In this document: piece after piece, positions 1-64,000 of the stretch
Position numbering within the stretch: the stretch's first letter is position 1
How the letters are laid out: the number at the start of each line of letters is the position of its first letter
DNA from: a virus
Direction: 5' to 3' (one strand)
Virus record (IMG/VR): IMGVR_UViG_3300032050_000093
Location: 1-64,000 of that record
Length of the DNA: 64,000 nt
Notes under the pieces: generated by a model
The model's input: only the letters and a program-made list of their open reading frames with translations
Databases searched by the model: none
What the model was told of the DNA's origin: nothing
Made by a program: the position numbers and the translations under genes

Positions 1-3000
1 TCCATCTTCATTAGTAACATTCCCTACTTTTTCTCCAGATTCAAAACCAATAACATCTATATTTTGTTTTTGTGCAGCTAAATAAAGAGATTCAAAATTA
101 GTACCTTCAACGTGTCTATAAAATTTAGGTTGAACGGCATGTTTTAAAAATACAGTGTGAGTTAATCCTTTTGTACTAGCATACCCAAAGTATTGAGGTT
201 TTAACACTTCAAATACATACTCAGGATCTCCTTTATCATAAATAGACTTTGCATCAGCTAATTCAGATTTACCATATTTTTTATACTCAGGATCTGTTGT
301 TTTAACTTTTTCACCATTTCGTTTTGGTATAATCCCTGATCTAACTAATTTCTCATAAGCAATCTCGTAATTCCATTGAGCTTCTCTTTCATCTCCAAAC
401 TTACTACTCATAAAAAGTAAATCTCTAATAAGGTCAGGCATCCCCATTGCCATAGCATCAGCTTCTGTTAATTCCATATAAGCTTTTATTGCTCCAGTGT
501 ATTTACCTTCACTATCCTTTATTAATTTTACTAAATTTCCAGATTCATCAAATTTAGCACCAACTTTTTTAGACGCTTTATCTTCAGAAATACCTGCTTT
601 AATTAAATCTTCATAAATATTTTCAGCAATTTCTTTATAAAGAGTGCTTATTACATTAACATCTTTAAATGTAGCAACATTAATTGTTTGTATATTTTCT
701 TTACCTCTTTTTTTATTGTCATTACGAGGCATGTTTTGGTCCATCCAGCGAATTACATCTGCGTCTTCAACAATTGCTTCTTTTGTAGAAGTGGCACCAT
801 TAGCACGTTTAGGAAGTTCTTTATATAAAGCAGGATGCCCGTATATAAGTTTATGTTGTTCTGTTATAGATATTTCTTCATTAATAGCAAGATAACCTGC
901 TAAATTTAAAATGTCAGCATCAGAATAAGCATCTCGTTTATTTATAGTAAAAGGTTTATCAATTCCTAAAACTGTGTTAAGTAATTCATTATCAATAGCA
1001 TCTGTTATTTTACTAAGTCTAATTCCACCTTTAGGACTATAAAAAATATCATTGTTTAATAAGAATTTTTTAGTATCCTCAATTTTTTCTTTTAGATGGG
1101 TTTGAATTTGTTTTGTTATTTTTTTAAGATTATCATCAACAAATTTTTCATAATCTCCAAAATCTTCAGAGTCTTCATTTAAAATTTGTTCTTTAAATTT
1201 AGATTTTAAATCATTACTAATGATATCTCTAAAGTGTCCAAGTTTATTTACACCGTCTTTGTAATATTGAATATTTATAGGGTCAGTTTTTTGAAAAACA
1301 GCCGCAGCTAATTCATCTTTTAATTGATCAATATAAATATTTGTAATCTTAGTATCTTCATCATTTAATAGATTTTCAATGTCTTTAATTTCAACAAAAA
1401 GACCATCTGGCATGCTTATGCCAAACTCAGTACTTTTATCAGAGTTAATTACACTAAATCCTACTGCTGGTTTTGTCTTTGAATCTGTAAGTAAATAATG
1501 AATTTTTTGAGCAATCTTTTCAGGAAATTCTAATTTAGCTGTATTCTTACCTTGAGTATTTGTAACGCCAGTTCCTGATATAACAAAATACTTAAGTTCT
1601 TGAGATTTACTTGCTCTTTTTCTCTGACCTTTATTATTAAATAATAACCCTCCTGGCTTTAATAATCTTGAATTAGCTTGATATGGATGTAATTGAGGAT
1701 TGCCTTCTTTATCAATGTAACCTAACCATGGAGCTGTTTGTACTAACTCTTTTAAAGAGTCAACTTTATTTAAAATATTAAGAGTTGTTGAAAATAAGGA
1801 TGGAATACCTACAGAATATTGTATTTCACCATCAGCATTATAATAACTTAGTACATTATCTTCACCTTCAAAACCAGTTTCAATAGAAATTAAAGAATCA
1901 ATACGAGCACCAACAACATCTTTAGAAAATAAATCATCTAAATACTTAACACTATTTCTTTCCATTTGTTCAAATATTTGACCAAATTGTTCAGCGAGTG
2001 TTGTTTTTTTATTTTCAAGTTCTTCAGGTGATGCTGAAAAACTAATTCCTAACATTCTTAATCCATCTAAAATAGTTTCAATAGTTGCTGAATTTGAAAG
2101 TTGTTTTATATCCTCAAGAACTTCATATTCTGTAGATGTTTTATCAACAACAAATTTTCCTTTTTTATCTTCTTTAAATAATTTAGACTTTTTATTTACA
2201 AGTTGAAGTTTAATATTATTAATCCAATTTTTTCTAATTCTATCTTCATTAACATTAATTAGCGGATTAAAATTATATATACCTCCATTTTCTTCAACAA
2301 TAACTTTGTCTGGTACAAATTTAGTATTTGTAAAACTTTTTATAAATGCTACACGTAATAGTACATCATCTTTTTCTAATGTTTCAATTGGTATTTTTTC
2401 ACCTTTTGGATTAGTATATTTAAGTCTAATTTTTAAACTATTAATCCATTGATAACCATTACGATATACCCCAGGTGCAATTTTATATTTTGCATCAAGC
2501 TTGTCAAACATTTGATCAAGTACATTATACTTCTCACCATTTTCTCTTATAATATAAGTTATATTACTAAGTTCATTTAATAATAAAGTGTGAACTCTGC
2601 TTGAATCAACAAGTTTGTTTTGGTTAAGTTCATTGAAAGTGTAGGCAGGTTTACCATTTTCTATTGTCATATTTGGCAAAGAAAAAAGTAATAAAGATAC
2701 ATTAACGGACGTTGTTTTTCTAGGATCAATAGTTATACTATCTCTTATACCTAATGTATTTTCAATTTTATTTTCATCAGCATCTTCTAATTCAAAAAAT
2801 TTAATACCGTATCTTTTTAAATTAGCTTTAAAAATATCATATAATTCAGATTTTCTACTAGCTATTGTACTAGCAATTCTTGAACTAGCAATATTAGCAC
2901 TTCTAATAACTTTATCAAATGCTCCATCTAATGTGGAAACTAATAAGTTATTTACAGCATCTTTATCAAGACCTCTAATAATACTATCAATATTATTACC

Positions 3001-6000
3001 TTCTTTAAATAAATCTGTAAAGAAATTAAAGTTTAAACCTTCTAATGCATCTAAAGTTTCTTGTTGAGATAACCCTGTAACAGTTTTAAATTGAGGAGCA
3101 AGTTTTGTTACATCTCTAATCGGCTTAGCATTTTTATAACCACCTTTAGAAATGTTTTTAAATATATTGTTAATTTTACTATTAAGATCTGTCATTTCTT
3201 TTTTAGAAAGACCAAATAGTTGTTTAATAAAATCCCAAAGTTTTTGGAATATATTTTTAGTTTTAGGCGTAGGTTCTTTTAAGAAATCTTCATTTTCAAT
3301 ATAATCAGCAAACTCATCAGCTAACATTTCACGTACATCATATAATGATGCTTCACTATATTGTTTTGTTTGTCTACTATAAGGATTGTAAAAACTTCCT
3401 TTTCTACTTCTAAACTCATTATATAAATCAAGTCGTTCTTGATCAGTTAAATAACTAGCCCATACAGCTTCAAATGCTTCATGGAATCCCGTCCCACGTT
3501 TAGCGTTATTATAAATATAAATACCTCCCTTCATAAAAGCTCCATAAGCTTTTCCTAAAATAAGATGATTCATCCTAGTTATAGGAATTTGAGGAAGCTT
3601 TTCTTGCATAAACTCTTGAAAAAAGTCTAAATCATCAAGATCTTCTACTTCTAATTCAGTAACAAGTCTAAATGGAATTTCTTCATCTAAATCAGGAGAT
3701 TGATTTTGTATTTGTTTTTGTAATAAACGAGAAAGATCTGTTTTAGCTTTTAATAAATTGCCATTTTTAATATTTACTTCACCTTGATATAATTCTCTCA
3801 CTTCACCTGTTGCAACATTTTTTTCATAAACAACAGCTGACATTTTACCATTTTCAACTTTAGCATTATTAACAGCTGATTCAATATCAAAGAATGGTCC
3901 TTCTGCAGCAGTTGTTGCTGAGGCTTTATTTTTTATTATTTCATTTATCTCAGATGTTTTTGCTGTAAATATTGCATTTTCTCTTTCTGATAATGGAAGT
4001 CTATTAATTACCTTTTCAGCAATAGAATTTAAAATATCATCAGAAACATTTCCTGTATCTATAAAATTATCATATTCTTCATCTGAAATAACTTGAGAAA
4101 CAGAAGTTTTTTGTTTTTGTGGTTGTTTTTCTTTTCTTTTTTCAGAGATATCTTTTTTTATTTTCTCAATAGTTAATTGTTGTAATCTGCCCAACCCTCC
4201 ATATTTATATCCTGAAACTTGAGATATATAAGATATTAATTCATTCCTTTTACCTGGTACTTCAGATATAGGAAGTGGTTCTGATCTTCTTTGAAAATTT
4301 CCTTTTTGATATTTAAAAACAATTCCTTCAGGTGTTTTTGTAAAAGTAAATACAACATTTTTTATTACTAACTTACTAGTTTTTAATGATACAAAATCAT
4401 TAATTTTTTGATCTAATAATGGTAATGCTTTTTGAATTGCCTTTTGCAATTCAGCATCTTTTTTAATATCTTCAGCTTCATCTTTTACAAATTCATCTTT
4501 CCATACAATATAAGCACTTGTACGTTGAGGTATATTAGAATTAGCTAAAGGTAGGGAAGAATAAATAGGAGCACTTTCTCCGCCTTTTCTTTTTGCAATT
4601 AAATATTCTTTATATGTATCATATACATTATCAACAATAGCTTTACCTTTTACAAATTTTATAGTTGTAAAAGAGTCATTCTTACCAAGATATGTATTAT
4701 TTATATTATGATAAACATTATCTAATAACTGATCTTTACTTTTTTCTAATTCTGATTTTGTTAAAGGAATAACAGTACTTCCTTTATGAAGACCATTGCT
4801 CACCCAAAAATTATTTGTTCCTGCTTTTCCAGACAAAGGTTTAGACCAATTAATAACTCCTTTTAAATAAAGTTCAATAAGTTTTAATTCTTTATCCTCT
4901 TCTTTAGTAAGTCTTCTTTTAAAAGCAGTTCTTACTCCTCTATAATTGACTTGACCGTACTTTTTATTAAATAACTCAGAAAGTCGTAAAAAGGATTTAT
5001 AAACAGTTTCTTTTTCTTTATCATTTAAGTTTCTAGAAAATACTCTAAAAATTTTATCCCCCCAAACCTTTCTACCATTTTCAAGAGTATATTCTTGAAC
5101 AATAGGTCTACCTGCTTTTAAACCTTTAGCAGGTACATTATCTGCAGTAACTATTCTTAAATCAATATTAACATCAGGATTATTAGCACTTCTTAAATCA
5201 TCATAATCAGGATCTTTAACAATAACAGTTCCTTCTAATGAATTTTCAACTGGAATTTGTCTACCTTTTTCATCAACTTCGCTTCCATATATAATTGTCT
5301 GTACACCAGGTGATGTTGTAAGAGCTTTTAAATAAACTTCTTCACCATTCTTAATACGCTTGACAAGATCTTTTTGATATTTAAGATGCTCTTTTATTTC
5401 ATTTTCAATTTGAGAATCAGATATTTCAGAAGTAACTGTATAAAGTTCTTTTACTCTATCAACATCATAATTTTTAATATCAGACAAAGAAGTGTATATA
5501 ATATTATCTTTTGTGGCTTGACCTTCAGGAATAATATTATTATCCTTATCTACATAGTCATATCTAAATGAATCACCCACTTTAGTGCGTTTCATTAATA
5601 CAACTTTAATATCATCAGGATTAAATTTGACATCACGAATTTTAAAATCATCATTATCTCCAGTGATAACTTTTAAATAGTAATATCTATTATATACATT
5701 ATGTTTTGCTGTAAAACTATAAAATCTATCTGATCCATTTTCTGTGTTAAGAACTTGATTTTTATCATCTAAATAATGTTTACCAACTGTTTTAAAAAAC
5801 TTTATTTCTGAAAACTTAGGTTTTTTTCTATAGTCATCACTAGAAACATCGCCATTTTCTACTTCAGAATCTAAATCTTCTTCTTCAGTATCCCCTTCAT
5901 CTGTATTCCCAGTTTTACTAGTTGGCTTTTTTATTTCTTGTTGTTTAACTAATTCCCACTTTTCAAGTCTTAATCCTTCAACTAATGTATCTAAATCAAA

Positions 6001-8721
6001 ATCTTTAGTTCTTCCATCAGGGGTTGTTACATTAACTTTGCGATTTGCCTCATCAATTTTATTAATTTTTAATCTTTGATTATAATTTTTATTTTGTTTA
6101 TCGGCAAGTCTATATTCTGTACCTTCAGTTATTTCAATTGATTCTTCCTCATCGTTCTCATTTTTAACAGTTGCTGTAATTGATTTAGGAAGATTTTTTA
6201 CTTTATCTAATTCTTGTTTTACTTTTTCAGCTTGTTCTTGTAATGGCTTTACAACTTCTTCATCAAAGTTAGAAAGATAGTTTTGTTTACCATTTTTAGC
6301 ATCAGCATAATGAGACCACTCAGATCCTAATTCATCAATAATATTATCAAGCTCGGATTTTAATTTAGATTTTCTGTTATATTGATCTTGAATACCAGGA
6401 CGATTTCTTCTTTTCTTTTCATATTTATAAAAGCCGTCCTTACCTTGTTTTAATTCTTTTACCGATAATTCGTTTTGTTTTAAAACATCTTTAAGATCAT
6501 TTTGTAAATCATCAAGTATTTCTGAAGATAATTTATATCTATATGATTCTTCACCAAACTTTTTAACTTCATCAACTTTTTCTTGTTGTGATTTTATACG
6601 TTGTACAAGTTCATTTAATTGATCAACAAGACTATCTGATAATGATGTATTTTTACTATCAACTAGTTCATTCTTAAGTTCAGTTTTTGAAGCATTCACT
6701 TCATCTGCTAAACTATTAAATACAGCTTGATCAGCTGCTAAATCAATTAAAGTATTTTTTCTAGCTAAATCATCTTCTGTATTATCAAAAATTATACTAT
6801 TATTGATTAATTTATTTTGTTTAATAATACGACCAGCTAAAGATTTATATCTATCAACCTGTTCTTTAACATCATCATTAAGTATAAACCCAAGTTGAGC
6901 TATCTCTTCTGGTGATGCTTTAATTACATCATCTAGTTTTTCTAAAAGAGTATTTTCTATTCCTGCATTAACATGAGCTTTAACAAAATTTGCAAAAGCT
7001 TTATCTCTTAATACATTTCTATTAAATGGATCTTTAACTCCATTTGCTTCCTCTAATGCACTGTTTGAAAATCTATAACCAGATAACACACCAGCTATTT
7101 TTTGTTCATCTTCAACTGGTTGATTATTTTTATCAAATACTATTCTTTCAGTTTTTATAGGATTGCCCTTATCATCAACTGATTCAATAGTTTCTGTTTT
7201 ATAAATATTTCCAAACTTTAACCAATTTTGTTGTGAATTATTATATGTTGTGATAAGATTTTCTCTACTTAACTTTTCAGCACCTGCCTCTGCAATATTT
7301 GCTAAGCCAGCAGAAAATGAACCAATCAATCCACCTAGTCCTATACTTATTGAAGTCTGACGTGCCTCAAGACTATCTTCACCCATTAAAGCATCAACAG
7401 TTTGCGCTCCTGTTTGATTAAATAACTCTTGTATATTAAGAGCATCTCTCACCTTGCCTTTTTGACCATAAGACTCATTTAATCTTTGAATAGCCAACTG
7501 AAAGTTTTCTTCTACAAAACCTTCAGCAAATACCCCTTTAGGAGCTCCTGAGAAAAACTTACCAATTTTACTATCTAAAAATTTAGATATTCTTCCTGTT
7601 TTTTCAGCAGCATTTTCTATTGGTGCTAAAAGAGAAGCAGGAGTTTTCAACCCTTTAAAAGCAATTTGCTCTGCTTCTTTATTAAATATATTACCTAACC
7701 ATCTTAATTGAAAAGTGTTAGTAACACCTAACAAAGCAGCGTTTAAAGCAAAACTACTCAATGCGTTTTTACCTGCAATAGCTTTTTTTTCATCCTCAGT
7801 ATAAGGAAGTCCTGTACTAGGATTAATTACAAAATTACCATTTTTATCTTGAGTAAGAGAATTTATAATATTTCGTTTTGTTTCAGTGGCTTCAAACATT
7901 GATTCACCAGCTGTTGAAGTAGCCCACTGAACACCTCTGTCTAACATCTTTGCTGCACGTGCACTTTGTGTTAGATAGTTTTGAACTTTACTAGCACCTG
8001 TTATAACTTCTTCTGCTGTTTGTGTACCAAGTCTTAAACCTGAAGCCATCTTAAGTGCTTTAGCTCCAAGTCCTATTTTAGATAGAGCTAATCCAGGTAC
8101 ATAAGCACTTGTTAAAAAAGCTAATGCATCTGCAACATCTTCAGCCCAAAAATCACCATCAGTAAAAAGTCTATTCCAAAATCCTTTTTCTTTGTCTGCT
8201 GCTTCTTGATATACAGGAAGCCAATCATTTTTTGTCTTTTCATCTAATGCCTCAAAAATTTGAGACAACCCGTTTTGAGATGTATTTTCAATAAAATCAC
8301 TATCCCAGTTAGATGGATTAGACATACCAATTAAAAACCCTACTCCTTGTCCTGTTTTAGCAGCAGCACCTAAAACCAATCTACCAAAAAATTTACCTGT
8401 AGTTTTTAAAGCTCCTTCTCTTTCTCCATAAAATGTATCATTATCAAAATTATGAGTGTAGCCATATGGCATATCAGTATACTTCTTGATTGCATTTGTA
8501 GGTACAATCTTTGGATTGAACATAGAAGTATTTCTACCAGGAGTAGAATTTTCTGCATTAGTAAAAATTCTATCTAATTTTTTTAAAGGATCTTCTTGTA
8601 CAGGTTTAATGGTTGTATCTAAAGTTGTTGGAAATTTTGATTGATCAACTTCACTAGCAACTTGTGCATTTTGAAAAATTTGATCAATATCTAAAGTTCC
8701 TAATTCTGTATTTTCAGCCAT
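1..8721 (-). CDS. Giant virion protein (crAss-like polyvalent/cargo type), 3' end outside the window
   Basis: An open frame runs from an ATG at 8721 to the left edge without a stop, so at least 2907 residues are encoded and the C-terminus is missing. The N-terminal quarter has several hydrophobic or Gly/Ala-rich stretches (about residues 110-133, 195-223, 317-342, 457-480), then Lys/Glu-rich coiled-coil-like sequence (about 620-760). A zincin-like HEAFE motif lies at 1747-1751, followed by an acidic ADEFADY-type segment. Near the edge (about 2840) is KPQYFG, then a FESG segment, which I recall from other giant phage proteins. Position after the muzzle and cargo genes matches the crAss-like location of giant ejected proteins, including the virion RNA polymerase. 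No DxDGD polymerase motif is visible in this portion, so polymerase function is inference only. The start lies 6 bp from the stop of the upstream gene. Confidence 0.8.
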   Translation of the reverse strand, partial: MAENTELGTLDIDQIFQNAQVASEVDQSKFPTTLDTTIKPVQEDPLKKLDRIFTNAENSTPGRNTSMFNPKIVPTNAIKKYTDMPYGYTHNFDNDTFYGEREGALKTTGKFFGRLVLGAAAKTGQGVGFLIGMSNPSNWDSDFIENTSQNGLSQIFEALDEKTKNDWLPVYQEAADKEKGFWNRLFTDGDFWAEDVADALAFLTSAYVPGLALSKIGLGAKALKMASGLRLGTQTAEEVITGASKVQNYLTQSARAAKMLDRGVQWATSTAGESMFEATETKRNIINSLTQDKNGNFVINPSTGLPYTEDEKKAIAGKNALSSFALNAALLGVTNTFQLRWLGNIFNKEAEQIAFKGLKTPASLLAPIENAAEKTGRISKFLDSKIGKFFSGAPKGVFAEGFVEENFQLAIQRLNESYGQKGKVRDALNIQELFNQTGAQTVDALMGEDSLEARQTSISIGLGGLIGSFSAGLANIAEAGAEKLSRENLITTYNNSQQNWLKFGNIYKTETIESVDDKGNPIKTERIVFDKNNQPVEDEQKIAGVLSGYRFSNSALEEANGVKDPFNRNVLRDKAFANFVKAHVNAGIENTLLEKLDDVIKASPEEIAQLGFILNDDVKEQVDRYKSLAGRIIKQNKLINNSIIFDNTEDDLARKNTLIDLAADQAVFNSLADEVNASKTELKNELVDSKNTSLSDSLVDQLNELVQRIKSQQEKVDEVKKFGEESYRYKLSSEILDDLQNDLKDVLKQNELSVKELKQGKDGFYKYEKKRRNRPGIQDQYNRKSKLKSELDNIIDELGSEWSHYADAKNGKQNYLSNFDEEVVKPLQEQAEKVKQELDKVKNLPKSITATVKNENDEEESIEITEGTEYRLADKQNKNYNQRLKINKIDEANRKVNVTTPDGRTKDFDLDTLVEGLRLEKWELVKQQEIKKPTSKTGNTDEGDTEEEDLDSEVENGDVSSDDYRKKPKFSEIKFFKTVGKHYLDDKNQVLNTENGSDRFYSFTAKHNVYNRYYYLKVITGDNDDFKIRDVKFNPDDIKVVLMKRTKVGDSFRYDYVDKDNNIIPEGQATKDNIIYTSLSDIKNYDVDRVKELYTVTSEISDSQIENEIKEHLKYQKDLVKRIKNGEEVYLKALTTSPGVQTIIYGSEVDEKGRQIPVENSLEGTVIVKDPDYDDLRSANNPDVNIDLRIVTADNVPAKGLKAGRPIVQEYTLENGRKVWGDKIFRVFSRNLNDKEKETVYKSFLRLSELFNKKYGQVNYRGVRTAFKRRLTKEEDKELKLIELYLKGVINWSKPLSGKAGTNNFWVSNGLHKGSTVIPLTKSELEKSKDQLLDNVYHNINNTYLGKNDSFTTIKFVKGKAIVDNVYDTYKEYLIAKRKGGESAPIYSSLPLANSNIPQRTSAYIVWKDEFVKDEAEDIKKDAELQKAIQKALPLLDQKINDFVSLKTSKLVIKNVVFTFTKTPEGIVFKYQKGNFQRRSEPLPISEVPGKRNELISYISQVSGYKYGGLGRLQQLTIEKIKKDISEKRKEKQPQKQKTSVSQVISDEEYDNFIDTGNVSDDILNSIAEKVINRLPLSERENAIFTAKTSEINEIIKNKASATTAAEGPFFDIESAVNNAKVENGKMSAVVYEKNVATGEVRELYQGEVNIKNGNLLKAKTDLSRLLQKQIQNQSPDLDEEIPFRLVTELEVEDLDDLDFFQEFMQEKLPQIPITRMNHLILGKAYGAFMKGGIYIYNNAKRGTGFHEAFEAVWASYLTDQERLDLYNEFRSRKGSFYNPYSRQTKQYSEASLYDVREMLADEFADYIENEDFLKEPTPKTKNIFQKLWDFIKQLFGLSKKEMTDLNSKINNIFKNISKGGYKNAKPIRDVTKLAPQFKTVTGLSQQETLDALEGLNFNFFTDLFKEGNNIDSIIRGLDKDAVNNLLVSTLDGAFDKVIRSANIASSRIASTIASRKSELYDIFKANLKRYGIKFFELEDADENKIENTLGIRDSITIDPRKTTSVNVSLLLFSLPNMTIENGKPAYTFNELNQNKLVDSSRVHTLLLNELSNITYIIRENGEKYNVLDQMFDKLDAKYKIAPGVYRNGYQWINSLKIRLKYTNPKGEKIPIETLEKDDVLLRVAFIKSFTNTKFVPDKVIVEENGGIYNFNPLINVNEDRIRKNWINNIKLQLVNKKSKLFKEDKKGKFVVDKTSTEYEVLEDIKQLSNSATIETILDGLRMLGISFSASPEELENKKTTLAEQFGQIFEQMERNSVKYLDDLFSKDVVGARIDSLISIETGFEGEDNVLSYYNADGEIQYSVGIPSLFSTTLNILNKVDSLKELVQTAPWLGYIDKEGNPQLHPYQANSRLLKPGGLLFNNKGQRKRASKSQELKYFVISGTGVTNTQGKNTAKLEFPEKIAQKIHYLLTDSKTKPAVGFSVINSDKSTEFGISMPDGLFVEIKDIENLLNDEDTKITNIYIDQLKDELAAAVFQKTDPINIQYYKDGVNKLGHFRDIISNDLKSKFKEQILNEDSEDFGDYEKFVDDNLKKITKQIQTHLKEKIEDTKKFLLNNDIFYSPKGGIRLSKITDAIDNELLNTVLGIDKPFTINKRDAYSDADILNLAGYLAINEEISITEQHKLIYGHPALYKELPKRANGATSTKEAIVEDADVIRWMDQNMPRNDNKKRGKENIQTINVATFKDVNVISTLYKEIAENIYEDLIKAGISEDKASKKVGAKFDESGNLVKLIKDSEGKYTGAIKAYMELTEADAMAMGMPDLIRDLLFMSSKFGDEREAQWNYEIAYEKLVRSGIIPKRNGEKVKTTDPEYKKYGKSELADAKSIYDKGDPEYVFEVLKPQYFGYASTKGLTHTVFLKHAVQPKFYRHVEGTNFESLYLAAQKQNIDVIGFESGEKVGNVTNEDG

Positions 8722-8727
8722 TTAAAT

Positions 8728-11184
8728 TTATTTTAATTTAGTTCGTAGTGCTGCGTTTTCTAAAATATTATCTAATTCATCCGAAGGAAGCTGTAACAAA
8801 TTAACCATTGCAATATACGGAATTGTTATGTTTTTATACATTTCATCTTTAATGCTTGTACCATTTTTAGGATTTAATAATATATATGAAGGATCTCCAT
8901 TTAAACTTTCAGGTATGATTTTCATAATTTGAAAAACTACATTTCTTCCACTTTTGTCTAATGCTGGAAAATCTGCAATATAACGAGAATTTGGAGGACC
9001 TTTAAATTCTACAAGATTTTCTATTTGATCTGAAAATGCAGGATGTATATTTTTATATAGATTAATATCATCAAAAGATTTTAATTTTGATCCAAGACCT
9101 GTAACAAATACTGTACCATTATCTTCGTTATATGTAAGAACTTTAGAACCTGGATTTCTTGTTTCAATATCTGCTTTTATTGCTTTAAATCTTGTTTCAT
9201 CTAAAGGATTTTCTTTAGATGTTTTTAATTTAATTTGTAAATCAACGCCTCTTTTTACACTAGGAATTGCAGATATTGTAACAATATCATCTGGATTGAT
9301 ATTTGCTACAGCAGATATTTCAGCTTTTTTTTCTTTAAATGTTACTACTTTTTCTGAATAAGCTTTTCCTTTACCTTGAACTAGTGTACTATTTGGAGTA
9401 TTTAAATATTGATTTCTATATTGATCATACGCTTGTTGTAATTGAAGTCCATTTCCAATACCTGTAGCTCCTTTTGCTTTAATTACACCTGCTACATCAG
9501 CCATACGTTTGTCTATATCAGCTTGTGATTGACCCATATGTTTATCATAATAAAACTTTCCTTTATCAGCAATAACTTTTCCTGAAGCATCTTTTTGTAA
9601 GTATGTTTTTTTAACAGGATCCCATTCTACTTTTAATTGTTCTTCAACACCTACATTTTTAGCTTCTTGCCAGGTTCTAAGAGATTTATAATTTGCATCA
9701 CCCATTTGATTTCTAGCATATTCATCAGCTTGAAATTCAAAATTTTTAATTTTATCTCTTTTACTTTTAGCAATAGATAATGCAGTTCCATATTCTTTAA
9801 CCATATCTGAATTTGGATTCGAAGCTAAAAAGGATCTTATAGCATAATCTGTTACTTCTTTTACACCTTTTGCATTTCTTAAATAACTAACTATTTCTGC
9901 TTTTTTAGATTCTGCTTCTTTTTCAGCTTGAAAAGCTTCACTTTGAAGTTGACTAACAGTTTTTGGTTTAATAGCATCATCTTCATTTTCATAAGTGGGT
10001 ACACTAACATCAGGAGCTTCTCCTTCTTCTTCTCCTTCTTTTTTATCTTTTGCACTTAATGCCCAAAGCGCTCTACGATCAGCACCTTCTTGAGCTAATC
10101 TTGCTCTGTAATTTGCACCATTTTCCCTAGCTTGTAACATTACCCATTCATCATAATCTAATTTTCGATCAATATCTTGATGTTGGTAAGAATCAGCTGT
10201 TTGATCTATAATCTGATCTATATAAACTGATTTTGCTAGTTCTTCAAATTTTTGATTTACATAACCTTTATCTCCTTTTTTAAGGTTGGTAACGCTTTCT
10301 GAAATTGAAGTTTTTAATTTTTTAAAATAATCTTTGTTTGCTTGAAGTTGTTGTCTTTCTTCATCTGTTTTAGCTTTTAACATTCTAATATCAATTTCCT
10401 TTAATTCTTTGTCAATAGCAGGAAGTCTTGATTCAGATTGTTTAATATAAGCTCCAACTAACGCATTAGGATTATTTCTAAAAGCTTGTCTTGCTTCAAG
10501 AGCAAATTGTTCTTTAGCAGGTGCTGACAACACTCCTTCTAAATATCTCGATATATCTTCTTTATACCAAGATTTGTCTGTAATTGTAGTAATATAAGCT
10601 CCATTTTTATTTATTGTTGTAACACTACTTGGCTTAAACTTTTCCATAGCTTTTATACGCTCATCAGTAGTATTATAATATGGTTTATAGGATCTTTTAT
10701 TATTATAAAAATATTTCCAATCTTCTGGTTTTGCTTTTGCAAAATCCTCTCTTTGAGAACGAACATCAGCTAAATTTACTTCATTAAAATATTTTCCACC
10801 ATCTTGATTTTTATAAGATTCTGCAATACCTTCTTGTTGATCATAAAACTCTGTAAGTTCTTGATCCATAATAAGATTAGTATTTTTATAATATGGAGCA
10901 AAAACATTTAATGCTGATTCAACATTCTGATATTCTGATAAATCAAGAGAAGAAATATTTTTTAAATTTTCTTTAGCTTGTTTAAGAAAAGCATCTCTAA
11001 CTTGAGCATTATATTCATTAGTCACTGGTCTAGAAACATACTGCCACATTTTAGAAACTTGCTGAAATCCTTTGTTATATTGATCCTCTTTTCTTTGGAG
11101 CATTTTATCAAAATACCCAAAGTCTGGATTATAAATAACAGGGTCTGGAAAAATGGGAGCTATGTTTGAATAATATTGACGCAT
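8728..11184 (-). CDS. Large coiled-coil virion/cargo protein, 818 aa
   Basis: I do not recognise a named family. The protein is hydrophilic, rich in Lys, Glu, Gln and Tyr, with long helical coiled-coil-like stretches (about residues 250-320 and 410-520). It has no signal peptide, membrane segment or enzyme motif that I can see. The N-terminus (MRQYYSNIAPIFPDPV) is followed by a tyrosine-rich region. It sits between another cargo candidate and the giant protein and is transcribed in the same direction. A capsid cargo or ejection role is inferred from location and composition only. The start ATG follows an AT-only spacer without a Shine-Dalgarno sequence, as usual for Bacteroidota. Confidence 0.8.
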   Translation of the reverse strand: MRQYYSNIAPIFPDPVIYNPDFGYFDKMLQRKEDQYNKGFQQVSKMWQYVSRPVTNEYNAQVRDAFLKQAKENLKNISSLDLSEYQNVESALNVFAPYYKNTNLIMDQELTEFYDQQEGIAESYKNQDGGKYFNEVNLADVRSQREDFAKAKPEDWKYFYNNKRSYKPYYNTTDERIKAMEKFKPSSVTTINKNGAYITTITDKSWYKEDISRYLEGVLSAPAKEQFALEARQAFRNNPNALVGAYIKQSESRLPAIDKELKEIDIRMLKAKTDEERQQLQANKDYFKKLKTSISESVTNLKKGDKGYVNQKFEELAKSVYIDQIIDQTADSYQHQDIDRKLDYDEWVMLQARENGANYRARLAQEGADRRALWALSAKDKKEGEEEGEAPDVSVPTYENEDDAIKPKTVSQLQSEAFQAEKEAESKKAEIVSYLRNAKGVKEVTDYAIRSFLASNPNSDMVKEYGTALSIAKSKRDKIKNFEFQADEYARNQMGDANYKSLRTWQEAKNVGVEEQLKVEWDPVKKTYLQKDASGKVIADKGKFYYDKHMGQSQADIDKRMADVAGVIKAKGATGIGNGLQLQQAYDQYRNQYLNTPNSTLVQGKGKAYSEKVVTFKEKKAEISAVANINPDDIVTISAIPSVKRGVDLQIKLKTSKENPLDETRFKAIKADIETRNPGSKVLTYNEDNGTVFVTGLGSKLKSFDDINLYKNIHPAFSDQIENLVEFKGPPNSRYIADFPALDKSGRNVVFQIMKIIPESLNGDPSYILLNPKNGTSIKDEMYKNITIPYIAMVNLLQLPSDELDNILENAALRTKLK

Positions 11185-11210
11185 ATCTATAATATAATAT
11201 ACATTAAAAT

Positions 11211-11238
11211 TTTTAAAGTTTAAAACTAAACTTTAAAA
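11211..11238 (-). terminator. AT-rich hairpin after the 962-aa gene
   Basis: A perfect 11-bp inverted repeat (TTTTAAAGTTT, 6-nt loop, AAACTTTAAAA) begins 3 bp past the stop of the 962-aa gene in the transcribed direction. The stem is almost all A/T and the following T-run is weak, so it may be a leaky terminator or a processing site. An AT element (TGTATATTATATTATAGA) lies between it and the next start. Confidence 0.4.
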
Positions 11239-11240
11239 GT

Positions 11241-14129
11241 TTATACTGATCCATATGGCCCAGCAAACGAACCACTCATTAAATATGGCAGCATTGGATC
11301 ATCATCTTCTGGTTTATTTTGAAATGCTTTTTGAAAACCTGGTGAAAAATATTGTTCATAAGTTAATCCTGGAAATTGACTTTGCATTTTTCTGTAATGA
11401 GCTCCTGAACCATAACCATCAGAATAAGCTGTTGCCATACTAGTTGGAGTACCTGGTTTCATTGTCACTCTACCAGTCCAAGGATCAATACCAAATTTGC
11501 GTGAACTATTCATCAATCCCATTTTAACAGCATTATTCCAAAGTGCTGTATCTGCAGCTCTTATACCTTTAAAGTATTGTCTCCACTGATTTCTATTAAA
11601 TACATCAGTATCTCTATTTACAAATCCTGTTTGCGTTGCTAAATCAGCTGCTTCTTTATCATACTGACGTTGAGCTTCTGTATTTCTAGCTAACACTTGA
11701 TTTAAAGTGCCAACATTTTTATCTTGATAATCACCAGTAATACCTGCAGCACTTGCTAAAGCTTTTCCTTGCATAGCACCTGACATACTATTAAGTGTTC
11801 TAACATCTCCCATTGATCCTAACGCTCCCATCGTAGTGTTATACAAACTTTGATTTTCAGCCAATGCTTGTCTAGGATCGTATAACACTGCTCTTTCAGG
11901 AGTGAAAGGTGGTTTTTTAATAGGTATTTGGTAGTTTCTAGGTGGAACCAAACCAGCTGCCATTAAATTTAATACATCAGGTTTTAATGGACGGAATGGA
12001 ATTTGTTGTACTTTTCCTGGTTTTAGTGGATTAGGTTTATTACAACTTAAAGAAAGAGGATCATCTACAGCACCTGCTTTTTTCTTTTCTTCTTCACTTG
12101 CAAATTCTGCATGTTTAGGTATATTATTTACATCACATATCCATCCCCCAACTTTTGGTTTATCTACAACAGGAGCCATTGTTGTTGTAGGTATGGCCTC
12201 CATTGCTGCTCTCATTGCATTATGAAAAGGACCTATTTTATAATTTGTTGCATGCTCCCCAACCTTTCCAACAAAATTACCAGATTTTTCAGCTTCTTGT
12301 AATCTATATTTAATTGCTTTTGCATTTGGATTATTAGGATCTTCAGATGCCTTTTTTAAATTAGCAATAACTGCATCGCGCCTAGTAGGATCATTTAATA
12401 CATCGTTTACGTATGTTTTCCAATTTGAATCATAAGAGGCTTTATTTTCCCAATATTTATCTCCTTTATATTGTGATGAACCCACGTTATCATAGTCCAT
12501 GAATTGACCTCTGTTTTTTGCTCTAACTTGATAGTTTCTATTTATATTATAATCTACATTAGATGGTGGGTTTGTTGTTGTATCATCAGTCATTTCTATC
12601 CCTTCAAAAGCTTTCATTAACCCGTATTTACCTTGTGGAAGCATAGGTTGTTCATCTTCACTTGGGGTTTCATTTTCAGAAGATTCGTTTTCTTCATCAA
12701 CTTCAATTCCTAATATTTGTTTTGATACTTCTGGAATACCTTGAGGGAATCCTTTCATAGATTCTTGAATAAGAGCAAGATACGCAAGCTTTTTATTGTA
12801 TGCTGTTATCATTTGTTGAGCTGTTGATTTTTTTAAATCATCAGCTTCAGGATCTTCAAGCATTGCTTTGTACTTATTTATATCATATCTCTTAGCAATT
12901 TCAGCAGGAGTGTACCCACCTTTTTTAGGTTTAAGACTAAAATAGGATAACACTTCTTCATCTTTAATAGACATCTTTTGTGTATCAGAATATATAAACG
13001 CACCACTAGGTAAATTTAAAGGAGTGCCTCCTTCATTATGTCTTTTACCACCAATCTTCATATGTTCTAATCCTCCATCTCCATCTAAATCACCAAACAC
13101 TGTTTCACCTTTTTCAGCTTCAACGTTAGCTTCATCTCGTGGAACAGCTTTTAAAGTGTCTGTCACCTCATAAGGATTTTCATAACTAACATTAGGAGTT
13201 ACCAAGGCATCTCTTCTTAAATCAAGACTATGCTTAGCTTGACCACCATATTCCATCATAGCACCTTCAGGATTAGTATTTGGTACTGATTTTATTTTAA
13301 TTCTTAAAGGAACTTGTTCACCACCTAATTTTGCATTTTGATTGTAAAAAGCTCGTTGAGGCATATAGTTAGTGGCATTAGTAAATTGTCCTTTATTAGC
13401 AACATAATCACCTTGTTTACCATACATACCTGTATTGATATCATAATCACCTCTAGTGTCAGGAGCTGATTGTTGTGAAATAGATAAATAATTGTCAGGA
13501 AGATTTCCTATTCTAGCTGCTCTTTCAGCATTCTTACGTTTCTTTTCCATATCAATTAATCCTAATACATCATGTATTGGATTAATCACTGAATAAAAAT
13601 CATTTACACCTTTATTTACTTTTGTTGAAAAGTTGTTTAAATCTTTCCAAAACTTTCCTTTTTTAGCATCAATTTTTGCTTGATATTCTTCATTTGATTT
13701 AGCAGCTTGATTAGGATCTTGATATGATACTAAATTTCCTTTTTCATCTCTACCAACACCAAAATCCTTACCTTCTGTTATTCCCTGAGCTTGCGCAGAT
13801 TGTCTAGCTAAATCTAATTGTTGTTTGTTTTGTTTATTTAATTTTCCATAATTAAATTGAGTGGGAGGAAGAGTGGTTGTAGGAGTTGTTTGAGGACTTG
13901 TACTAAGATAGTTATTTAAACCAACACTCCACCCGATAGGATTGGGTGCTTGTTGACTTTGTTGAGGATTTGCAGACCACATGTTAATACCAGTGGGAGC
14001 TCCTGTATTAGTCATAGAATTGGTTAAAGGTTTACCTAATCCTAAAGCTTTAGTTAATCCTTGAGTTATTTGACTATTAAGAAACTGTGCTCTTTTTAAT
14101 CCTTTTCCCTTAATTACTATTCTAGGCAT
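11241..14129 (-). CDS. Large virion/cargo protein with EF-hand-like loop, 962 aa
   Basis: Probable capsid cargo or structural protein. After a basic N-terminus with a KRAQF motif (12-16) comes a Pro/Thr/Gln-rich stretch (about 45-95). Residues about 335-420 contain GETVFGDLDGDGG and a KRHNEGGTPLNLPSGAFIYSD segment, a block I recall as recurrent in large Bacteroidota phage virion proteins. Inside it, D347-x-D349-x-D351-G with E355 resembles a calcium-binding EF-hand/dockerin loop. An acidic linker (about 475-495) and a Gln/Tyr-rich C-terminus follow. No catalytic motif is seen. It lies 10 bp from the upstream cargo gene and is followed by an AT-rich hairpin. The cargo role is inferred from location. 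Confidence 0.8.
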   Translation of the reverse strand: MPRIVIKGKGLKRAQFLNSQITQGLTKALGLGKPLTNSMTNTGAPTGINMWSANPQQSQQAPNPIGWSVGLNNYLSTSPQTTPTTTLPPTQFNYGKLNKQNKQQLDLARQSAQAQGITEGKDFGVGRDEKGNLVSYQDPNQAAKSNEEYQAKIDAKKGKFWKDLNNFSTKVNKGVNDFYSVINPIHDVLGLIDMEKKRKNAERAARIGNLPDNYLSISQQSAPDTRGDYDINTGMYGKQGDYVANKGQFTNATNYMPQRAFYNQNAKLGGEQVPLRIKIKSVPNTNPEGAMMEYGGQAKHSLDLRRDALVTPNVSYENPYEVTDTLKAVPRDEANVEAEKGETVFGDLDGDGGLEHMKIGGKRHNEGGTPLNLPSGAFIYSDTQKMSIKDEEVLSYFSLKPKKGGYTPAEIAKRYDINKYKAMLEDPEADDLKKSTAQQMITAYNKKLAYLALIQESMKGFPQGIPEVSKQILGIEVDEENESSENETPSEDEQPMLPQGKYGLMKAFEGIEMTDDTTTNPPSNVDYNINRNYQVRAKNRGQFMDYDNVGSSQYKGDKYWENKASYDSNWKTYVNDVLNDPTRRDAVIANLKKASEDPNNPNAKAIKYRLQEAEKSGNFVGKVGEHATNYKIGPFHNAMRAAMEAIPTTTMAPVVDKPKVGGWICDVNNIPKHAEFASEEEKKKAGAVDDPLSLSCNKPNPLKPGKVQQIPFRPLKPDVLNLMAAGLVPPRNYQIPIKKPPFTPERAVLYDPRQALAENQSLYNTTMGALGSMGDVRTLNSMSGAMQGKALASAAGITGDYQDKNVGTLNQVLARNTEAQRQYDKEAADLATQTGFVNRDTDVFNRNQWRQYFKGIRAADTALWNNAVKMGLMNSSRKFGIDPWTGRVTMKPGTPTSMATAYSDGYGSGAHYRKMQSQFPGLTYEQYFSPGFQKAFQNKPEDDDPMLPYLMSGSFAGPYGSV

Positions 14130-14139
14130 GTTTTATTAT

Positions 14140-16011
14140 TTATATTGTATCAAAGTCATATCCCTGTTGGCGAAGATACTCCATTTCTTCTGGACTCACT
14201 TCAAGTGTATCACCAACATTATAACCCATCGTAGATCCTCCTTCTTGCATATAATCTGAACCATACATATATTGGGGAAGAATATCACCATATGTAGGAA
14301 CAAACGATCCTCCTCCTTGAAAATATGATCCTGATCCAGCATCATATGTGCCACTATATCCACCACCATTTTGATATTCTTCAGGCATCATTCCTTCTTG
14401 TCCTTCATCTATAGGTTCTTCTTGTGCATACATTTCTTCATCATCCATTTCTCCCATTGATTGTTGAGATTGCTGACCTGAAATCATTTTAGCAACTTGT
14501 TCAATTATTGAAAAAGCTTGATCTTCAGCAATACCTTGAGTTGTTAAAGTTTCAGCAATTTCTTCTGGAGATGTTCCTTTTTGTAATTCCATTGCGATAT
14601 ACTGTATAATTTGTTGTTGCATATCGGCTTGACCACCTTCTTGAAATCTTAAAAATTTAGATACTCCTCTAAGATTCTTAACAACATTTGGAAATTTAGT
14701 AGAGGCAGTGCTTTTTAAATCATTTAAAAATGAAGAAGCTTTTTGTACTGGCTTACTTGATTTTATATAACCAACAGCTTTTTGATATGTAGGAGTTGGT
14801 AAACTAGGTGGTCTAGATGAAACTGACATAGCAGGCTTTCTTGATAACCCAGCAGCTTTTTCAAGATCAGCATACGTGTTAACTACACTTGGTGAAGATT
14901 GATTTAATTGTGCAATTACTTCTGGAGTGTTAGTTAATGACAATCTTCCCATATTTTTTGCTGCTTTTCTAGCTTCTGCAACATTTGATTTTACTTGACC
15001 TTTCATTTCTTCATTAATCAAATCTTCCAAAACATTATATATTTCTTGTCCACCTGCTCCTAAGTTTTCCCAAGCTTTTGCAGCACCTCTTAGTTTAGGT
15101 TGCATTTTTTTAAATACACTTTGCGCAACTTTAGCTTGTTGAGGAGTTGTGCCAAATTGTTTTGAAAGTTTAGCTATATCATCAGCTTCTTTTAAAGCAG
15201 CTGTTGTAAGACCTCCAGCAACAGCCACAGATCCCATTCCAATTAACAACTTTTGAATATTAGATAACCCATCATCTTCTTGTTCTTTATATCCAGGTGT
15301 AGGAAGTTTGCCACTTGCTAAAGGAACACTATCTTTTGTAGGAACACTATCGAGTTTAGCGCGAGTGCTATCAGCACTTAAATTAAGACTATCTACTGGA
15401 ATAATATTTCCTGTACTATCTAATACACCAACGGTATTTCCAGTACTATCTACAGCAATACTATTACCACTTTCATCTTGTTCTATTGTAATATTTTTTG
15501 AAGTATTTGTTTTAGAACTCACTGAAGCTGGAGATATACTTCTTAATATTTGCGGGTTAGTAGATATAATATTAATAATTTGTCTATTTTGAGTGGCATC
15601 ACCAGTATAACCACTAATTCCTAAAGTTTTAGCTAATTTTTTTCGCGATTGATAATCACTTGGAAAACCAACAGAATCTAACAAATCCACTACACTTTGT
15701 TTTGGATTTGCTTTTTTACTTTTATAATTTTTTCGACTTGACTTATTATTAATAATTAAATTAGTACTAGGTATTTGTAAAGGTAATCCAGATGAAGAAT
15801 TAGAATAAGAACTAGGAGAGTTCATTGCTTTCCATTTAGAATATGCATCAGCAAATTCATTATATGACTTATAATCAGCTTGTATTGGAGCACCCATCGC
15901 CATGGCATCTTCTGGTGACATTTCATCTCCTCCAAATTGAGCTTTTCTTAAAATTTCATAAGGACTATCGTACATATAAGGATTAAGTCCATAATTGCGT
16001 AAATTGTACAT
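14140..16011 (-). CDS. Cargo/virion protein with repeated Q-x-G-G motifs, 623 aa
   Basis: Unrecognised family. The N-terminus contains RKAQFGG, and the C-terminal third repeats related short motifs (RFQEGG, YQNGGG, YFQGGG, YMQEGG) in Gly/Gln/Met-rich low-complexity sequence. The middle has a Ser/Thr/Asp-rich region with short repeats of the type DSTGN (about 180-225). A single hydrophobic, Gly/Ala-rich stretch follows (LLIGMGSVAVAGGLTTAAL, about 255), then predicted helices. The same Q-x-G-G-type motifs occur in the next two upstream cargo genes, suggesting a common sorting or processing signal. One membrane-like helix would fit an ejected protein that contacts the host envelope, but that is inference. 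Confidence 0.75.
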   Translation of the reverse strand: MYNLRNYGLNPYMYDSPYEILRKAQFGGDEMSPEDAMAMGAPIQADYKSYNEFADAYSKWKAMNSPSSYSNSSSGLPLQIPSTNLIINNKSSRKNYKSKKANPKQSVVDLLDSVGFPSDYQSRKKLAKTLGISGYTGDATQNRQIINIISTNPQILRSISPASVSSKTNTSKNITIEQDESGNSIAVDSTGNTVGVLDSTGNIIPVDSLNLSADSTRAKLDSVPTKDSVPLASGKLPTPGYKEQEDDGLSNIQKLLIGMGSVAVAGGLTTAALKEADDIAKLSKQFGTTPQQAKVAQSVFKKMQPKLRGAAKAWENLGAGGQEIYNVLEDLINEEMKGQVKSNVAEARKAAKNMGRLSLTNTPEVIAQLNQSSPSVVNTYADLEKAAGLSRKPAMSVSSRPPSLPTPTYQKAVGYIKSSKPVQKASSFLNDLKSTASTKFPNVVKNLRGVSKFLRFQEGGQADMQQQIIQYIAMELQKGTSPEEIAETLTTQGIAEDQAFSIIEQVAKMISGQQSQQSMGEMDDEEMYAQEEPIDEGQEGMMPEEYQNGGGYSGTYDAGSGSYFQGGGSFVPTYGDILPQYMYGSDYMQEGGSTMGYNVGDTLEVSPEEMEYLRQQGYDFDTI

Positions 16012-16026
16012 AAATTTATTTTTTAA

Positions 16027-19000
16027 TTATTTTTTCTTCCTTAGTGAAAAACTGCTATCAATTGTGTTAAAACTATTAGGATCAATAGCATCTGATTGGA
16101 TTAAGTTATAATATTCTTCACTATCTACTCTTAGTTTCTTAACTGTTCCATCTGGTTGTTTTATACTAATAGTTTGCGGATTTTCTTGAGTTGATTCTGT
16201 TGATCCAAGTGCCCCATCAACTCCTTTCCAAAATCTTGTTCCTCTACCAACAGGACTTGCAAAACCATATACACCAGATGCTGCAGTTTTATATAATGGA
16301 GAATATAATCTTTTGTCAATTCCTGCAATTGGCTGAACTTTAGTTAAAGCGTTGTGTCCTTTAACTAAAGCTTTTTCTAAAGCTGGAGCTTTTCTTAATG
16401 CCTTTATTCCTTTAATTGGGGCTACAGCTCCACCAATCATTGGTAAACTAGCTGCAAATTCTAAAGCTCCTAAACCTACATTTTTTGCAGTGTTTAAAAC
16501 TCCTTTAGATTTAGGAATTTCTTCAATAGCTGTAAGAAGATTTCCATAATTAGAATAACCTGTTGGATCAAGAACTGAACGTATAGCTGATGGAGGATTT
16601 TTTTGTTGCTCTTGTGCAGTTTTCAACCATCTTTTTGTCCAATCTAATCCTAATAAAGGATTTAAATTACCTAATCCAAACTGTGCTTTTTTCAAATTTG
16701 GCCTAGTCGCTCCTACTACTAATTTACCAAAATTATCTCGATTAAAAAAATGTTTTTTACTTATGTCAATACCACCACCATACTTATTTTTATTATAAAA
16801 TATATTATGTAAATATGCGTCCCCAGTATTGAAGCGATTTTTATTCACTTCATTCATAAACATATTATTATAATTATCTTTAAACATTTTTCTAAACTTC
16901 TCTACCTCTTCTTGATTATTTATATCAACTCCATATACGTCCATTAAATCTTTCATACTAGGATCATTTGCAAAAGTTTTCCAATCTGAACTTGTATAAA
17001 AATCATCTAATGGAGTTAAATCTGGATTAAATTCTGTGTTAGATATGATATTTCTAGCCTGATTGCTTAATCTCTTTTTTCTTTCATCATCTTCTATTTG
17101 TTTAAAAGCAGTGCGCATACTTTGTTCAAATTCATCATCAGTATAATCTGGACTATAGTTTGGATCATCATAATATTCATCTATAGCATCATCCCAACTT
17201 GCTTTTCCACTAGGAGGCTCTAATTCCATTACTACTTTTTTACGAGGAATAAATTTTCTAAGTTGAAGGGCTCCTTCTAAAAGTCCAGCACCTCCTGTAC
17301 CTATTTCTAATAAATCTAATAAATGATCAGCCCTAGCTCTGTTTTTATCTTGAATATATTGAGGTGTATTAAAATCCTTACCATACCAATCTTCTTGTAC
17401 TTTTTTTCTTCTTTGAAATTCTTCTACATCTTTTTGTTTTTGAGCATCTGTTCTTTTATCTTCTCCAATAGTATATCTATTTCTACTAGCTTCTGCTTTT
17501 TTTTCTTTAGTTCTTTGTGTAGCAATTTCAGTGTTTAAATTTTGATTACCTCTTTGAGAAATATCTGAAGGACGTTTCATCCACCACGGTTGTTCATTTA
17601 CTTGACCTTTAGTTTGATATTGTGGTAATTCTTGTCCTCCACCAAATTGGCTTGTTCTTAAATTTTTATTTTCCTTTTTTACAATTAAATTATTTAACTC
17701 ACTCATTTTAGCAGGATCATTACCCTCTGTTCTAAACATATCAAGAATATGCATATGTTGCAGTCTTTCTTCCTCACTTATTTTTTTATCAAAAAGTTTT
17801 TGTTTTGATTTTTCTAATATATTTTTCCAATCCTCTGGAGTTGAATCTTTAGAGGGATCTATACCATATAAATTTCTAGCATCATCCAAAGATCTTTTCA
17901 TTTCTGCATTTTGAAGTCTGCTATATACAGGTCCAAATTGTCCCTTAACTCCACCTGATCCTGTTGCCCAATAATAACTTGGAAGAGATTCTCTAGATGA
18001 TTGAGGTTTATAATCTTGCTTATATAATTTACTATAATCTCCAGGTGAAACATATCCTTTATATATTTCTTTATTATGCTTACTTATAACATCAAGTGCT
18101 GGTTTATCAAGATAATGTTGAATCTCATGTCTTGGTACATAATTTCCTTCAGCAAGCTTGCGTCCTTCAAACATTTGATTCACTGTTTTTGGATCATTTC
18201 TTAATGAATTCATGTATGGACGATTAAGAAAAGGTATGTTTTCAGGAAATATTGGTTTATTTGGATCAGATAATAAAAGTTGATTTTTTGAAGGATTATA
18301 TCTACCTAATACCCCTAGTTGATGTAATTCTGCATATGGTGTATATTTTACAATATCTAAAGTTTTTGGATATTGTTTTAATTGTTCAAGAACAATTTTT
18401 GCTTCATTTGCAATCTCAGGATTTTCATGATTTGCTCTACCCTCATACCATTTTATTTTTTTAGCAAGCTCTTCTTCATACATTTTTTGATGTTGTGGAA
18501 GTGGTTCGTTTCCACCTCCTTCTTGAAAATATTGAGGAACTTGTTTAGGTTCATCAGGGAATTTTTCAAAATTTTCATAATTTATTCCTCCAGGTAATTG
18601 CGGATTTCTTACTTCATAACTTTTAAAAATGTTCATCAACTCATCATTACTATATTCTTTTGCAGGAGTTGGTATACTAAAACCTTTATAATAATCAGTA
18701 TTAATTCTTTTTTTAATATTACCTTGATTTTGCGCCCATTCTTGAAACTTACTTAAATTATTTGGATCATATATTTTTGAATTTTCAAGTTGCCTCATTA
18801 AATTATAAAAATTCTCTGAAGAACCTTTTGCGCCAGCATAAGAACCATCAGCTCTAATTGCATTATTTTTTGGATCTTTGATTGTTTGGTAACGTTTATT
18901 AGCTGCAGTAATAAAACGAGCAATATCATTTTTATCTTTAAAATCTGATGGAAGATATTCTTCCAGTCCTTCAAATTCTGTTTTTTGTTTTTCTTCTTTT

Positions 19001-19686
19001 ACTCTTCTATTTCTTATACGATCATCTATTGTACTACTATTATCACAACCAGAACCTTTTGTACAAAAACCGCCAGCATATTGCATTTTTATAAGTCCAC
19101 CATATTGTCTATCTCCCATAGAATAACTTCCAGATATTTTAATCTTTGTGCCTTTACCATCTCTACGAGTATTTCCTTCCCAACCTGCATTTAACGTAGT
19201 ACTTTTTCCATATCGAGGATTATTATCATCCATCATCATTGATCTTTGAGATTGACCTTCATTAGTATGTTGAATTCCAAAATTATATTTACCTCCTCTT
19301 CTTGTCCCTAATGTTGCACCTATGTTATAACCAAATGCTTTATTACCAAAATCATAATTTCCACTTAAATCAAAAGAATTACGCTGACCTTCTAATCCAA
19401 AATTTCCTTTAAATATTCCTTGTCTTAAATATGGATTATTTCTATCAAATAAACCTAACTGAGATGGATTATATAAAGTTGGTTTAAAATTTGACATTTG
19501 AGGAGAATCAAACTCTTCTCCAAAACCATTTAATCCTTCTTGTGCTTTACGCAAAGAATTTTGTTTTTTCTGAACTAACTTTTTAGCTTCAGGATACATA
19601 CCAAAGAATGCAGCTTCAGTTGGAAATAACTTATAGAAATCTTTTTCGTTATCTACGCCAGCCATTTTTAAAAATTCTTTTCTCAT
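16027..19686 (-). CDS. Large cargo protein with zincin HExxH motif, 1219 aa
   Basis: Probable virion cargo protein with a metalloprotease-like domain. VPRHEIQHYLD places an HExxH zinc motif at H520-E521-x-x-H524 inside a helical region (about 400-680). The N-terminus (about 1-200) is Gly/Asn-rich and repetitive, resembling a beta-rich fold, and carries a RKAQEG motif. Further short motifs (YFQEGGG about 387, SQFGGG, KYGGG, KKAQFG) are scattered through it. A hydrophobic segment (LGALEFAASLPMIGGAVAPI) lies near the C-terminus. The last 45 or so residues resemble a segment in the neighbouring 1281-aa protein, pointing to an exchanged module. The zincin could act on peptidoglycan-linked or envelope proteins during ejection or on virion proteins during maturation. 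The third zinc ligand is not certain. Confidence 0.8.
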   Translation of the reverse strand: MRKEFLKMAGVDNEKDFYKLFPTEAAFFGMYPEAKKLVQKKQNSLRKAQEGLNGFGEEFDSPQMSNFKPTLYNPSQLGLFDRNNPYLRQGIFKGNFGLEGQRNSFDLSGNYDFGNKAFGYNIGATLGTRRGGKYNFGIQHTNEGQSQRSMMMDDNNPRYGKSTTLNAGWEGNTRRDGKGTKIKISGSYSMGDRQYGGLIKMQYAGGFCTKGSGCDNSSTIDDRIRNRRVKEEKQKTEFEGLEEYLPSDFKDKNDIARFITAANKRYQTIKDPKNNAIRADGSYAGAKGSSENFYNLMRQLENSKIYDPNNLSKFQEWAQNQGNIKKRINTDYYKGFSIPTPAKEYSNDELMNIFKSYEVRNPQLPGGINYENFEKFPDEPKQVPQYFQEGGGNEPLPQHQKMYEEELAKKIKWYEGRANHENPEIANEAKIVLEQLKQYPKTLDIVKYTPYAELHQLGVLGRYNPSKNQLLLSDPNKPIFPENIPFLNRPYMNSLRNDPKTVNQMFEGRKLAEGNYVPRHEIQHYLDKPALDVISKHNKEIYKGYVSPGDYSKLYKQDYKPQSSRESLPSYYWATGSGGVKGQFGPVYSRLQNAEMKRSLDDARNLYGIDPSKDSTPEDWKNILEKSKQKLFDKKISEEERLQHMHILDMFRTEGNDPAKMSELNNLIVKKENKNLRTSQFGGGQELPQYQTKGQVNEQPWWMKRPSDISQRGNQNLNTEIATQRTKEKKAEASRNRYTIGEDKRTDAQKQKDVEEFQRRKKVQEDWYGKDFNTPQYIQDKNRARADHLLDLLEIGTGGAGLLEGALQLRKFIPRKKVVMELEPPSGKASWDDAIDEYYDDPNYSPDYTDDEFEQSMRTAFKQIEDDERKKRLSNQARNIISNTEFNPDLTPLDDFYTSSDWKTFANDPSMKDLMDVYGVDINNQEEVEKFRKMFKDNYNNMFMNEVNKNRFNTGDAYLHNIFYNKNKYGGGIDISKKHFFNRDNFGKLVVGATRPNLKKAQFGLGNLNPLLGLDWTKRWLKTAQEQQKNPPSAIRSVLDPTGYSNYGNLLTAIEEIPKSKGVLNTAKNVGLGALEFAASLPMIGGAVAPIKGIKALRKAPALEKALVKGHNALTKVQPIAGIDKRLYSPLYKTAASGVYGFASPVGRGTRFWKGVDGALGSTESTQENPQTISIKQPDGTVKKLRVDSEEYYNLIQSDAIDPNSFNTIDSSFSLRKKK

Positions 19687-19687
19687 A

Positions 19688-22600
19688 TTAGTTATATTTA
19701 TTTAGCCAATTATTTGTTTCACCACCATTTTTCTTTATAGGTATCATTAAAGGAGCACCTGAAAAACCTCTATTATAAGTATTATATTTAATCCATTGAT
19801 TATAATCTAGAACACCATCTCTTGCTTTTGGTTTAGCTGAATAAGATCCCATATCTTGGTACGTGAAATTAAGATCTTCTGGTTTTATACCATACATCTT
19901 AATAATATCTTTACCAAGTTTTTTCATAGTATTGACAGATCCTGTAACAGTAACGCCTGTATCTTCTCCTGTTACTGGATCTTTAAATAAGTATGTTATG
20001 GTTCCACCTGAAAATCTTGAAAATGAATTTTTATCTTTATATGGAATATGTGTATGTATTATCTTACCCTCATTGTCTCGTAATTTTGTAGGCACCCAAT
20101 TACTCTTTGCAAAATATTTTGTAGATTCTCCTTTACCATCCCAATCAATATCAGAAAATTTATGATAAGCATTTGAAGTAAAATCAGTTTGATATTCTTT
20201 TTTATCTTTTTCTGTTAAATTTTTATTTTTAACAAATCTAATTCTATATCGATTTGGGTCATCACCTGATTGTTTATATAACATTCTATACCATTCTGGA
20301 TCATCAAATCCTGTAGTTGAAATAGTTTTTCCTGGGGTGTTAGTTTTAAAATCATAAAATTTTAATCCTTTACCTACTCTCCAAGTTTTTGGAGTAATTT
20401 TTTGACCTGGTAAAATATCAGAGTCTTTTAAAAAATGTGCAACAGCGTGTACATTATCAAATTTAGATTTAGCACCTGCATCTGTTACTTCTTTAACTTT
20501 ATGACCAACAATATAATCAGCACCAACATCGTTATTAAAAACATGTATAAATTCTGCTAAACTATCTTTTGGATTTGTTGAACTAACATCTCTAACAATT
20601 TTTGGTTTACCATTTTCATCTTTAAGAATAGTAAAACCATAAGGTAAAACATCTCTCTTTATTACGTTATCTCCTTTTTTAACTTCTTGTTTTTGATGTT
20701 GTATTTTAGCTTTTCCAGTTATTGCTTCTTTACTTTCTGGTTGGATCATTTCAATATATCTTTCTATTTGAGAAGGTATGCCTTCAGCTATTTCCAATGC
20801 TTCATTATATTTATCTGAAACATCTTTTGTAAAAGTATTATACTTATTTGATATATTTTTTGTAAAAGTGTTGTAGCTATCTTTTATTTTGTTTCCAAGA
20901 ACATTTAACCCAGCATTTTGAATATTTATCTTTGGGGTTGGAGACAACCCAAATCCTATAGATCCATTAGAAGATGGTTGAACACTGGTTTTTTTAGAAG
21001 TAGTGTTTGTTTTAGCAGTATTTGGAGTAGTTGTTTTAGAAGGTCTTACGCCACTAAACCCACTTGCTATTGTTATACCTCTTGCATCAAGAGGAGCTTC
21101 ATTTATTGCAGTTCTAAATTTAGAATATAAATTACTAAAGTTAGAAGTTAAATTATCAAGAAATGAAGGACCTTCTTGTTTTTTAGTTATAGGTTGTTGC
21201 GTTACTTTTTTTGGTTTTTGCTTTAAAGAAAATGCTGTATCTTTTTGATTAAATGAACTTTCATCAATAGCCCCAGATTGAACTAAATCATAATATTCTT
21301 TACTATCAGATCTTAAATAAGAATATGTTCCATCATTATTTTTTATCTTGATTCTTTGAACACCATCATTTTCTCCACCATTTTGAAATACTCCTCTCCT
21401 ACTCATACCTGTACCATAAAACATATCATTATCTCTTCTCCAATTCATGTATTGATCTGCTAATTCAGGAGTAGGAAAATATTCTTCTCTACCCACTCCT
21501 TCTTCATCTGTATAACTCACCATATATTTATTATCTGGTCTAGCTATAGAATGTATATTAGGTGATGATATTCTTGTATTAAAAGAAGGTGCTATGTCTC
21601 TTCTTTCATTACCTACCATTTTTAATTGTGGTTGTTCTTGAAATATATATGGTTGTACTGGTTTTTTATAGATAGGTAACTTCGGTCCATGAGCATGTTG
21701 TACATGCCCTATTGGTTCTATATTGGAAGCAACTCCTTTGTTATATTTTTTATGTAGTGCCTCCTTATTTTTTATGAACTGTTCAATTGGTATTTTATCA
21801 GCAGTTGACATTAGTTTTATAAAACTTTTAGCCCTATCATCATTATAAGAACTATCATTATAAGCTTTTAATCTTGGATCATTAGGATCATCTGTATATA
21901 TAGGAGGTCTAGTAGTTTCTGCTGTTGTTGATCCACCTTCATCATATCTATTTAACCAACTAGTTTCTTCTAAATTAGGTATAGATATATCTCCACCATT
22001 TTTATAATATAAAATAGAGGATTTATTAACTCCAGATTTATATCTACTCAGATCTAAATGCTCTCGTCTATTAGGTTCACTTCCAAACATCCATTTATAA
22101 TAGTTTTCATCATATAATGACATTGTTTGTTTAGAAGGTTGATATCCTCCATCTTTAGTCCAGTTGCCACCATAAAATCCATTTATTCCATGATATTTTG
22201 ATTGATTACTAAATGTTGGATGATTTGGTTTTTTCCATGTATCTGTACCATGCCCATCTGAATCTCTACGTTTCCAATCTCCTGATTTCCAAAAACCTTG
22301 TACATCATAAGCTCCTTTATCCATTAATATATTTCTTCCTTGCTTAGATGATTCTTCTTTAACCCATTTATTAAATTTATTTGTTTCTTCTTTTGTTAAT
22401 GGAGTATTATATAAATGTTCAAAGATCATTTCAGGATCTTCTTTTCTTAAAAAATTTAAACCATTTTGAGCTTTTATTAATTGTTTTTTAGGATTATAAG
22501 CAATTTCATTCATTATTTCAGCTAACTCTTTTGGAGAATAATAATTTTTTAAATCATAATCACTATCATTATTATAATCCTCTAACATTTCTGGTGTAAC

Positions 22601-23533
22601 TTTTCTACCTGGTCTTAACTTCATTTGATATCTAAGATCCATTATTCTAGGATATATTTCATCAGGATTCTTATGAAAATATTCTTTCTCTTTAAATTTA
22701 GGACTATTAGGTGTTTTTGTTTTAAAATAATTAATATAATACTCATCTAAAGGTGTGGCATGACTAATTTCATGAACTGCGGTTTGTTTTCTTTGTTTTT
22801 CATTACGATCCCATCTTTCATTTAAAGCTATGATTGAATCTTTAGGAACATGAAATCCTGCTGTAGTTTTTTTTAGGTTTTCATAAGAAATATCTGTACC
22901 ATCATTTAAAGTTTTTAGAAAATCCCATTTTTTCTTAAAATTATCTTTCCAAATATCTTCAGCAATTTTTTCATTCTTATCTTGTTCATGAGTTCTCCAA
23001 TCCCAATAATTTTTAAACAACTTTTGATTTAATGCTTCTGTCATTGGTTTATCAAAAAATTTTTGATTTTTTAATTTTGCTTTAGTTATTGGATTATTAT
23101 ACCAATTCATCATAAATTCGTAAGGAGACCCCCATGTTTCATCTTTTCTAAGTTGCAAATACTTTTTAATATCTAAATCATTTGCTGGTCCAATAGGAAT
23201 TGGAACAAGTGGTTTTTTTACATATGTGTTATCTATTCCCAAACCATTTTGAGCCTTTACTAAAGGATACTCATCTACATATTCTGAACCAGGAAAAGAA
23301 TAGTCTTGTCCTGGGTACATCATTTGTTCTTGACCACTACTACCTACACCTTTTACAGGATAGGGAACACCCTGCATTGTTATTCTATTAGAAGGAATAC
23401 GCGTCACTTGTCCTGGAAATTTCCATTGACCCATAGGATCTAATATCTTATCTTTTCCAAAAGGATTTGGAGAAGTCTTTTTTTGTTTAGACTCCTCCAC
23501 CATTTGTTTAAATAGTTTTTTATTATAACTCAT
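19688..23533 (-). CDS. Large cargo protein with zincin domain and shared modules, 1281 aa
   Basis: Probable virion cargo/ejection protein. TAVHEISHATP gives a zincin HExxH at 254-258, and NPDEI (E292) is a plausible third ligand with typical spacing. Q/N-G-G-type motifs recur: VKAQNG (about 92), IKAQNG, KNGGD, YDEGGS, FQNGGE and a C-terminal KKNGGE. Two are close to WLN(R/K)Y sequences. The segment encoded at about 21215-21365 matches the C-terminus of the 1219-aa protein (DGT..LR.DS.EYY.L.QS.AID..SFN). The C-terminal 350 residues look globular, but I cannot assign them. The start overlaps the stop of the muzzle gene (ATGA), implying translational coupling. Confidence 0.8.
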   Translation of the reverse strand: MSYNKKLFKQMVEESKQKKTSPNPFGKDKILDPMGQWKFPGQVTRIPSNRITMQGVPYPVKGVGSSGQEQMMYPGQDYSFPGSEYVDEYPLVKAQNGLGIDNTYVKKPLVPIPIGPANDLDIKKYLQLRKDETWGSPYEFMMNWYNNPITKAKLKNQKFFDKPMTEALNQKLFKNYWDWRTHEQDKNEKIAEDIWKDNFKKKWDFLKTLNDGTDISYENLKKTTAGFHVPKDSIIALNERWDRNEKQRKQTAVHEISHATPLDEYYINYFKTKTPNSPKFKEKEYFHKNPDEIYPRIMDLRYQMKLRPGRKVTPEMLEDYNNDSDYDLKNYYSPKELAEIMNEIAYNPKKQLIKAQNGLNFLRKEDPEMIFEHLYNTPLTKEETNKFNKWVKEESSKQGRNILMDKGAYDVQGFWKSGDWKRRDSDGHGTDTWKKPNHPTFSNQSKYHGINGFYGGNWTKDGGYQPSKQTMSLYDENYYKWMFGSEPNRREHLDLSRYKSGVNKSSILYYKNGGDISIPNLEETSWLNRYDEGGSTTAETTRPPIYTDDPNDPRLKAYNDSSYNDDRAKSFIKLMSTADKIPIEQFIKNKEALHKKYNKGVASNIEPIGHVQHAHGPKLPIYKKPVQPYIFQEQPQLKMVGNERRDIAPSFNTRISSPNIHSIARPDNKYMVSYTDEEGVGREEYFPTPELADQYMNWRRDNDMFYGTGMSRRGVFQNGGENDGVQRIKIKNNDGTYSYLRSDSKEYYDLVQSGAIDESSFNQKDTAFSLKQKPKKVTQQPITKKQEGPSFLDNLTSNFSNLYSKFRTAINEAPLDARGITIASGFSGVRPSKTTTPNTAKTNTTSKKTSVQPSSNGSIGFGLSPTPKINIQNAGLNVLGNKIKDSYNTFTKNISNKYNTFTKDVSDKYNEALEIAEGIPSQIERYIEMIQPESKEAITGKAKIQHQKQEVKKGDNVIKRDVLPYGFTILKDENGKPKIVRDVSSTNPKDSLAEFIHVFNNDVGADYIVGHKVKEVTDAGAKSKFDNVHAVAHFLKDSDILPGQKITPKTWRVGKGLKFYDFKTNTPGKTISTTGFDDPEWYRMLYKQSGDDPNRYRIRFVKNKNLTEKDKKEYQTDFTSNAYHKFSDIDWDGKGESTKYFAKSNWVPTKLRDNEGKIIHTHIPYKDKNSFSRFSGGTITYLFKDPVTGEDTGVTVTGSVNTMKKLGKDIIKMYGIKPEDLNFTYQDMGSYSAKPKARDGVLDYNQWIKYNTYNRGFSGAPLMIPIKKNGGETNNWLNKYN

Positions 23534-26500
23534 CGAGGACTATTTAAATGTTTCTGATTAGATATTTTAAATAACATATTATTACTACCACTAACTGTTT
23601 TTCTCAAGAATACACGATTAACATTATGTCTAAACTTCTTTCTTTCTAAAATAGGTTTATTATAATTTACATATGCTGGATTTATATTATATTCATATCC
23701 ATTTAAATCCGTAATAAACATTGGAACATTAATATTATTAAACTCACCTCTATCTTTGGTAATATCCCAGAATTGATTAAATCTATATTTATTTTCTTCT
23801 TTAGAATAAAATATATCAATGGATGATGCGTTGATTGTAGGTTGCTTAATTACGTCTAAAGGATTTGTCTTAGATTTAACTTTTAACTTTAACACTCCAG
23901 ATATTTGTTCTGAATTGTAAATTATAGCTTCGTCAAAGTTTTCATCTAATACATGAAACTTATCATAACAGTTATTATGATATTTATAAGTTTCTAATAA
24001 ATATTCTATATTTCTTAAAGAATTTACAGTTTGTCCTGTAGCAGATACAAATTCAATTTCAAAAGGATAATCTGTATTATAAAAATTACAATAACTATCA
24101 CATCTAATATTGTGTTTCCAAATACTATCACCTTTGATTGTTGAAAAATGTAATCTACTTGGAATATAAAAACTTGGTATCCAATCGTGAAAACTCACCC
24201 ATTGTTTACTTTTTGGATCATAACTTGCAGTCCAGTTTATAGGTTCAAAATGTTGAGTGTCTGTTAATTGAATTACAGAGTTATTAAAATAAAACTTATC
24301 CTCATCTCTATCGTATTTATATGTACCAGCACTTGGGTTTTTTAATTTATAATCTTTTTTACTAACATAGAATAATTCAAATGTGTTATCATAAGATGTA
24401 ATTACACCTATTCCAACTACAGGATTATCATAATGTTTATATTCAGGAAATGAGCTTAATAGTTGAGATGGTAAGTTTTTAGAAAACCACATTTTCAATC
24501 CACTAGCTCTTGTTATTTCATCAATTCCTTGAGAATACAAAAATATTTTACCTTGATTTTGACTCACCCAGAATACGCCATGTAATGAACTTATAACAGA
24601 AAGTCTATTTTGACATGATCCATACTCCAACGCATCTTCCGTTCTTAAAACATTTTGCAATGTATTTTTAAATAAATCACCTGTACCAACTGTAATAACA
24701 GTTCCTGTATCAGTCATATTAAGTTGCTCTTGTCCTGTAAACATTACAGGACTTTGACCATTCATTAAAAACAAGACACCTGTTTTATTTATAGGTTTTA
24801 AAGAAGCAATTGTAGTTTCAAAATCTTTATTATTATTTGGTAAATATATTCTCCAACCATCTTGTTTTTTTCTATCTATTGATGGGGCATCTTCATCTGA
24901 TGGAAAAGAATATATTAATCTATTAGGTGTATATTTAAAACAACTCGCAGCATCTTGAGGATCGTATGATCTATCAAACATATTTCCCCAGGTTACACTA
25001 CTACCAGGAAGTTTAGAAATACTTAATGAATAATCATATTTATAATAGTTAGCATTTTTAATAAGATCACTTCTAAACATTGTTACAATATCCGTATATC
25101 CATATGGATCATAATGCCTTTTTCCAAATTCATCTTCCCAATCTCTAAGGGCGCAGTTTACTTCTGATTCTACAAAAAAATCTCTTACACCTGAATTAAA
25201 TAAATAAAAAAATCCTCTCTTTACAAAAAAGAAACCCCCACCTCCTGTAAGTGCTGCAGAAGCATCAGCATTATCATTACAATCTAATACTCTATAATCA
25301 CTTGGAGATTTAGTAAGACCAAAAAATCCAAAATTCTTTTTCATTTCATTATTTACCCAAAATCTTGGCCATGGAATATTTACATAACTGGTATAATCAA
25401 TTTTTGTATCATCAGGTTCGCCAAATAACCACCAATCAAAAAACATCATTGAATTTTTTTCTGTAAATCTTGTTATATAACAATCACCTCCAAATAAAAT
25501 TGGACTTGTGATTGATGTAGAAGTAGGAGATATTACAGTTAAACAATTAGATGTAATTGGAATTTGCTTAATTGACCAAAGTTGGCCATATTGATTTGGT
25601 ATTGGAATTTTTAAAGCACCATAATAAGAAGCTATAGTTCTACCAACGGTTGTATTTGGATCAGGGCAACCACAATTTCCTGCAACAACTTTACTATCAT
25701 CTGTTGTAGTTGTCCCATTTAATTGTTTATTTAATTTTAATGCTACAAACTGACTTCTATTAATATTATTAACTTGATATGAAGGTGTAAACTGTTGTAT
25801 ATGAGGAAATATATAATTTGCTTCGTCAATTCTTCTTCGTGTCTGATTTGCTTGCAATCCTTTTTGTGCACCATTATAAAATCCATAAGATATATACTGA
25901 CGAGCATATTGAACTTCTGGAATCAAATACATGATAACATCCATTAATTTTTCTGCTCTAGCATCTGCTAGTTGAAGTTGAAGTGTTGTTATTGCAACAA
26001 CTTGTCCAATATATGCTGCCATTAAAACACCATATTGAAGGAGACTCCAAGCTTGCGAAGCTAACATATTAATAGAACCTGAAGCTTCACCACCTGCAGC
26101 TCCAGCCGATGGCATATCGGGTTTTTCCATACCACCATATGAAAAAACTATAGGTAATCCTTCTGTTCCTGAAAAATCAATAACTGGTGCTTTTGATGCA
26201 CCACCAAATGCTCCACCGATTGCTTGACCTACTGTGGTAACACTATCAACTAATTGAACAATTCCAACAAGTACTCCTGTAAAATCACTTGATATTTTAA
26301 ATCTTGGATGTTTTAATGGAATAACATATCTTCCAAATGATGTTCCTGTATATTCTGTATATAGTTTTAGTTGATTACTTGAAAGATATGGATTACTAAA
26401 TGTAACATCTGGACCATGAAAAGAAAAAAAATCTTTTTTAACTCCAGTCATAGATGATGGTGCAGTAACTCCTCCATTATTAGGTCCTTGTGAAGATGCT

Positions 26501-28233
26501 GTTAAATATTCATCTGGTCTATTGTCATTATATGGATAGTTTTGAAATAATCCTTTTACTGTACTACCTGGTATGTTATATTCAAACATGTTGTTTATAA
26601 TACCCTTACCCAGAATTGTTTTATTACCTTCGCGAGAACCTCTTAGTATTTCATATCCTACAATTGATTGAACAGGTTGTCCATTTTCATCTAAAGGTGG
26701 TGTTATGCCTTCAAATTTTACACCTAATAAAACAATTTTAGTACCTCCATTTCTATGTGTAGCTAATAATGGATCTACAGTTTCATCGGGCATTTTATGG
26801 TGTCTAATTTTTTGACCACACAAATTACCCCACACTGTATTATTATTATCAGGATAAAACTCTGTTTCAGATTCCCAATAACCCATTAATCCTTCAGCAA
26901 TTGGAATACCACCATCTGGTAATGCTGGTATAGAAAGTGGAGAAGCAGTAGGTGCTGTATTAAATACCTGCCACTTTTTCATTTGTGTTGTTTCAAAAAC
27001 ATCATCTCCAGAAACAGGAGTTAAATCTCCAGCATTTGAAGCACGTCCAGGTATGTGATAAGATTCAGTTCTTTCTCCCGTATTGTGTATAAATCTAATA
27101 AAAAATGCATATTGTTCATCACGCATATATCCTGCATTATTACCTCCTTTTACATAATAATCTTCAGGATATTCAACAGCCACCCATTTAGCTACTATAT
27201 TATTTGCTTGTGGCTGATAATTAAATTTATATTTAGAATATGTACCACATCTTAATAAGTAGTTATTTAATTGAAAAGTAAAATCTGTTTTTTCAATAGG
27301 TTCATTTCTAACAGGTAGTAATTCTAAGGGTATAGTGGTAAACTCAGGATCCCATCTATCTAAGTAAATTATTCCCTGAGATGTAGAATAATATCCTATA
27401 CGTTTAGCGTATGTTTTTAAATTTATTGTTGCAAGTACAACAAGTTCAAATTCTTCAAATATGTTTTTATCTATTTGATTAATTTTGATTTCTATTGAAG
27501 ATGCGTTACCTTGATGATTAAACAAAGGTTGCACTTCAGTTAAACCAAGATAGTCTGTAACTTTAACTTGATTTATAGTGTAAGCTAAACACACTTGATA
27601 TGATCCATTAGGTAATGATCCTGCAATTTTTCCTTTTTCAACAGCTATACATGGGGTAACAATTGCTGGAGCAATTTTAATTTTTTCACAATTTAAATCA
27701 TCAATAATTGGAGTACAAATATTACACCCATTTACTACATTACAATTTTCTTTCCATGGAACTTCCGTTATATTTAAATATCTAGAAGGATTTAAACCAT
27801 CATCCCAATATATAACATCTTCACAATCATACCTTTGTTTATAAGCACCAGTAATTAAATTTGTTCTTTTAAAATTTAAACACTTGCTTCTAACAACTTT
27901 TTTATAACTACACTCTGATTGATCAAACACCCCGATTTCTGAATCAACATCATCAGTGGTAAAAATTGCCCATTTATCATCGTATAAATAAATAGCACCA
28001 ATAACCGTAAATGGAAATTTATAACAAAATAAATTAGAAGGTTCGTTGCCAATAACTCCTATTTGACCATCGTGTGTGTTATTAATAGCATTACGAGCGT
28101 GAGTATATAATCCTTCTCCAACAAATGTTTCATTAAAATCTTTTACCAATCCTTTTTGAAAAGTATTAGTTTTAATTCCACTGCTGTTTGAATTTAGATT
28201 AGCAGAACTTTTATTATCTTGTTCTTCAGCCAT
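23530..28233 (-). CDS. Tail muzzle/stabilisation protein, P22 gp10-like (crAss-like), 1567 aa
   Basis: Likely the large distal tail 'muzzle/stabilisation' protein of crAss-like podoviruses. The N-terminal signature GLVKDFNETFVGEGLYTHAR, then NAINN...GQIGVIGNEPSN (about 29-68), is the pattern I associate with this family. The long beta-rich, Trp/Tyr-rich remainder fits a propeller-like tail protein. A central insertion contains two hydrophobic stretches (about 650-665 and 735-760), unusual for a soluble tail protein and possibly membrane-active. It lies downstream of two ring-type proteins and a small zincin and upstream of the cargo genes, as expected. It overlaps both neighbours by a few bases. 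The name is by analogy to known crAss-like virion maps. No alignment was run. Confidence 0.8.
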   Translation of the reverse strand: MAEEQDNKSSANLNSNSSGIKTNTFQKGLVKDFNETFVGEGLYTHARNAINNTHDGQIGVIGNEPSNLFCYKFPFTVIGAIYLYDDKWAIFTTDDVDSEIGVFDQSECSYKKVVRSKCLNFKRTNLITGAYKQRYDCEDVIYWDDGLNPSRYLNITEVPWKENCNVVNGCNICTPIIDDLNCEKIKIAPAIVTPCIAVEKGKIAGSLPNGSYQVCLAYTINQVKVTDYLGLTEVQPLFNHQGNASSIEIKINQIDKNIFEEFELVVLATINLKTYAKRIGYYSTSQGIIYLDRWDPEFTTIPLELLPVRNEPIEKTDFTFQLNNYLLRCGTYSKYKFNYQPQANNIVAKWVAVEYPEDYYVKGGNNAGYMRDEQYAFFIRFIHNTGERTESYHIPGRASNAGDLTPVSGDDVFETTQMKKWQVFNTAPTASPLSIPALPDGGIPIAEGLMGYWESETEFYPDNNNTVWGNLCGQKIRHHKMPDETVDPLLATHRNGGTKIVLLGVKFEGITPPLDENGQPVQSIVGYEILRGSREGNKTILGKGIINNMFEYNIPGSTVKGLFQNYPYNDNRPDEYLTASSQGPNNGGVTAPSSMTGVKKDFFSFHGPDVTFSNPYLSSNQLKLYTEYTGTSFGRYVIPLKHPRFKISSDFTGVLVGIVQLVDSVTTVGQAIGGAFGGASKAPVIDFSGTEGLPIVFSYGGMEKPDMPSAGAAGGEASGSINMLASQAWSLLQYGVLMAAYIGQVVAITTLQLQLADARAEKLMDVIMYLIPEVQYARQYISYGFYNGAQKGLQANQTRRRIDEANYIFPHIQQFTPSYQVNNINRSQFVALKLNKQLNGTTTTDDSKVVAGNCGCPDPNTTVGRTIASYYGALKIPIPNQYGQLWSIKQIPITSNCLTVISPTSTSITSPILFGGDCYITRFTEKNSMMFFDWWLFGEPDDTKIDYTSYVNIPWPRFWVNNEMKKNFGFFGLTKSPSDYRVLDCNDNADASAALTGGGGFFFVKRGFFYLFNSGVRDFFVESEVNCALRDWEDEFGKRHYDPYGYTDIVTMFRSDLIKNANYYKYDYSLSISKLPGSSVTWGNMFDRSYDPQDAASCFKYTPNRLIYSFPSDEDAPSIDRKKQDGWRIYLPNNNKDFETTIASLKPINKTGVLFLMNGQSPVMFTGQEQLNMTDTGTVITVGTGDLFKNTLQNVLRTEDALEYGSCQNRLSVISSLHGVFWVSQNQGKIFLYSQGIDEITRASGLKMWFSKNLPSQLLSSFPEYKHYDNPVVGIGVITSYDNTFELFYVSKKDYKLKNPSAGTYKYDRDEDKFYFNNSVIQLTDTQHFEPINWTASYDPKSKQWVSFHDWIPSFYIPSRLHFSTIKGDSIWKHNIRCDSYCNFYNTDYPFEIEFVSATGQTVNSLRNIEYLLETYKYHNNCYDKFHVLDENFDEAIIYNSEQISGVLKLKVKSKTNPLDVIKQPTINASSIDIFYSKEENKYRFNQFWDITKDRGEFNNINVPMFITDLNGYEYNINPAYVNYNKPILERKKFRHNVNRVFLRKTVSGSNNMLFKISNQKHLNSPR

Positions 28234-28585
28234 TTACAATTTCAATTTTTTTATTTTTAAGGAATTTGTATATATCTCCTGTAATATGACCAATTAACCA
28301 TGCTTGAGCTTCTTCGTCATTAATGTCTCTATCTTCTGTTATTTTCATAACTGCATGAAATACTTCATGAGCTATTGTATTATGAGTGAGATATTTAATA
28401 TCTATAAAGAGCATGTATTTATCAATATCTGGTGTAAATAAAACTCCTTCTGCACTTTCTTCAAATGTTTCATCTACTTTATATTTTTTATACACCTTAT
28501 TTATTTCAGCATTTAACTGATCTAAAACATAAAATTGAAGCTCGCAATTATATGTTGGTAGCTTAATCTTTAATGTTTGTTTCAT
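28226..28585 (-). CDS. Small zincin metallopeptidase-like protein, 119 aa
   Basis: A compact single-domain protein with a clear zinc motif. TIAHEVFHAVM gives H73-E74-x-x-H77, and the acidic helix NDEEAQAW (E91/E92) is the likely third ligand, in the pattern seen in ImmA/IrrE-like and other phage zincins. There is no signal peptide, so it would act in the host cytoplasm or in the virion. It is sandwiched between ring-type and muzzle genes and overlaps the muzzle start by 8 bp, so co-production and a role in tail maturation or assembly are plausible. Function is inferred from the motif and location. Confidence 0.8.
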   Translation of the reverse strand: MKQTLKIKLPTYNCELQFYVLDQLNAEINKVYKKYKVDETFEESAEGVLFTPDIDKYMLFIDIKYLTHNTIAHEVFHAVMKITEDRDINDEEAQAWLIGHITGDIYKFLKNKKIEIVNG

Positions 28586-28587
28586 AA

Positions 28588-29445
28588 TTAAAGCCCTCCG
28601 TATGATTTAAACATATCGTAGTACTTATAGTATTGTGCTTTTCTATTAGTTTCCCAAAGCTGTAACATTTCTGTAAAGTTTGGAGTATTTACAACAGATA
28701 AAGCATTGTTTCTTGCTGATCTAAGTCTTTGTTCAATTAATTGTAATTTAGCAGTTACTTCTTCACCATTGATAAATAAGTTTTCTAAAATACGTTGTTT
28801 AATTGCATATTCATAATATTCATTTACAAATGGCTGATCTAATACTAATAAATTTCCTTTATCATCTTCAAGCGCTCCTTGATAAGATATTAACATCCTA
28901 CCACTATTAATATTAGTATATATATAATTATTTTTAATATATATTGTTGGGAAACTGTTATCCATAGCATCGCACATGCTACTTGTTGCAACAACCTTTA
29001 CATCTAAAAATTGTTTATATATTCTTACTTCTTGCTTGCGTTTTTCAATAACTTGTACATATATTTTCTCACCATTCTGACATTCTTGTACATAAGTTGC
29101 TTCACATTCACATTCTTTATTACAACCACATTTAGGGCAATCTTCCATTATAACATTTTCAGTATGTCTTCCATGTAAAACAGGATCTCGAAGTTCAAAC
29201 TCACCACAAAGTTTTGCATAGTTTAATACATAAAAATCATCAGGTAATTTTGCTTTTTTATTTTCAATATCAATAACCTTATCTTTTGTTTCATGGATTC
29301 TCAATCCTAAATCGTAGCTAACCCGTTGAGTTACTTTAATTAATTGAGCAGGATCAATTAAACCTTCAGTGTTATATATTGTAAAGTCAGTTATTACCTC
29401 AGCTAATAACTGATCAAATGTTCTATATTTTAATTCTGTTTTCAT
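28588..29445 (-). CDS. Ring/tail-connector type structural protein with Cys cluster, 285 aa
   Basis: Resembles crAss-like ring/tail-tubular structural proteins in size, place and N-terminal pattern (short helices, then a region such as YDLGLRIHETKDKV followed by KLPDDFYVLNYAKLCG). A Cys-rich insertion at about 105-125 (CPKCGCNKECECEATYVQEC) looks like a small zinc or disulfide knuckle and is unusual for such a connector. The C-terminal half is helical and ends at a Gly-Gly-Leu. It forms a tight unit with the 224-aa gene upstream (4-bp gap) and the zincin downstream (2-bp gap). Assignment is from context and appearance, not from a search. Confidence 0.6.
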   Translation of the reverse strand: MKTELKYRTFDQLLAEVITDFTIYNTEGLIDPAQLIKVTQRVSYDLGLRIHETKDKVIDIENKKAKLPDDFYVLNYAKLCGEFELRDPVLHGRHTENVIMEDCPKCGCNKECECEATYVQECQNGEKIYVQVIEKRKQEVRIYKQFLDVKVVATSSMCDAMDNSFPTIYIKNNYIYTNINSGRMLISYQGALEDDKGNLLVLDQPFVNEYYEYAIKQRILENLFINGEEVTAKLQLIEQRLRSARNNALSVVNTPNFTEMLQLWETNRKAQYYKYYDMFKSYGGL

Positions 29446-29449
29446 AGAA

Positions 29450-30124
29450 TTAGCGTGTTAAACTTATTTTATCATTATCACTATCTGGAGGTATTTGAAT
29501 TGTACCAGCTAAATCTTTAAATACTTGCGACTCAATTTCACCTAATAAATAATCAGGAACATTAAAAGATTGATCTTGTCTTTGAACACATGAATCTTTT
29601 TCACATGTCCAAAAACTAACATCATCTTCAAATATTCCTTCAATTCTTACAGCATCCCAATCTAAATCTGGAAAATATAAATAGTCATTTAAATACCAAA
29701 AATACTTTCTTGTATTATATTTTGTATTTTTTGATTTTGAACTATATACATAAGTTGATGGAATAACAGGTTGTAATATTTGAGACCCATCTAAAGATGT
29801 AACATTTCTAATAAGGGGTCCCCAATATCCTTGTAAAAATATAGGAAGTTTATCTTTTGTTCTTTTTATTTTACAATTTGAACGTATGCCTGTACATTGA
29901 GCTTCAACCTTATCTACTTCAATTAATTCAACATAATCAAGTGTTTGAATAACACTTGCAAAAGATAATAGTTTACTTTTAGAATCTTCTCTTCTCATCA
30001 ACCATTTTGCATGTTTTATTACAAAACTGTATATAACACGATCAGTTAATAAAGCGTCTTGTCTAGACGCTTTCACTTGAGTACGGATTCTGGAGCATAC
30101 ATCTCCTATTGTATTTTTAGCCAT
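29450..30124 (-). CDS. Ring/head-tail connector-like protein, 224 aa
   Basis: Likely a ring-type tail structural protein. The N-terminus (GDVCSRIRTQVKASRQDALLTDRVIY) is helical, as in the tail-tubular/ring proteins of crAss-like phages. A beta-rich centre with several aromatic residues follows. Cys residues occur in pairs at both ends of the centre. It is immediately adjacent to the 194-aa HU/IHF-like gene (1-bp gap) and the 285-aa ring-type gene (4-bp gap), and both precede the muzzle gene. I cannot assign which ring it forms. Confidence 0.55.
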   Translation of the reverse strand: MAKNTIGDVCSRIRTQVKASRQDALLTDRVIYSFVIKHAKWLMRREDSKSKLLSFASVIQTLDYVELIEVDKVEAQCTGIRSNCKIKRTKDKLPIFLQGYWGPLIRNVTSLDGSQILQPVIPSTYVYSSKSKNTKYNTRKYFWYLNDYLYFPDLDWDAVRIEGIFEDDVSFWTCEKDSCVQRQDQSFNVPDYLLGEIESQVFKDLAGTIQIPPDSDNDKISLTR

Positions 30125-30125
30125 T

Positions 30126-30710
30126 TTAATCTAAATTAAATTCATCATATGTATCAAGAAGATTTTTGGTTTCTTTTTGTTTATATTGAATATAACTTTG
30201 TTTTCTAAATACCCTACTCACTTTTACCATATTATCCACCATAATGTATTTTTTCCATTCTTTTGGGTAGGTTTGTCCTACTTCTCTTTTAAAATTTCTG
30301 ACACCTGTAAAACCCCAAAGCTCATGATTTCTAAATTTATATTTACCTTCATAGTTAGTATAAAATATTTTGGCAGTGTATTGATCTGATTCCCAATTTT
30401 GATTTTGTAATTTTACACCGTAAATTTTTGATTTATTAAAATCTACGTTACTCTTTTTGCGAGGACAAGATCCAATAAAAATATATCCTAATTGTTCTGG
30501 AAGCTCCACTCCATTTCTATCTTCAATAACAGATTTCCATATCATTTCATTAAATGTCGAAATTACTTCTTTGAATTTTTCTAGACAAATAGTTTCAACA
30601 TGTGGATTTTCATTTAAAAACTTAGTATAAGTTTCAAAGTTTGTTAAATTCAATCTTTTTGATCTATACCTAGGAGCTTTTAAATCTGGTTTTTTATATT
30701 TTTTCGACAC
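30126..30710 (-). CDS. Basic protein with a possible HU/IHF-like domain, 194 aa, GTG start
   Basis: Highly basic N-terminus (KKYKKPDLKAPRYRSKR), then a helix-helix-beta pattern (FKEVISTFNEMIWKSVIEDRNG, then VELPEQLGYIFIG). That pattern recalls the core of HU/IHF proteins, where a helix is followed by a V-x-L-x-x-x-G strand. crAss-like phages are known to encode an IHF-like gene near their tail genes, so it could bind DNA in the host or virion. The evidence is a pattern match only. GTG (30710-30708) is the best start because an in-frame TAG lies just upstream and no early ATG exists. Confidence 0.5.
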   Translation of the reverse strand: MSKKYKKPDLKAPRYRSKRLNLTNFETYTKFLNENPHVETICLEKFKEVISTFNEMIWKSVIEDRNGVELPEQLGYIFIGSCPRKKSNVDFNKSKIYGVKLQNQNWESDQYTAKIFYTNYEGKYKFRNHELWGFTGVRNFKREVGQTYPKEWKKYIMVDNMVKVSRVFRKQSYIQYKQKETKNLLDTYDEFNLD

Positions 30711-30757
30711 TATATTCTACATTATTAATTTACAAAAAACTTTGAATATTTTAAAAT

Positions 30758-30774
30758 TAAACTTTAGAAGTTTA
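30758..30774 (-). terminator. Hairpin overlapping the end of the phosphoesterase gene
   Basis: TAAACTT-TAG-AAGTTTA is a perfect 7-bp stem with a 3-nt loop that overlaps the stop codon of the phosphoesterase gene. In the transcribed direction it is followed by a T-rich run (TTTAATTTTAAAATATT). It may be a weak terminator before the ring/muzzle operon. Confidence 0.4.
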
Positions 30775-31956
30775 AGCATTATGTGTAAACTCAGAAATCT
30801 TTCCTTTTTTAGGATCATGTACTTCTAAAATAGCTTGACGTTTTGATCCTGTAAACTTATTATGATAGTGCCAATAATCTGACTTACAAAGAGAAGGAAG
30901 ATGTTTTATGGAAAAGCCATGTATTTCATTATCTGTTACAAACTCAGTAACTTTCTTACTATGAAAGTGTCCAGTATAACATGTACGATATTTTGTTTCT
31001 CCCCATTCTTTAGGGAACTCTGTAGCATAAACAAGAGGTGTAGATTTTTTTGTAACATCACCGTGTTCAAAAGCAAAAAAGTTGTCACCATATACAACAA
31101 CTTTTCTTTCAGAATAATCTACTTTAAACTTAATATTTATATCTTGAAAACATTTAGAAAGAGCATGAGCTAAATGATATGAACTAAGTCTGTCATGATT
31201 ACCAGGGAGATAAACTATTTCTAATTCATTACAGAATTGTTTAATATAATTTACAGACCAATATAAAGTATTAAAAGCATCATCATATGCTTCTTGTGCT
31301 TTTAGTTCATTATCTACAGGCGTACCTGATGTTGTTGTTCCATGAAATGTGTCCATGTTTAAAAGATCCCCTCCTATAACATATATAATCTTTTCTAATC
31401 GATGGCTAGCGTATGCACGCATTACAAGATTTCTAATAGCATTTTTAAAGTCTTCAACTATAGTAAAGTTGCCCTCTTTGCCAAAATGTAAATCTTGAAT
31501 AGAAAGTACCGCAACTGATGGTGTTTCATATTTATCATTAATGTGAATACTAGTAACCTGCTCATACTTGGGATGAAAGGTCTCAAGCAATTTAGATATA
31601 TGATCAATAGGTTCTTGTTTCTTTTGTGTCACCATTGCTGATATATACCAACCAGAATGTGTTTCTTTATTCCAATATGAACTAAGCTTCCACTTATCAG
31701 TATCTATTTCTAAAAGTTGAATTATTTCTTCTGCTGTTCGCGGTTTGCAAACAGCAATCCCTTTTATTTCAGCAGTACCTTTTTCAACGTCTTCTTTAAA
31801 CTCTATAATTTTATGTGAAATTTTTGGAGGAGGAGTTTCTAAAACTTTTTGTTTTATTTTTTTGTATTCTTCTAGAGAAATTCCTAATTTTGTAGCACAA
31901 TATTCATCCGACTTTTTCCATCTTAAAGTCCCATAGACCTTGTGTTGTAAACTCAT
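30772..31956 (-). CDS. Calcineurin-like metallophosphoesterase, 394 aa
   Basis: All metallophosphoesterase motifs are present in order: D155-x-H157 (IQDLHFG), G-D197 (VIGGDLLN), G252-N-H-D255, H298 in FEHGD, and G329-H-F-H332. The enzyme should bind two metal ions and hydrolyse a phosphomono- or phosphodiester. The fold is shared by Mre11/SbcD nucleases and protein phosphatases, and the substrate cannot be read from sequence. The N-terminal 140 residues are a separate helical domain with a helix-turn-helix-like look (ATKLGISLEEYKKIKQK, 21-37), perhaps for DNA or partner binding. It stands between hairpins on both sides, so it may form its own transcription unit. Confidence 0.85.
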   Translation of the reverse strand: MSLQHKVYGTLRWKKSDEYCATKLGISLEEYKKIKQKVLETPPPKISHKIIEFKEDVEKGTAEIKGIAVCKPRTAEEIIQLLEIDTDKWKLSSYWNKETHSGWYISAMVTQKKQEPIDHISKLLETFHPKYEQVTSIHINDKYETPSVAVLSIQDLHFGKEGNFTIVEDFKNAIRNLVMRAYASHRLEKIIYVIGGDLLNMDTFHGTTTSGTPVDNELKAQEAYDDAFNTLYWSVNYIKQFCNELEIVYLPGNHDRLSSYHLAHALSKCFQDINIKFKVDYSERKVVVYGDNFFAFEHGDVTKKSTPLVYATEFPKEWGETKYRTCYTGHFHSKKVTEFVTDNEIHGFSIKHLPSLCKSDYWHYHNKFTGSKRQAILEVHDPKKGKISEFTHNA

Positions 31957-32019
31957 AAAGAATTGTTTAGTTTATGGTGTATAAAGTTATATTAGTTTTT
32001 TAACATATCCTAATATTTT

Positions 32020-32050
32020 TTAAAAACAAACCCTCCCTAGAAAAGGAGGG
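32020..32050 (-). terminator. Rho-independent terminator after the 101-aa gene
   Basis: CCCTCC-CTAGAAAA-GGAGGG at 32031-32050 forms a 6-7 bp GC-rich stem. Read on the minus strand it is followed by TTTGTTTTTA, a classic intrinsic terminator. It closes the adhesin/glycan unit and separates it from the phosphoesterase gene. Confidence 0.8.
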
Positions 32051-32096
32051 TGTAGATTAGTCGAAGAAAACCAACTAAACTCCGACATTTTTAATA

Positions 32097-32402
32097 TTAT
32101 TGATTTGCAAGGCAATTAATCTTTTCAATTATTATTTCAAGAACTCGAAATAAAGTTTTTTGATCAGGTGCTAAAAAATTAGTACCCCCACATGCTGCTA
32201 ATAATTTACTTACATCTAATTCTTCTAAGTTTAAACTATCTTTAACAGCACAATAATCTACAGCAAGTTTATAAACAACATCAGTTATGGTGTCACCTGT
32301 ACAAAGTGAAAGACAGGGTATATCAGGACCTTGCCAAATAACACAATTTGATGATATAGAATTACAGGTTTCTTTAGCTAAATTTGAATTTGAAGGCAGC
32401 AT
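32097..32402 (-). CDS. Solitary Cys module of the adhesin array, 101 aa
   Basis: The sequence follows the pattern CNSISSNCVIWQG...CLSLCTGDTITDVVYKLA, with a Leu-rich helical end (FRVLEIIIEKINCL). This matches the N-terminal module of three array proteins (for example CEQLYLSNCIIF...SVTDLLLKLLEKL at 48.9 kb, and related segments at 45.5 and 38.7 kb). Here the module stands alone, without a Thr/Ser stalk or C-terminal head. It may be an assembly adaptor, a small capping subunit, or the remnant of a larger adhesin after recombination. The intrinsic terminator lies about 50 bp past its stop codon. Function unknown. Confidence 0.7.
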   Translation of the reverse strand: MLPSNSNLAKETCNSISSNCVIWQGPDIPCLSLCTGDTITDVVYKLAVDYCAVKDSLNLEELDVSKLLAACGGTNFLAPDQKTLFRVLEIIIEKINCLANQ

Positions 32403-32506
32403 AACTAATTGATTATTATTACTTTATAATAAACTACTATGTGTAAACACTATGTCTACAATATAATATAAAGAAAAATAATCAATTTATCAAATAATTC
32501 TTTAGA
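32403..32506. other. AT-rich gap between glycan cassette and 101-aa gene
   Basis: No gene is visible in these 104 bp. On the minus strand it holds CTTTATATTATATTGTAGAC, similar to AT elements in three other gaps, and a direct repeat ACATAGT...ACATAGT. It could hold a promoter for the 101-aa gene, but I see no clear Bacteroidota -33/-7 pair. Confidence 0.3.
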
Positions 32507-33280
32507 TTACCCAATTCTATTTAAATCTAAATCAACAGATGGATCCCATGTTTGGAAACAATTGTGAACATATGACATAAAAGGATTGTATCTAAGATAA
32601 TGATGCGTCATACAACTTAGTAACATTTGACGTGTTTCATCAGGTTTTTTTATAGCAGATAAAATTTTTAAACAATCTTCAATTCCATTAAAATAATGAA
32701 TATTTGTAATTTTTTTTTCATTCTCAAAAGGAAACCAACCATTTAATTTTAAATAATATTTTTTATTTCCAATATTAAAACAATCTTCAAAATGTAAATT
32801 ATTTTCTTTTATCCATTGTCCAACAGATACATCTTCAGGTCCCCAGTTATTATTAATCATAGGGTTAGCTTGTTTTATTAATTGAGGGGATATAAAATAT
32901 CCTGCACCACCTGATGGAAAAACAAGAGTTGGTTCTTTTGGATAAACACCATGCATTTTTAACCCATAAACACAATTTTTATCAAGAAATTCAATTATAA
33001 AATTGAACATTTTAATATTTAATATTGCATCATCATCAATAAATACAAGCCAATCATATTCATGAAATTCATTAGTATTTTTAACTAAATTTATTAAAGT
33101 AACTGTTTTTTCTTCAGCACTATAATAATGAGTTTTTTCAGAACCTGATATTTCAGGGTATTTTCCAGTTAAAATATCTGTAAGACAAACATAGTCTTGG
33201 TCTTTTAACCAAGTGTCAACACAAATTTTAACTCTATCAATATTTACACTAGATGTTTTTAAAATAATTTTATATCTCAT
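32507..33280 (-). CDS. Fringe/GT31-like glycosyltransferase, 257 aa
   Basis: A GT-A type glycosyltransferase. WLVFIDDDAI (D82-D83-D84) is the metal/nucleotide-sugar binding motif in its usual hydrophobic setting. GGAGYFIS (124-131) and GPEDVSVG (147-154) match the Fringe/beta-1,3-galactosyltransferase (GT31) layout, where a GGAG segment is followed by a conserved acidic P-(D/E)-D motif. Length is near that of a bare catalytic domain, with no membrane anchor, so it would act in the cytoplasm. It is the last gene of a four-gene glycan cassette, 3 bp from the methyltransferase gene, directly downstream of the Thr/Ser-rich adhesin genes. Glycosylation of those stalks is my inference. The sugar specificity is unknown. 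Confidence 0.8.
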   Translation of the reverse strand: MRYKIILKTSSVNIDRVKICVDTWLKDQDYVCLTDILTGKYPEISGSEKTHYYSAEEKTVTLINLVKNTNEFHEYDWLVFIDDDAILNIKMFNFIIEFLDKNCVYGLKMHGVYPKEPTLVFPSGGAGYFISPQLIKQANPMINNNWGPEDVSVGQWIKENNLHFEDCFNIGNKKYYLKLNGWFPFENEKKITNIHYFNGIEDCLKILSAIKKPDETRQMLLSCMTHHYLRYNPFMSYVHNCFQTWDPSVDLDLNRIG

Positions 33281-33283
33281 TTA

Positions 33284-33904
33284 TTAACTTTTTGACCAAG
33301 CTTCCCAAACAAAATCATATTTATATTTTATATTAAATCCATTTTCTATTAATCCATTTTGAATTAATTGTCTTTTTTCTATTGCATTTTCAATTCCTAA
33401 ATGAAATTGAATTTGAATATTTTTAAATTTATTAATTACTTTTGTTTTTAACATATAATCTAATAATAAATACTCGTCTCCTTCAATATTTATTTGAAGA
33501 AGATCAATCATATCTATAGTATAATCTTCTAATATTGAATCTATTGTTTTAAACTGTACATTTATTTTTTCTGATTCATTTTCCAAATTTGAAGATGACG
33601 CATCTCCGTTTAAATATATTATACCATTTTTATTTTCAATTCCAATAGCTACAGGAATTATTTTAACTTTGTTATTATGTTTAAACTTTGAAATCATTTG
33701 ATCATAAAATAAAGGAATAGGTTCAACAATATAAACATAAGGATTAAACTTATTAATTATTTTTTCAGCCCAAACACCTACAAATCCTCCAATATCCATA
33801 ACTTTTGATTCTTCGTTTAAATCATAATTTAAAATGTAAGTTAAATCTCCATAATCAGAAAACCATCGTTGTACTTCTTCTGGGTGTAAATATAAATTTG
33901 CCAT
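33284..33904 (-). CDS. FkbM-family SAM methyltransferase, 206 aa
   Basis: Contains the SAM-binding glycine loop VMDIGGFVGVWA (DIGGFVGVW at 37-45), the ribose-binding acidic end of beta-2 (YIVEPIP, E61) and the late FkbM segment LLQINIEGDEYLLL (about 135-148), which is usually IDVEG in this family. FkbM enzymes O-methylate sugars or small molecules. Here it lies 5 bp downstream of a fucosyltransferase-like gene and 3 bp upstream of a Fringe-like gene, so methylation of a sugar in the same glycan is the natural reading. Fucose O-methylation would be a specific, testable case. Confidence 0.8.
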   Translation of the reverse strand: MANLYLHPEEVQRWFSDYGDLTYILNYDLNEESKVMDIGGFVGVWAEKIINKFNPYVYIVEPIPLFYDQMISKFKHNNKVKIIPVAIGIENKNGIIYLNGDASSSNLENESEKINVQFKTIDSILEDYTIDMIDLLQINIEGDEYLLLDYMLKTKVINKFKNIQIQFHLGIENAIEKRQLIQNGLIENGFNIKYKYDFVWEAWSKS

Positions 33905-33909
33905 TATAA

Positions 33910-34692
33910 TTAATCTTTAGAATATATATATCCATTTTTATACAATGTTTCATGTATAATCCAATTTTTACAATATATTTCATCCCAGTTTTTTGGTCCA
34001 TTAGGACCATACCAGGTTTTAGGAGCAATAACAATTTTATTTTTATTTTTAGATAAATACGCTCCCCACCAACTAAAAGATGAATTTGATATTACAAAAT
34101 GATGACATAGTGATAGTATCCATAAATCTTCATAAGATTTATAACCTTCAGAATATATTGCTCCTTCAATATTTAAATTTTTTTTACACCATTCTATATC
34201 ATCACTAACAATTAAAATTTGATTATTAGGAACATGTTTAATTGCTTCTAAAATATATTCTTTAGACAAAGTTGGATGAATATCTGGATAACTTAAATAG
34301 TCCCCTCTTCTCACATGAATAGCAGTTATTTCTTTAACAAAAATAATAGGAAGTTCTAGTTTTATTTTATTGATAAATTCTATAGGAGGATAAAATAAAT
34401 CTTTTATTTCATTAGAATATTTATTAAAATAATTTTCACTTTGAAAATAACCAGTATATAAGGTATGCGTATTATCAGAAGGTATTTCTAAATTATAATT
34501 TTTATTATCAACATAATCATCTATAAAAATGAAATCTTTAAATATTGTATTAACATATTCATTTGAAAAATGCGATTTATATAAATAAAGTTCTTTACCA
34601 TATTCTTTTGCTTTAGCATATGCGTTAGCAACCATAAATAAATTATTACCCAATCTTCCTGCAACTATTGGTAATATATAATCAATTTTCAT
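33910..34692 (-). CDS. GT11 alpha-1,2-fucosyltransferase-like enzyme, 260 aa
   Basis: Strong match to family GT11. The N-terminus has GRLGNNLFM (12-20), the donor-site motif HVRRGDY lies at 126-132, and SNSSFSWWGAYL at 202-213 is the conserved C-terminal motif. These enzymes transfer L-fucose from GDP-fucose to a galactose on a growing glycan. It is soluble, so it acts in the cytoplasm on host-derived GDP-fucose, a sugar many Bacteroidota make. The ATG overlaps the end of the upstream glycosyltransferase gene by 11 bp, so the two are coupled. The acceptor is unknown. I suggest a glycan built on the adhesin stalks. Confidence 0.85.
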   Translation of the reverse strand: MKIDYILPIVAGRLGNNLFMVANAYAKAKEYGKELYLYKSHFSNEYVNTIFKDFIFIDDYVDNKNYNLEIPSDNTHTLYTGYFQSENYFNKYSNEIKDLFYPPIEFINKIKLELPIIFVKEITAIHVRRGDYLSYPDIHPTLSKEYILEAIKHVPNNQILIVSDDIEWCKKNLNIEGAIYSEGYKSYEDLWILSLCHHFVISNSSFSWWGAYLSKNKNKIVIAPKTWYGPNGPKNWDEIYCKNWIIHETLYKNGYIYSKD

Positions 34693-35593
34693 GTTTTATA
34701 GCAAGTATTTCTTTTACATAATTATATGAGCAAAAATTATTATTATATGATTCTAATTTTACATCGTAAGGTTTTGAATTCATATATGCAGCTTTATAAA
34801 ATAAATCTTTTCTATCATCTGTCACACCTGCATTGTGATAAATAGGAGCTTGACTCCATCTAAACATTGGATCAGTTGCCCAACAAAAATCTAATCTTTT
34901 ATCTACTTTAGTTTCATTTCCAAACAACCACGCATTCCATAATAATGACCACATACCTGCTGTCCATTTTTGAATAGCATATCCTTCACCTTTCCATAAT
35001 GGTTCCTCATTACAAAAATGTGCATATAGTTTAATTGAATCTTTTTCTACTTTATCCCAATATTCAAATGTTGTATTTTTTACAATATGTTGAGCACCAC
35101 CTGAATCTGCATTTCTTTCTTTTGGAATGCTTGGATCAATTCCTATTACATCACACATTTTAAGATAAACATCTTCTCCTTTTGTAAGAATATATTGAGT
35201 GCCTATGTATCCTACAGTATCGCTTAGATACCAGATATTATCTTTTTCCATGTCGCTAAAATCTACTGGACGTGTAAATATAATATCACAATCATGTAAA
35301 AAAAGAACTTCTTTTTCTAATTCAGGATACGCTTTTAGATGTTGTTTCATCATGTTAAAGTATATCGATGGGATATACGTTTGATTTTCACGCGTATCTT
35401 TATAAAAAAAGAAGTTTACAGTATTATATTTATTTTGAAGATCAAGCCATTCGGCTGGAGGGATATCCCCATGATATGCACATAAAATATGCATATCATT
35501 TGGATTAATATTGTTTTTAATAAAGTTATTGATCATCACCTCTATTTGCCATGTATAATATGGAATAGCAGGTTGAGCACATACAAATTTCAT
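34682..35593 (-). CDS. DxD glycosyltransferase, first gene of the glycan cassette, 303 aa
   Basis: VLFLHDCDIIF (D101-C-D103) is a glycosyltransferase DxD motif after a hydrophobic strand. The start (AQPAIPYYTWQIEVMINNF), a later WTAGMWSLLWNAW segment and a C-terminal IYHNAGV are all consistent with a GT-A enzyme. The pattern loosely recalls eukaryotic peptidyl-hydroxyproline/serine O-glycosyltransferases and their phage relatives, which would make it the enzyme that puts the first sugar on Ser/Thr. That resemblance is from memory and uncertain. It lies about 40 bp downstream of a Thr/Ser-rich adhesin gene and overlaps the fucosyltransferase-like gene. Confidence 0.75.
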   Translation of the reverse strand: MKFVCAQPAIPYYTWQIEVMINNFIKNNINPNDMHILCAYHGDIPPAEWLDLQNKYNTVNFFFYKDTRENQTYIPSIYFNMMKQHLKAYPELEKEVLFLHDCDIIFTRPVDFSDMEKDNIWYLSDTVGYIGTQYILTKGEDVYLKMCDVIGIDPSIPKERNADSGGAQHIVKNTTFEYWDKVEKDSIKLYAHFCNEEPLWKGEGYAIQKWTAGMWSLLWNAWLFGNETKVDKRLDFCWATDPMFRWSQAPIYHNAGVTDDRKDLFYKAAYMNSKPYDVKLESYNNNFCSYNYVKEILAIKHEN

Positions 35594-35633
35594 AAATGTT
35601 GGTTTTAACGTAAAATTAAATAATTATTTAATA

Positions 35634-37367
35634 TTATTGAAAGTTTTCACATGAATTTATTTGACTAATTATTAAATATTTAGTTGATGATATGTCTACA
35701 GTTTTTATAATTTCTGTTACAGGTATTCCACCTACAACTAAATTATAAATTTTACCTGATAGAATATTTACACCAGATATTAAATTTGAACTATATAATA
35801 TACTTCCATTAGTTGTGCCTGAAGGAATTGTATAATTAAAAGATACATTAGAATTAATAGGTCCTCCATTACAACTTACTTGTGAAAATGTCATTAATGA
35901 TCCTGTAATAGCAATATTGGAACCAATATTTGCATTATCAATCATAAATCTTAAACGCAAATTTTCAGATCCACTTGCTCCAGTTTTTTCAATATTAATG
36001 AATATATGTGGAGAATTACATTTTCCCAAATATATTGAATTAACAATTTTTGATAGTGGATTTAATAATTGTATATTCCACACATCATTTCCACTATTAA
36101 TTGTTAAATAACTATTTGGTACTGGAATATTTACAGGAGTTGTAGCAGAAGAATTGGTGTATAAAATACTATTATTTCCATTAACAAAATTAGAATCTGT
36201 TGGATATACTTTTGTATAATATGTAAATTGATTGGAACAACCTACTGCTATTGATTGTGATAATTCAGGAAATGCTGCCGATGCTTGCCATGTATATATT
36301 GTTGTCGTAGTTGTGGTAGATGTAGATGTAGTTGTAGATGTGCTTGTTGTAGTAGAAGGAGGTATAGTAGTAGGAGCAGGTAATCCAGAACAAGGGCAAT
36401 ATGCGTATTCTGACATACCAGATGTAACTTCATATCTTATAGTTAAATTACCATTTAAAATATAATTTATTGATGATTCATCTGTAGTACATATATATTG
36501 AGATTGACTTGGAGAAATCAATATACTTCCCCCACTTCCATTACATGGATTATAACTTCCACTTACAGTACCTGTTGATGATGTATTTCTAATTCTATAA
36601 CATTTACATACTCCAGGTGCAGCTGTACTTGTAGTTGTTGTAGGAGGTATTGTAGTAGTAGAAGTTGTAGATGTACTTGTGGTAGAAGTTGTTGATGTTG
36701 AGGTAGTAGATGTTGAGGTAGTAGATGTAGTAGTTGGAGAACAAGATCCATATGTAGAACTTAACATAGAGGCTGTTCCTAAAACAGAACTTGATGATTG
36801 CCATTGATTAGGTGTTCCTGATATTGGAGTTGGTGTATTATTATCAAGAATAGAAAATAAAGTTCCAGCTTCTAATCCAGAACTAAATTGCCATCTTAAA
36901 TTAAAAGGACTCCAATATACAAACCCAGCAGGTGAAAGATCGTAAACAGGTCTTCCAGCATAATTAGAAGGATTTTGTTTAATGTTTAAACAGTATAAAT
37001 TAGGTAAAGGAGCATACCAACAAAAACATATGCCAGCATTTGCATTTGTTGTAGTTGTTGTAAAATTAGCAGATGTTGTTGTAGATGTAGTTGTTGTTGG
37101 AGGAAGTGTTGTTGTGCTTGTACTAGTGGTCGTAGTTATCTGATATCCAATCGGATAGGTAATTTCATTATTACATTTATCACCTAGTGATTTAATTGTA
37201 ATAAAGTTAGCATTAATATCTACAAATGTTGTTATTCCATTAATTAAATCAGTTTTTGAAAAAACATCAGGAGATGCATTTCCAATATCAGGAATAATTC
37301 TAAAATTAGGCCCTAAATAAGCACCTAAAGGTTCTAATAATTGTACATAAATTTTTTTTGTTGCCAC
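35634..37367 (-). CDS. Modular tail adhesin with three Thr/Ser stalks, 577 aa
   Basis: The N-terminal 75 residues (PLGAYLGPNFRI...DLINGITTFVDI...ITIKSLGDKC) match a module shared with four other proteins of the array. Three Thr/Ser/Pro stalks follow, separated by Cys-containing domains: one beginning CFCWYAPL and one beginning CKCYRIRNT, the CxC(Y/W) module used across the array. The C-terminal 180 or so residues are a beta-rich Ile/Asn/Ser-rich domain that I cannot assign. Likely a tail fibre or surface adhesin. It is the last array gene before the glycan cassette. The stalks look mucin-like and are candidates for O-glycosylation. Confidence 0.75.
   Translation of the reverse strand: MATKKIYVQLLEPLGAYLGPNFRIIPDIGNASPDVFSKTDLINGITTFVDINANFITIKSLGDKCNNEITYPIGYQITTTTSTSTTTLPPTTTTSTTTSANFTTTTTNANAGICFCWYAPLPNLYCLNIKQNPSNYAGRPVYDLSPAGFVYWSPFNLRWQFSSGLEAGTLFSILDNNTPTPISGTPNQWQSSSSVLGTASMLSSTYGSCSPTTTSTTSTSTTSTSTTSTTSTSTTSTTTIPPTTTTSTAAPGVCKCYRIRNTSSTGTVSGSYNPCNGSGGSILISPSQSQYICTTDESSINYILNGNLTIRYEVTSGMSEYAYCPCSGLPAPTTIPPSTTTSTSTTTSTSTTTTTTIYTWQASAAFPELSQSIAVGCSNQFTYYTKVYPTDSNFVNGNNSILYTNSSATTPVNIPVPNSYLTINSGNDVWNIQLLNPLSKIVNSIYLGKCNSPHIFINIEKTGASGSENLRLRFMIDNANIGSNIAITGSLMTFSQVSCNGGPINSNVSFNYTIPSGTTNGSILYSSNLISGVNILSGKIYNLVVGGIPVTEIIKTVDISSTKYLIISQINSCENFQ
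36623..36737 (-). repeat. Thr/Ser-codon repeat (second stalk of the 577-aa adhesin)
   Basis: Imperfect tandem ACT/TCA/ACA codons encode an uninterrupted run of Thr and Ser ending in Pro-Pro-Thr. Two further tracts in the same gene lie at about 36300-36378 and 37045-37137. Confidence 0.85.
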
Positions 37368-37383
37368 TTTGATTTATTTTTTA

Positions 37384-38841
37384 TTAACAGTTGTTTGTTG
37401 GTTGAGGACACCCACCAGGACAGGATCCACTCACCTGAGTTATTGTAATGCAGTTACTATAATTTGGAATTGCAGTTCCTCCTGAAATTAACACGGAAAA
37501 ACCCCAATTCATAACAGTTGAATCTGTTCCTCCACAATATGATGCTGTAGTAGTATAATCACCAATATACCAAACACTAGGATATGATGGTTTAATATTA
37601 AATTCAATTACTGCACCAATTGTTGATGAACTTATTACAGTTGCTGTAACATACCCACATCCAGTTGAAGAATTTGTTATAGCTGCTAATTGATTTGCAA
37701 CATCAATCATTGTATTACCAGCTACTGCATTATAAATTATTTGATTACAACCTGATATATTATAGCCATCTGTTGTAAATGACATTCCTATTTTAAACTG
37801 CTTACCTGCAGTAACAGTTCCATTAAGTTGTAATCTATAACCTTTTGTACCAGATGCTTGTGCTGGAGGTATGCAACCTGGGACAACTCCTATATTTATT
37901 GTCAACCAAGCTAAAGGATTAGAATCACCAATTTGAGTTACAAGATAAGAAGGTTCAGATGGAATTATAGGCTGTGTTAATGAACATATTACTTGAGCAA
38001 CATTACTAGTACTATTAACGGTAGCTAATTGATTATTTTGACATGATGTATAATAAATAGGGCTTGTAATATTTCCAGAACATTTATTACATATATTCCA
38101 ACATTTACATGGATCTGTTGTAGTTGTAGTAGTGTAACAATCTGTATTTTGTGTACAAGATCCTGTATTAGGAGTAATATTTACGAACACTTGAGGATCT
38201 GTAGAAGTAGGTACATTTTTAGAACATACATATTTTATAGGAAAATTATTTATGAATGCTCTACTTATTGTCTCAATAATTGGGCTATTACTTGAACAAG
38301 GAATATAAGTAAAAGAAGTTGTAGGAGGGTTAGGTGTAGGATTTGCAAAATCAACATTAAAGTTTACAACATTATAACACTTACATGAAACAGTAGTAGT
38401 AGATGTAGTAGATGTAGAAGTTGATGTTGAAGTACTTGTAGAGGTAGTAGTTGTTGCAGCAATTGTAGTAGTAGAAGTACTAGTACTTGTAGATGTTGAT
38501 GTACTAGTACTAGTAGTAGTTATAGAATCTTGAACAACATCAACAATGGCTCCACAAAAATCACAAGAACATGTAAAACCATACACACGTTCATATAATG
38601 TTCTAATTATTGTATTAATATTAGGAGGACTCCCGTCTTTTTCTTTTTTGATAATAGGAACATCAATATCAAGTGTAATACATTCAGCAGGAAATGCATC
38701 TTCACATTCTGATGAATCTGTAGAAGATAGTGAATACACGTTTTGTTCAAAAGATAAATTTGTATCTTGAACAATTCTAGTGTTATTAGAACATGTACAA
38801 GGATTGCAATTACAAGGATTATATGTATTATTACATGTCAT
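37384..38841 (-). CDS. Modular Cys-rich adhesin with Thr/Ser stalk, 485 aa
   Basis: The N-terminus begins with clustered Cys (CNNTYNPCNCNPCTC). A CEDAFPAECITLDI...NINTIIRTLYERVYGF module follows, the same type found in the 128-, 277- and 101-aa proteins. After a pure Thr/Ser stalk come two CxC(Y/W) modules (CKCYNVVNF and CKCWNICNK), joined by a short TTTTTT linker, and then a beta-rich C-terminal region ending in CPGGCPQPTNNC. The many Cys suggest disulfides in the finished virion. There is no enzyme motif. Likely a fibre or adhesin subunit. Confidence 0.75.
   Translation of the reverse strand: MTCNNTYNPCNCNPCTCSNNTRIVQDTNLSFEQNVYSLSSTDSSECEDAFPAECITLDIDVPIIKKEKDGSPPNINTIIRTLYERVYGFTCSCDFCGAIVDVVQDSITTTSTSTSTSTSTSTSTTTIAATTTTSTSTSTSTSTSTTSTTTVSCKCYNVVNFNVDFANPTPNPPTTSFTYIPCSSNSPIIETISRAFINNFPIKYVCSKNVPTSTDPQVFVNITPNTGSCTQNTDCYTTTTTTDPCKCWNICNKCSGNITSPIYYTSCQNNQLATVNSTSNVAQVICSLTQPIIPSEPSYLVTQIGDSNPLAWLTINIGVVPGCIPPAQASGTKGYRLQLNGTVTAGKQFKIGMSFTTDGYNISGCNQIIYNAVAGNTMIDVANQLAAITNSSTGCGYVTATVISSSTIGAVIEFNIKPSYPSVWYIGDYTTTASYCGGTDSTVMNWGFSVLISGGTAIPNYSNCITITQVSGSCPGGCPQPTNNC
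38392..38522 (-). repeat. Thr/Ser-codon repeat (stalk of the 485-aa adhesin)
   Basis: Alternating Ser and Thr codons in short hexanucleotide-like units, broken only by an Ile-Ala-Ala turn. Confidence 0.85.
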
Positions 38842-38853
38842 AAAAATTTTTAT

Positions 38854-39909
38854 TTAACAAGTTGGACAACTAGAACTATTTGATGGTGCAATTGTTACAA
38901 AACTATCAGGTGATGTTGGTAAATTCCTTGAACATATATATACTGGTGTTCCAATAGAAACAGTTGAATTTGTAACTGTTCCTGAACAATTTGTATATGT
39001 AAATGGTGATGGACTAGGTGTAACAGATACTGTTTGACTACTATTACACCAATACATTTCTGTGACAGATCCACCAGCACCAGCACCACTATAATCACCA
39101 CCTCTTGTTATAATTAAATTTGACCCACTAACTGTTGAGCTACCACCTTGTTCAGCTACACCATCATTTATATAATATGGATTATTTTGTAAAATATTTT
39201 TAATTTCATTTAAAATACAAGTATGAGATGTACATGCCCCCACAGTATAGCTAAATCCTATCATACTTCCACAATACCAAGTGTTACTACCATTGATTCC
39301 ACCACCACCATCAATAAGATAAGCTGGTTGTATACTAAAATTTAGAACATCTCCTGTGACAAAAGTACCATTTAAAGTTATTGTTAATGTTTTATAAAAT
39401 CCTGTTGTACTATCGAGTGAAGAAAGTGATGTTGTTACAGATTTAGATGGTGATGGATTAACAGAAGAATTATTAAAATTATTTATTATAGAATAGCATG
39501 TACATGGTGGTTGAGTTGTAGTACTTGTCGTTGTACTTGTTGAAGTTGATGTAGATGTACTAGTTGATGTAGATGTACTGGTTGATGTGCTAGTAGTTGA
39601 TGTAGTAGACGTACTAGTTGAAGTAGATGTTGAGGTAGAAGTAGATGTTGAAGTAGATGTTGTCGTTGGAGGTGGTGGAGGAGGTATTAAATCATAAATT
39701 TTAACAAATGGATTCTCACAATCATTACACATTGCCCCTGTTGATCTAACATATATTTTTGTTGCACTCCAATTAACTTGAATTAAAACACCATCAATAA
39801 GTTGTTGTCTTGTAACTTTATACGGAATAGTTAATCCAAAATTATCAGATAATATAAAATTAGGACCTAATCCTGCACCTAATGGTGATATTTTAAAAAG
39901 AATAAACAT
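38854..39909 (-). CDS. Modular adhesin: docking module, Thr/Ser stalk, CxCY head, 351 aa
   Basis: The simplest full example of the array plan. The N-terminal module (PLGAGLGPNFILS...QLIDGVLIQVNW...IYVRSTGAMC) covers residues 9-70. PPPPPTT leads into one of the longest Thr/Ser stalks here (about 50 residues), followed by a single head beginning CTCYSIINNFNN and ending TPVYICSRNLPTSPDSFVTI. The head has an inserted beta-rich segment of about 100 residues compared with the shortest copies. Both the head and docking module align by eye with the 629-aa protein encoded next. Likely a tail fibre or adhesin. Confidence 0.75.
   Translation of the reverse strand: MFILFKISPLGAGLGPNFILSDNFGLTIPYKVTRQQLIDGVLIQVNWSATKIYVRSTGAMCNDCENPFVKIYDLIPPPPPPTTTSTSTSTSTSTSTSTSTSTTSTTSTSTSTSTSTSTSTSTSTSTTTSTTTQPPCTCYSIINNFNNSSVNPSPSKSVTTSLSSLDSTTGFYKTLTITLNGTFVTGDVLNFSIQPAYLIDGGGGINGSNTWYCGSMIGFSYTVGACTSHTCILNEIKNILQNNPYYINDGVAEQGGSSTVSGSNLIITRGGDYSGAGAGGSVTEMYWCNSSQTVSVTPSPSPFTYTNCSGTVTNSTVSIGTPVYICSRNLPTSPDSFVTIAPSNSSSCPTC
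39514..39668 (-). repeat. Thr/Ser-codon repeat (stalk of the 351-aa adhesin)
   Basis: About 50 consecutive Thr/Ser codons, mostly alternating. The DNA repeats short units such as GTTGATGTAGATGTACTA (plus strand), which makes length change by slippage or recombination likely. Confidence 0.85.
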
Positions 39910-39929
39910 TTTTTAATTAGTTAAAAATA

Positions 39930-41819
39930 TTAACAGGATGGACAACCTGGCTCTAATGATACCATTATTTGTACATAATTATCAGGAGAAACTGGAGTAT
40001 TATTGGCACATACATAAACTGTTTGACCAGATGCAACTGTACCATTTACACTAGCGTTAGAACAATTCAAATAATTAAAACTAGATGGTGGTGGTGTTAC
40101 AAAAGATTGACCAAAGTTACACCATGCATATCGTACAATGTCTCCAGCATTATCAGTGTATCCTCTAACTATTGTTAATTGATTACCAGAAATTGTGGAC
40201 GATGAACCTATTTCACCACTGATAGGTAAGGATTGATTGTTAAAAGCTGTTTGTAATCCACTTAATATAGATGCTATTGTTGCACCAGCAGGTACAGTGT
40301 ATGTAATAGTTTTATTAGTACAGAAGGGTATACAGAAAAAGTCAACACCTAGCTCTCCTGTGTTTATAGTAATTACATCACCTTGCACAAAGGTACCTGT
40401 TAATGTTATTGTTAATGTTTTTGGATAAGTTGATGAGGCATCTCCACAGAATTGTTCTGTGTTACTATAAGTGACTGAAATATCCCTAGATGGGTTAGGA
40501 TTGAGACCAAAGTTGTTAAAATTGTTTGTTATTGAGTAACAATTACATCCAGCAACTGGGGTAATTATCGGTGTTCCACAAAGAGCTATTGTATTACCAT
40601 CCTCAGTAATTGTGGTTGAGTTACCATAAGAACATACACGTCCCGTATTTTCAACATAGTTAGATATACCTACATTTCCCCAAGTTGCATCATTTGTAAC
40701 TACAGGAATTGTTGTTCCATCATTAAAATTACTATCAATTAAATTTTGTGCTGTCCATACTTGATTTCCTATTTTAACAGTTATATAAGATCTATTGTTT
40801 CCTATATAACGGGGTAATAAAGGATGCGTGTTACATGTAGCGCCATCAGGTAAAGATTGTTCTGCAGATGTGACAGGTCTAACAAGACGAATGTACAAAC
40901 CAGCTAGTTTATCAGCACCTAATCTATCAATATGTGAAAAAGCACCTAAAAAATCACGAGTCCAAACTAACTTACCAACAATAGCTTCATTAGCATTACT
41001 TGGCCACTCGGTAGTGCTCCAAAATCCAGTTAAGTCATTGAGAGAATTAAATAGCCCACTACCCTTTCCCCATCTTTGTCCTCCACCAACAACTGAGAAA
41101 TTATACTGATTTGTTGCTGAAGAGTTATTATCCCAAGTACCACTACCTACTTCAATTGGAGCAGAACAACGGGTTTTAAGTTTATCACCACCTGTTGCAC
41201 TTGTAGGTGTTGTTGCATTAGCGTTTGGATCGTAAGAAGGATCAATATACCCAATTAAATTATTCCAATCTGCATCAGAAGGAACCCTCCAATCATTTCT
41301 TTGATCTGTATATATAGGATCTGTTGGCCTTGGTCTTTGTTGAGTATTTACAATACCTCCAAGGTTTCTACCTCCATTGTTTCTAGTACCTGTTCCAAAT
41401 ATCGCAAACCAGTTGTACAAGTAACCATACCCCTCATACGTAACACCACAAATTGGATCTGCACAAGGAGCTGCAGTTGTTGTGCTTGTTGTAGTCGAGG
41501 TACTTGTAGAGGTGGAAGTTGAGGTGGAAGTTGATGTGGACGTGCTAGTTGATGTGGAGGTGCTAGTTGATGTGGAGGTGGTAGTGCTTGTACTAGTGCT
41601 TGGTATAGGAACATCTATACTTGTTGTACATAATCCCCCTGTTGACTGGATATTTAGGCTGGTTGCAGATGCTATAACATTTACAGAGATGCCATTTAAT
41701 AGTTGAGTCAAACTAATGGAGTTTGGACTAACTGTACCAGCCGGAGTGCTGACAATATTGAACGAAGGTCCTATGTCAGAGCCTGGTGGTAAACTATTCA
41801 TTTGTACAAATACTTGCAT
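39930..41819 (-). CDS. Adhesin with Thr/Ser stalk, Fib_succ_major domain and CxCY head, 629 aa
   Basis: The docking module (PPGSDIGPSFNIV...QLLNGISVNVIA...LNIQSTGGLC) is followed by an alternating Ser/Thr stalk. Next is a Fibrobacter-succinogenes-major paralogous domain: YGYLYNWFAIFG, WRVPSDADWNNLI, GFWSTTEW, YIRLVRP and KIGNQVWTAQNLI occur in family order. A CNCYSITNNFNN head resembling that of the 351-aa protein ends the chain. Fib_succ_major domains are surface-exposed and thought to be lectin-fold-like. I place the start at 41819 (MQVFVQM), since this aligns with the paralogues. An in-frame ATG at 41843 would add 8 residues and overlap the upstream gene. Confidence 0.8.
   Translation of the reverse strand: MQVFVQMNSLPPGSDIGPSFNIVSTPAGTVSPNSISLTQLLNGISVNVIASATSLNIQSTGGLCTTSIDVPIPSTSTSTTTSTSTSTSTSTSTSTSTSTSTSTSTSTSTTTSTTTAAPCADPICGVTYEGYGYLYNWFAIFGTGTRNNGGRNLGGIVNTQQRPRPTDPIYTDQRNDWRVPSDADWNNLIGYIDPSYDPNANATTPTSATGGDKLKTRCSAPIEVGSGTWDNNSSATNQYNFSVVGGGQRWGKGSGLFNSLNDLTGFWSTTEWPSNANEAIVGKLVWTRDFLGAFSHIDRLGADKLAGLYIRLVRPVTSAEQSLPDGATCNTHPLLPRYIGNNRSYITVKIGNQVWTAQNLIDSNFNDGTTIPVVTNDATWGNVGISNYVENTGRVCSYGNSTTITEDGNTIALCGTPIITPVAGCNCYSITNNFNNFGLNPNPSRDISVTYSNTEQFCGDASSTYPKTLTITLTGTFVQGDVITINTGELGVDFFCIPFCTNKTITYTVPAGATIASILSGLQTAFNNQSLPISGEIGSSSTISGNQLTIVRGYTDNAGDIVRYAWCNFGQSFVTPPPSSFNYLNCSNASVNGTVASGQTVYVCANNTPVSPDNYVQIMVSLEPGCPSC
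41474..41612 (-). repeat. Thr/Ser-codon repeat (stalk of the 629-aa adhesin)
   Basis: Nearly pure alternating Ser/Thr codons. Positions 41476-41504 are identical over 29 bases to 43846-43874 in the stalk region of the 608-aa adhesin. Confidence 0.85.
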
Positions 41820-41836
41820 TCTAAATTTATTATATT

Positions 41837-42973
41837 TTAACAACTAGTTCCATCACAATCACAGAAACCATTATTTAAACAGTATAGAAGTATGCTTACT
41901 TGGTCACCACTATTAATATCAACATCTATAATATCTATAACAGGAGCAAGATTAAGTGCATTAAGACACACACCATCGTATTCTACATAATTGGAAGGTA
42001 CAGTAAAACTTCCTGAAGGAGTACCAACTCTTACTTTTGCATATACACAAGTTAAATTAGCATTTCTAAAACTTATACTTACTGCAAGATCAAATAAACC
42101 ATTTCCTTTAGATGTTGCAGATACACCAGTTTTACGCCCACTTTGAGTTGATGCTAAAGGATAGTTTGATTCACAACCATCATTATTAAATTGACCACAC
42201 CCAGTACTACTAAATTGTAATGGACTTATTGAATTTCCTTGTACAGTAACTCCATTTATGTTAGGACATGTACCACCAGCTCCAGATGTACATCCACCAA
42301 TAAGCTGATTCATTATATTACATGTTAAATTACTTACTGTTTTTTGGTTGTTACATGCTGCGTTTTTAGTATATGGGAAAGGAGCACTTGATCCAGACCC
42401 ACCACCTGTACATAGTGTTGTAGCTCTTATATGTGTCACATTAGCTGGAAGACTAGACAAAGAAACAATGTTAGGTGATGTACAAGGATCTGGGCTAAAG
42501 TCACTAAATGGTCCACCTGCACCAGTTGTTGAATATCCTATTCTTAGTCCACTACATGAAGGACAAGGTGAGCTAGGATAACTAATAGCTACAGAAATTG
42601 TACAGTTGGTTGAATTTTCAGTAATTCCAGTTATTGTAGGAGCACAACACGGATTTGTAGTAGTACTTGTAGTAGAAGTAGAAGTACTAGTAGAAGTGCT
42701 TGTAGACGTACTAGTACTAGTAGAAGTACTTGTGGATGTAGTAGGAGGTGCAGAAATTGTTACATTTGTAGTATTTGTACATACCCCAGTTGACTGTAAT
42801 TCTAGAGATGTTACATTATTATTTACAGTAACATCCACACCATTTGTATTTAATAATTGAGCAAGTGTTACTTGAGGAGGTGTTACAGTACCAGCTGGAG
42901 TAGTAATGACATTAAAAGTTGGTCCTACATCAGAATCAACAGGTAAATTTGTCATTTTTAAATTAACTATCAT
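41837..42973 (-). CDS. Modular adhesin with Thr/Ser stalk, 378 aa
   Basis: The N-terminal docking module (PVDSDVGPTFNVITTPAGTVTPPQVTL...LELQSTGVC) is very close to that of the 629-aa protein. A Ser/Thr stalk of about 30 residues follows. The C-terminal 260 residues begin CCAPTITGITENSTNC and contain Cys, Gly and Pro-rich beta-like sequence with no family I recognise. It differs from the other heads in the array and is a candidate receptor-binding domain. The leader before its start (CTAAATTTATTATATTTTAA on the plus strand) recurs before the 629-aa gene. Confidence 0.75.
   Translation of the reverse strand: MIVNLKMTNLPVDSDVGPTFNVITTPAGTVTPPQVTLAQLLNTNGVDVTVNNNVTSLELQSTGVCTNTTNVTISAPPTTSTSTSTSTSTSTSTSTSTSTSTTSTTTNPCCAPTITGITENSTNCTISVAISYPSSPCPSCSGLRIGYSTTGAGGPFSDFSPDPCTSPNIVSLSSLPANVTHIRATTLCTGGGSGSSAPFPYTKNAACNNQKTVSNLTCNIMNQLIGGCTSGAGGTCPNINGVTVQGNSISPLQFSSTGCGQFNNDGCESNYPLASTQSGRKTGVSATSKGNGLFDLAVSISFRNANLTCVYAKVRVGTPSGSFTVPSNYVEYDGVCLNALNLAPVIDIIDVDINSGDQVSILLYCLNNGFCDCDGTSC
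42654..42747 (-). repeat. Thr/Ser-codon repeat (stalk of the 378-aa adhesin)
   Basis: About 30 Thr/Ser codons between the docking module and the Cys-rich head. Confidence 0.8.
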
Positions 42974-42995
42974 TACTGTCTAAATTTATTATATT

Positions 42996-44822
42996 TTAAC
43001 TTGGTACACCACAAAGTTCAACAGTACCATTAGTTTGAACAATTGTGTTGTTATAAGAACATCTTGCACCTGCTAATAGTCCACCCCATGCTGTATTATC
43101 TGTAACTTCAGGAATTGGTGCACCATCATTATATTCTTCATCTATTAAATTTTGAGCTGTCCAAACTTGATTTCCTATCTTCACTGTAATATATGTTCTA
43201 CTATTTCCTATATAATGAGGTAATAATAAATTGTCATTACTTGTTGTACCATCAGGAAGTGCTTGTTCAGCAACTGTTGCAGGTCTTACTAAACGAATAG
43301 AACAACCGTTTCGCTTATTGCCAGTGTTAATCCTGATTAGATTGGTATTATTAAAAACCAGGCCACGGAACCAGGCAGTGTTAGTATCGTTATCGTTCTC
43401 CGTAGAACTCCACAAGTAACACTGGGTGCCAATGGAGAAGAATGAGCCATTGCTAGGACGGTAGCCACCAGGAACACTTGCAAAGTTTACCTCATTTGTT
43501 GCTACTACAACTGTAATTGTATCCCATAATCCATTATTAGTACCAAAAGGATTAGTACAAGTAGTTTTTAATTTTCCACCTGCAACTGCACTTTGACTAC
43601 CTATTGCATTTGGATCACAAGATGGATCTAAGTAAACTATAAGTGTATTCCAATTAGCATCACTTGGAACAACCCAAGTGTTTGGAGCACCTCCTGGTTG
43701 TGATGTATTAACTATACCACCTACATTTCTACCATCAACTACTGAAGGTATTGGTAATGTACCATTACCATATATTGCAAACCAATTATATAAATATCCA
43801 TACCCTTCATATGTCTCTCCACAAATTGCTGTTGAACAAGGATTTGTTGTTGTGCTTGTTGTAGTCGAGGTACTCGTTGATGTACTTGTGGATGTACTTG
43901 TGGATGTACTGGTTGATGTGCTAGTTGATGTTGCATTAACAGTTGCTACAATTGTTCCAAACGTACAATTTAAAGGACAATCCCCAAAAACACTACTTAT
44001 ATCTTCTACTGTTGATGTTTCTTCCCAATCATCATTTATTGCATTTTCACTTGTTGTACTTCCTAATAATACATCTCCATCAAATAAATCATATTTGTCT
44101 GAAAAAGGATTCCATACTATTTTTCCATCTGTGTAATCTGAATCAAATGTTATATAATAAGGTTTGCATCCTTCTGTATTTTCATCCGTACATTCTTCCC
44201 ATGGTAAATCAAAACATGTATCGCAAAATGAGTAGAATTGAGCTTTAAATGTATCCCCATTGTCATCCGTTGCTGTAACACATATTTTTTCTGGACATGT
44301 TAATCTTGTTACTACAGATTGAATATTTGGATTTAATACATCCCATGAATTACACTTAGGTCCTATTGGCAATTCCATATTTTTATCTAAAGTGGCAACA
44401 ATTACTGATGGACTAGCTAAATTAACTAGCACCCAATTTGTATTATTCCAATAAATTCTATATTTAATTGCACCATAATAAAAATCAAAATAAACTTTTC
44501 CATTAATGTAAGAATATGCAGAAACTATGTTTACAAATTCTACACTTGGACTTGGTCCTGTAGAAGGTATAATATTAATACACAATGTTTTAGAAGGAAC
44601 AGGATCTGGTACATTTATATCAAAATCAATATTACACGTGCCTGTAGATTTAATTGTAATTTTATTAGCATTATTGTTGCTTAATATAAAATCTTTTCCT
44701 ACTAATAATTCATCTTTTGTAGCTGTAGATGGACTTATTGTACCAGCATCAACAAATAGTTGAAAAACGTTGCTCACATCAAATCCAACTTCTTCAATTT
44801 TTATAGTAACAATAAGAGACAT
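42996..44822 (-). CDS. Adhesin with Thr/Ser stalk and C-terminal Fib_succ_major domain, 608 aa
   Basis: A divergent docking module (EVGFDVSNVFQLF...DELLVGKDFILS...ITIKSTGTC) is followed by about 200 residues with repeated small Tyr/Trp/Asp-rich units (for example YFDFYYGAIKYRIYWNN and ITFDSDYTDGKIVWNPFSDKYDLF). After the Thr/Ser stalk comes a Fib_succ_major domain (YGYLYNWFAIYG, WVVPSDANWNTLI, YLWSSTEN, SIRLVRP, KIGNQVWTAQNLI) that ends the protein. The coding DNA for the domain core (43321-43500) is clearly more GC-rich than its surroundings and differs strongly from its paralogue at the exposed positions. That is compatible with a diversified receptor-binding surface. Likely a tail adhesin. 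Confidence 0.8.
   Translation of the reverse strand: MSLIVTIKIEEVGFDVSNVFQLFVDAGTISPSTATKDELLVGKDFILSNNNANKITIKSTGTCNIDFDINVPDPVPSKTLCINIIPSTGPSPSVEFVNIVSAYSYINGKVYFDFYYGAIKYRIYWNNTNWVLVNLASPSVIVATLDKNMELPIGPKCNSWDVLNPNIQSVVTRLTCPEKICVTATDDNGDTFKAQFYSFCDTCFDLPWEECTDENTEGCKPYYITFDSDYTDGKIVWNPFSDKYDLFDGDVLLGSTTSENAINDDWEETSTVEDISSVFGDCPLNCTFGTIVATVNATSTSTSTSTSTSTSTSTSTSTSTTTSTTTNPCSTAICGETYEGYGYLYNWFAIYGNGTLPIPSVVDGRNVGGIVNTSQPGGAPNTWVVPSDANWNTLIVYLDPSCDPNAIGSQSAVAGGKLKTTCTNPFGTNNGLWDTITVVVATNEVNFASVPGGYRPSNGSFFSIGTQCYLWSSTENDNDTNTAWFRGLVFNNTNLIRINTGNKRNGCSIRLVRPATVAEQALPDGTTSNDNLLLPHYIGNSRTYITVKIGNQVWTAQNLIDEEYNDGAPIPEVTDNTAWGGLLAGARCSYNNTIVQTNGTVELCGVPS
43842..43935 (-). repeat. Thr/Ser-codon repeat (stalk of the 608-aa adhesin)
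   Basis: About 30 Thr/Ser codons. It shares a 29-base identity (43846-43874) with the stalk of the 629-aa adhesin. Confidence 0.8.
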
Positions 44823-44854
44823 TTATAATTTTTATTATAATTTTAATATATTAG

Positions 44855-45688
44855 TTATGGAGTAGGTGAAAGACCACAACCTGGACAATTACTGTAGTCA
44901 GGATTAGTTGGAAGTACTAATGATGCTACAATATGACTCATACAATCAACTGGTCCTGATGTACCACCCTGTAAAAACGGTTGTGAATTTTTCTTAACAC
45001 AAACGTATATAGGAGAAAAAAGTGTACCAGAATTAAAAAGTATTAATTCATCTACAACATTTTCTCCAAAACAGTTAATATATCTAACAGTTCCACTACA
45101 GTCATCAGGAAGACCTATAGCATAACAATCACACCCAGGAAATGGAGGTGCTGCTGTTGTTGTAGAAGTAGATGTACTAGTTGTCGTACTTGTTGTTGTA
45201 CTAGTTGAAGTACTAGTAGAAGTACTGGTTGATGTACTTGTGGATGTTGATGTTGAACTTGTACTAGTAGAAGTACTCGTACTGGTTGATGTACTAGTAG
45301 TAGTAGTTGGAGGAATAGTTGTAGTGCTTGTAGTTGTAGGAGGAGGGGGTGGTATATAATAATCAATATAACTAATTATCGCTTTAAATCTACAATCTGG
45401 AACTCTATCCCCATAATCACAACTACTTGAATCTCCAACATTTAATTTTTCTAATATTAAATTAATTATATCTTCAAGATCTGCATCACTTGGTAAACCA
45501 TAACATTCTAAAATTTCATTTTTTGGATCATCTGGGTCAACTTCTGGAAATATAATACATCTAGCATCAATTGTTTCTTCACAAGGTGGAATAAATGGAC
45601 CTGGAGGTGCAGGAACGCACGCTGTTGTCGTTGTTGTTTGATTAAAACAATCAGGACCATTTAATGAATTTAAATTATTAGATGCCAC
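44855..45688 (-). CDS. Adhesin/fibre protein with Cys module, long Thr/Ser stalk and CxCY head, 277 aa
   Basis: Residues about 35-90 are the CEETIDARCIIF...LEDIINLILEKL module also seen at 48.9, 38.7 and 32.2 kb. PPPPPTTTST leads into a stalk of some 55 Thr/Ser residues, the longest relative to protein size. A short head of the CDCYAIGLPDDCSGTVRYINC type ends with YVCVKKNSQP and CPGC. The domain order (Cys module, stalk, CxCY head) parallels the larger adhesins downstream. Function is inferred from that architecture and location. Confidence 0.75.
   Translation of the reverse strand: MASNNLNSLNGPDCFNQTTTTTACVPAPPGPFIPPCEETIDARCIIFPEVDPDDPKNEILECYGLPSDADLEDIINLILEKLNVGDSSSCDYGDRVPDCRFKAIISYIDYYIPPPPPTTTSTTTIPPTTTTSTSTSTSTSTSTSSTSTSTSTSTSTSTSTSTSTTTSTTTSTSTSTTTAAPPFPGCDCYAIGLPDDCSGTVRYINCFGENVVDELILFNSGTLFSPIYVCVKKNSQPFLQGGTSGPVDCMSHIVASLVLPTNPDYSNCPGCGLSPTP
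45151..45342 (-). repeat. Thr/Ser-codon repeat (stalk of the 277-aa protein)
   Basis: About 60 codons, nearly all Thr or Ser, the longest tract in the window. Confidence 0.85.
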
Positions 45689-45701
45689 TATTATTTAATC
45701 T

Positions 45702-46364
45702 TTAAGAATGTACTTGAATATATGTAGAAATACTTGTAATTGTTGTTTCAGTGGGTGAGCAAGAAACAACTAATCCATTTTTTAATACTGTTAAAACATA
45801 ATCTATTGCATCAGCTTTTGGTTTATCTTTTAAATATTCAAAAAGTTGACATAATAAAGTATTTCCATCAACTACTTTTTCATATATTCCTGTTTGATCT
45901 GCTCCTTCTAAATCAATTATATATTTTGAAAGTTCATCGTCATCAAAATATTTTATCATTTCATCTATACATTTTGTAAAACTATCGGGTGTACAACAAC
46001 CTTTTAAATCAACCTCAGATATATCAATAGGATCTGTACCTGTTCCAAAAATATTCTTAATATTTATAAAAGGTTCTCTAATAGTTCCATAATAGTTAAA
46101 ACAACAATTTTCTGAAATATCAAATGTTTTTAAAAAATCAATAACACTATTATCAGCAGTACTTAAGTCTCCACCTAAAACATATAAATCATCACATGAA
46201 TCACAACACACATCAGAATCATTTGGAAAAACATTATCCATATTTAAAACATCTTCAAATGTTTTATTTGGATTTTGTGTTATATACCATTCTGCATATT
46301 CAATTAAAAATATAAATGGATTTATACATGTACATGTTCCTAAATCTAAACAATTTTGTTGCAT
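45702..46364 (-). CDS. Cys-rich array protein, 220 aa
   Basis: Member of a four-gene paralogous run (45.7-48.7 kb). Shared features are an N-terminal PFIFLIEYA-type helix, a paired-Cys motif (DVCCDSCDDLYVLG), a second NCCFNYYGTI block, a GCCTPDSFTKCIDEMI block and a C-terminal VLTVLKNGLVVSCSPT segment. It is mainly helical between Cys clusters and has no stalk of its own. No known family comes to mind. The conserved spacing of CC and C pairs suggests disulfides or metal sites. Position upstream of the stalked adhesins suggests a fibre-base or baseplate role. Confidence 0.7.
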   Translation of the reverse strand: MQQNCLDLGTCTCINPFIFLIEYAEWYITQNPNKTFEDVLNMDNVFPNDSDVCCDSCDDLYVLGGDLSTADNSVIDFLKTFDISENCCFNYYGTIREPFINIKNIFGTGTDPIDISEVDLKGCCTPDSFTKCIDEMIKYFDDDELSKYIIDLEGADQTGIYEKVVDGNTLLCQLFEYLKDKPKADAIDYVLTVLKNGLVVSCSPTETTITSISTYIQVHS

Positions 46365-46374
46365 AATTTTTATT

Positions 46375-47088
46375 TTATTGGATAAGTCCTTGTTCTACTA
46401 AACTTGTTTCAACACCAGATATAAATACTTTACCATTATAACATCTTATAACAATACCTTTATCAGTAACTCTATCTAAAATAGTAGCAATACATTCATT
46501 TAAATCTACTTTAGTTATTCTAAAAAATTCTATCAATTCACATATTTTAGTTTGTTGATTAGGCGCTAAATTTTCAACAATACCTTTATCAAGTAGAAGT
46601 CCTATTGTATCAGCATTAAAACATTGGTTATTACAACCAATATCTAAAATACACTTATTAAAATCATTACAACAAGATAAATTAGAATCACAACTTGATA
46701 CAGAATTATCATGAGCATCATCTCCTTGAATAGGCATTTTTAATGGAAATGCTGAAGATGAACCAACTTGATTAATTCCAACAGCTTCCGCGTAAGTAAG
46801 CAATCTTTCTACACTTGCAAATATATTTACACAACAGTTAGTTTCATTTTGCAGATGTATATCTTTTGCCAAAACATATACTTTATACGTTTCAACACTT
46901 GCTAAAATATATTCACAATCATTGCAGCAAAAATCACAACTATTTGTAGTAAATCCTAAATCCTGTATTCTGTCAATAGTATCAAGTATAGACCAATCAT
47001 ATAATTTACTTAATTCAACAACTTTACATAAAAAATAACTAAAAGGATCAACGCATACTTTTGTTGTTGTTGTACAATTTATAAACAT
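46375..47088 (-). CDS. Cys-rich array protein with SVET repeat, 237 aa
   Basis: Paralogue of the genes on both sides. It contains CDFCCNDCEYILASVETYKVYV, then NCCVNIFASVERLLTYAEAVG, a CNDFNKCILDIGC block, two 'DKGIV' units (LLDKGIVENLA and RVTDKGIVIRC) and a C-terminal ISGVETSLVEQGL. The SVET/SVER units sit after each Cys block, as in the 286-aa protein, so the protein looks built from about three copies of a unit of 80-90 residues. Function unknown; structural by context. Confidence 0.7.
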   Translation of the reverse strand: MFINCTTTTKVCVDPFSYFLCKVVELSKLYDWSILDTIDRIQDLGFTTNSCDFCCNDCEYILASVETYKVYVLAKDIHLQNETNCCVNIFASVERLLTYAEAVGINQVGSSSAFPLKMPIQGDDAHDNSVSSCDSNLSCCNDFNKCILDIGCNNQCFNADTIGLLLDKGIVENLAPNQQTKICELIEFFRITKVDLNECIATILDRVTDKGIVIRCYNGKVFISGVETSLVEQGLIQ

Positions 47089-47123
47089 AATATTTTTTTT
47101 ACAAAATTAATAATACTTTAGTA

Positions 47124-47984
47124 TTATAGTACAGTTGTTGTAGTAGTTGTTTGTCCAAGTGCTGGTACAGCAGCGGATTCAGTAAGTCCCATCTGTTCTC
47201 CATATTTAAGCCAAGTTTCAACGCTTCCTATTACAATTTCACCATTATCTGAACAAGATATAGTAATACCTTTATCAAGTATACGATCTACAATATATGA
47301 TCTACGATTTATATTTGCTGTTTCACCTAAATATTTATCTAACAAATCAACAAGTTTACAAAGAACAAGATTATCAGTTTTTGAACAATTGTTATAAATT
47401 CCACCATATTCAATTACACCTTTATCCTGTAATCTATCAATTGATTCAGCAGCAAAACGACCTGCCGTAACCCAACAAATTAAATCATCCATACATTCAT
47501 TAAATCCATTACAACATGTCATTAATTCTTTTGATGATAAACTTGGTGTAAATGTTGAATTTAATGCTGGTACAGCAGCTAAAGGTGTTAAACCAATTTC
47601 ACTAGCGTATTTGTCTAACCATGTTTCAATAGATGCAAAAACATTACTACAACATGGTGAATCATTATTTATATAATAATTGTAATCACCCGAAAATTGT
47701 GGAGAAGCAGGTACAGCAGCACTTATTGTAAAGCCTAATCCTTCATAAAGTTTCATCATTGTTTCAACAGATGCTAAAGCATAAATACCTTCACAACTAG
47801 GACAACACATATTACAATTAGTTGTAACAATACCTTTATCAAGTATTCTATCTAATCCTTCTTCAAATAAAGATTTGTTATTAACACCAAGAGTTCCTTG
47901 ATGTGCTAATTCAAAAATGTATTCTAAAGGATGAATACATTGAACACAGGGTCCAGATGTTGTTGTTGGTGTAGAGCAAGACAT
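47124..47984 (-). CDS. Cys-rich array protein with three internal repeats, 286 aa
   Basis: The clearest repeat structure in this group. Three units each combine a DKG segment ([30 protein letters not shown]) with a S(V/I)ET segment ending GLTxxAAVPA-like ([45 protein letters not shown] and [22 protein letters not shown], each given with small variations). CNMCCPSC and CCSNVF Cys clusters lie between. The C-terminus ends in a short Thr run. I do not recognise the family. The repeats suggest an elongated or pseudo-trimeric structural protein. Confidence 0.7.
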
Positions 47985-48023
47985 AAATAAAATTTTTAAG
48001 TTTTAATAAATAAATAAATATTT

Positions 48024-48749
48024 TTAATAAATAATATCTTCTTCAAGAAGATCAAGTCCAATTCCAAATCCTCCATATGATCCTCCAGATGATCCTCCAG
48101 ATAATGAATTTATAGTTGTGGTAGTAGTAGTCATAAATCTATTTGCATAAGTTGCATAAGAAGGAACTGTCCCAATTATAGAAAATTTTCCATCACATGT
48201 TATTACTAATCCTTGACTTAAGATATAGTTAAATATAATATATAATAATTGTGGTGTATAAATTGGAGAATTTTGCGCTTCTATAATTAATTGACATATA
48301 ATTGATATATTATTTATAGATGTATATTCAATAATTCCTTGATTTAACAACAGTTCATAAAATGTTGGTCCAAGAGCATCTTGTAATATTTGAAGACATG
48401 GACTAAAATTTGTATTACATGTTCCTGTGAATCCATTATCTAAAGGTGTTTGTATACCAGCAGTTCTTCCACAACATGGAAGGTTTTCACTAGGTTGAAG
48501 ATTTGGAAATTCAACAGAAACAAAAGAACTATATGCAACATTATTACCAAAAAAATAAATATTTTCACAGTTTGGGCAAGCTACTCCACATTGTGTAGAT
48601 ACAATACCTTTATTAATAGAATTAAGTTGATAATTTAATGTAGAAGTGTTGACAATTTTACTACCATCAAATATATTAAAAACCACATTACGTTTAGTCG
48701 TAGTAGTTGTTGTACTTGTTGATGTTGTTGATGTTGTTGTTACGGGCAT
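48024..48749 (-). CDS. Cys-rich array protein with N-terminal Thr/Ser run and Gly/Ser-rich tail, 241 aa
   Basis: Begins with a Thr/Ser run (PVTTTSTTSTSTTTTTT), then NKGIVSTQCGVACPNCENIYFFG, the array's DKG-Cys pattern. Two more units follow (LLNQGIIEYTS and ILSQGLVITCDG). A second Thr run and a Gly/Ser-rich tail ending in LDLLEEDIIY close the protein. It overlaps the upstream 128-aa gene by 10 bp. That neighbour carries the other kind of N-terminal module plus a Thr/Ser stalk, so the pair may once have been one protein or may be made in fixed ratio by coupling. Function unknown. Confidence 0.7.
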   Translation of the reverse strand: MPVTTTSTTSTSTTTTTTKRNVVFNIFDGSKIVNTSTLNYQLNSINKGIVSTQCGVACPNCENIYFFGNNVAYSSFVSVEFPNLQPSENLPCCGRTAGIQTPLDNGFTGTCNTNFSPCLQILQDALGPTFYELLLNQGIIEYTSINNISIICQLIIEAQNSPIYTPQLLYIIFNYILSQGLVITCDGKFSIIGTVPSYATYANRFMTTTTTTINSLSGGSSGGSYGGFGIGLDLLEEDIIY

Positions 48750-49126
48750 ATATCACAAATTGAATATTGAGTAGTAGTTATTGTTTCAATACATGTTGTT
48801 GTAGTTGTTGGTTGTAATGTAGTAGTTGGTACGACTGTTGTTGTAGATGTCGTAGAAGTAGAAGTTGTAGATGTTGTCGTATGACATTCTGGAAATAATT
48901 TTTCTAATAATTTTAACAACAAATCTGTAACAGATGCTCCTGAATCTACACCAAAACATGCTAACCCATCATTTCCACTATCTTCAGTGTCGTCATTTTC
49001 AAATATGATGCAATTAGATAAATAAAGTTGTTCACATGGAGTACACTCAGGACATTCTGGTACACAGTAGACCTTTTTGGGTACAATCTTTGAACAATTT
49101 TCACAAACTTTGCATCTTTTTTTCAT
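48740..49126 (-). CDS. Cys-rich module with Thr/Ser stalk, 128 aa
   Basis: CxxC-rich N-terminus (CKVCENC, CVPECPECTPC), then the CEQLYLSNCIIF...GASVTDLLLKLLEKL module shared with the 277-, 485- and 101-aa proteins. A Thr/Ser stalk and a short Cys-containing end follow. There is no head domain. I place the start at the ATG 49126. A GTG at 49129 directly before it is also possible. An AT element (TAGTATATTATAATGTAAAG) lies just upstream. It is the first gene of the adhesin array. Confidence 0.65.
   Translation of the reverse strand: MKKRCKVCENCSKIVPKKVYCVPECPECTPCEQLYLSNCIIFENDDTEDSGNDGLACFGVDSGASVTDLLLKLLEKLFPECHTTTSTTSTSTTSTTTVVPTTTLQPTTTTTCIETITTTQYSICDICP
48792..48881 (-). repeat. Thr/Ser-codon repeat (stalk of the 128-aa protein)
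   Basis: About 28 codons, mostly Thr and Ser with a Val-Val-Pro break. Confidence 0.75.
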
Positions 49127-49194
49127 CACTACTTTACATTATAATATACTAAAAATTATTAACTTTTTAAAATTTATTAGTTAACAATGTTAAG

Positions 49195-50070
49195 TTATGT
49201 TTTAATTTTTTCAATCGCCAAACATACTTCTCCTTGCATTCTCATTAATCTGCTCATATCTGTAAAAGATATAAAAGCTCTACCATTTAACCCCCACTTT
49301 CTACCCCAACTGTTTTTAATTCTAAATAATCTTCTATTTAAATCAACACCGTTTATTACATAGGCATGAGCTCCAAGTATTCTACCTGTTGCTGACATAA
49401 GACCTGTTCTTAAATTTGGTCTCATCATGTTTGAATACCAATATGTTCCAACAACAACAGGTCCTGTATTTAAAACAGTATTTGCAAGAACATTAACATC
49501 TCTTGTCCAATAGTAGTTTTGTATAAAACCTTCTTGTTGTAGTATTTTAGCACCTGCTCTTATTGATGTGCCATTGTAATTTTCACCAGGCCATTCATCT
49601 ATTTTTTGAGCTGCTTTATAAACTGTATTTGGATTTAATATTGGTTGAGGAGATGCAGGCTGATAAACTGGACCATCTTCTAGCCAATGTATCCAAGAAT
49701 AAGCAACACATTCAGAAGTATTACCTTGATTTCCCCACCATTGCTCATCATCCCAATATTGAATTCTTTTTGTCTGTGATGTAGAATAAAAAGGAGAATT
49801 TGCAATTAAATATTTATTATCTCTTGCATCAAAAGAATAAATTCTTCCAAATTTTTCTTCCATTAATGAGATTGAAAAATCATCGTTAATTGTTTGCCAA
49901 TCAACAATTTTTTTTCTCATATCCAACAAATCAAAATCTCTTGTTCTTTTACAAGATTCTAAACCATATCTCATTTCAAGCATCATTTGATATACAGTAT
50001 CTGCATACTGTATATAAATACTTATTTTATCATCAGATAAATCACGACATGGTTTTAAATTACAACTCAT
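49195..50070 (-). CDS. Papain-like (C1-type) cysteine protease, 291 aa
   Basis: A complete papain-type active site is visible. NQGNTSECVAYSW contains the oxyanion Gln115 and catalytic Cys121, six residues apart as in papain. LGAHAYVINGVD carries His235, and RIKNSWGRKWG carries Asn253 in the classic NSWG motif. About 95 residues precede the catalytic domain. They resemble neither a signal peptide nor a typical inhibitory propeptide by eye but could act as one. It lies between a zinc-knuckle gene (1-bp overlap) and the adhesin array. It could be the virion maturation protease or a carried enzyme acting on host proteins. Substrate unknown. Confidence 0.88.
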   Translation of the reverse strand: MSCNLKPCRDLSDDKISIYIQYADTVYQMMLEMRYGLESCKRTRDFDLLDMRKKIVDWQTINDDFSISLMEEKFGRIYSFDARDNKYLIANSPFYSTSQTKRIQYWDDEQWWGNQGNTSECVAYSWIHWLEDGPVYQPASPQPILNPNTVYKAAQKIDEWPGENYNGTSIRAGAKILQQEGFIQNYYWTRDVNVLANTVLNTGPVVVGTYWYSNMMRPNLRTGLMSATGRILGAHAYVINGVDLNRRLFRIKNSWGRKWGLNGRAFISFTDMSRLMRMQGEVCLAIEKIKT

Positions 50071-50255
50071 TATGTGTTATTTTGATTTTGTTCAGCATTT
50101 TCATTTTGTTGGTTGTTTTGGGATTGTTGTCTAAGTTCTTCAAGTTTGTTTTCATAGTCAGTTAGACATTTTGTACAAACTAATTTTCCATCTGTAGCAT
50201 GACGTCTTTGACATCCACATGTAATTTGTGAATCACAGTTTAAACACTTTTGCAT
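50070..50255 (-). CDS. Small zinc-knuckle protein with Gln/Asn tail, 61 aa
   Basis: C4-x-x-C7, then C13-x-C15 and C27-x-x-C30 in the first 30 residues form a probable zinc-binding knuckle. The rest is a charged helix ending in Gln/Asn-rich sequence. Its stop overlaps the start of the papain-like protease gene by one base, so the two are likely translated together. A chaperone or inhibitor role for the protease is possible but speculative. Confidence 0.7.
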   Translation of the reverse strand: MQKCLNCDSQITCGCQRRHATDGKLVCTKCLTDYENKLEELRQQSQNNQQNENAEQNQNNT

Positions 50256-50273
50256 ATATTATTGGTTTTTAGA

Positions 50274-50831
50274 TTACTTACATGAATAACAACAATTATC
50301 AGGAAATCTATCTAGTCTTTTCTTTGCATAATTATACAAATCCATCCCAGCATCTATATCATGACAATATTCTACTTTTGCTTTTGCAGCATCTATGAAA
50401 GATTTAATTAATCTTAGTTCATTTAAATCTTTTTTAACATCTTCTTTTGGATCACATGCTGCCATTTCAAGTTGACATAATTGTTTATACCATTGATCCA
50501 TTATCATTGTAATACGTAAATGTTCATATTCTACAAATACTTTACTATTAGGACTAACAGAGTATTTTATATGATAAACACCATCTGGTAAATCTGATAA
50601 TACTTCTCCACAATTACTTACTTGAAGTTGTAAATCACATGCTGTTAAAACTAAATCAAAAGCATTTGTCACTTCAAACATTACAGCATCATTAAACCCA
50701 GGTACAGTAACTTCTAGTGTTTCATTACCAACACCTAATCTTTCACTATATACGCTTGTATCTGTTATTTTAAAAGTACCTATATTTTTAACATCTAATA
50801 CTTCTAAACTTAATTGATGTTTTGATGCCAT
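50274..50831 (-). CDS. Conserved-looking virion-region protein, 185 aa
   Basis: The N-terminal half is beta-rich with a LPDGVYHIKYSVSPNSKVFVEYEHLR segment. The C-terminal half is helical with regularly placed Cys, ends in CCYSCK, and contains KSFIDAAKAKVEYCHD. I recall similar two-part proteins in other Bacteroidota phages but no function. It is the first gene after the terminator that follows the 488-aa virion protein, and it precedes the zinc-knuckle/protease pair. Structural role inferred. Confidence 0.65.
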   Translation of the reverse strand: MASKHQLSLEVLDVKNIGTFKITDTSVYSERLGVGNETLEVTVPGFNDAVMFEVTNAFDLVLTACDLQLQVSNCGEVLSDLPDGVYHIKYSVSPNSKVFVEYEHLRITMIMDQWYKQLCQLEMAACDPKEDVKKDLNELRLIKSFIDAAKAKVEYCHDIDAGMDLYNYAKKRLDRFPDNCCYSCK

Positions 50832-50900
50832 ATTATTTTCTTTACAAAATTAAATAGATGTTCCCAATAAAAATATACAAATTTTTATACATATATCCAA

Positions 50901-50930
50901 AAAAAAGAAGGGGACTTATAGAGTCCCCAG
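50901..50930 (-). terminator. Strong intrinsic terminator after the 488-aa gene
   Basis: GGGGACT-TATAG-AGTCCCC (50910-50928) is a 7-bp GC-rich stem. On the minus strand it is followed by TTCTTTTTTTTT. It also has a T-run on the plus strand. Few gaps here have such a strong terminator, pointing to a separately controlled abundant product upstream. Confidence 0.85.
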
Positions 50931-50953
50931 CTTTTTTATTTTAGGTTGAAATA

Positions 50954-52420
50954 TTAACCTTGAGAAACTGTTGTTGTTTCTGTGTTTGGTATTGCAGGTA
51001 CAGCTGCTGTAACCAAACTACAAGCACAATTTCCATAATTAGGATATCCACCATCACCAAAAGGTTGAGCAGGAGCAGGAGCAGCACCTTCAGCACCAGC
51101 ACAATATTGTTCAATTTGAAGACCTGGGCAACAATTGTTAAGAATAGCTTGAAGTTGATTAATAAATGTAGTAGCATTAGCTCCTTCTTCAAGATAGATA
51201 GTCAACAAATATTGATCATTATCAAATGTACCAGTAGGATTATTAAAACGAGGTACACTATGAAGAATGTTGATAGAGTTAAAGAAGCTATTACGATCAA
51301 CTGTTGCAAGAACAGGATTAGCTTCAATTTCTCTCATCCTCAAATGATCAACACGAGAACTATCAGGATATGCTTCTTGACGATAGCGACCATCAAGGAT
51401 CAAGTTACGAAGAACAGTTTCTCCAACACCTTGAGCTTGAACAGGTTCTTGAACATCAGGAGTGTAAACACCATTGTTCCAAGTACCAGTGATGCTAACG
51501 CATTGTACATTACAAGGATCTCCAGACTCATCAACTACAGAAGCATAAAGCTCCAGAGGTTGAAGTTCATAGAAATCAGTAGGAGTGAAAGTACAATATC
51601 CAAACTTAGTTTCAAGATAAGCAACCTCAAATGTTACTTTAGCTTTAAGATCGCAATCATTAAAATCAGTTTCTGTATCAACAGGATATTGATCAACAAG
51701 CGCAACAAATCCAGATACAGTATTTTGAATAAGAGGATCTTCACCTGTATACTCAGGATCATAAGAACCAACTAAATCACCATTTGAATCATTAACACTA
51801 ACTTTCAAGAAATTAGTAAGAATAGGATTTTCAATAGATTGTTTAGCCCATTTAATAGCAACAATTGTAGGATCTACAATAGCTCCAGTACAAGTAGCTG
51901 TACAATCATCTGTGCAACATCCTGTAAAGGCATCTAAAGTACGATAGATGTTATGAGACAAGAAACGTAAAGCAGGAGAACCTTTCAAATCTAAACGAAG
52001 ACGATAGGTTTTGCCACACTCAACTTTACCAATCTCAATGTCTTTAACTTGGTTTACAGGAGGAGTAGAACAAGTGAGGAACACCTTAGAGATATACTTA
52101 GGGTTGATCACTTTAGATTTTACTGACTCTTGATAACCACCATGGTAAGGTCCAATCTTATCTTTTGTAAAATAAGAACCTTGCGCAAGGATGAAAGGTT
52201 TACCACTGTTTGTAGGATTTGGACCAGATGGATTAATAGCTTGATAAGTGTTTGCATCAAACAAACCAATTTGACCTGGTTGAAGATCAGCTGTAGTACC
52301 AGAAGTAAGTTGATCAATTACACTACCTACAGGTGCAAGTTCTTGAGGACCAGGAGCAGCTGGAATAGGTTCAATCCATTTTGCTAGAAACGATTTTCGA
52401 AACGCGTGATTAAAATACAT
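50954..52420 (-). CDS. Probable abundant virion structural protein, 488 aa
   Basis: I do not recognise a firm family. The N-terminus (MYFNHAFRKSFLAKWIEPIP) leads into a region (AGQIGLFDANTYQAINPS-like, from PGQIGLFDANTYQ) that recalls the first domain of large phage tail or surface structural proteins. A Cys-rich loop (FTGCCTDDCTATC) lies near residue 155, and the second half is mixed alpha/beta. Its codon use looks like that of the MCP gene, it shares a 13-base leader with MCP (52431-52443), and a strong terminator follows. This suggests high expression, as for a major tail, fibre or decoration protein. Confidence 0.65.
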   Translation of the reverse strand: MYFNHAFRKSFLAKWIEPIPAAPGPQELAPVGSVIDQLTSGTTADLQPGQIGLFDANTYQAINPSGPNPTNSGKPFILAQGSYFTKDKIGPYHGGYQESVKSKVINPKYISKVFLTCSTPPVNQVKDIEIGKVECGKTYRLRLDLKGSPALRFLSHNIYRTLDAFTGCCTDDCTATCTGAIVDPTIVAIKWAKQSIENPILTNFLKVSVNDSNGDLVGSYDPEYTGEDPLIQNTVSGFVALVDQYPVDTETDFNDCDLKAKVTFEVAYLETKFGYCTFTPTDFYELQPLELYASVVDESGDPCNVQCVSITGTWNNGVYTPDVQEPVQAQGVGETVLRNLILDGRYRQEAYPDSSRVDHLRMREIEANPVLATVDRNSFFNSINILHSVPRFNNPTGTFDNDQYLLTIYLEEGANATTFINQLQAILNNCCPGLQIEQYCAGAEGAAPAPAQPFGDGGYPNYGNCACSLVTAAVPAIPNTETTTVSQG

Positions 52421-52430
52421 TGTTTTTAAA

Positions 52431-52443
52431 TTTTAAGGGTTTA
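52431..52443 (-). promoter_or_regulatory. Leader motif shared with the MCP gene
   Basis: TAAACCCTTAAAA (minus strand) lies 11-23 bases before the ATG. The identical 13 bases precede the MCP start. It may be a translation enhancer or part of a late promoter. Confidence 0.45.
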
Positions 52444-52484
52444 CAAATAAATATATAATATAATATACTAATTATTTTTTAATT

Positions 52485-53081
52485 CTACAAATAATCTTTT
52501 ATTTCATGATCAAGAAGACGCATTGCTATCTTATCTTCTCCAAATGCATTGAGTTGATCCACCCAGTTTTGCATTTTACCATGTTCTTCATTTTGCTCTT
52601 TAAGATAATGTAGAGCTAGTTCATACAACATATGTGAGCCATCTTTAAGTGCATGATTAGCAAGATCACTACATTGATTTGTAATCTGAATCTCATGATC
52701 AAAAGATTGTCTAATAATATCAGGAAGACCACCAAATGTTTCAGCTGGTTGTTCTAAGGTAGCTGTAGCAGGTTGTACTCCCATATTAAGAAGATACTCG
52801 CGCGCGATGTCAGCATGTCCTCTTTCTTCATCTGAATACTTTTTCCAAAGTTTAGCTGCGTTTACATAGCCAGCATTGTCTAACCAAAGAGACATTGCTA
52901 AATAAATACGAGAAGATTGATCTTCTTGCTGAACACGATAATTAAGAAAACTAATGCAAGACTCATCAATTAAAGCATTTTTACCTTTTGTAGAAGCTGT
53001 TTTAATTCCTGTTTTAATAGGTTCTTTACTAACATCAGATCCTTTTGTACTAAAAATTGTAGGTCTTGCTATCTTTTGCAT
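52485..53081 (-). CDS. Ferritin with N-terminal extension, 198 aa
   Basis: A bona fide ferritin-like diiron protein. E53, E86, H89, E130, Q163 and E166 match the E. coli FtnA ferroxidase set E17, E50, H53, E94, Q127 and E130 with a constant offset of 36, so all spacings are exact. Signatures include LNYRVQQEDQSSRIYLAM, SDEERGHADIAREYL, FDHEIQITNQCSDLANHAL and LKEQNEEHGKM. It should oxidise Fe(II) and could build a 24-mer cage. The 36-residue basic Ser/Thr/Lys-rich extension is absent from normal ferritins and could tether it to virion components. It lies between a connector-type gene (2-bp gap) and the 488-aa virion protein. I infer co-expression with virion genes. Confidence 0.92.
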   Translation of the reverse strand: MQKIARPTIFSTKGSDVSKEPIKTGIKTASTKGKNALIDESCISFLNYRVQQEDQSSRIYLAMSLWLDNAGYVNAAKLWKKYSDEERGHADIAREYLLNMGVQPATATLEQPAETFGGLPDIIRQSFDHEIQITNQCSDLANHALKDGSHMLYELALHYLKEQNEEHGKMQNWVDQLNAFGEDKIAMRLLDHEIKDYL

Positions 53082-53083
53082 AA

Positions 53084-53785
53084 TTAACTATTTCCTTGTA
53101 CGGATTGTTGTTCTCTTTGATATTGTGTAACTGATTCAATATCTCCAGCTAATATCATAGCTGTTTGATCAGCAATTATTTCAGCAACATCGTCTTTTAA
53201 TTCACATTCTTGATTAGTTGCAACTGCTGTTCCAGTTTTAGGATTAATACACCCTTGAAATAATATTTCTCTAGGTTTTCTATAATAAGTCAGTTTTACA
53301 TCTGTTATATCAAATTCATCATTTGTGTAAACTCTAACAGTGTCACCAACTAATGTAGCCAATGTTTCCCCCCATTCAAAACTAGGACCCTTTGAATCGC
53401 TTGTTAATAGAATCCCCATATTTGCTTCTTCAGTTTGATATATTGTCATTCTTCTTTTTTCTGTACAACAATCACTTGTTGCAAAAGCATCCACTCTTAT
53501 AAAATATAAATAATCTTGAGGAAGATCAGATTGATAAAAATATTTTTTATCTATAGAAGGTAAAGTCTGATCTTTAATAAGAATTTGTAAATCATCAACA
53601 ATTCCTGTTGATTCTTCAGAACCTTGCTGTCTAGTATTAATACCATAAATCTGTCTTCTCACCCATTCAAATTGAGCTTTATTTACAGCTTCTTGAATTT
53701 GCCAACATTCAATATTGTCATAATCAAATGAAGCTAATTTATTAAGCCTTTGTTTTATTTTTATTTGAAGAAGATTGTTGTTCAT
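53084..53785 (-). CDS. Head-tail connector/ring-like structural protein, 233 aa
   Basis: Resembles the short connector/ring proteins encoded near the MCP of crAss-like phages. A helical N-terminus (LQIKIKQRLNKLASFDYDNIECWQIQEAVNKAQFEWVRRQIYG) is followed by a beta-rich middle and a C-terminal segment CELKDDVAEIIADQTAMILAGDIES, a pattern seen in such adaptors. It overlaps the stop/start of the 54-aa gene by one base and is followed closely by the ferritin gene. The assignment is by position and pattern. Confidence 0.6.
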   Translation of the reverse strand: MNNNLLQIKIKQRLNKLASFDYDNIECWQIQEAVNKAQFEWVRRQIYGINTRQQGSEESTGIVDDLQILIKDQTLPSIDKKYFYQSDLPQDYLYFIRVDAFATSDCCTEKRRMTIYQTEEANMGILLTSDSKGPSFEWGETLATLVGDTVRVYTNDEFDITDVKLTYYRKPREILFQGCINPKTGTAVATNQECELKDDVAEIIADQTAMILAGDIESVTQYQREQQSVQGNS

Positions 53786-53949
53786 TATTTGTTTTTAGCC
53801 ATTGCTTTAAATGTCTTGGCAAGATTATATCTTTTACTACCAGCTGGACAAGAAGAAGATCCAAACTTAGATCCTGTACAAACACCTTCTGTTCCACGTT
53901 TTTTAATAGAAGCAGTTGCTGATTGAATCCATTTTTTCTTTGATGCCAT
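53785..53949 (-). CDS. Small basic virion-region protein, 54 aa
   Basis: Starts at the ATG 53949 (MASKKKWIQSATASIKKRG). An open frame extends upstream, but the stretch before this Met overlaps the 49-aa gene and looks like out-of-frame sequence. The protein is Lys/Ser-rich with two Cys (EGVCTG and SSSCPAG). It may bind DNA or be a minor head component. I recall such short KKKWIQ-type proteins in Bacteroidota phages but no function. Confidence 0.65.
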   Translation of the reverse strand: MASKKKWIQSATASIKKRGTEGVCTGSKFGSSSCPAGSKRYNLAKTFKAMAKNK

Positions 53950-53950
53950 G

Positions 53951-54100
53951 TTATTTCTTTTTAGCTTTAATCTTTTTTTCTTGTTTAAGCATTTCAGCTG
54001 TAGGTTTTTTACCTGATCCTTTAGCATCACGGATATTGTCCCATAGTCCACGTTGACTATAGGACCCATCCTTACGTTTTATCATTTCTTTCTTTGCCAT
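53951..54100 (-). CDS. Small basic protein, 49 aa
   Basis: Begins MAKKEMIKRKDGSYSQRGLW, then has a GSGKKPTAEML segment and a Lys-rich tail. The start overlaps the stop of the 338-aa gene (TAATG). The conserved-looking DGSYSQRGLWDNIR motif suggests a real, short, DNA- or head-associated protein. Function unknown. Confidence 0.7.
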   Translation of the reverse strand: MAKKEMIKRKDGSYSQRGLWDNIRDAKGSGKKPTAEMLKQEKKIKAKKK

Positions 54101-55116
54101 TATTTGTTCCAGTATTGTTCTACTTTTTTAGTGAGGTCAACAAGAATTTCTTCGTTTAAAGGATTCTTAAGATATTCTACGACATCAGATTGTGTACGTC
54201 CTAACATTGTTGTAGTGGTCATATGATAAATAAATCCATCAGCTTTTGTAGCAATCATCTTATAATAATGGGCATCTTTTACAAGAGCACGAATTTTAAG
54301 AGATTCCATATCTAATCCTACCACTTCAAGAAACTTCTCTGCTGTTTTGCGTTTGTTTTTTTCTAAAAGATCACCATTAATATACTTATCCATGTTATCA
54401 TAAATAACATCATTAGGTGTAGACTTTTTGTATTGTGCACTATTAGGATCTAACAGTTTTGCAACATAGAAAAGTTTATTAGTATTTTTATCAAAGAGCT
54501 TTTGAAGTTCAGAAAGAGCTTTGTTTCTAAGCTTCTTCACTTCTGTATTTGTAGATACTGTTTCTTCTAGTTTATCTAAAAAGAACTTAGGAGGAACAGG
54601 CATTTTACGAGCATCATCAAGTGATTTTGCAATCATTGAAAACCCACCAGCTTCAATTGCGTATAATTTAATAAGATCATATGGATCTTTTTCAGGTTCT
54701 AAATGAAGAGGTTCATTTCCAACACGAATCACAATTTTATCCCAAAGATTACTGTTATTAGGTCCAGCAATTTTAACCTTATTCCAAAAATCACTATCTT
54801 CAGGATCAAGAACATTTGCTGCCAACACTTTCTCTAAATGACAAACTATTTTTCTAATTTCTTTAACTCTAGCTTCTTGTTCATCTAAAGGAAGATCTTT
54901 AATCTCAGGAGCAAATTCATTTAATCCAGTGAGATAACGTTTGATTCCGTTGATTTCTAAACAAGCTAATTGTTCTTCATGTACAGCACCGTCAAAGAGC
55001 GTCAATCCATATTTTTGAAGCCCCATGTTATCTACATTGGCATCAAAAAAAGGTCTTACAGCAATACTTGATTTTTTGTTTTGTGGATACTTTTCCACGA
55101 TAGTAACACTACTCAT
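54100..55116 (-). CDS. Virion-region protein of unknown function, 338 aa
   Basis: Soluble, mainly helical and Lys/Asp-rich, with a beta start (SVTIVEKYPQNKKSSIAVRPFF). No catalytic motif or membrane segment is visible. It is translationally coupled (TAATG) to the 49-aa gene and preceded by a 46-bp gap with a small hairpin. A head-assembly role is likely from location only. Confidence 0.65.
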   Translation of the reverse strand: MSSVTIVEKYPQNKKSSIAVRPFFDANVDNMGLQKYGLTLFDGAVHEEQLACLEINGIKRYLTGLNEFAPEIKDLPLDEQEARVKEIRKIVCHLEKVLAANVLDPEDSDFWNKVKIAGPNNSNLWDKIVIRVGNEPLHLEPEKDPYDLIKLYAIEAGGFSMIAKSLDDARKMPVPPKFFLDKLEETVSTNTEVKKLRNKALSELQKLFDKNTNKLFYVAKLLDPNSAQYKKSTPNDVIYDNMDKYINGDLLEKNKRKTAEKFLEVVGLDMESLKIRALVKDAHYYKMIATKADGFIYHMTTTTMLGRTQSDVVEYLKNPLNEEILVDLTKKVEQYWNK

Positions 55117-55143
55117 GTTTGGTTTTTTATTGGTTTATAAGAT

Positions 55144-55160
55144 GGTTACAATATGTAACC
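55144..55160 (-). other. Short hairpin in the gap before the 338-aa gene
   Basis: GGTTACA-ATA-TGTAACC is a perfect 7-bp stem with a 3-nt loop just after the stop of the 76-aa gene. No T-run follows, so a terminator is doubtful. It could be a processing or stabilising element. Confidence 0.4.
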
Positions 55161-55162
55161 GA

Positions 55163-55393
55163 TTAATCTAAAATTTTTGAAATCCAACTTTGTTGAATTT
55201 GGTCTTCTTTATTTTTTTCTGCGCGCGCGAGAGCTTTTGATAATTCAGCATCAGTAAGCATTAATGCTTTTACACCACTACCTGTTTTTACAAGTACTGT
55301 GGTATATTCTTCATTTTCATTTGAAAATGTTTTTGTTTTTTGATTTTTAATTCTTACAAGCTTACCAATTCTTGTGTAAATTTCTTGTGCCAT
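55163..55393 (-). CDS. Small head-region protein, 76 aa
   Basis: Beta-rich N-terminal half (YTRIGKLVRIKNQKTKTF, then YTTVLVKTGSGVKALML), then a charged helix (DAELSKALARAEKNKED). Located 1 bp from the 150-aa gene. No family recognised. Possibly a head-decoration or completion factor. Confidence 0.65.
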   Translation of the reverse strand: MAQEIYTRIGKLVRIKNQKTKTFSNENEEYTTVLVKTGSGVKALMLTDAELSKALARAEKNKEDQIQQSWISKILD

Positions 55394-55394
55394 T

Positions 55395-55847
55395 TTAATC
55401 TATTTTAATTATTTCGTAATAAAGATACAAATTATCCCAGGAAGATGCAGCATCAAGATTTTTAATTTCAATTAAAAATTCTGTTGGAGCAAATCCTCTA
55501 CCTATTGCAATTGGAGTCACTGCTGTATTTGTCGTATATACAGAAAGTTGAATATAAAATTTAGTGCGATCTGCTGTAATTTCATCATTCTTTAAATATA
55601 TATACAAACTAGTAGCTGCACTACCTGCATTTTCAATATCTAAAATTCCTTTTTTAGATTCAATTGGCACAGTAATTACAGATCCAGTAGCCATATCTAC
55701 TTCATATGTTACTATATCATAGACATCTCTTGAGAGTCTATTCACGTGCGCGATACGCGCAGGTGCTGCTTCACTTTCCTTCCATTGTTGCTTAAGAGCA
55801 ATATCTGGACTACCAGGAACTTGAATAAGTTTTTTTAAAGAAATCAA
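55395..55847 (-). CDS. Beta-rich small head protein (possible decoration protein), 150 aa
   Basis: Nearly entirely beta-rich with alternating hydrophobic residues (VYDIVTYEVDMATGSVITVPI and TSLYIYLKNDEI), small, without Cys, and next to the MCP region. The appearance fits a capsid decoration or auxiliary protein, but no family is recognised. The 102-bp non-coding gap with a structured inverted repeat lies immediately upstream. Confidence 0.6.
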   Translation of the reverse strand: MISLKKLIQVPGSPDIALKQQWKESEAAPARIAHVNRLSRDVYDIVTYEVDMATGSVITVPIESKKGILDIENAGSAATSLYIYLKNDEITADRTKFYIQLSVYTTNTAVTPIAIGRGFAPTEFLIEIKNLDAASSWDNLYLYYEIIKID

Positions 55848-55863
55848 TGTTTTAATTTTAAAG

Positions 55864-55921
55864 AACCTGTCGAGAGTTGCAAACTCCCCAAGTGATCAGT
55901 TTGGTATGCTTACAACAGGTT
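55864..55921 (-). ncRNA. Structured RNA-like inverted repeat in a non-coding gap
   Basis: AACCTGT (55864-55870) pairs with ACAGGTT (55915-55921) in a 7-bp outer stem. Inside, on the transcribed strand, GGGAG-TTTGCAA-CTCTC (55888-55872) forms a 5-bp stem with a 7-nt loop that recalls a tRNA T-arm. The rest has no proper D- or anticodon arm. Could be a 5'-leader regulator, a processing site or a packaging-related RNA. Confidence 0.45.
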
Positions 55922-55935
55922 GAGGGTACGGATTA

Positions 55936-55951
55936 TGTTTCACGTGGAACT
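55936..55951. promoter_or_regulatory. parS: parS-like ParB-binding site
   Basis: TGTTTCACGTGGAACT, read as AGTTCCACGTGAAACA on the other strand, matches the bacterial parS consensus TGTTNCACGTGAAACA at 15 of 16 positions. It lies mostly in a non-coding gap, with only its last bases touching the TAG stop of the basic 65-aa gene. Confidence 0.5.
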
Positions 55952-56147
55952 AACACTTTTTAGAACCACCGTTTTTCATTTTTTGAGCTGTAGATTGTAC
56001 AGTGACAGATTTATTACCACCACCTACTTTTCCAGTAGCTTTTGTTTGAGCTGACACACTTGCATTTTTAGTACCAGTGTAACGTGTTGCTGATCCCTGT
56101 GCTTTAGATGGAGCAACAGATTTTGAAGTTTTGGAATTTCCAGCCAT
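55950..56147 (-). CDS. Small basic Ser/Lys/Ala-rich protein, 65 aa
   Basis: Low-complexity, strongly basic (many Lys, Ser, Thr, Gly, Ala), with a KKC end and no hydrophobic core, so probably disordered. It is encoded just after MCP, where small basic head or DNA-condensing proteins are common. It ends with TAG, evidence that TAG is a stop in this phage. Confidence 0.65.
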   Translation of the reverse strand: MAGNSKTSKSVAPSKAQGSATRYTGTKNASVSAQTKATGKVGGGNKSVTVQSTAQKMKNGGSKKC

Positions 56148-56180
56148 TATTTAATTTTTAAATTGTTAATATATATAAAG

Positions 56181-56215
56181 ACCTGGGTGCTGTTCTTATG
56201 GGAAGCAACCCAGGT
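56181..56215 (-). terminator. Stem-loop after the MCP gene
   Basis: ACCTGGGT...ACCCAGGT is an 8-bp stem extended by GCT/AGC across a one-base bulge, beginning 13 bp past the MCP stop. The following sequence on the minus strand (CTTTATATATATT) is only modestly U-rich, so it may be an attenuating terminator or an mRNA-stabilising hairpin. Confidence 0.6.
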
Positions 56216-56227
56216 ACTGTTATATTA

Positions 56228-57847
56228 TTAGAATGATCCACCAGTTACAGGGTTTCTCATAACAATCTTCAACACCTTGGTAGGATCTTTCACCCAAATT
56301 GCAGGCATTGTTTGTGTCATGAATACTCTATAACCATTGAATTGTCCACTAGATTGGAATCCTTGAGTACGACCCATGTAGTCCATAGTACCATTTTGGT
56401 AGAACCACTTAAGTTGATTATCCCAAGAAAGTTTCAACAAGTAGATGTTATCGTTTGTATTATCAGTGATATCAAAGATAATAAAGTTGTAAGAAGACAG
56501 AGGGAAACCATCGATGATTGGATTCTCAATATCGTTAGTGTGTACATTATCAAATGCAGGATTCAGTACAAACTTAACGTTAGCCAAGAAAGGAATTACG
56601 TAGCTAGTGTAGGCAAATCCAAAGTTAAGATCCATACCTTTACCAGTTACAGCTCCAAGTTCATGAGCATTAAGAACCAAACCAGAATTAACAGCTTCTT
56701 TCTTAATAGCTTCGTTAACAAGCTTCATACCACCAATACCAGTTTGAACAATCAAAGAACGTTGAGGATCTGGACCTTTGAACTCCACACGACCGTTGAA
56801 GAAGTTAAAGATTTCAGATTTAAACAGATCAAGATTGAAAGAACCACGGTTGTAAATACGCTTGTAAGAGTTATCAAGTTGCTTCCAAAGACCTACAGAA
56901 AGACGAAGATCATCTGGACCATCTTGCTTAATACGTCCACCTTGTCCCCACATCAAGTAGGTTTCGATGTCATTAGCAATTTTAGTTAAGTGAGCAGCTT
57001 CCAAAGTAGTCAAGAAAGTACGAGTAAGTTGTCCTGATTGATAAGCTTTCTTTACATAATCCTTACCAAGTTTAGCAGCCATATCTTCAAGGCTAGTAAT
57101 AGAAGGATCAGAAGTTTTTTCAAAGTTTCTCCAAAGTTCAATTACAGGTACAGTTCCATCAGCTTTCAAACCACCTTTCATCATAAGGTCAGCACGAGAA
57201 GAAATAGAATAGTGTACGTGAGCTTCAGCACCACCTACGTAGTTATAGAACTCACGGAAACCTGCGCGAACATCTCCAAGATCAGAGAAACGCTCACCAT
57301 ATTCTCCACGAGCACTACCTTTACGAAATACCTTTGTTCCAACTTTCAAATATTTGTTATCCAAATATTTAGTGTTGTCATTGTTTACAAGTTGTACTGT
57401 GTAAACAAAACCATCGTTTGTAGGAATAACATCATCTGCTGTGATGTACATTTCCACACCGTTATATTTGTCATAAGTGATGATATCACCATGTCCAAAC
57501 ATACGTCTGTTTAACTTGATTTTAAATGTTTGACCATCAATACCTTTGTTTTGGTTCTCTGCTTCAATATCTTCTACAATGTAAGGAAGATCTTGTGCAA
57601 CAGGGATTTGCCACTTGTATTCACCACGTGCGTTATCGACCATGATGACATTTTTACCACCAAAGCTAGACATTTGATAAAGAGGCATTTCTACCTTTTG
57701 AGCCATAGCCCAAAGATCAACAGGACCCAAATCAGTAGGTTCTGCACTCTTCAACATGTTCACCAGGTGATATGAATCTACGTGAGAGCTAGAGTGATAC
57801 TGCGTGTCACGTAGGAAAATACCATTGTTTAAAACTGGAGTACTCAT
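56228..57847 (-). CDS. Major capsid protein, HK97-fold type (crAss-like), 539 aa
   Basis: Likely the MCP. Size, location after portal and scaffold genes, and character (soluble, mixed alpha/beta, many Gly/Asn turns) fit crAss-like capsid proteins. Segments such as GSARGEYGERFSDLG, FREFYNYVGGAEAHVHYSISSRADLMM (in part) and KYDYVKKAYQ-like helices look like the family's N-terminal and P-domain regions. A long YLMWGQGG helix-turn follows. Codon use appears less AT-biased than in neighbouring genes, as expected for a highly expressed gene. The 13-base leader TAAACCCTTAAAA is shared with the 488-aa virion gene, and a stem-loop follows. Confidence 0.85.
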   Translation of the reverse strand: MSTPVLNNGIFLRDTQYHSSSHVDSYHLVNMLKSAEPTDLGPVDLWAMAQKVEMPLYQMSSFGGKNVIMVDNARGEYKWQIPVAQDLPYIVEDIEAENQNKGIDGQTFKIKLNRRMFGHGDIITYDKYNGVEMYITADDVIPTNDGFVYTVQLVNNDNTKYLDNKYLKVGTKVFRKGSARGEYGERFSDLGDVRAGFREFYNYVGGAEAHVHYSISSRADLMMKGGLKADGTVPVIELWRNFEKTSDPSITSLEDMAAKLGKDYVKKAYQSGQLTRTFLTTLEAAHLTKIANDIETYLMWGQGGRIKQDGPDDLRLSVGLWKQLDNSYKRIYNRGSFNLDLFKSEIFNFFNGRVEFKGPDPQRSLIVQTGIGGMKLVNEAIKKEAVNSGLVLNAHELGAVTGKGMDLNFGFAYTSYVIPFLANVKFVLNPAFDNVHTNDIENPIIDGFPLSSYNFIIFDITDNTNDNIYLLKLSWDNQLKWFYQNGTMDYMGRTQGFQSSGQFNGYRVFMTQTMPAIWVKDPTKVLKIVMRNPVTGGSF

Positions 57848-57855
57848 TTTTTGTT

Positions 57856-57868
57856 TTTTAAGGGTTTA
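57856..57868 (-). promoter_or_regulatory. Leader motif before the MCP gene
   Basis: TAAACCCTTAAAA on the minus strand, ending 9 bases before the ATG. It is identical to 52431-52443 upstream of the 488-aa gene. Confidence 0.45.
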
Positions 57869-57876
57869 GAATTTAA

Positions 57877-59142
57877 TTAACGTTTAAATATATTTTGCGG
57901 TTTTGCAATCTTTCTTTGTCTTGGCTCATCTTCTTCATAATATGTTGAAGTATTTTTACGAGCTTGCTCAGTTTTCAACTGCCTCACTGTTTGTTCTACA
58001 GCAGCATTTTTACCTTGTTTTTTAAGTTCATTTCTATATCCATCAGGATCAGAAAGTAACCAAAGAGCTTCTGCAATAAGAGGATAATTAGGATCAACAA
58101 ACTGATATTTTTCTAAAAGATGACCTAAAAGATTTGTAGGTCTACCTTGTACAGATTGATATTGAGGTTGTACTAATCCTGTATATAAAAGAGCTTGTGT
58201 TTTTTTATCAAGTTTAAGACCATTAATTTCAGCTGGTCTTAATGCTTCAAACACATTTTGCATATATGCTTCAGCAGCTTGTTCTTGTTGTTGTTTTCTA
58301 TATTCTTGTTCCTGAATTTTCGATCTAACAATTTCTTCTTGCATTTGATCGAGCTTTGGTTTAAACTGCTTAGCCTTTTTTTCCAAAGCTCCAATATCAC
58401 GCCATGTTTGCAATTCTTCATCAATTTCTTCTTCTGTTCCAAAATTAGTAGCTTGCAAATATGATCTTACAATATATTCTTGATCGCTATCATTTTTAGG
58501 ATTTAAAGATCTAACATCTTCCACTTGTGCAAGTGCTAAAAATAATCCTTTAAGATCGTCACCTCCATCTGCAACATATTTTGCTGCATATTGTAATTCT
58601 TCTGGAAGTGATTCAAAGAACTCTTGAGGTGTATTTGAAGCTACCTCTTGCTTTATATTATCTATGTTTGCTTTCCAAAGATCTTCAATATCTTTTTCAC
58701 CAAGCTTTCCAAGATAATCATCTAACGATTCTTTCTTTTCATCATAATCATCAAAAGCAAATAATTCGTTTGATTCAATGCGTTTTTTGAGAAACTCAAC
58801 TAAACCAGATTTATCTGTTCGAGGTCTTCCTCGATCAGATTTTGTTTTTTCTAATTCTTCATCTTCATCTTTTGCCAAAAATTCTTTGTCAAGTTCTTTA
58901 AATACTTCTTTGGCTTTTTCCTTTGTTTCTTCATCAGATTCATTAGAATTTTCATCATTGCTATCTTCTTTATCTAAAAAACTAAGATCTTGTTTTTTAG
59001 AAGAAAATATGTTTGGTTTTTCATCGCTTTCTTCTTTAGTTGGTGTTATTACACTATCGGCACCAGGAGTACCTAACCAGCTATCGATATCTACATCTAC
59101 TTGTTGTACAGATGTTTGTACATTTGATTGATTATCACTCAT
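57877..59142 (-). CDS. Acidic scaffold-like protein, 421 aa
   Basis: Highly acidic N-terminal 110 residues (many Asp, Glu, Ser), then helical sequence with a Gln/Lys/Glu-rich coiled coil (about 255-290) and a basic C-terminus (RQRKIAKPQNIFKR). This charge pattern, no visible fold, and a place between portal and MCP genes are typical of a capsid scaffold. Basic C-termini of scaffolds often contact the MCP. No protease domain is seen. Confidence 0.7.
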   Translation of the reverse strand: MSDNQSNVQTSVQQVDVDIDSWLGTPGADSVITPTKEESDEKPNIFSSKKQDLSFLDKEDSNDENSNESDEETKEKAKEVFKELDKEFLAKDEDEELEKTKSDRGRPRTDKSGLVEFLKKRIESNELFAFDDYDEKKESLDDYLGKLGEKDIEDLWKANIDNIKQEVASNTPQEFFESLPEELQYAAKYVADGGDDLKGLFLALAQVEDVRSLNPKNDSDQEYIVRSYLQATNFGTEEEIDEELQTWRDIGALEKKAKQFKPKLDQMQEEIVRSKIQEQEYRKQQQEQAAEAYMQNVFEALRPAEINGLKLDKKTQALLYTGLVQPQYQSVQGRPTNLLGHLLEKYQFVDPNYPLIAEALWLLSDPDGYRNELKKQGKNAAVEQTVRQLKTEQARKNTSTYYEEDEPRQRKIAKPQNIFKR

Positions 59143-59254
59143 ATTGTTGGTTTTTAAGTTAGAAATCTATACATTAAAAATATACAAAATAAATTTTAAA
59201 AATTTACTTTGTAATTTCAAAAACTATCAAAGCACTGGATAATAGCGCTATAAT
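59143..59254. other. AT-rich gap between portal and scaffold genes
   Basis: No gene is visible in this 112-bp gap. It contains the 10-bp palindrome ATAGCGCTAT (59242-59251) just past the portal stop, and on the minus strand GTATATTTTTAATGTATAG, related to AT elements in other gaps. It is a good place for a head-gene promoter, but no clear consensus is visible. Confidence 0.35.
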
Positions 59255-62008
59255 TTATTTTTTCTTATTTGAAGAACTTTTAGAATCGTATTTATTCTTG
59301 TTTTCTTTAGCTATTTGAAGTTGTTTATCAGCAATTTCACGTTGAGTTTGTAAACGCTGTCTTTCAATATCTAGCTTTTGTTCTCCTTGTTCTTTTTTAG
59401 TAAGTTCAGATTCACGTTTAAGATTCATCTGATCATAGTATTGTTGCTGATCTTGGATTTTACTCATCGCATCTAAATAATCAGATTGCTTGTTTTCATT
59501 TATATCAACTTGAGCACCATATCCAGCAGCACGAATTTCAGCAACAGTAATGTCTTTTTGTCTATCAAGATCAGCTTGTTCAGCTTTAAATTGAAGATCC
59601 ATTTGTTTTTGTTTTTCCATGGATGCCATTTGATCTTGTTGCATTTTTTGCTGATGCTGTTGTTCAGATTGCTTAGCCTGAATTGTTTTTTCTTCAGCAG
59701 CTTTAAGAACATTTGTAAGTTCAGCAATAGATTCAGATTTAATTACATTACCAAGATCATAAATAGAAGCACCTGTTGTATTATTTTGAATAGCTAATTG
59801 TTTAAGCTGTTCCATAATAGAACGAGTGTTTGTTTTTGTAGTACAATAAACATTTAAATCTCTTAACAATAAATCAGTACCATGAATGTTAAAATTTACT
59901 TTTTCATCTTTGGTAGTCATATATTGTAAACGTAAACTTGGTTTTTTAGAATGATAATATTGTGCAAGATCTGTACGCATTTGATGTACACGTGGCATTA
60001 AATTATCACTATGTTGTGTAAAGTATTGTTCAGTTTGAGCATAGCTAGCATTCATTGCTTGCTCTACACCTGTAGCAGTTTGTTGTTGAGCAATTTGCTG
60101 ACCCATACGCTGCTGATTCAAACCAATCACTTCAAAAGCTTGTTGTTTAAAATAATTAGCAAGTTGTATCCTAGACATCAAACGTTGTGTTTGCTCTAGA
60201 TTTAACACTTGATAATGTTGAAATGATAATGGATTTTCTGTATTTGTAATAGTGGTATCAAGAGGTAACATTTGGAAGTTCTTCATTGCTACATAAGCTT
60301 TTGCCAAATTATTCTTACCCCAGTCTTCTCCAAGAGAGTGACGAGGAAGAGCATTCTGGTCAAGCATAATCACTGTACCAAGTTCATCTACAAGAATATC
60401 AGCTATTTGATTATTTACAATATTGTACCCAATTTGGTAAGGCTTCATTAAGTCCACAAGACTTATTGATCGTGTATTGCGATCACCAAACACCGCACCT
60501 TCTACAGGAAGTTTGCATCCATAAAGAGTTTGATCACCTTTAAATTGAAAAGGCACTCTACCTGGTTTTCCACCATTCATTCCAATATAGATGGGATTAA
60601 TACCACCCATGTTATTCATACCCCAAAATGCAGGACGATTAGGACCAATTTTAACTCCACCCCATGTTTCATTAATCCAAATCCAATCTATATGATCACC
60701 AAATATTAAATTTTCTTTTGATTTTTGTTTATAAATTGTAGTGTTATATATGGGTTTATCTACAACCTTAAAATCTTCAGAAACAATTTCTTGTATAATT
60801 TCACCTTCTTCAGTAATTCTAGTGAGGTGCCCCACCTTACGTTGTGATTTCCAATATATTGTAGAAACCCTAAGAAGATAGTTTTGACCAAAATCAGCAA
60901 AATCTTCTGAATCAGAAAGTATCATATGTATGATATCTCCTTGACCAAAGAATTTACTATCATACAATGACATAAATTGTCTATACCCAAGACTAGGCAT
61001 TTTAACATTCCAGTCATGAGATTTTGTTGCATCATAAAAAGATCCATCATTTTGTTGACCAGGAATCATATAACCAGCAGAACGAATTGGATAGATGGCT
61101 TCAAGAGCTTCCATTTGATCCTGTGTCATCATCCAACCATACTTATCAATTACATCAGCTACAGTGAGAAGATCAATTCTTCCTACCCAGTTACCTTGTG
61201 ATATGTATCTTGCATCTGGAGACTTATGATAAAAAGTTAGAAGAGGATTCCAAAGTTCAAGTTCGTAATCATCTTCCATCATATGAAAATGCCAAAACTC
61301 TCTATCTGTAATAAGCATGTCTCTAAATCCACGCTCTTCAAGTTCTTGCATTTTAAATCTTTCCTCATCATTAGCCATTTGATGAGATGCCCATTGTTCA
61401 ACTAATGATTTATAATCTTTTCTAAAAAACTGTTCTATTTCAGGAAGTTTTTTAATTGCTTCAGTATCAAGCTGTTGATTCTTTTCTTCTTCAGATAATT
61501 CAACACCTTCTTCAAGTTTTTTAGATATTACAATTCTTTTAGCATCTTCTAAAAGAACGTCTTCAATCATTTGTCTTTTAGCCTCTAACATTTCATTATA
61601 CGAAATGTCATCAACAGCTTTAAACATTATACGTGAACTGCGCTTTGAAAACTCATTACAAAGCACATTTACAACACTAGGAATAATAGGATAGAATTTA
61701 AGTTCAAATGCTGATACATCTTCTTTTGTAAGAGTGTCAATAAGATCAGCCATTTCGTTATCTTCCTCAACAATGTAATCTGTTTTATCTATAATACCTC
61801 TTGCAAGCTTGTAGTTTTTCATTAGACGTCTAGCATTACGTCTAAGTTGTTTTAACCCTTGCCATTCTAACCAATCTAAATTCCAAGCTCTCCACGCATC
61901 ATCTTTTTCTTTTTCTGAAAGAAACTGTATAGGTTGAGTGAGTGTACCCATTTTGGTGTATTCACTCTTTTTCCCACTTTTTAGGTCTAATGCGTTATAA
62001 ACTTGCAT
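59255..62008 (-). CDS. Portal protein (crAss-like), 917 aa
   Basis: Probable portal. It directly follows TerL and the 57-aa ORF and precedes scaffold and MCP. Its large size fits crAss-like portals. The N-terminal region has WNLDWLEWQGLKQLRRNARRLMKNYKLARGIID-type helices, a wing region rich in aromatic residues (REFWHFHMMEDDYELELWNP), and a long helical stem. The C-terminal 180 residues are a Gln/Lys/Glu-rich coiled coil, probably a barrel extension. The ATG gives a well-formed N-terminus without Shine-Dalgarno. Assignment by context and family memory. Confidence 0.85.
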   Translation of the reverse strand: MQVYNALDLKSGKKSEYTKMGTLTQPIQFLSEKEKDDAWRAWNLDWLEWQGLKQLRRNARRLMKNYKLARGIIDKTDYIVEEDNEMADLIDTLTKEDVSAFELKFYPIIPSVVNVLCNEFSKRSSRIMFKAVDDISYNEMLEAKRQMIEDVLLEDAKRIVISKKLEEGVELSEEEKNQQLDTEAIKKLPEIEQFFRKDYKSLVEQWASHQMANDEERFKMQELEERGFRDMLITDREFWHFHMMEDDYELELWNPLLTFYHKSPDARYISQGNWVGRIDLLTVADVIDKYGWMMTQDQMEALEAIYPIRSAGYMIPGQQNDGSFYDATKSHDWNVKMPSLGYRQFMSLYDSKFFGQGDIIHMILSDSEDFADFGQNYLLRVSTIYWKSQRKVGHLTRITEEGEIIQEIVSEDFKVVDKPIYNTTIYKQKSKENLIFGDHIDWIWINETWGGVKIGPNRPAFWGMNNMGGINPIYIGMNGGKPGRVPFQFKGDQTLYGCKLPVEGAVFGDRNTRSISLVDLMKPYQIGYNIVNNQIADILVDELGTVIMLDQNALPRHSLGEDWGKNNLAKAYVAMKNFQMLPLDTTITNTENPLSFQHYQVLNLEQTQRLMSRIQLANYFKQQAFEVIGLNQQRMGQQIAQQQTATGVEQAMNASYAQTEQYFTQHSDNLMPRVHQMRTDLAQYYHSKKPSLRLQYMTTKDEKVNFNIHGTDLLLRDLNVYCTTKTNTRSIMEQLKQLAIQNNTTGASIYDLGNVIKSESIAELTNVLKAAEEKTIQAKQSEQQHQQKMQQDQMASMEKQKQMDLQFKAEQADLDRQKDITVAEIRAAGYGAQVDINENKQSDYLDAMSKIQDQQQYYDQMNLKRESELTKKEQGEQKLDIERQRLQTQREIADKQLQIAKENKNKYDSKSSSNKKK

Positions 62009-62026
62009 TTATATTAATTTATAGTA

Positions 62027-62200
62027 TCAAGAAAAAAATAATACAGAATTTTTATTTATTGGATATGTATAGGTGCTTGTCCAATAGTTTATAATTCTGT
62101 TTTCAAATTTAGAAGATTCTGTAGAATCTAAAAGAACAAGAGCTTCTTTTAATGTAATTGCATTTTGTTTAATAAGTTTTTCTAAAATTTCTATTTTCAT
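62027..62200 (-). CDS. Small hypothetical protein between TerL and portal, 57 aa
   Basis: Starts MKIEILEKLIKQNAITLKEA, with one amphipathic helix and then a less ordered aromatic tail ending FFS and TGA. The start overlaps the TerL stop by one base (TAATG), indicating translational coupling. Coding status is supported by this overlap and the frame filling the gap before the portal. Function unknown. Confidence 0.6.
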   Translation of the reverse strand: MKIEILEKLIKQNAITLKEALVLLDSTESSKFENRIINYWTSTYTYPINKNSVLFFS

Positions 62201-64000
62201 TATCTTATGTTTTTAAAAGCATTACGTTTTGGTAAACTCATAGAGTTTAAACCTCCATGTTGTTTACCTATATGTCTAAACGCTCCCCAATTTAATTTAC
62301 TAAATTTCTGTGAATTTTCCAACTTTTCTTTTGTCTCTATTCGTTTAGCATATCCTCTATTAGAATGTTGTATTTTTGCAAAAGCAACTAATGCGCAAAA
62401 TGCCACAAGTCTATCCACGTTTAATCCTTCTCTATATGCTTGCATTTCTTTAAGAAGCATAGGATCAGGAATACGTTCTACACCATATATTGTTTTTACA
62501 ATTGTACCATCAGCAAGTGTTTCATAATCTAATTCTTCTTGTAAGAACTCAATACCATACGAAAGTATATTTCCTTTAAATAGTGTACCAACATTTTTCC
62601 ATCCATATTGTTGAAACACATTTTGGTTAGCTTTTAAATCTCTAAGAAACGACACCATATCTTTTGGTACAAGATATCGCTGTTTCTTTTTAGAAATCAT
62701 ATACTGTATAAACAAAGCTACGTTATTCTCTACTAATGTCCAAGCATTATACCACTCAATCATCATTTCCAAACGCTCATGTGTTTTATTAATATCATCA
62801 AATCTACCACACCAGCTTGCAACTATTTTATCGCGTTCTATAACATTTTTAACTTTACCATCTCCATCGTCTGTTATAACTTCAACTGCATTTTTTAAAA
62901 TGTATATTGCACAAAGAGAATCAGATGTGGTTGTTTTACCTTCACCTACAGGATCTATAGAAGCATAATACATACCAAATGTAGGATCTTTACAAGGACG
63001 TTCATATACACAAATAACACCTTCTTTGTTATCAGTTTTCTTAGAAATAGGAAACTCAGATATTGGAATTTTATTTGAGTTATTTGCAATTATTTTACCT
63101 TCAGCATTTTTAGATAGGTCTAAATATTCTACAGAATATTCTTTATCATTAATACGTTGTAATTGTTTTGCTACAAGATGAGGAGGAAAGACACTTACTT
63201 TTCTAGAAGCAAAAGCTTCCTCTATATTACGAGGATGCTGAGAAACTGTAAGTTGATATGCTTCTGGTGTAAGTTTTTTCTTTGCTTTTTCAAATTCTTC
63301 TTGCAATGCTTGTAATGCTTCTTCTACTCTAGAATTACCATAATTATCTATATATGGAGGCATGCTCCATTGTTCAGGAATAAAAAGTCCTGTTAATGCT
63401 ATTGTACCATCGCTATCTAATAAATTACTTTCAACACCATAAAAGCCATTCTCATCAGGATTGAGAATATATTCTTTCATGGGTTCACACTGATCAAGGT
63501 CACCCACTGATCCAGCTGCAATAAATTGTCCTGTAATAATATGACCTGATTTAAGAGCTGGTTTCATAAACCCATAAGTATCATCCATCTTAGGAGCAAT
63601 ACCAGCTTCCTCATGAAAGAAATAAGTTACAGGTCCACCCACACCATGTGTAGGATCTTTCTCAAATGAATAAAGATTAATAGTGGATTTATTACCCTTG
63701 TAAGTGTCTCTACCATTAATCCTCACTTTAATTTGTTGTTGCCATGCTCCAACCTTTTCAGGTTCTGATGGTCTATACCATGCTGTGTGTTCATTAAGAA
63801 AGTTCTTATACTCATTTAAAAACTTCCATGAACCTTTTTCATTTATGTAGTCTTTTAAACTAGCACCTATCTTTAACACAGCACCTTCTTCAAACCAGTA
63901 TTGGTTTATAAGTTTAGCCATGTGAAAATATGAACTAGCAATCTGACGTTTCTTTAAAATAATAGCATGTTTCCAATGAAGTTCAGCTAATATTTCGTAG
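62200..64000 (-). CDS. Terminase large subunit, 5' end beyond the window
   Basis: The frame stays open to the right edge (…WKHAIILKKRQIASSYFHMAK just upstream of the Met at 63921), so that Met is internal and the Walker A region is outside the window. Visible ATPase features are YFFHEEAG (a Walker B-like hydrophobic-E-E motif) and nearby GQFIAAGS (a likely coupling motif). The C-terminal half has YASIDPVGEGKTTTSDS, a probable RuvC-like nuclease metal site, as in phage terminases that cut and package DNA at the portal. It is coupled to the 57-aa ORF. Visible length is 599 codons. Confidence 0.85.
   Translation of the reverse strand, partial: YEILAELHWKHAIILKKRQIASSYFHMAKLINQYWFEEGAVLKIGASLKDYINEKGSWKFLNEYKNFLNEHTAWYRPSEPEKVGAWQQQIKVRINGRDTYKGNKSTINLYSFEKDPTHGVGGPVTYFFHEEAGIAPKMDDTYGFMKPALKSGHIITGQFIAAGSVGDLDQCEPMKEYILNPDENGFYGVESNLLDSDGTIALTGLFIPEQWSMPPYIDNYGNSRVEEALQALQEEFEKAKKKLTPEAYQLTVSQHPRNIEEAFASRKVSVFPPHLVAKQLQRINDKEYSVEYLDLSKNAEGKIIANNSNKIPISEFPISKKTDNKEGVICVYERPCKDPTFGMYYASIDPVGEGKTTTSDSLCAIYILKNAVEVITDDGDGKVKNVIERDKIVASWCGRFDDINKTHERLEMMIEWYNAWTLVENNVALFIQYMISKKKQRYLVPKDMVSFLRDLKANQNVFQQYGWKNVGTLFKGNILSYGIEFLQEELDYETLADGTIVKTIYGVERIPDPMLLKEMQAYREGLNVDRLVAFCALVAFAKIQHSNRGYAKRIETKEKLENSQKFSKLNWGAFRHIGKQHGGLNSMSLPKRNAFKNIR

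Follow-up and report, generated by a model that had tools for sequence, protein, structure and literature searches.

The window, a stretch of 64,000 nucleotides from an IMG/VR viral record (IMGVR_UViG_3300032050_000093, positions 1 to 64,000), comes from a crAss-like phage, as judged by homologues of the portal, terminase and major capsid proteins (phrog_6547, 6681 and 11589); its portal is 22–27% identical to those of many crAss-like phages. On its minus strand lie seven genes for stalk proteins (St1 to St7) with Cys-rich neighbours and, on their 3′ side, a cassette encoding in order a DxD glycosyltransferase, a GT11 enzyme, an FkbM methyltransferase and a Fringe-like glycosyltransferase (Table 1). 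As the earlier note had described, the four glycan genes follow the stalks directly and in the same direction, and profile matches were obtained for all four; the gaps measure −11 to +40 bp.

Table 1. Features of the stalk and cassette unit, with their positions in the window.
Feature	Coordinates	Strand	Remarks
Intrinsic terminator ending the unit	32030..32051	-	9-bp stem, 5 G-C pairs, T-rich tail
Small Cys-rich protein (101 aa), final gene ahead of the terminator	32097..32402	-	sister-phage homologues, with and without the GT alike
Fringe/GT31-like glycosyltransferase, variable accessory	32507..33280	-	PF02434 E=2e-7, over curated cut-off; DDD motif at residue 82
FkbM-type methyltransferase, variable accessory	33284..33904	-	PF05050 E=1e-7, over curated cut-off
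GT11 fucosyltransferase-like, variable accessory	33910..34692	-	PF01531 E=4e-33; HVRRGDY motif at residue 126
DxD glycosyltransferase, phrog_4417 family; proposed Ser/Thr O-glycosyltransferase initiator	34682..35593	-	phrog_4417 E=3e-73; predicted GT-A fold; invariant motifs
St1 stalk protein, three Thr/Ser tracts	35634..37367	-	tracts at residues 78-99, 212-248, 333-356; shared N-domain
St2 stalk protein, Cys-rich	37384..38841	-	Thr/Ser tract at residues 108-152
St3 stalk protein	38854..39909	-	tract at residues 82-132; shared N-domain
St4 stalk protein, Fib_succ_major	39930..41819 (start revised)	-	tract at residues 82-123, counted from the TTG start; PF09603 E=2e-20; shared N-domain
St5 stalk protein	41837..42973	-	tract at residues 78-106; shared N-domain
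St6 stalk protein, Fib_succ_major	42996..44822	-	tract at residues 298-326; PF09603 E=8e-28; shared N-domain
St7 stalk protein	44855..45688	-	tract at residues 118-178; Cys-rich domain also in 48740
Cys-rich neighbour without tract	45702..46364	-	homologue at same position in G017/G018
Cys-rich paralogue 1/3	46375..47088	-	vs 47124: 31.6% identical, E=3e-19
Cys-rich paralogue 2/3	47124..47984	-	
Cys-rich paralogue 3/3, short N-terminal Thr/Ser tract	48024..48749	-	tract at residues 4-18
Small Cys-rich protein, C-terminal Thr/Ser tract	48740..49129	-	tract at residues 84-112

Stalk proteins and their Thr/Ser tracts

The long Thr/Ser tracts that had been reported for the seven stalks stand out clearly from composition: the longest pure Thr/Ser runs span 21–51 residues, against maxima of 8–13 in shuffled sequences (1000 shuffles per protein). 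Codon usage within the tracts is mixed (ACT, ACA, ACC and ACG for Thr; TCT, TCA, TCC, TCG, AGT and AGC for Ser), and thus the repeat is maintained at the level of the protein and is no plain DNA microsatellite. A DNA-repeat artefact is excluded by these mixed synonymous codons, together with the recurrence of tracts across unrelated proteins. Five of the stalk proteins (St1, St3, St4, St5 and St6) have an N-terminal domain in common, the predicted structure of which (pLDDT 81) has no significant fold match in the PDB, while two of the seven (St4 and St6) carry a C-terminal Fib_succ_major domain. For St4, the ATG at 41819 is a likelier start than the listed TTG. The Pfam Mucin profile (PF01456) reaches only 16.5 bits against a curated cut-off of 34.7, and "mucin-like" is used of the stalks, or of a putative coat, by analogy. 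Weak Pfam matches below cut-off (Gas_vesicle, Lamp2 and others) were left out of account.

Tracts in Cys-rich neighbours, which had also been noted, are present in two of these proteins (48740 and 48024) and are shorter. The unit is indeed closed by an intrinsic terminator, but not directly after the Fringe-like gene, since a further Cys-rich gene (32097–32402) intervenes.

Composition of the glycan cassette

All three accessory enzymes score above the curated cut-offs of their profiles: the GT11 protein scores 115 bits against a cut-off of 23.9 for PF01531 and carries the HxRRGDY motif, the FkbM methyltransferase scores 32.8 bits against 22.7 for PF05050, and the Fringe-like protein scores 30.8 bits against 21 for PF02434. 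PDB sequence searches with these three proteins and with the DxD enzyme returned no useful relatives. FkbM-like genes also occur in the cassettes of G003 and G022, while the accessory sets of sister phages comprise GT2, GT6, GT7 or GT34-like enzymes or other methyltransferases. In one family member, G032, the DxD enzyme is present and no further glycosyltransferase was recognised within the locus. Our conclusion is that the GT11, FkbM and Fringe genes are one among several interchangeable sets, and that the DxD glycosyltransferase alone is the constant partner. The names of the accessory families hint at a fucosylated or methylated glycan.

The constant enzyme is a predicted GT-A transferase

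The DxD enzyme has no Pfam match, but is a clear member of phrog_4417: its residues 1–300 match positions 1–292 of the 293 in that profile. An AlphaFold2 model (pLDDT 94.6) has a GT-A fold, with glycogenin, Skp1 GalT, UGGT, LgtC, LARGE1 and GlyE as its fold neighbours. The closest is glycogenin, a protein-glucosylating enzyme (Z 15.1, rmsd 3.2 over 220 aligned residues; Foldseek E 2e-6). Across 43 homologues, D101xD103 and H253xxG256...K267 are invariant. The enzyme thus resembles glycogenin and the GT8/GT24 clan (LgtC, UGGT, LARGE1) in its fold across the whole chain, in its DxD and in its conserved HxxG...K; it differs from them in sharing only 8–12% identity and in its acceptor, predicted to be the Thr/Ser tracts. 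None of the 43 members matches the Pfam GT8 profile or any other glycosyltransferase family, and we therefore describe the enzyme as working like the GT8/GT24 clan rather than classing it as GT8. The phrog_4417 family, represented in 74 phage records, had no assigned function before, and the one that we give it here is a proposal. A scan of genome contigs confirmed no bacterial or prophage copies.

Association of the enzyme with Thr/Ser tracts

In the phage family, defined by a portal of at least 59% and supplemented by four fragments that bear the GT, tracts are present in all 9 records that have the DxD glycosyltransferase and in none of the 12 GT-less records in which the tail locus was read, in some of them in part. 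A strict DNA pattern likewise picked up no tracts among 35 records without the GT, a set that includes many short fragments. At the tail locus, GT-less sisters have tail-fibre proteins of the Fn3/Peptidase_S74 type, and in three of these sisters no glycosyltransferase or methyltransferase was found there. The pattern that the earlier note named as refuting its idea, related phages with the stalks or the cassette alone, was thus not found in a search within the family, although, judged from trees, this contrast may represent a single evolutionary switch, in which case its p-value overstates independence.

A wider set of 80 loci was picked by the phrog_4417 enzyme alone. In 61 of 77 loci, at least one of the three genes upstream of the enzyme carries a tract, and in 49 of 77 the gene immediately upstream does, whereas the five downstream positions contain no tract in 351 genes. 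The tract-bearing proteins upstream of the enzyme group into 12 sequence clusters unrelated to one another, and the tract is therefore their common feature. Past the enzyme, at least 30 of 71 genes at positions +1 to +3 encode glycosyltransferases or methyltransferases, compared with about 5 of 74 at control positions.

Cultured phages of Gram-positive hosts have Thr-tailed capsid or tail genes ahead of the enzyme: in Enterococcus phages 9183 and 140 it follows a capsid gene and a frame-shifted Thr tract, and in phiFL1A, RQ1 and TPWB06 it follows Thr-tailed major tail genes. Chryseobacterium phage MA9V-3, whose homologue is 46% identical to the DxD enzyme of the window, has two tract genes near it, and Lactobacillus phage iLp84 has one. 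CCC-TAA and CCAAAAGGG are candidate frameshift sites. A few loci with the enzyme have no tract (L124, L144, L153 and, by pattern, Lactobacillus phage Lpa804), and in Lpa804 the enzyme sits among non-structural genes. A reverse scan beginning from tracts, with a pattern that also catches many frames not coding for Thr/Ser, found the enzyme downstream in three loci only; tracts therefore occur without this enzyme and do not predict it. In the searchable literature, with most subscription papers outside its scope, no paper was found on polythreonine tracts together with a phage glycosyltransferase.

Discussion

The phrog_4417 enzyme is encoded just downstream of a Thr/Ser-tract protein in many unrelated phages, and for this reason we conclude that it is probably the enzyme that coats the tracts of the virion with sugars. 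The earlier proposal that the cassette glycosylates the stalks is borne out insofar as cassette and tracts go hand in hand, with the DxD enzyme tied to tracts well beyond this family; the four-gene set, however, is not constant, and this enzyme alone is.

There are two other possible explanations for these results. Phage glycosyltransferases that target DNA or the host surface are known, and the enzymes could act on such targets (phage DNA, or host LPS or capsule to counter superinfection), leaving the tracts as unmodified flexible linkers that share a late operon by chance. Both the many tracts without the enzyme in the reverse scan and the setting of the Lpa804 gene would suit this explanation. 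We nevertheless think it improbable, given that the enzyme tracks differing structural genes (capsid, major tail, fibre), namely those that bear tracts, that the association is one-sided, and that enzyme and tracts are lost together within the phage family.

The stalks might instead be glycosylated by host enzymes, as had been suggested, or chiefly by the accessory glycosyltransferases, with phrog_4417 acting at a different stage, for example in extension. The host could well belong to the Bacteroidota, since a Shine-Dalgarno-like motif precedes only 1 of 28 starts, and Bacteroidota have a general O-glycosylation system; moreover, the GT8-clan enzymes of serine-rich-repeat islands (GlyE) extend glycans and do not initiate them. 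Against this, the Bacteroidota sequon, D-(S/T)-(A/I/L/V/M/T), is infrequent in the stalks and absent from every tract, making action of the host system on the tracts unlikely and leading us to dismiss it as the main route. The accessory genes are swapped while phrog_4417 stays, even in G032, where it is the only recognised glycosyltransferase. We thus consider this second explanation very improbable.

Virion glycosylation in phages has been documented chiefly in a few mycobacteriophages. In Che8, Corndog and Myrna, according to later accounts of Freeman et al. 2023 (PMC12363180, PMC11652166, PMC12619734), phage glycosyltransferases modify capsid and tail-tube proteins, O-linked near their C-termini. 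The likeness to our phages is that the enzymes are phage-encoded. Che8 gp108-110, in contrast, have no sequence match to phrog_4417 or GT11 and do not adjoin the capsid gene, and the Che8 capsid and tail C-termini are without Thr/Ser tracts; kinship was dismissed, the phrog_4417 profile giving no match to gp108-110 at E<=10. The serine-rich repeat protein (SRRP) islands of streptococci combine a Ser/Thr-rich adhesin stalk with adjacent core glycosyltransferases, variable accessory ones and cytoplasmic glycosylation (PMC7661464). Our locus shares with them the Ser/Thr-rich stalk, the glycosyltransferases beside its gene and the variable accessories, and GlyE is among the fold neighbours of phrog_4417. 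SRRP islands differ in serving a bacterial surface protein, with accessory Sec export and a GtfA/GtfB initiator; neither accessory Sec genes nor a GtfA/GtfB pair occur among the Pfam matches of the stalk and cassette genes.

We return to glycosylation of the tracts by the phage itself. It is likely, in our judgement, that the tail-fibre/adhesin locus is a phage-encoded virion glycosylation island, in which phrog_4417 initiates the O-linked glycans of the tracts and the variable enzymes then lengthen or cap them. As a soluble GT-A transferase dependent on a nucleotide sugar, phrog_4417 would transfer the first sugar to Thr/Ser of the tracts in the neighbouring stalks while these are still in the cytoplasm, either ahead of assembly or as it proceeds, and the GT11, Fringe-like and FkbM enzymes would extend, cap or methylate it. 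Densely glycosylated tracts would then form stiff, protease-resistant spacers presenting the Cys-rich or Fib_succ_major head domains. The presence of the stalks in the virion, the O-linkage, the sugar identity, the order of steps and the biological role are parts of this scheme that we infer. Given that related phages swap the accessory set, the type of glycan exposed probably differs from phage to phage.

More broadly, we lean slightly towards the view that phrog_4417 is a widespread and hitherto unrecognised family of O-glycosyltransferases with which phages modify polypeptides, specialised in the Thr/Ser tracts of virion proteins and acting on capsid, tail tube and fibre in phages of Bacteroidota, Bacillota and Actinomycetota. 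Frameshifting may add some of these tracts, and in Bacteroidota phages a fixed initiator with interchangeable glycosyltransferase and methyltransferase caps would yield serotype-like "glycotypes". If phrog_4417 does glycosylate tracts, one could predict the virion glycoproteins of many phages from their sequences, among them crAss-like relatives in environmental metagenomes and cultured phages that infect lactobacilli, enterococci and staphylococci. An unannotated family would gain a function, the simple-sequence Thr tracts of phage structural proteins would be explained, and it could be tested how glycosylation bears on the stability of the particles, on their shielding from antibodies and on adsorption mediated by glycans.

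Genetic context of the stalk-cassette unit

The window's record of origin is an IMG/VR virus of 70,965 bases, of which it covers 64 kb. Three of its proteins (portal, terminase and major capsid) have matches among crAss-like PHROGs, and relatives of its portal are found in Cellulophaga, Flavobacterium and Bacteroides crAss-like phages. The nearest named relative of the portal (59255-62008) is that of Leptolyngbya phage Lbo-JY46 (31% identity over 98%), whose host is a cyanobacterium; it is nearer than the portals of the listed gut crAss-like phages. One of 28 inspected gene starts in the window has a Shine-Dalgarno-like motif, and such scarcity is usual in Bacteroidota. On the minus strand at 1-8727, an open reading frame exceeding 2,900 codons leaves the window at its start, adjoined by several genes of 600-1567 aa; compare the giant-protein block of crAss-like phages.

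The unit lies on the minus strand between papain-like peptidase and exonuclease genes. It opens with seven stalks and five proteins that are Cys-rich or small; the DxD glycosyltransferase (GT), GT11, FkbM methyltransferase and Fringe-like GT genes follow, and the unit ends with a Cys-rich protein of 101 aa and then an intrinsic terminator. The long Thr/Ser tracts described in the earlier note are real: the longest pure run per stalk spans 21-51 residues, while shuffling the same protein gives 8-13. The ten Thr and Ser codons are intermingled within tracts, which argues for selection on the repeats as amino acids.

Five stalks have in common an N-terminal domain some 75 residues long, also found in several sister phages; their C-terminal parts vary, and two stalks carry a Fib_succ_major domain (39930-41819 and 42996-44822, the domains 48% identical to each other). 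C-type-lectin-like domains of this kind are sometimes targets of diversity-generating retroelements. Three Cys-rich paralogues at 46375-48749, with homologues in family records G017, G018 and G022, gave Gas_vesicle matches below cut-off and no others. The small Cys-rich proteins at 44855 and 48740 have a domain in common (E=1e-5); that at 32097 has larger homologues (about 410 aa) in GT-less sisters, and may therefore be a general virion component.

Coordinates and gene content of the features discussed
Source	Feature	Position	Remark
Window	Papain-like peptidase gene	49195-50070	One flank of unit
Window	Exonuclease gene	30772-31956	Other flank of unit
Window	Small Cys-rich proteins	32097-32402, 44855-45688, 48740-49129	
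Enterococcus phages 9183 and 140	Out-of-frame Thr tract	L212 4790-4890, L218 4680-4820	Directly past major capsid stop
Staphylococcus phage RQ1, Arcanobacterium phage TPWB06	Tail end TTTTTTTP	L215 4620-4940, L217 4720-4930	At ACT-CCC-TAA
Window	GT11, FkbM, Fringe		Behind DxD GT
G017	Methyltransferase, GT2		Behind DxD GT
G018/G019	GT34-like gene		Behind DxD GT
G022	GT2, FkbM-like, GT7-like		Behind DxD GT
G020 and G021	GT2/GT7-like		Behind DxD GT
G003	GT6, FkbM-like		Behind DxD GT

Tracts accompany the glycosyltransferase

Sister phages were gathered by portal similarity, glycan genes not being a criterion, and to them were added four fragments that carry the GT, share the genome type and were picked up by way of that gene; tail loci of the sister records were fetched and annotated. 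Taking as a tract at least 20 T/S in 30 residues, we found tract proteins in all nine family records with the DxD GT, mostly just upstream of it, and in none of 12 examined GT-less records (four loci complete from portal through exonuclease, the others cut by the record end or the fetched stretch). Stalks and cassette thus co-vary among related phages, a comparison that the earlier note had suggested as a check, but the flank trees are compatible with a single evolutionary switch, and the whole family therefore amounts to roughly one independent observation. No GT or methyltransferase was found between portal and exonuclease in the three complete GT-less loci scanned, and a tally pooled over these sisters, in which matches are not assigned to single phages, holds matches to Fn3, Peptidase_S74 and SprB, which are typical of tail fibres. 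It therefore appears that the stalk array and cassette substitute for a tail-fibre module.

Among 80 IMG/VR loci picked by the GT alone, 77 were scored upstream: a strong tract lay in the gene immediately upstream in 49 and in one of three upstream genes in 61, and in none of 351 genes downstream. Once the tracts are masked, the proteins upstream sort into 12 unrelated clusters; their common feature is the tract. GT loci lacking a tract are L124, L144, L153 and Lactobacillus phage Lpa804. Among cultured phages, a GT homologue follows the major tail gene of phiFL1A, whose tract is C-terminal and in frame, and those of RQ1 and TPWB06, each with a short in-frame tract plus a long one in a different frame. 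The iLp84 homologue comes after an ORF with a tract, and that of Chryseobacterium MA9V-3 has two tract genes in its vicinity. In Enterococcus phages 9183 and 140 it comes after the capsid gene, past which a frame-shifted Thr tract is encoded. The 9183 capsid stop/Thr-tract junction, CCAAAAGGGTAG, is a possible programmed frameshift site giving some capsid subunits a Thr tail; a +1 frameshift at CCC-T, conserved between RQ1 and TPWB06, is also possible.

Over many loci, no fewer than 30 of the 71 genes at +1 to +3 behind the GT encode other GTs or methyltransferases, against about 5 of 74 farther away (a lower and an upper estimate, respectively, both read off per-family tallies). The accessories behind one and the same GT are swapped between phages. 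In G032 no GT or methyltransferase was recognised behind the DxD GT. The G003 cassette holds a 447-aa gene of no recognised family (L179 10534-11874) between its GT6 and FkbM-like genes.

A model for stalk glycosylation

The GT family, phrog_4417, has no Pfam or PDB relative by sequence. The AlphaFold2 model is of high confidence (pLDDT 94.6, pTM 0.92) and has a GT-A fold nearest to glycogenin (Z 15.1, 220 residues), with Skp1 galactosyltransferase, UGGT, LgtC, LARGE1 and pneumococcal GlyE as further neighbours. D101xD103 and H253xxG256...K267, invariant in 43 homologues, match the signature by which GT8-like enzymes bind metal and nucleotide. A shared fold in a predicted model does not prove the acceptor.

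We propose that, in the cytoplasm, the phrog_4417 enzyme would initiate glycosylation on the Thr/Ser tracts and that accessory enzymes would add variable caps, to yield a set of glycosylated stalks with Cys-rich or Fib_succ_major heads. Nucleotide sugars would have to come from the host. Help from host enzymes, which the earlier note had entertained, is unlikely for the tracts, since none of them contains the Bacteroidota O-glycosylation sequon.

In streptococcal SRRP islands, too, a Ser-rich stalk has core GTs and variable accessory ones for neighbours (PMC7661464), and the window system would work similarly, although without accessory Sec and GtfA/B. Its purpose resembles that of mycobacteriophage virion glycosylation as outlined in the passages of PMC12363180 and PMC11652166 citing Freeman 2023, but with other enzymes and another substrate type. 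Its likely gains, we infer, would be stiffness, protease resistance and a displayed glycan that differs from phage to phage.
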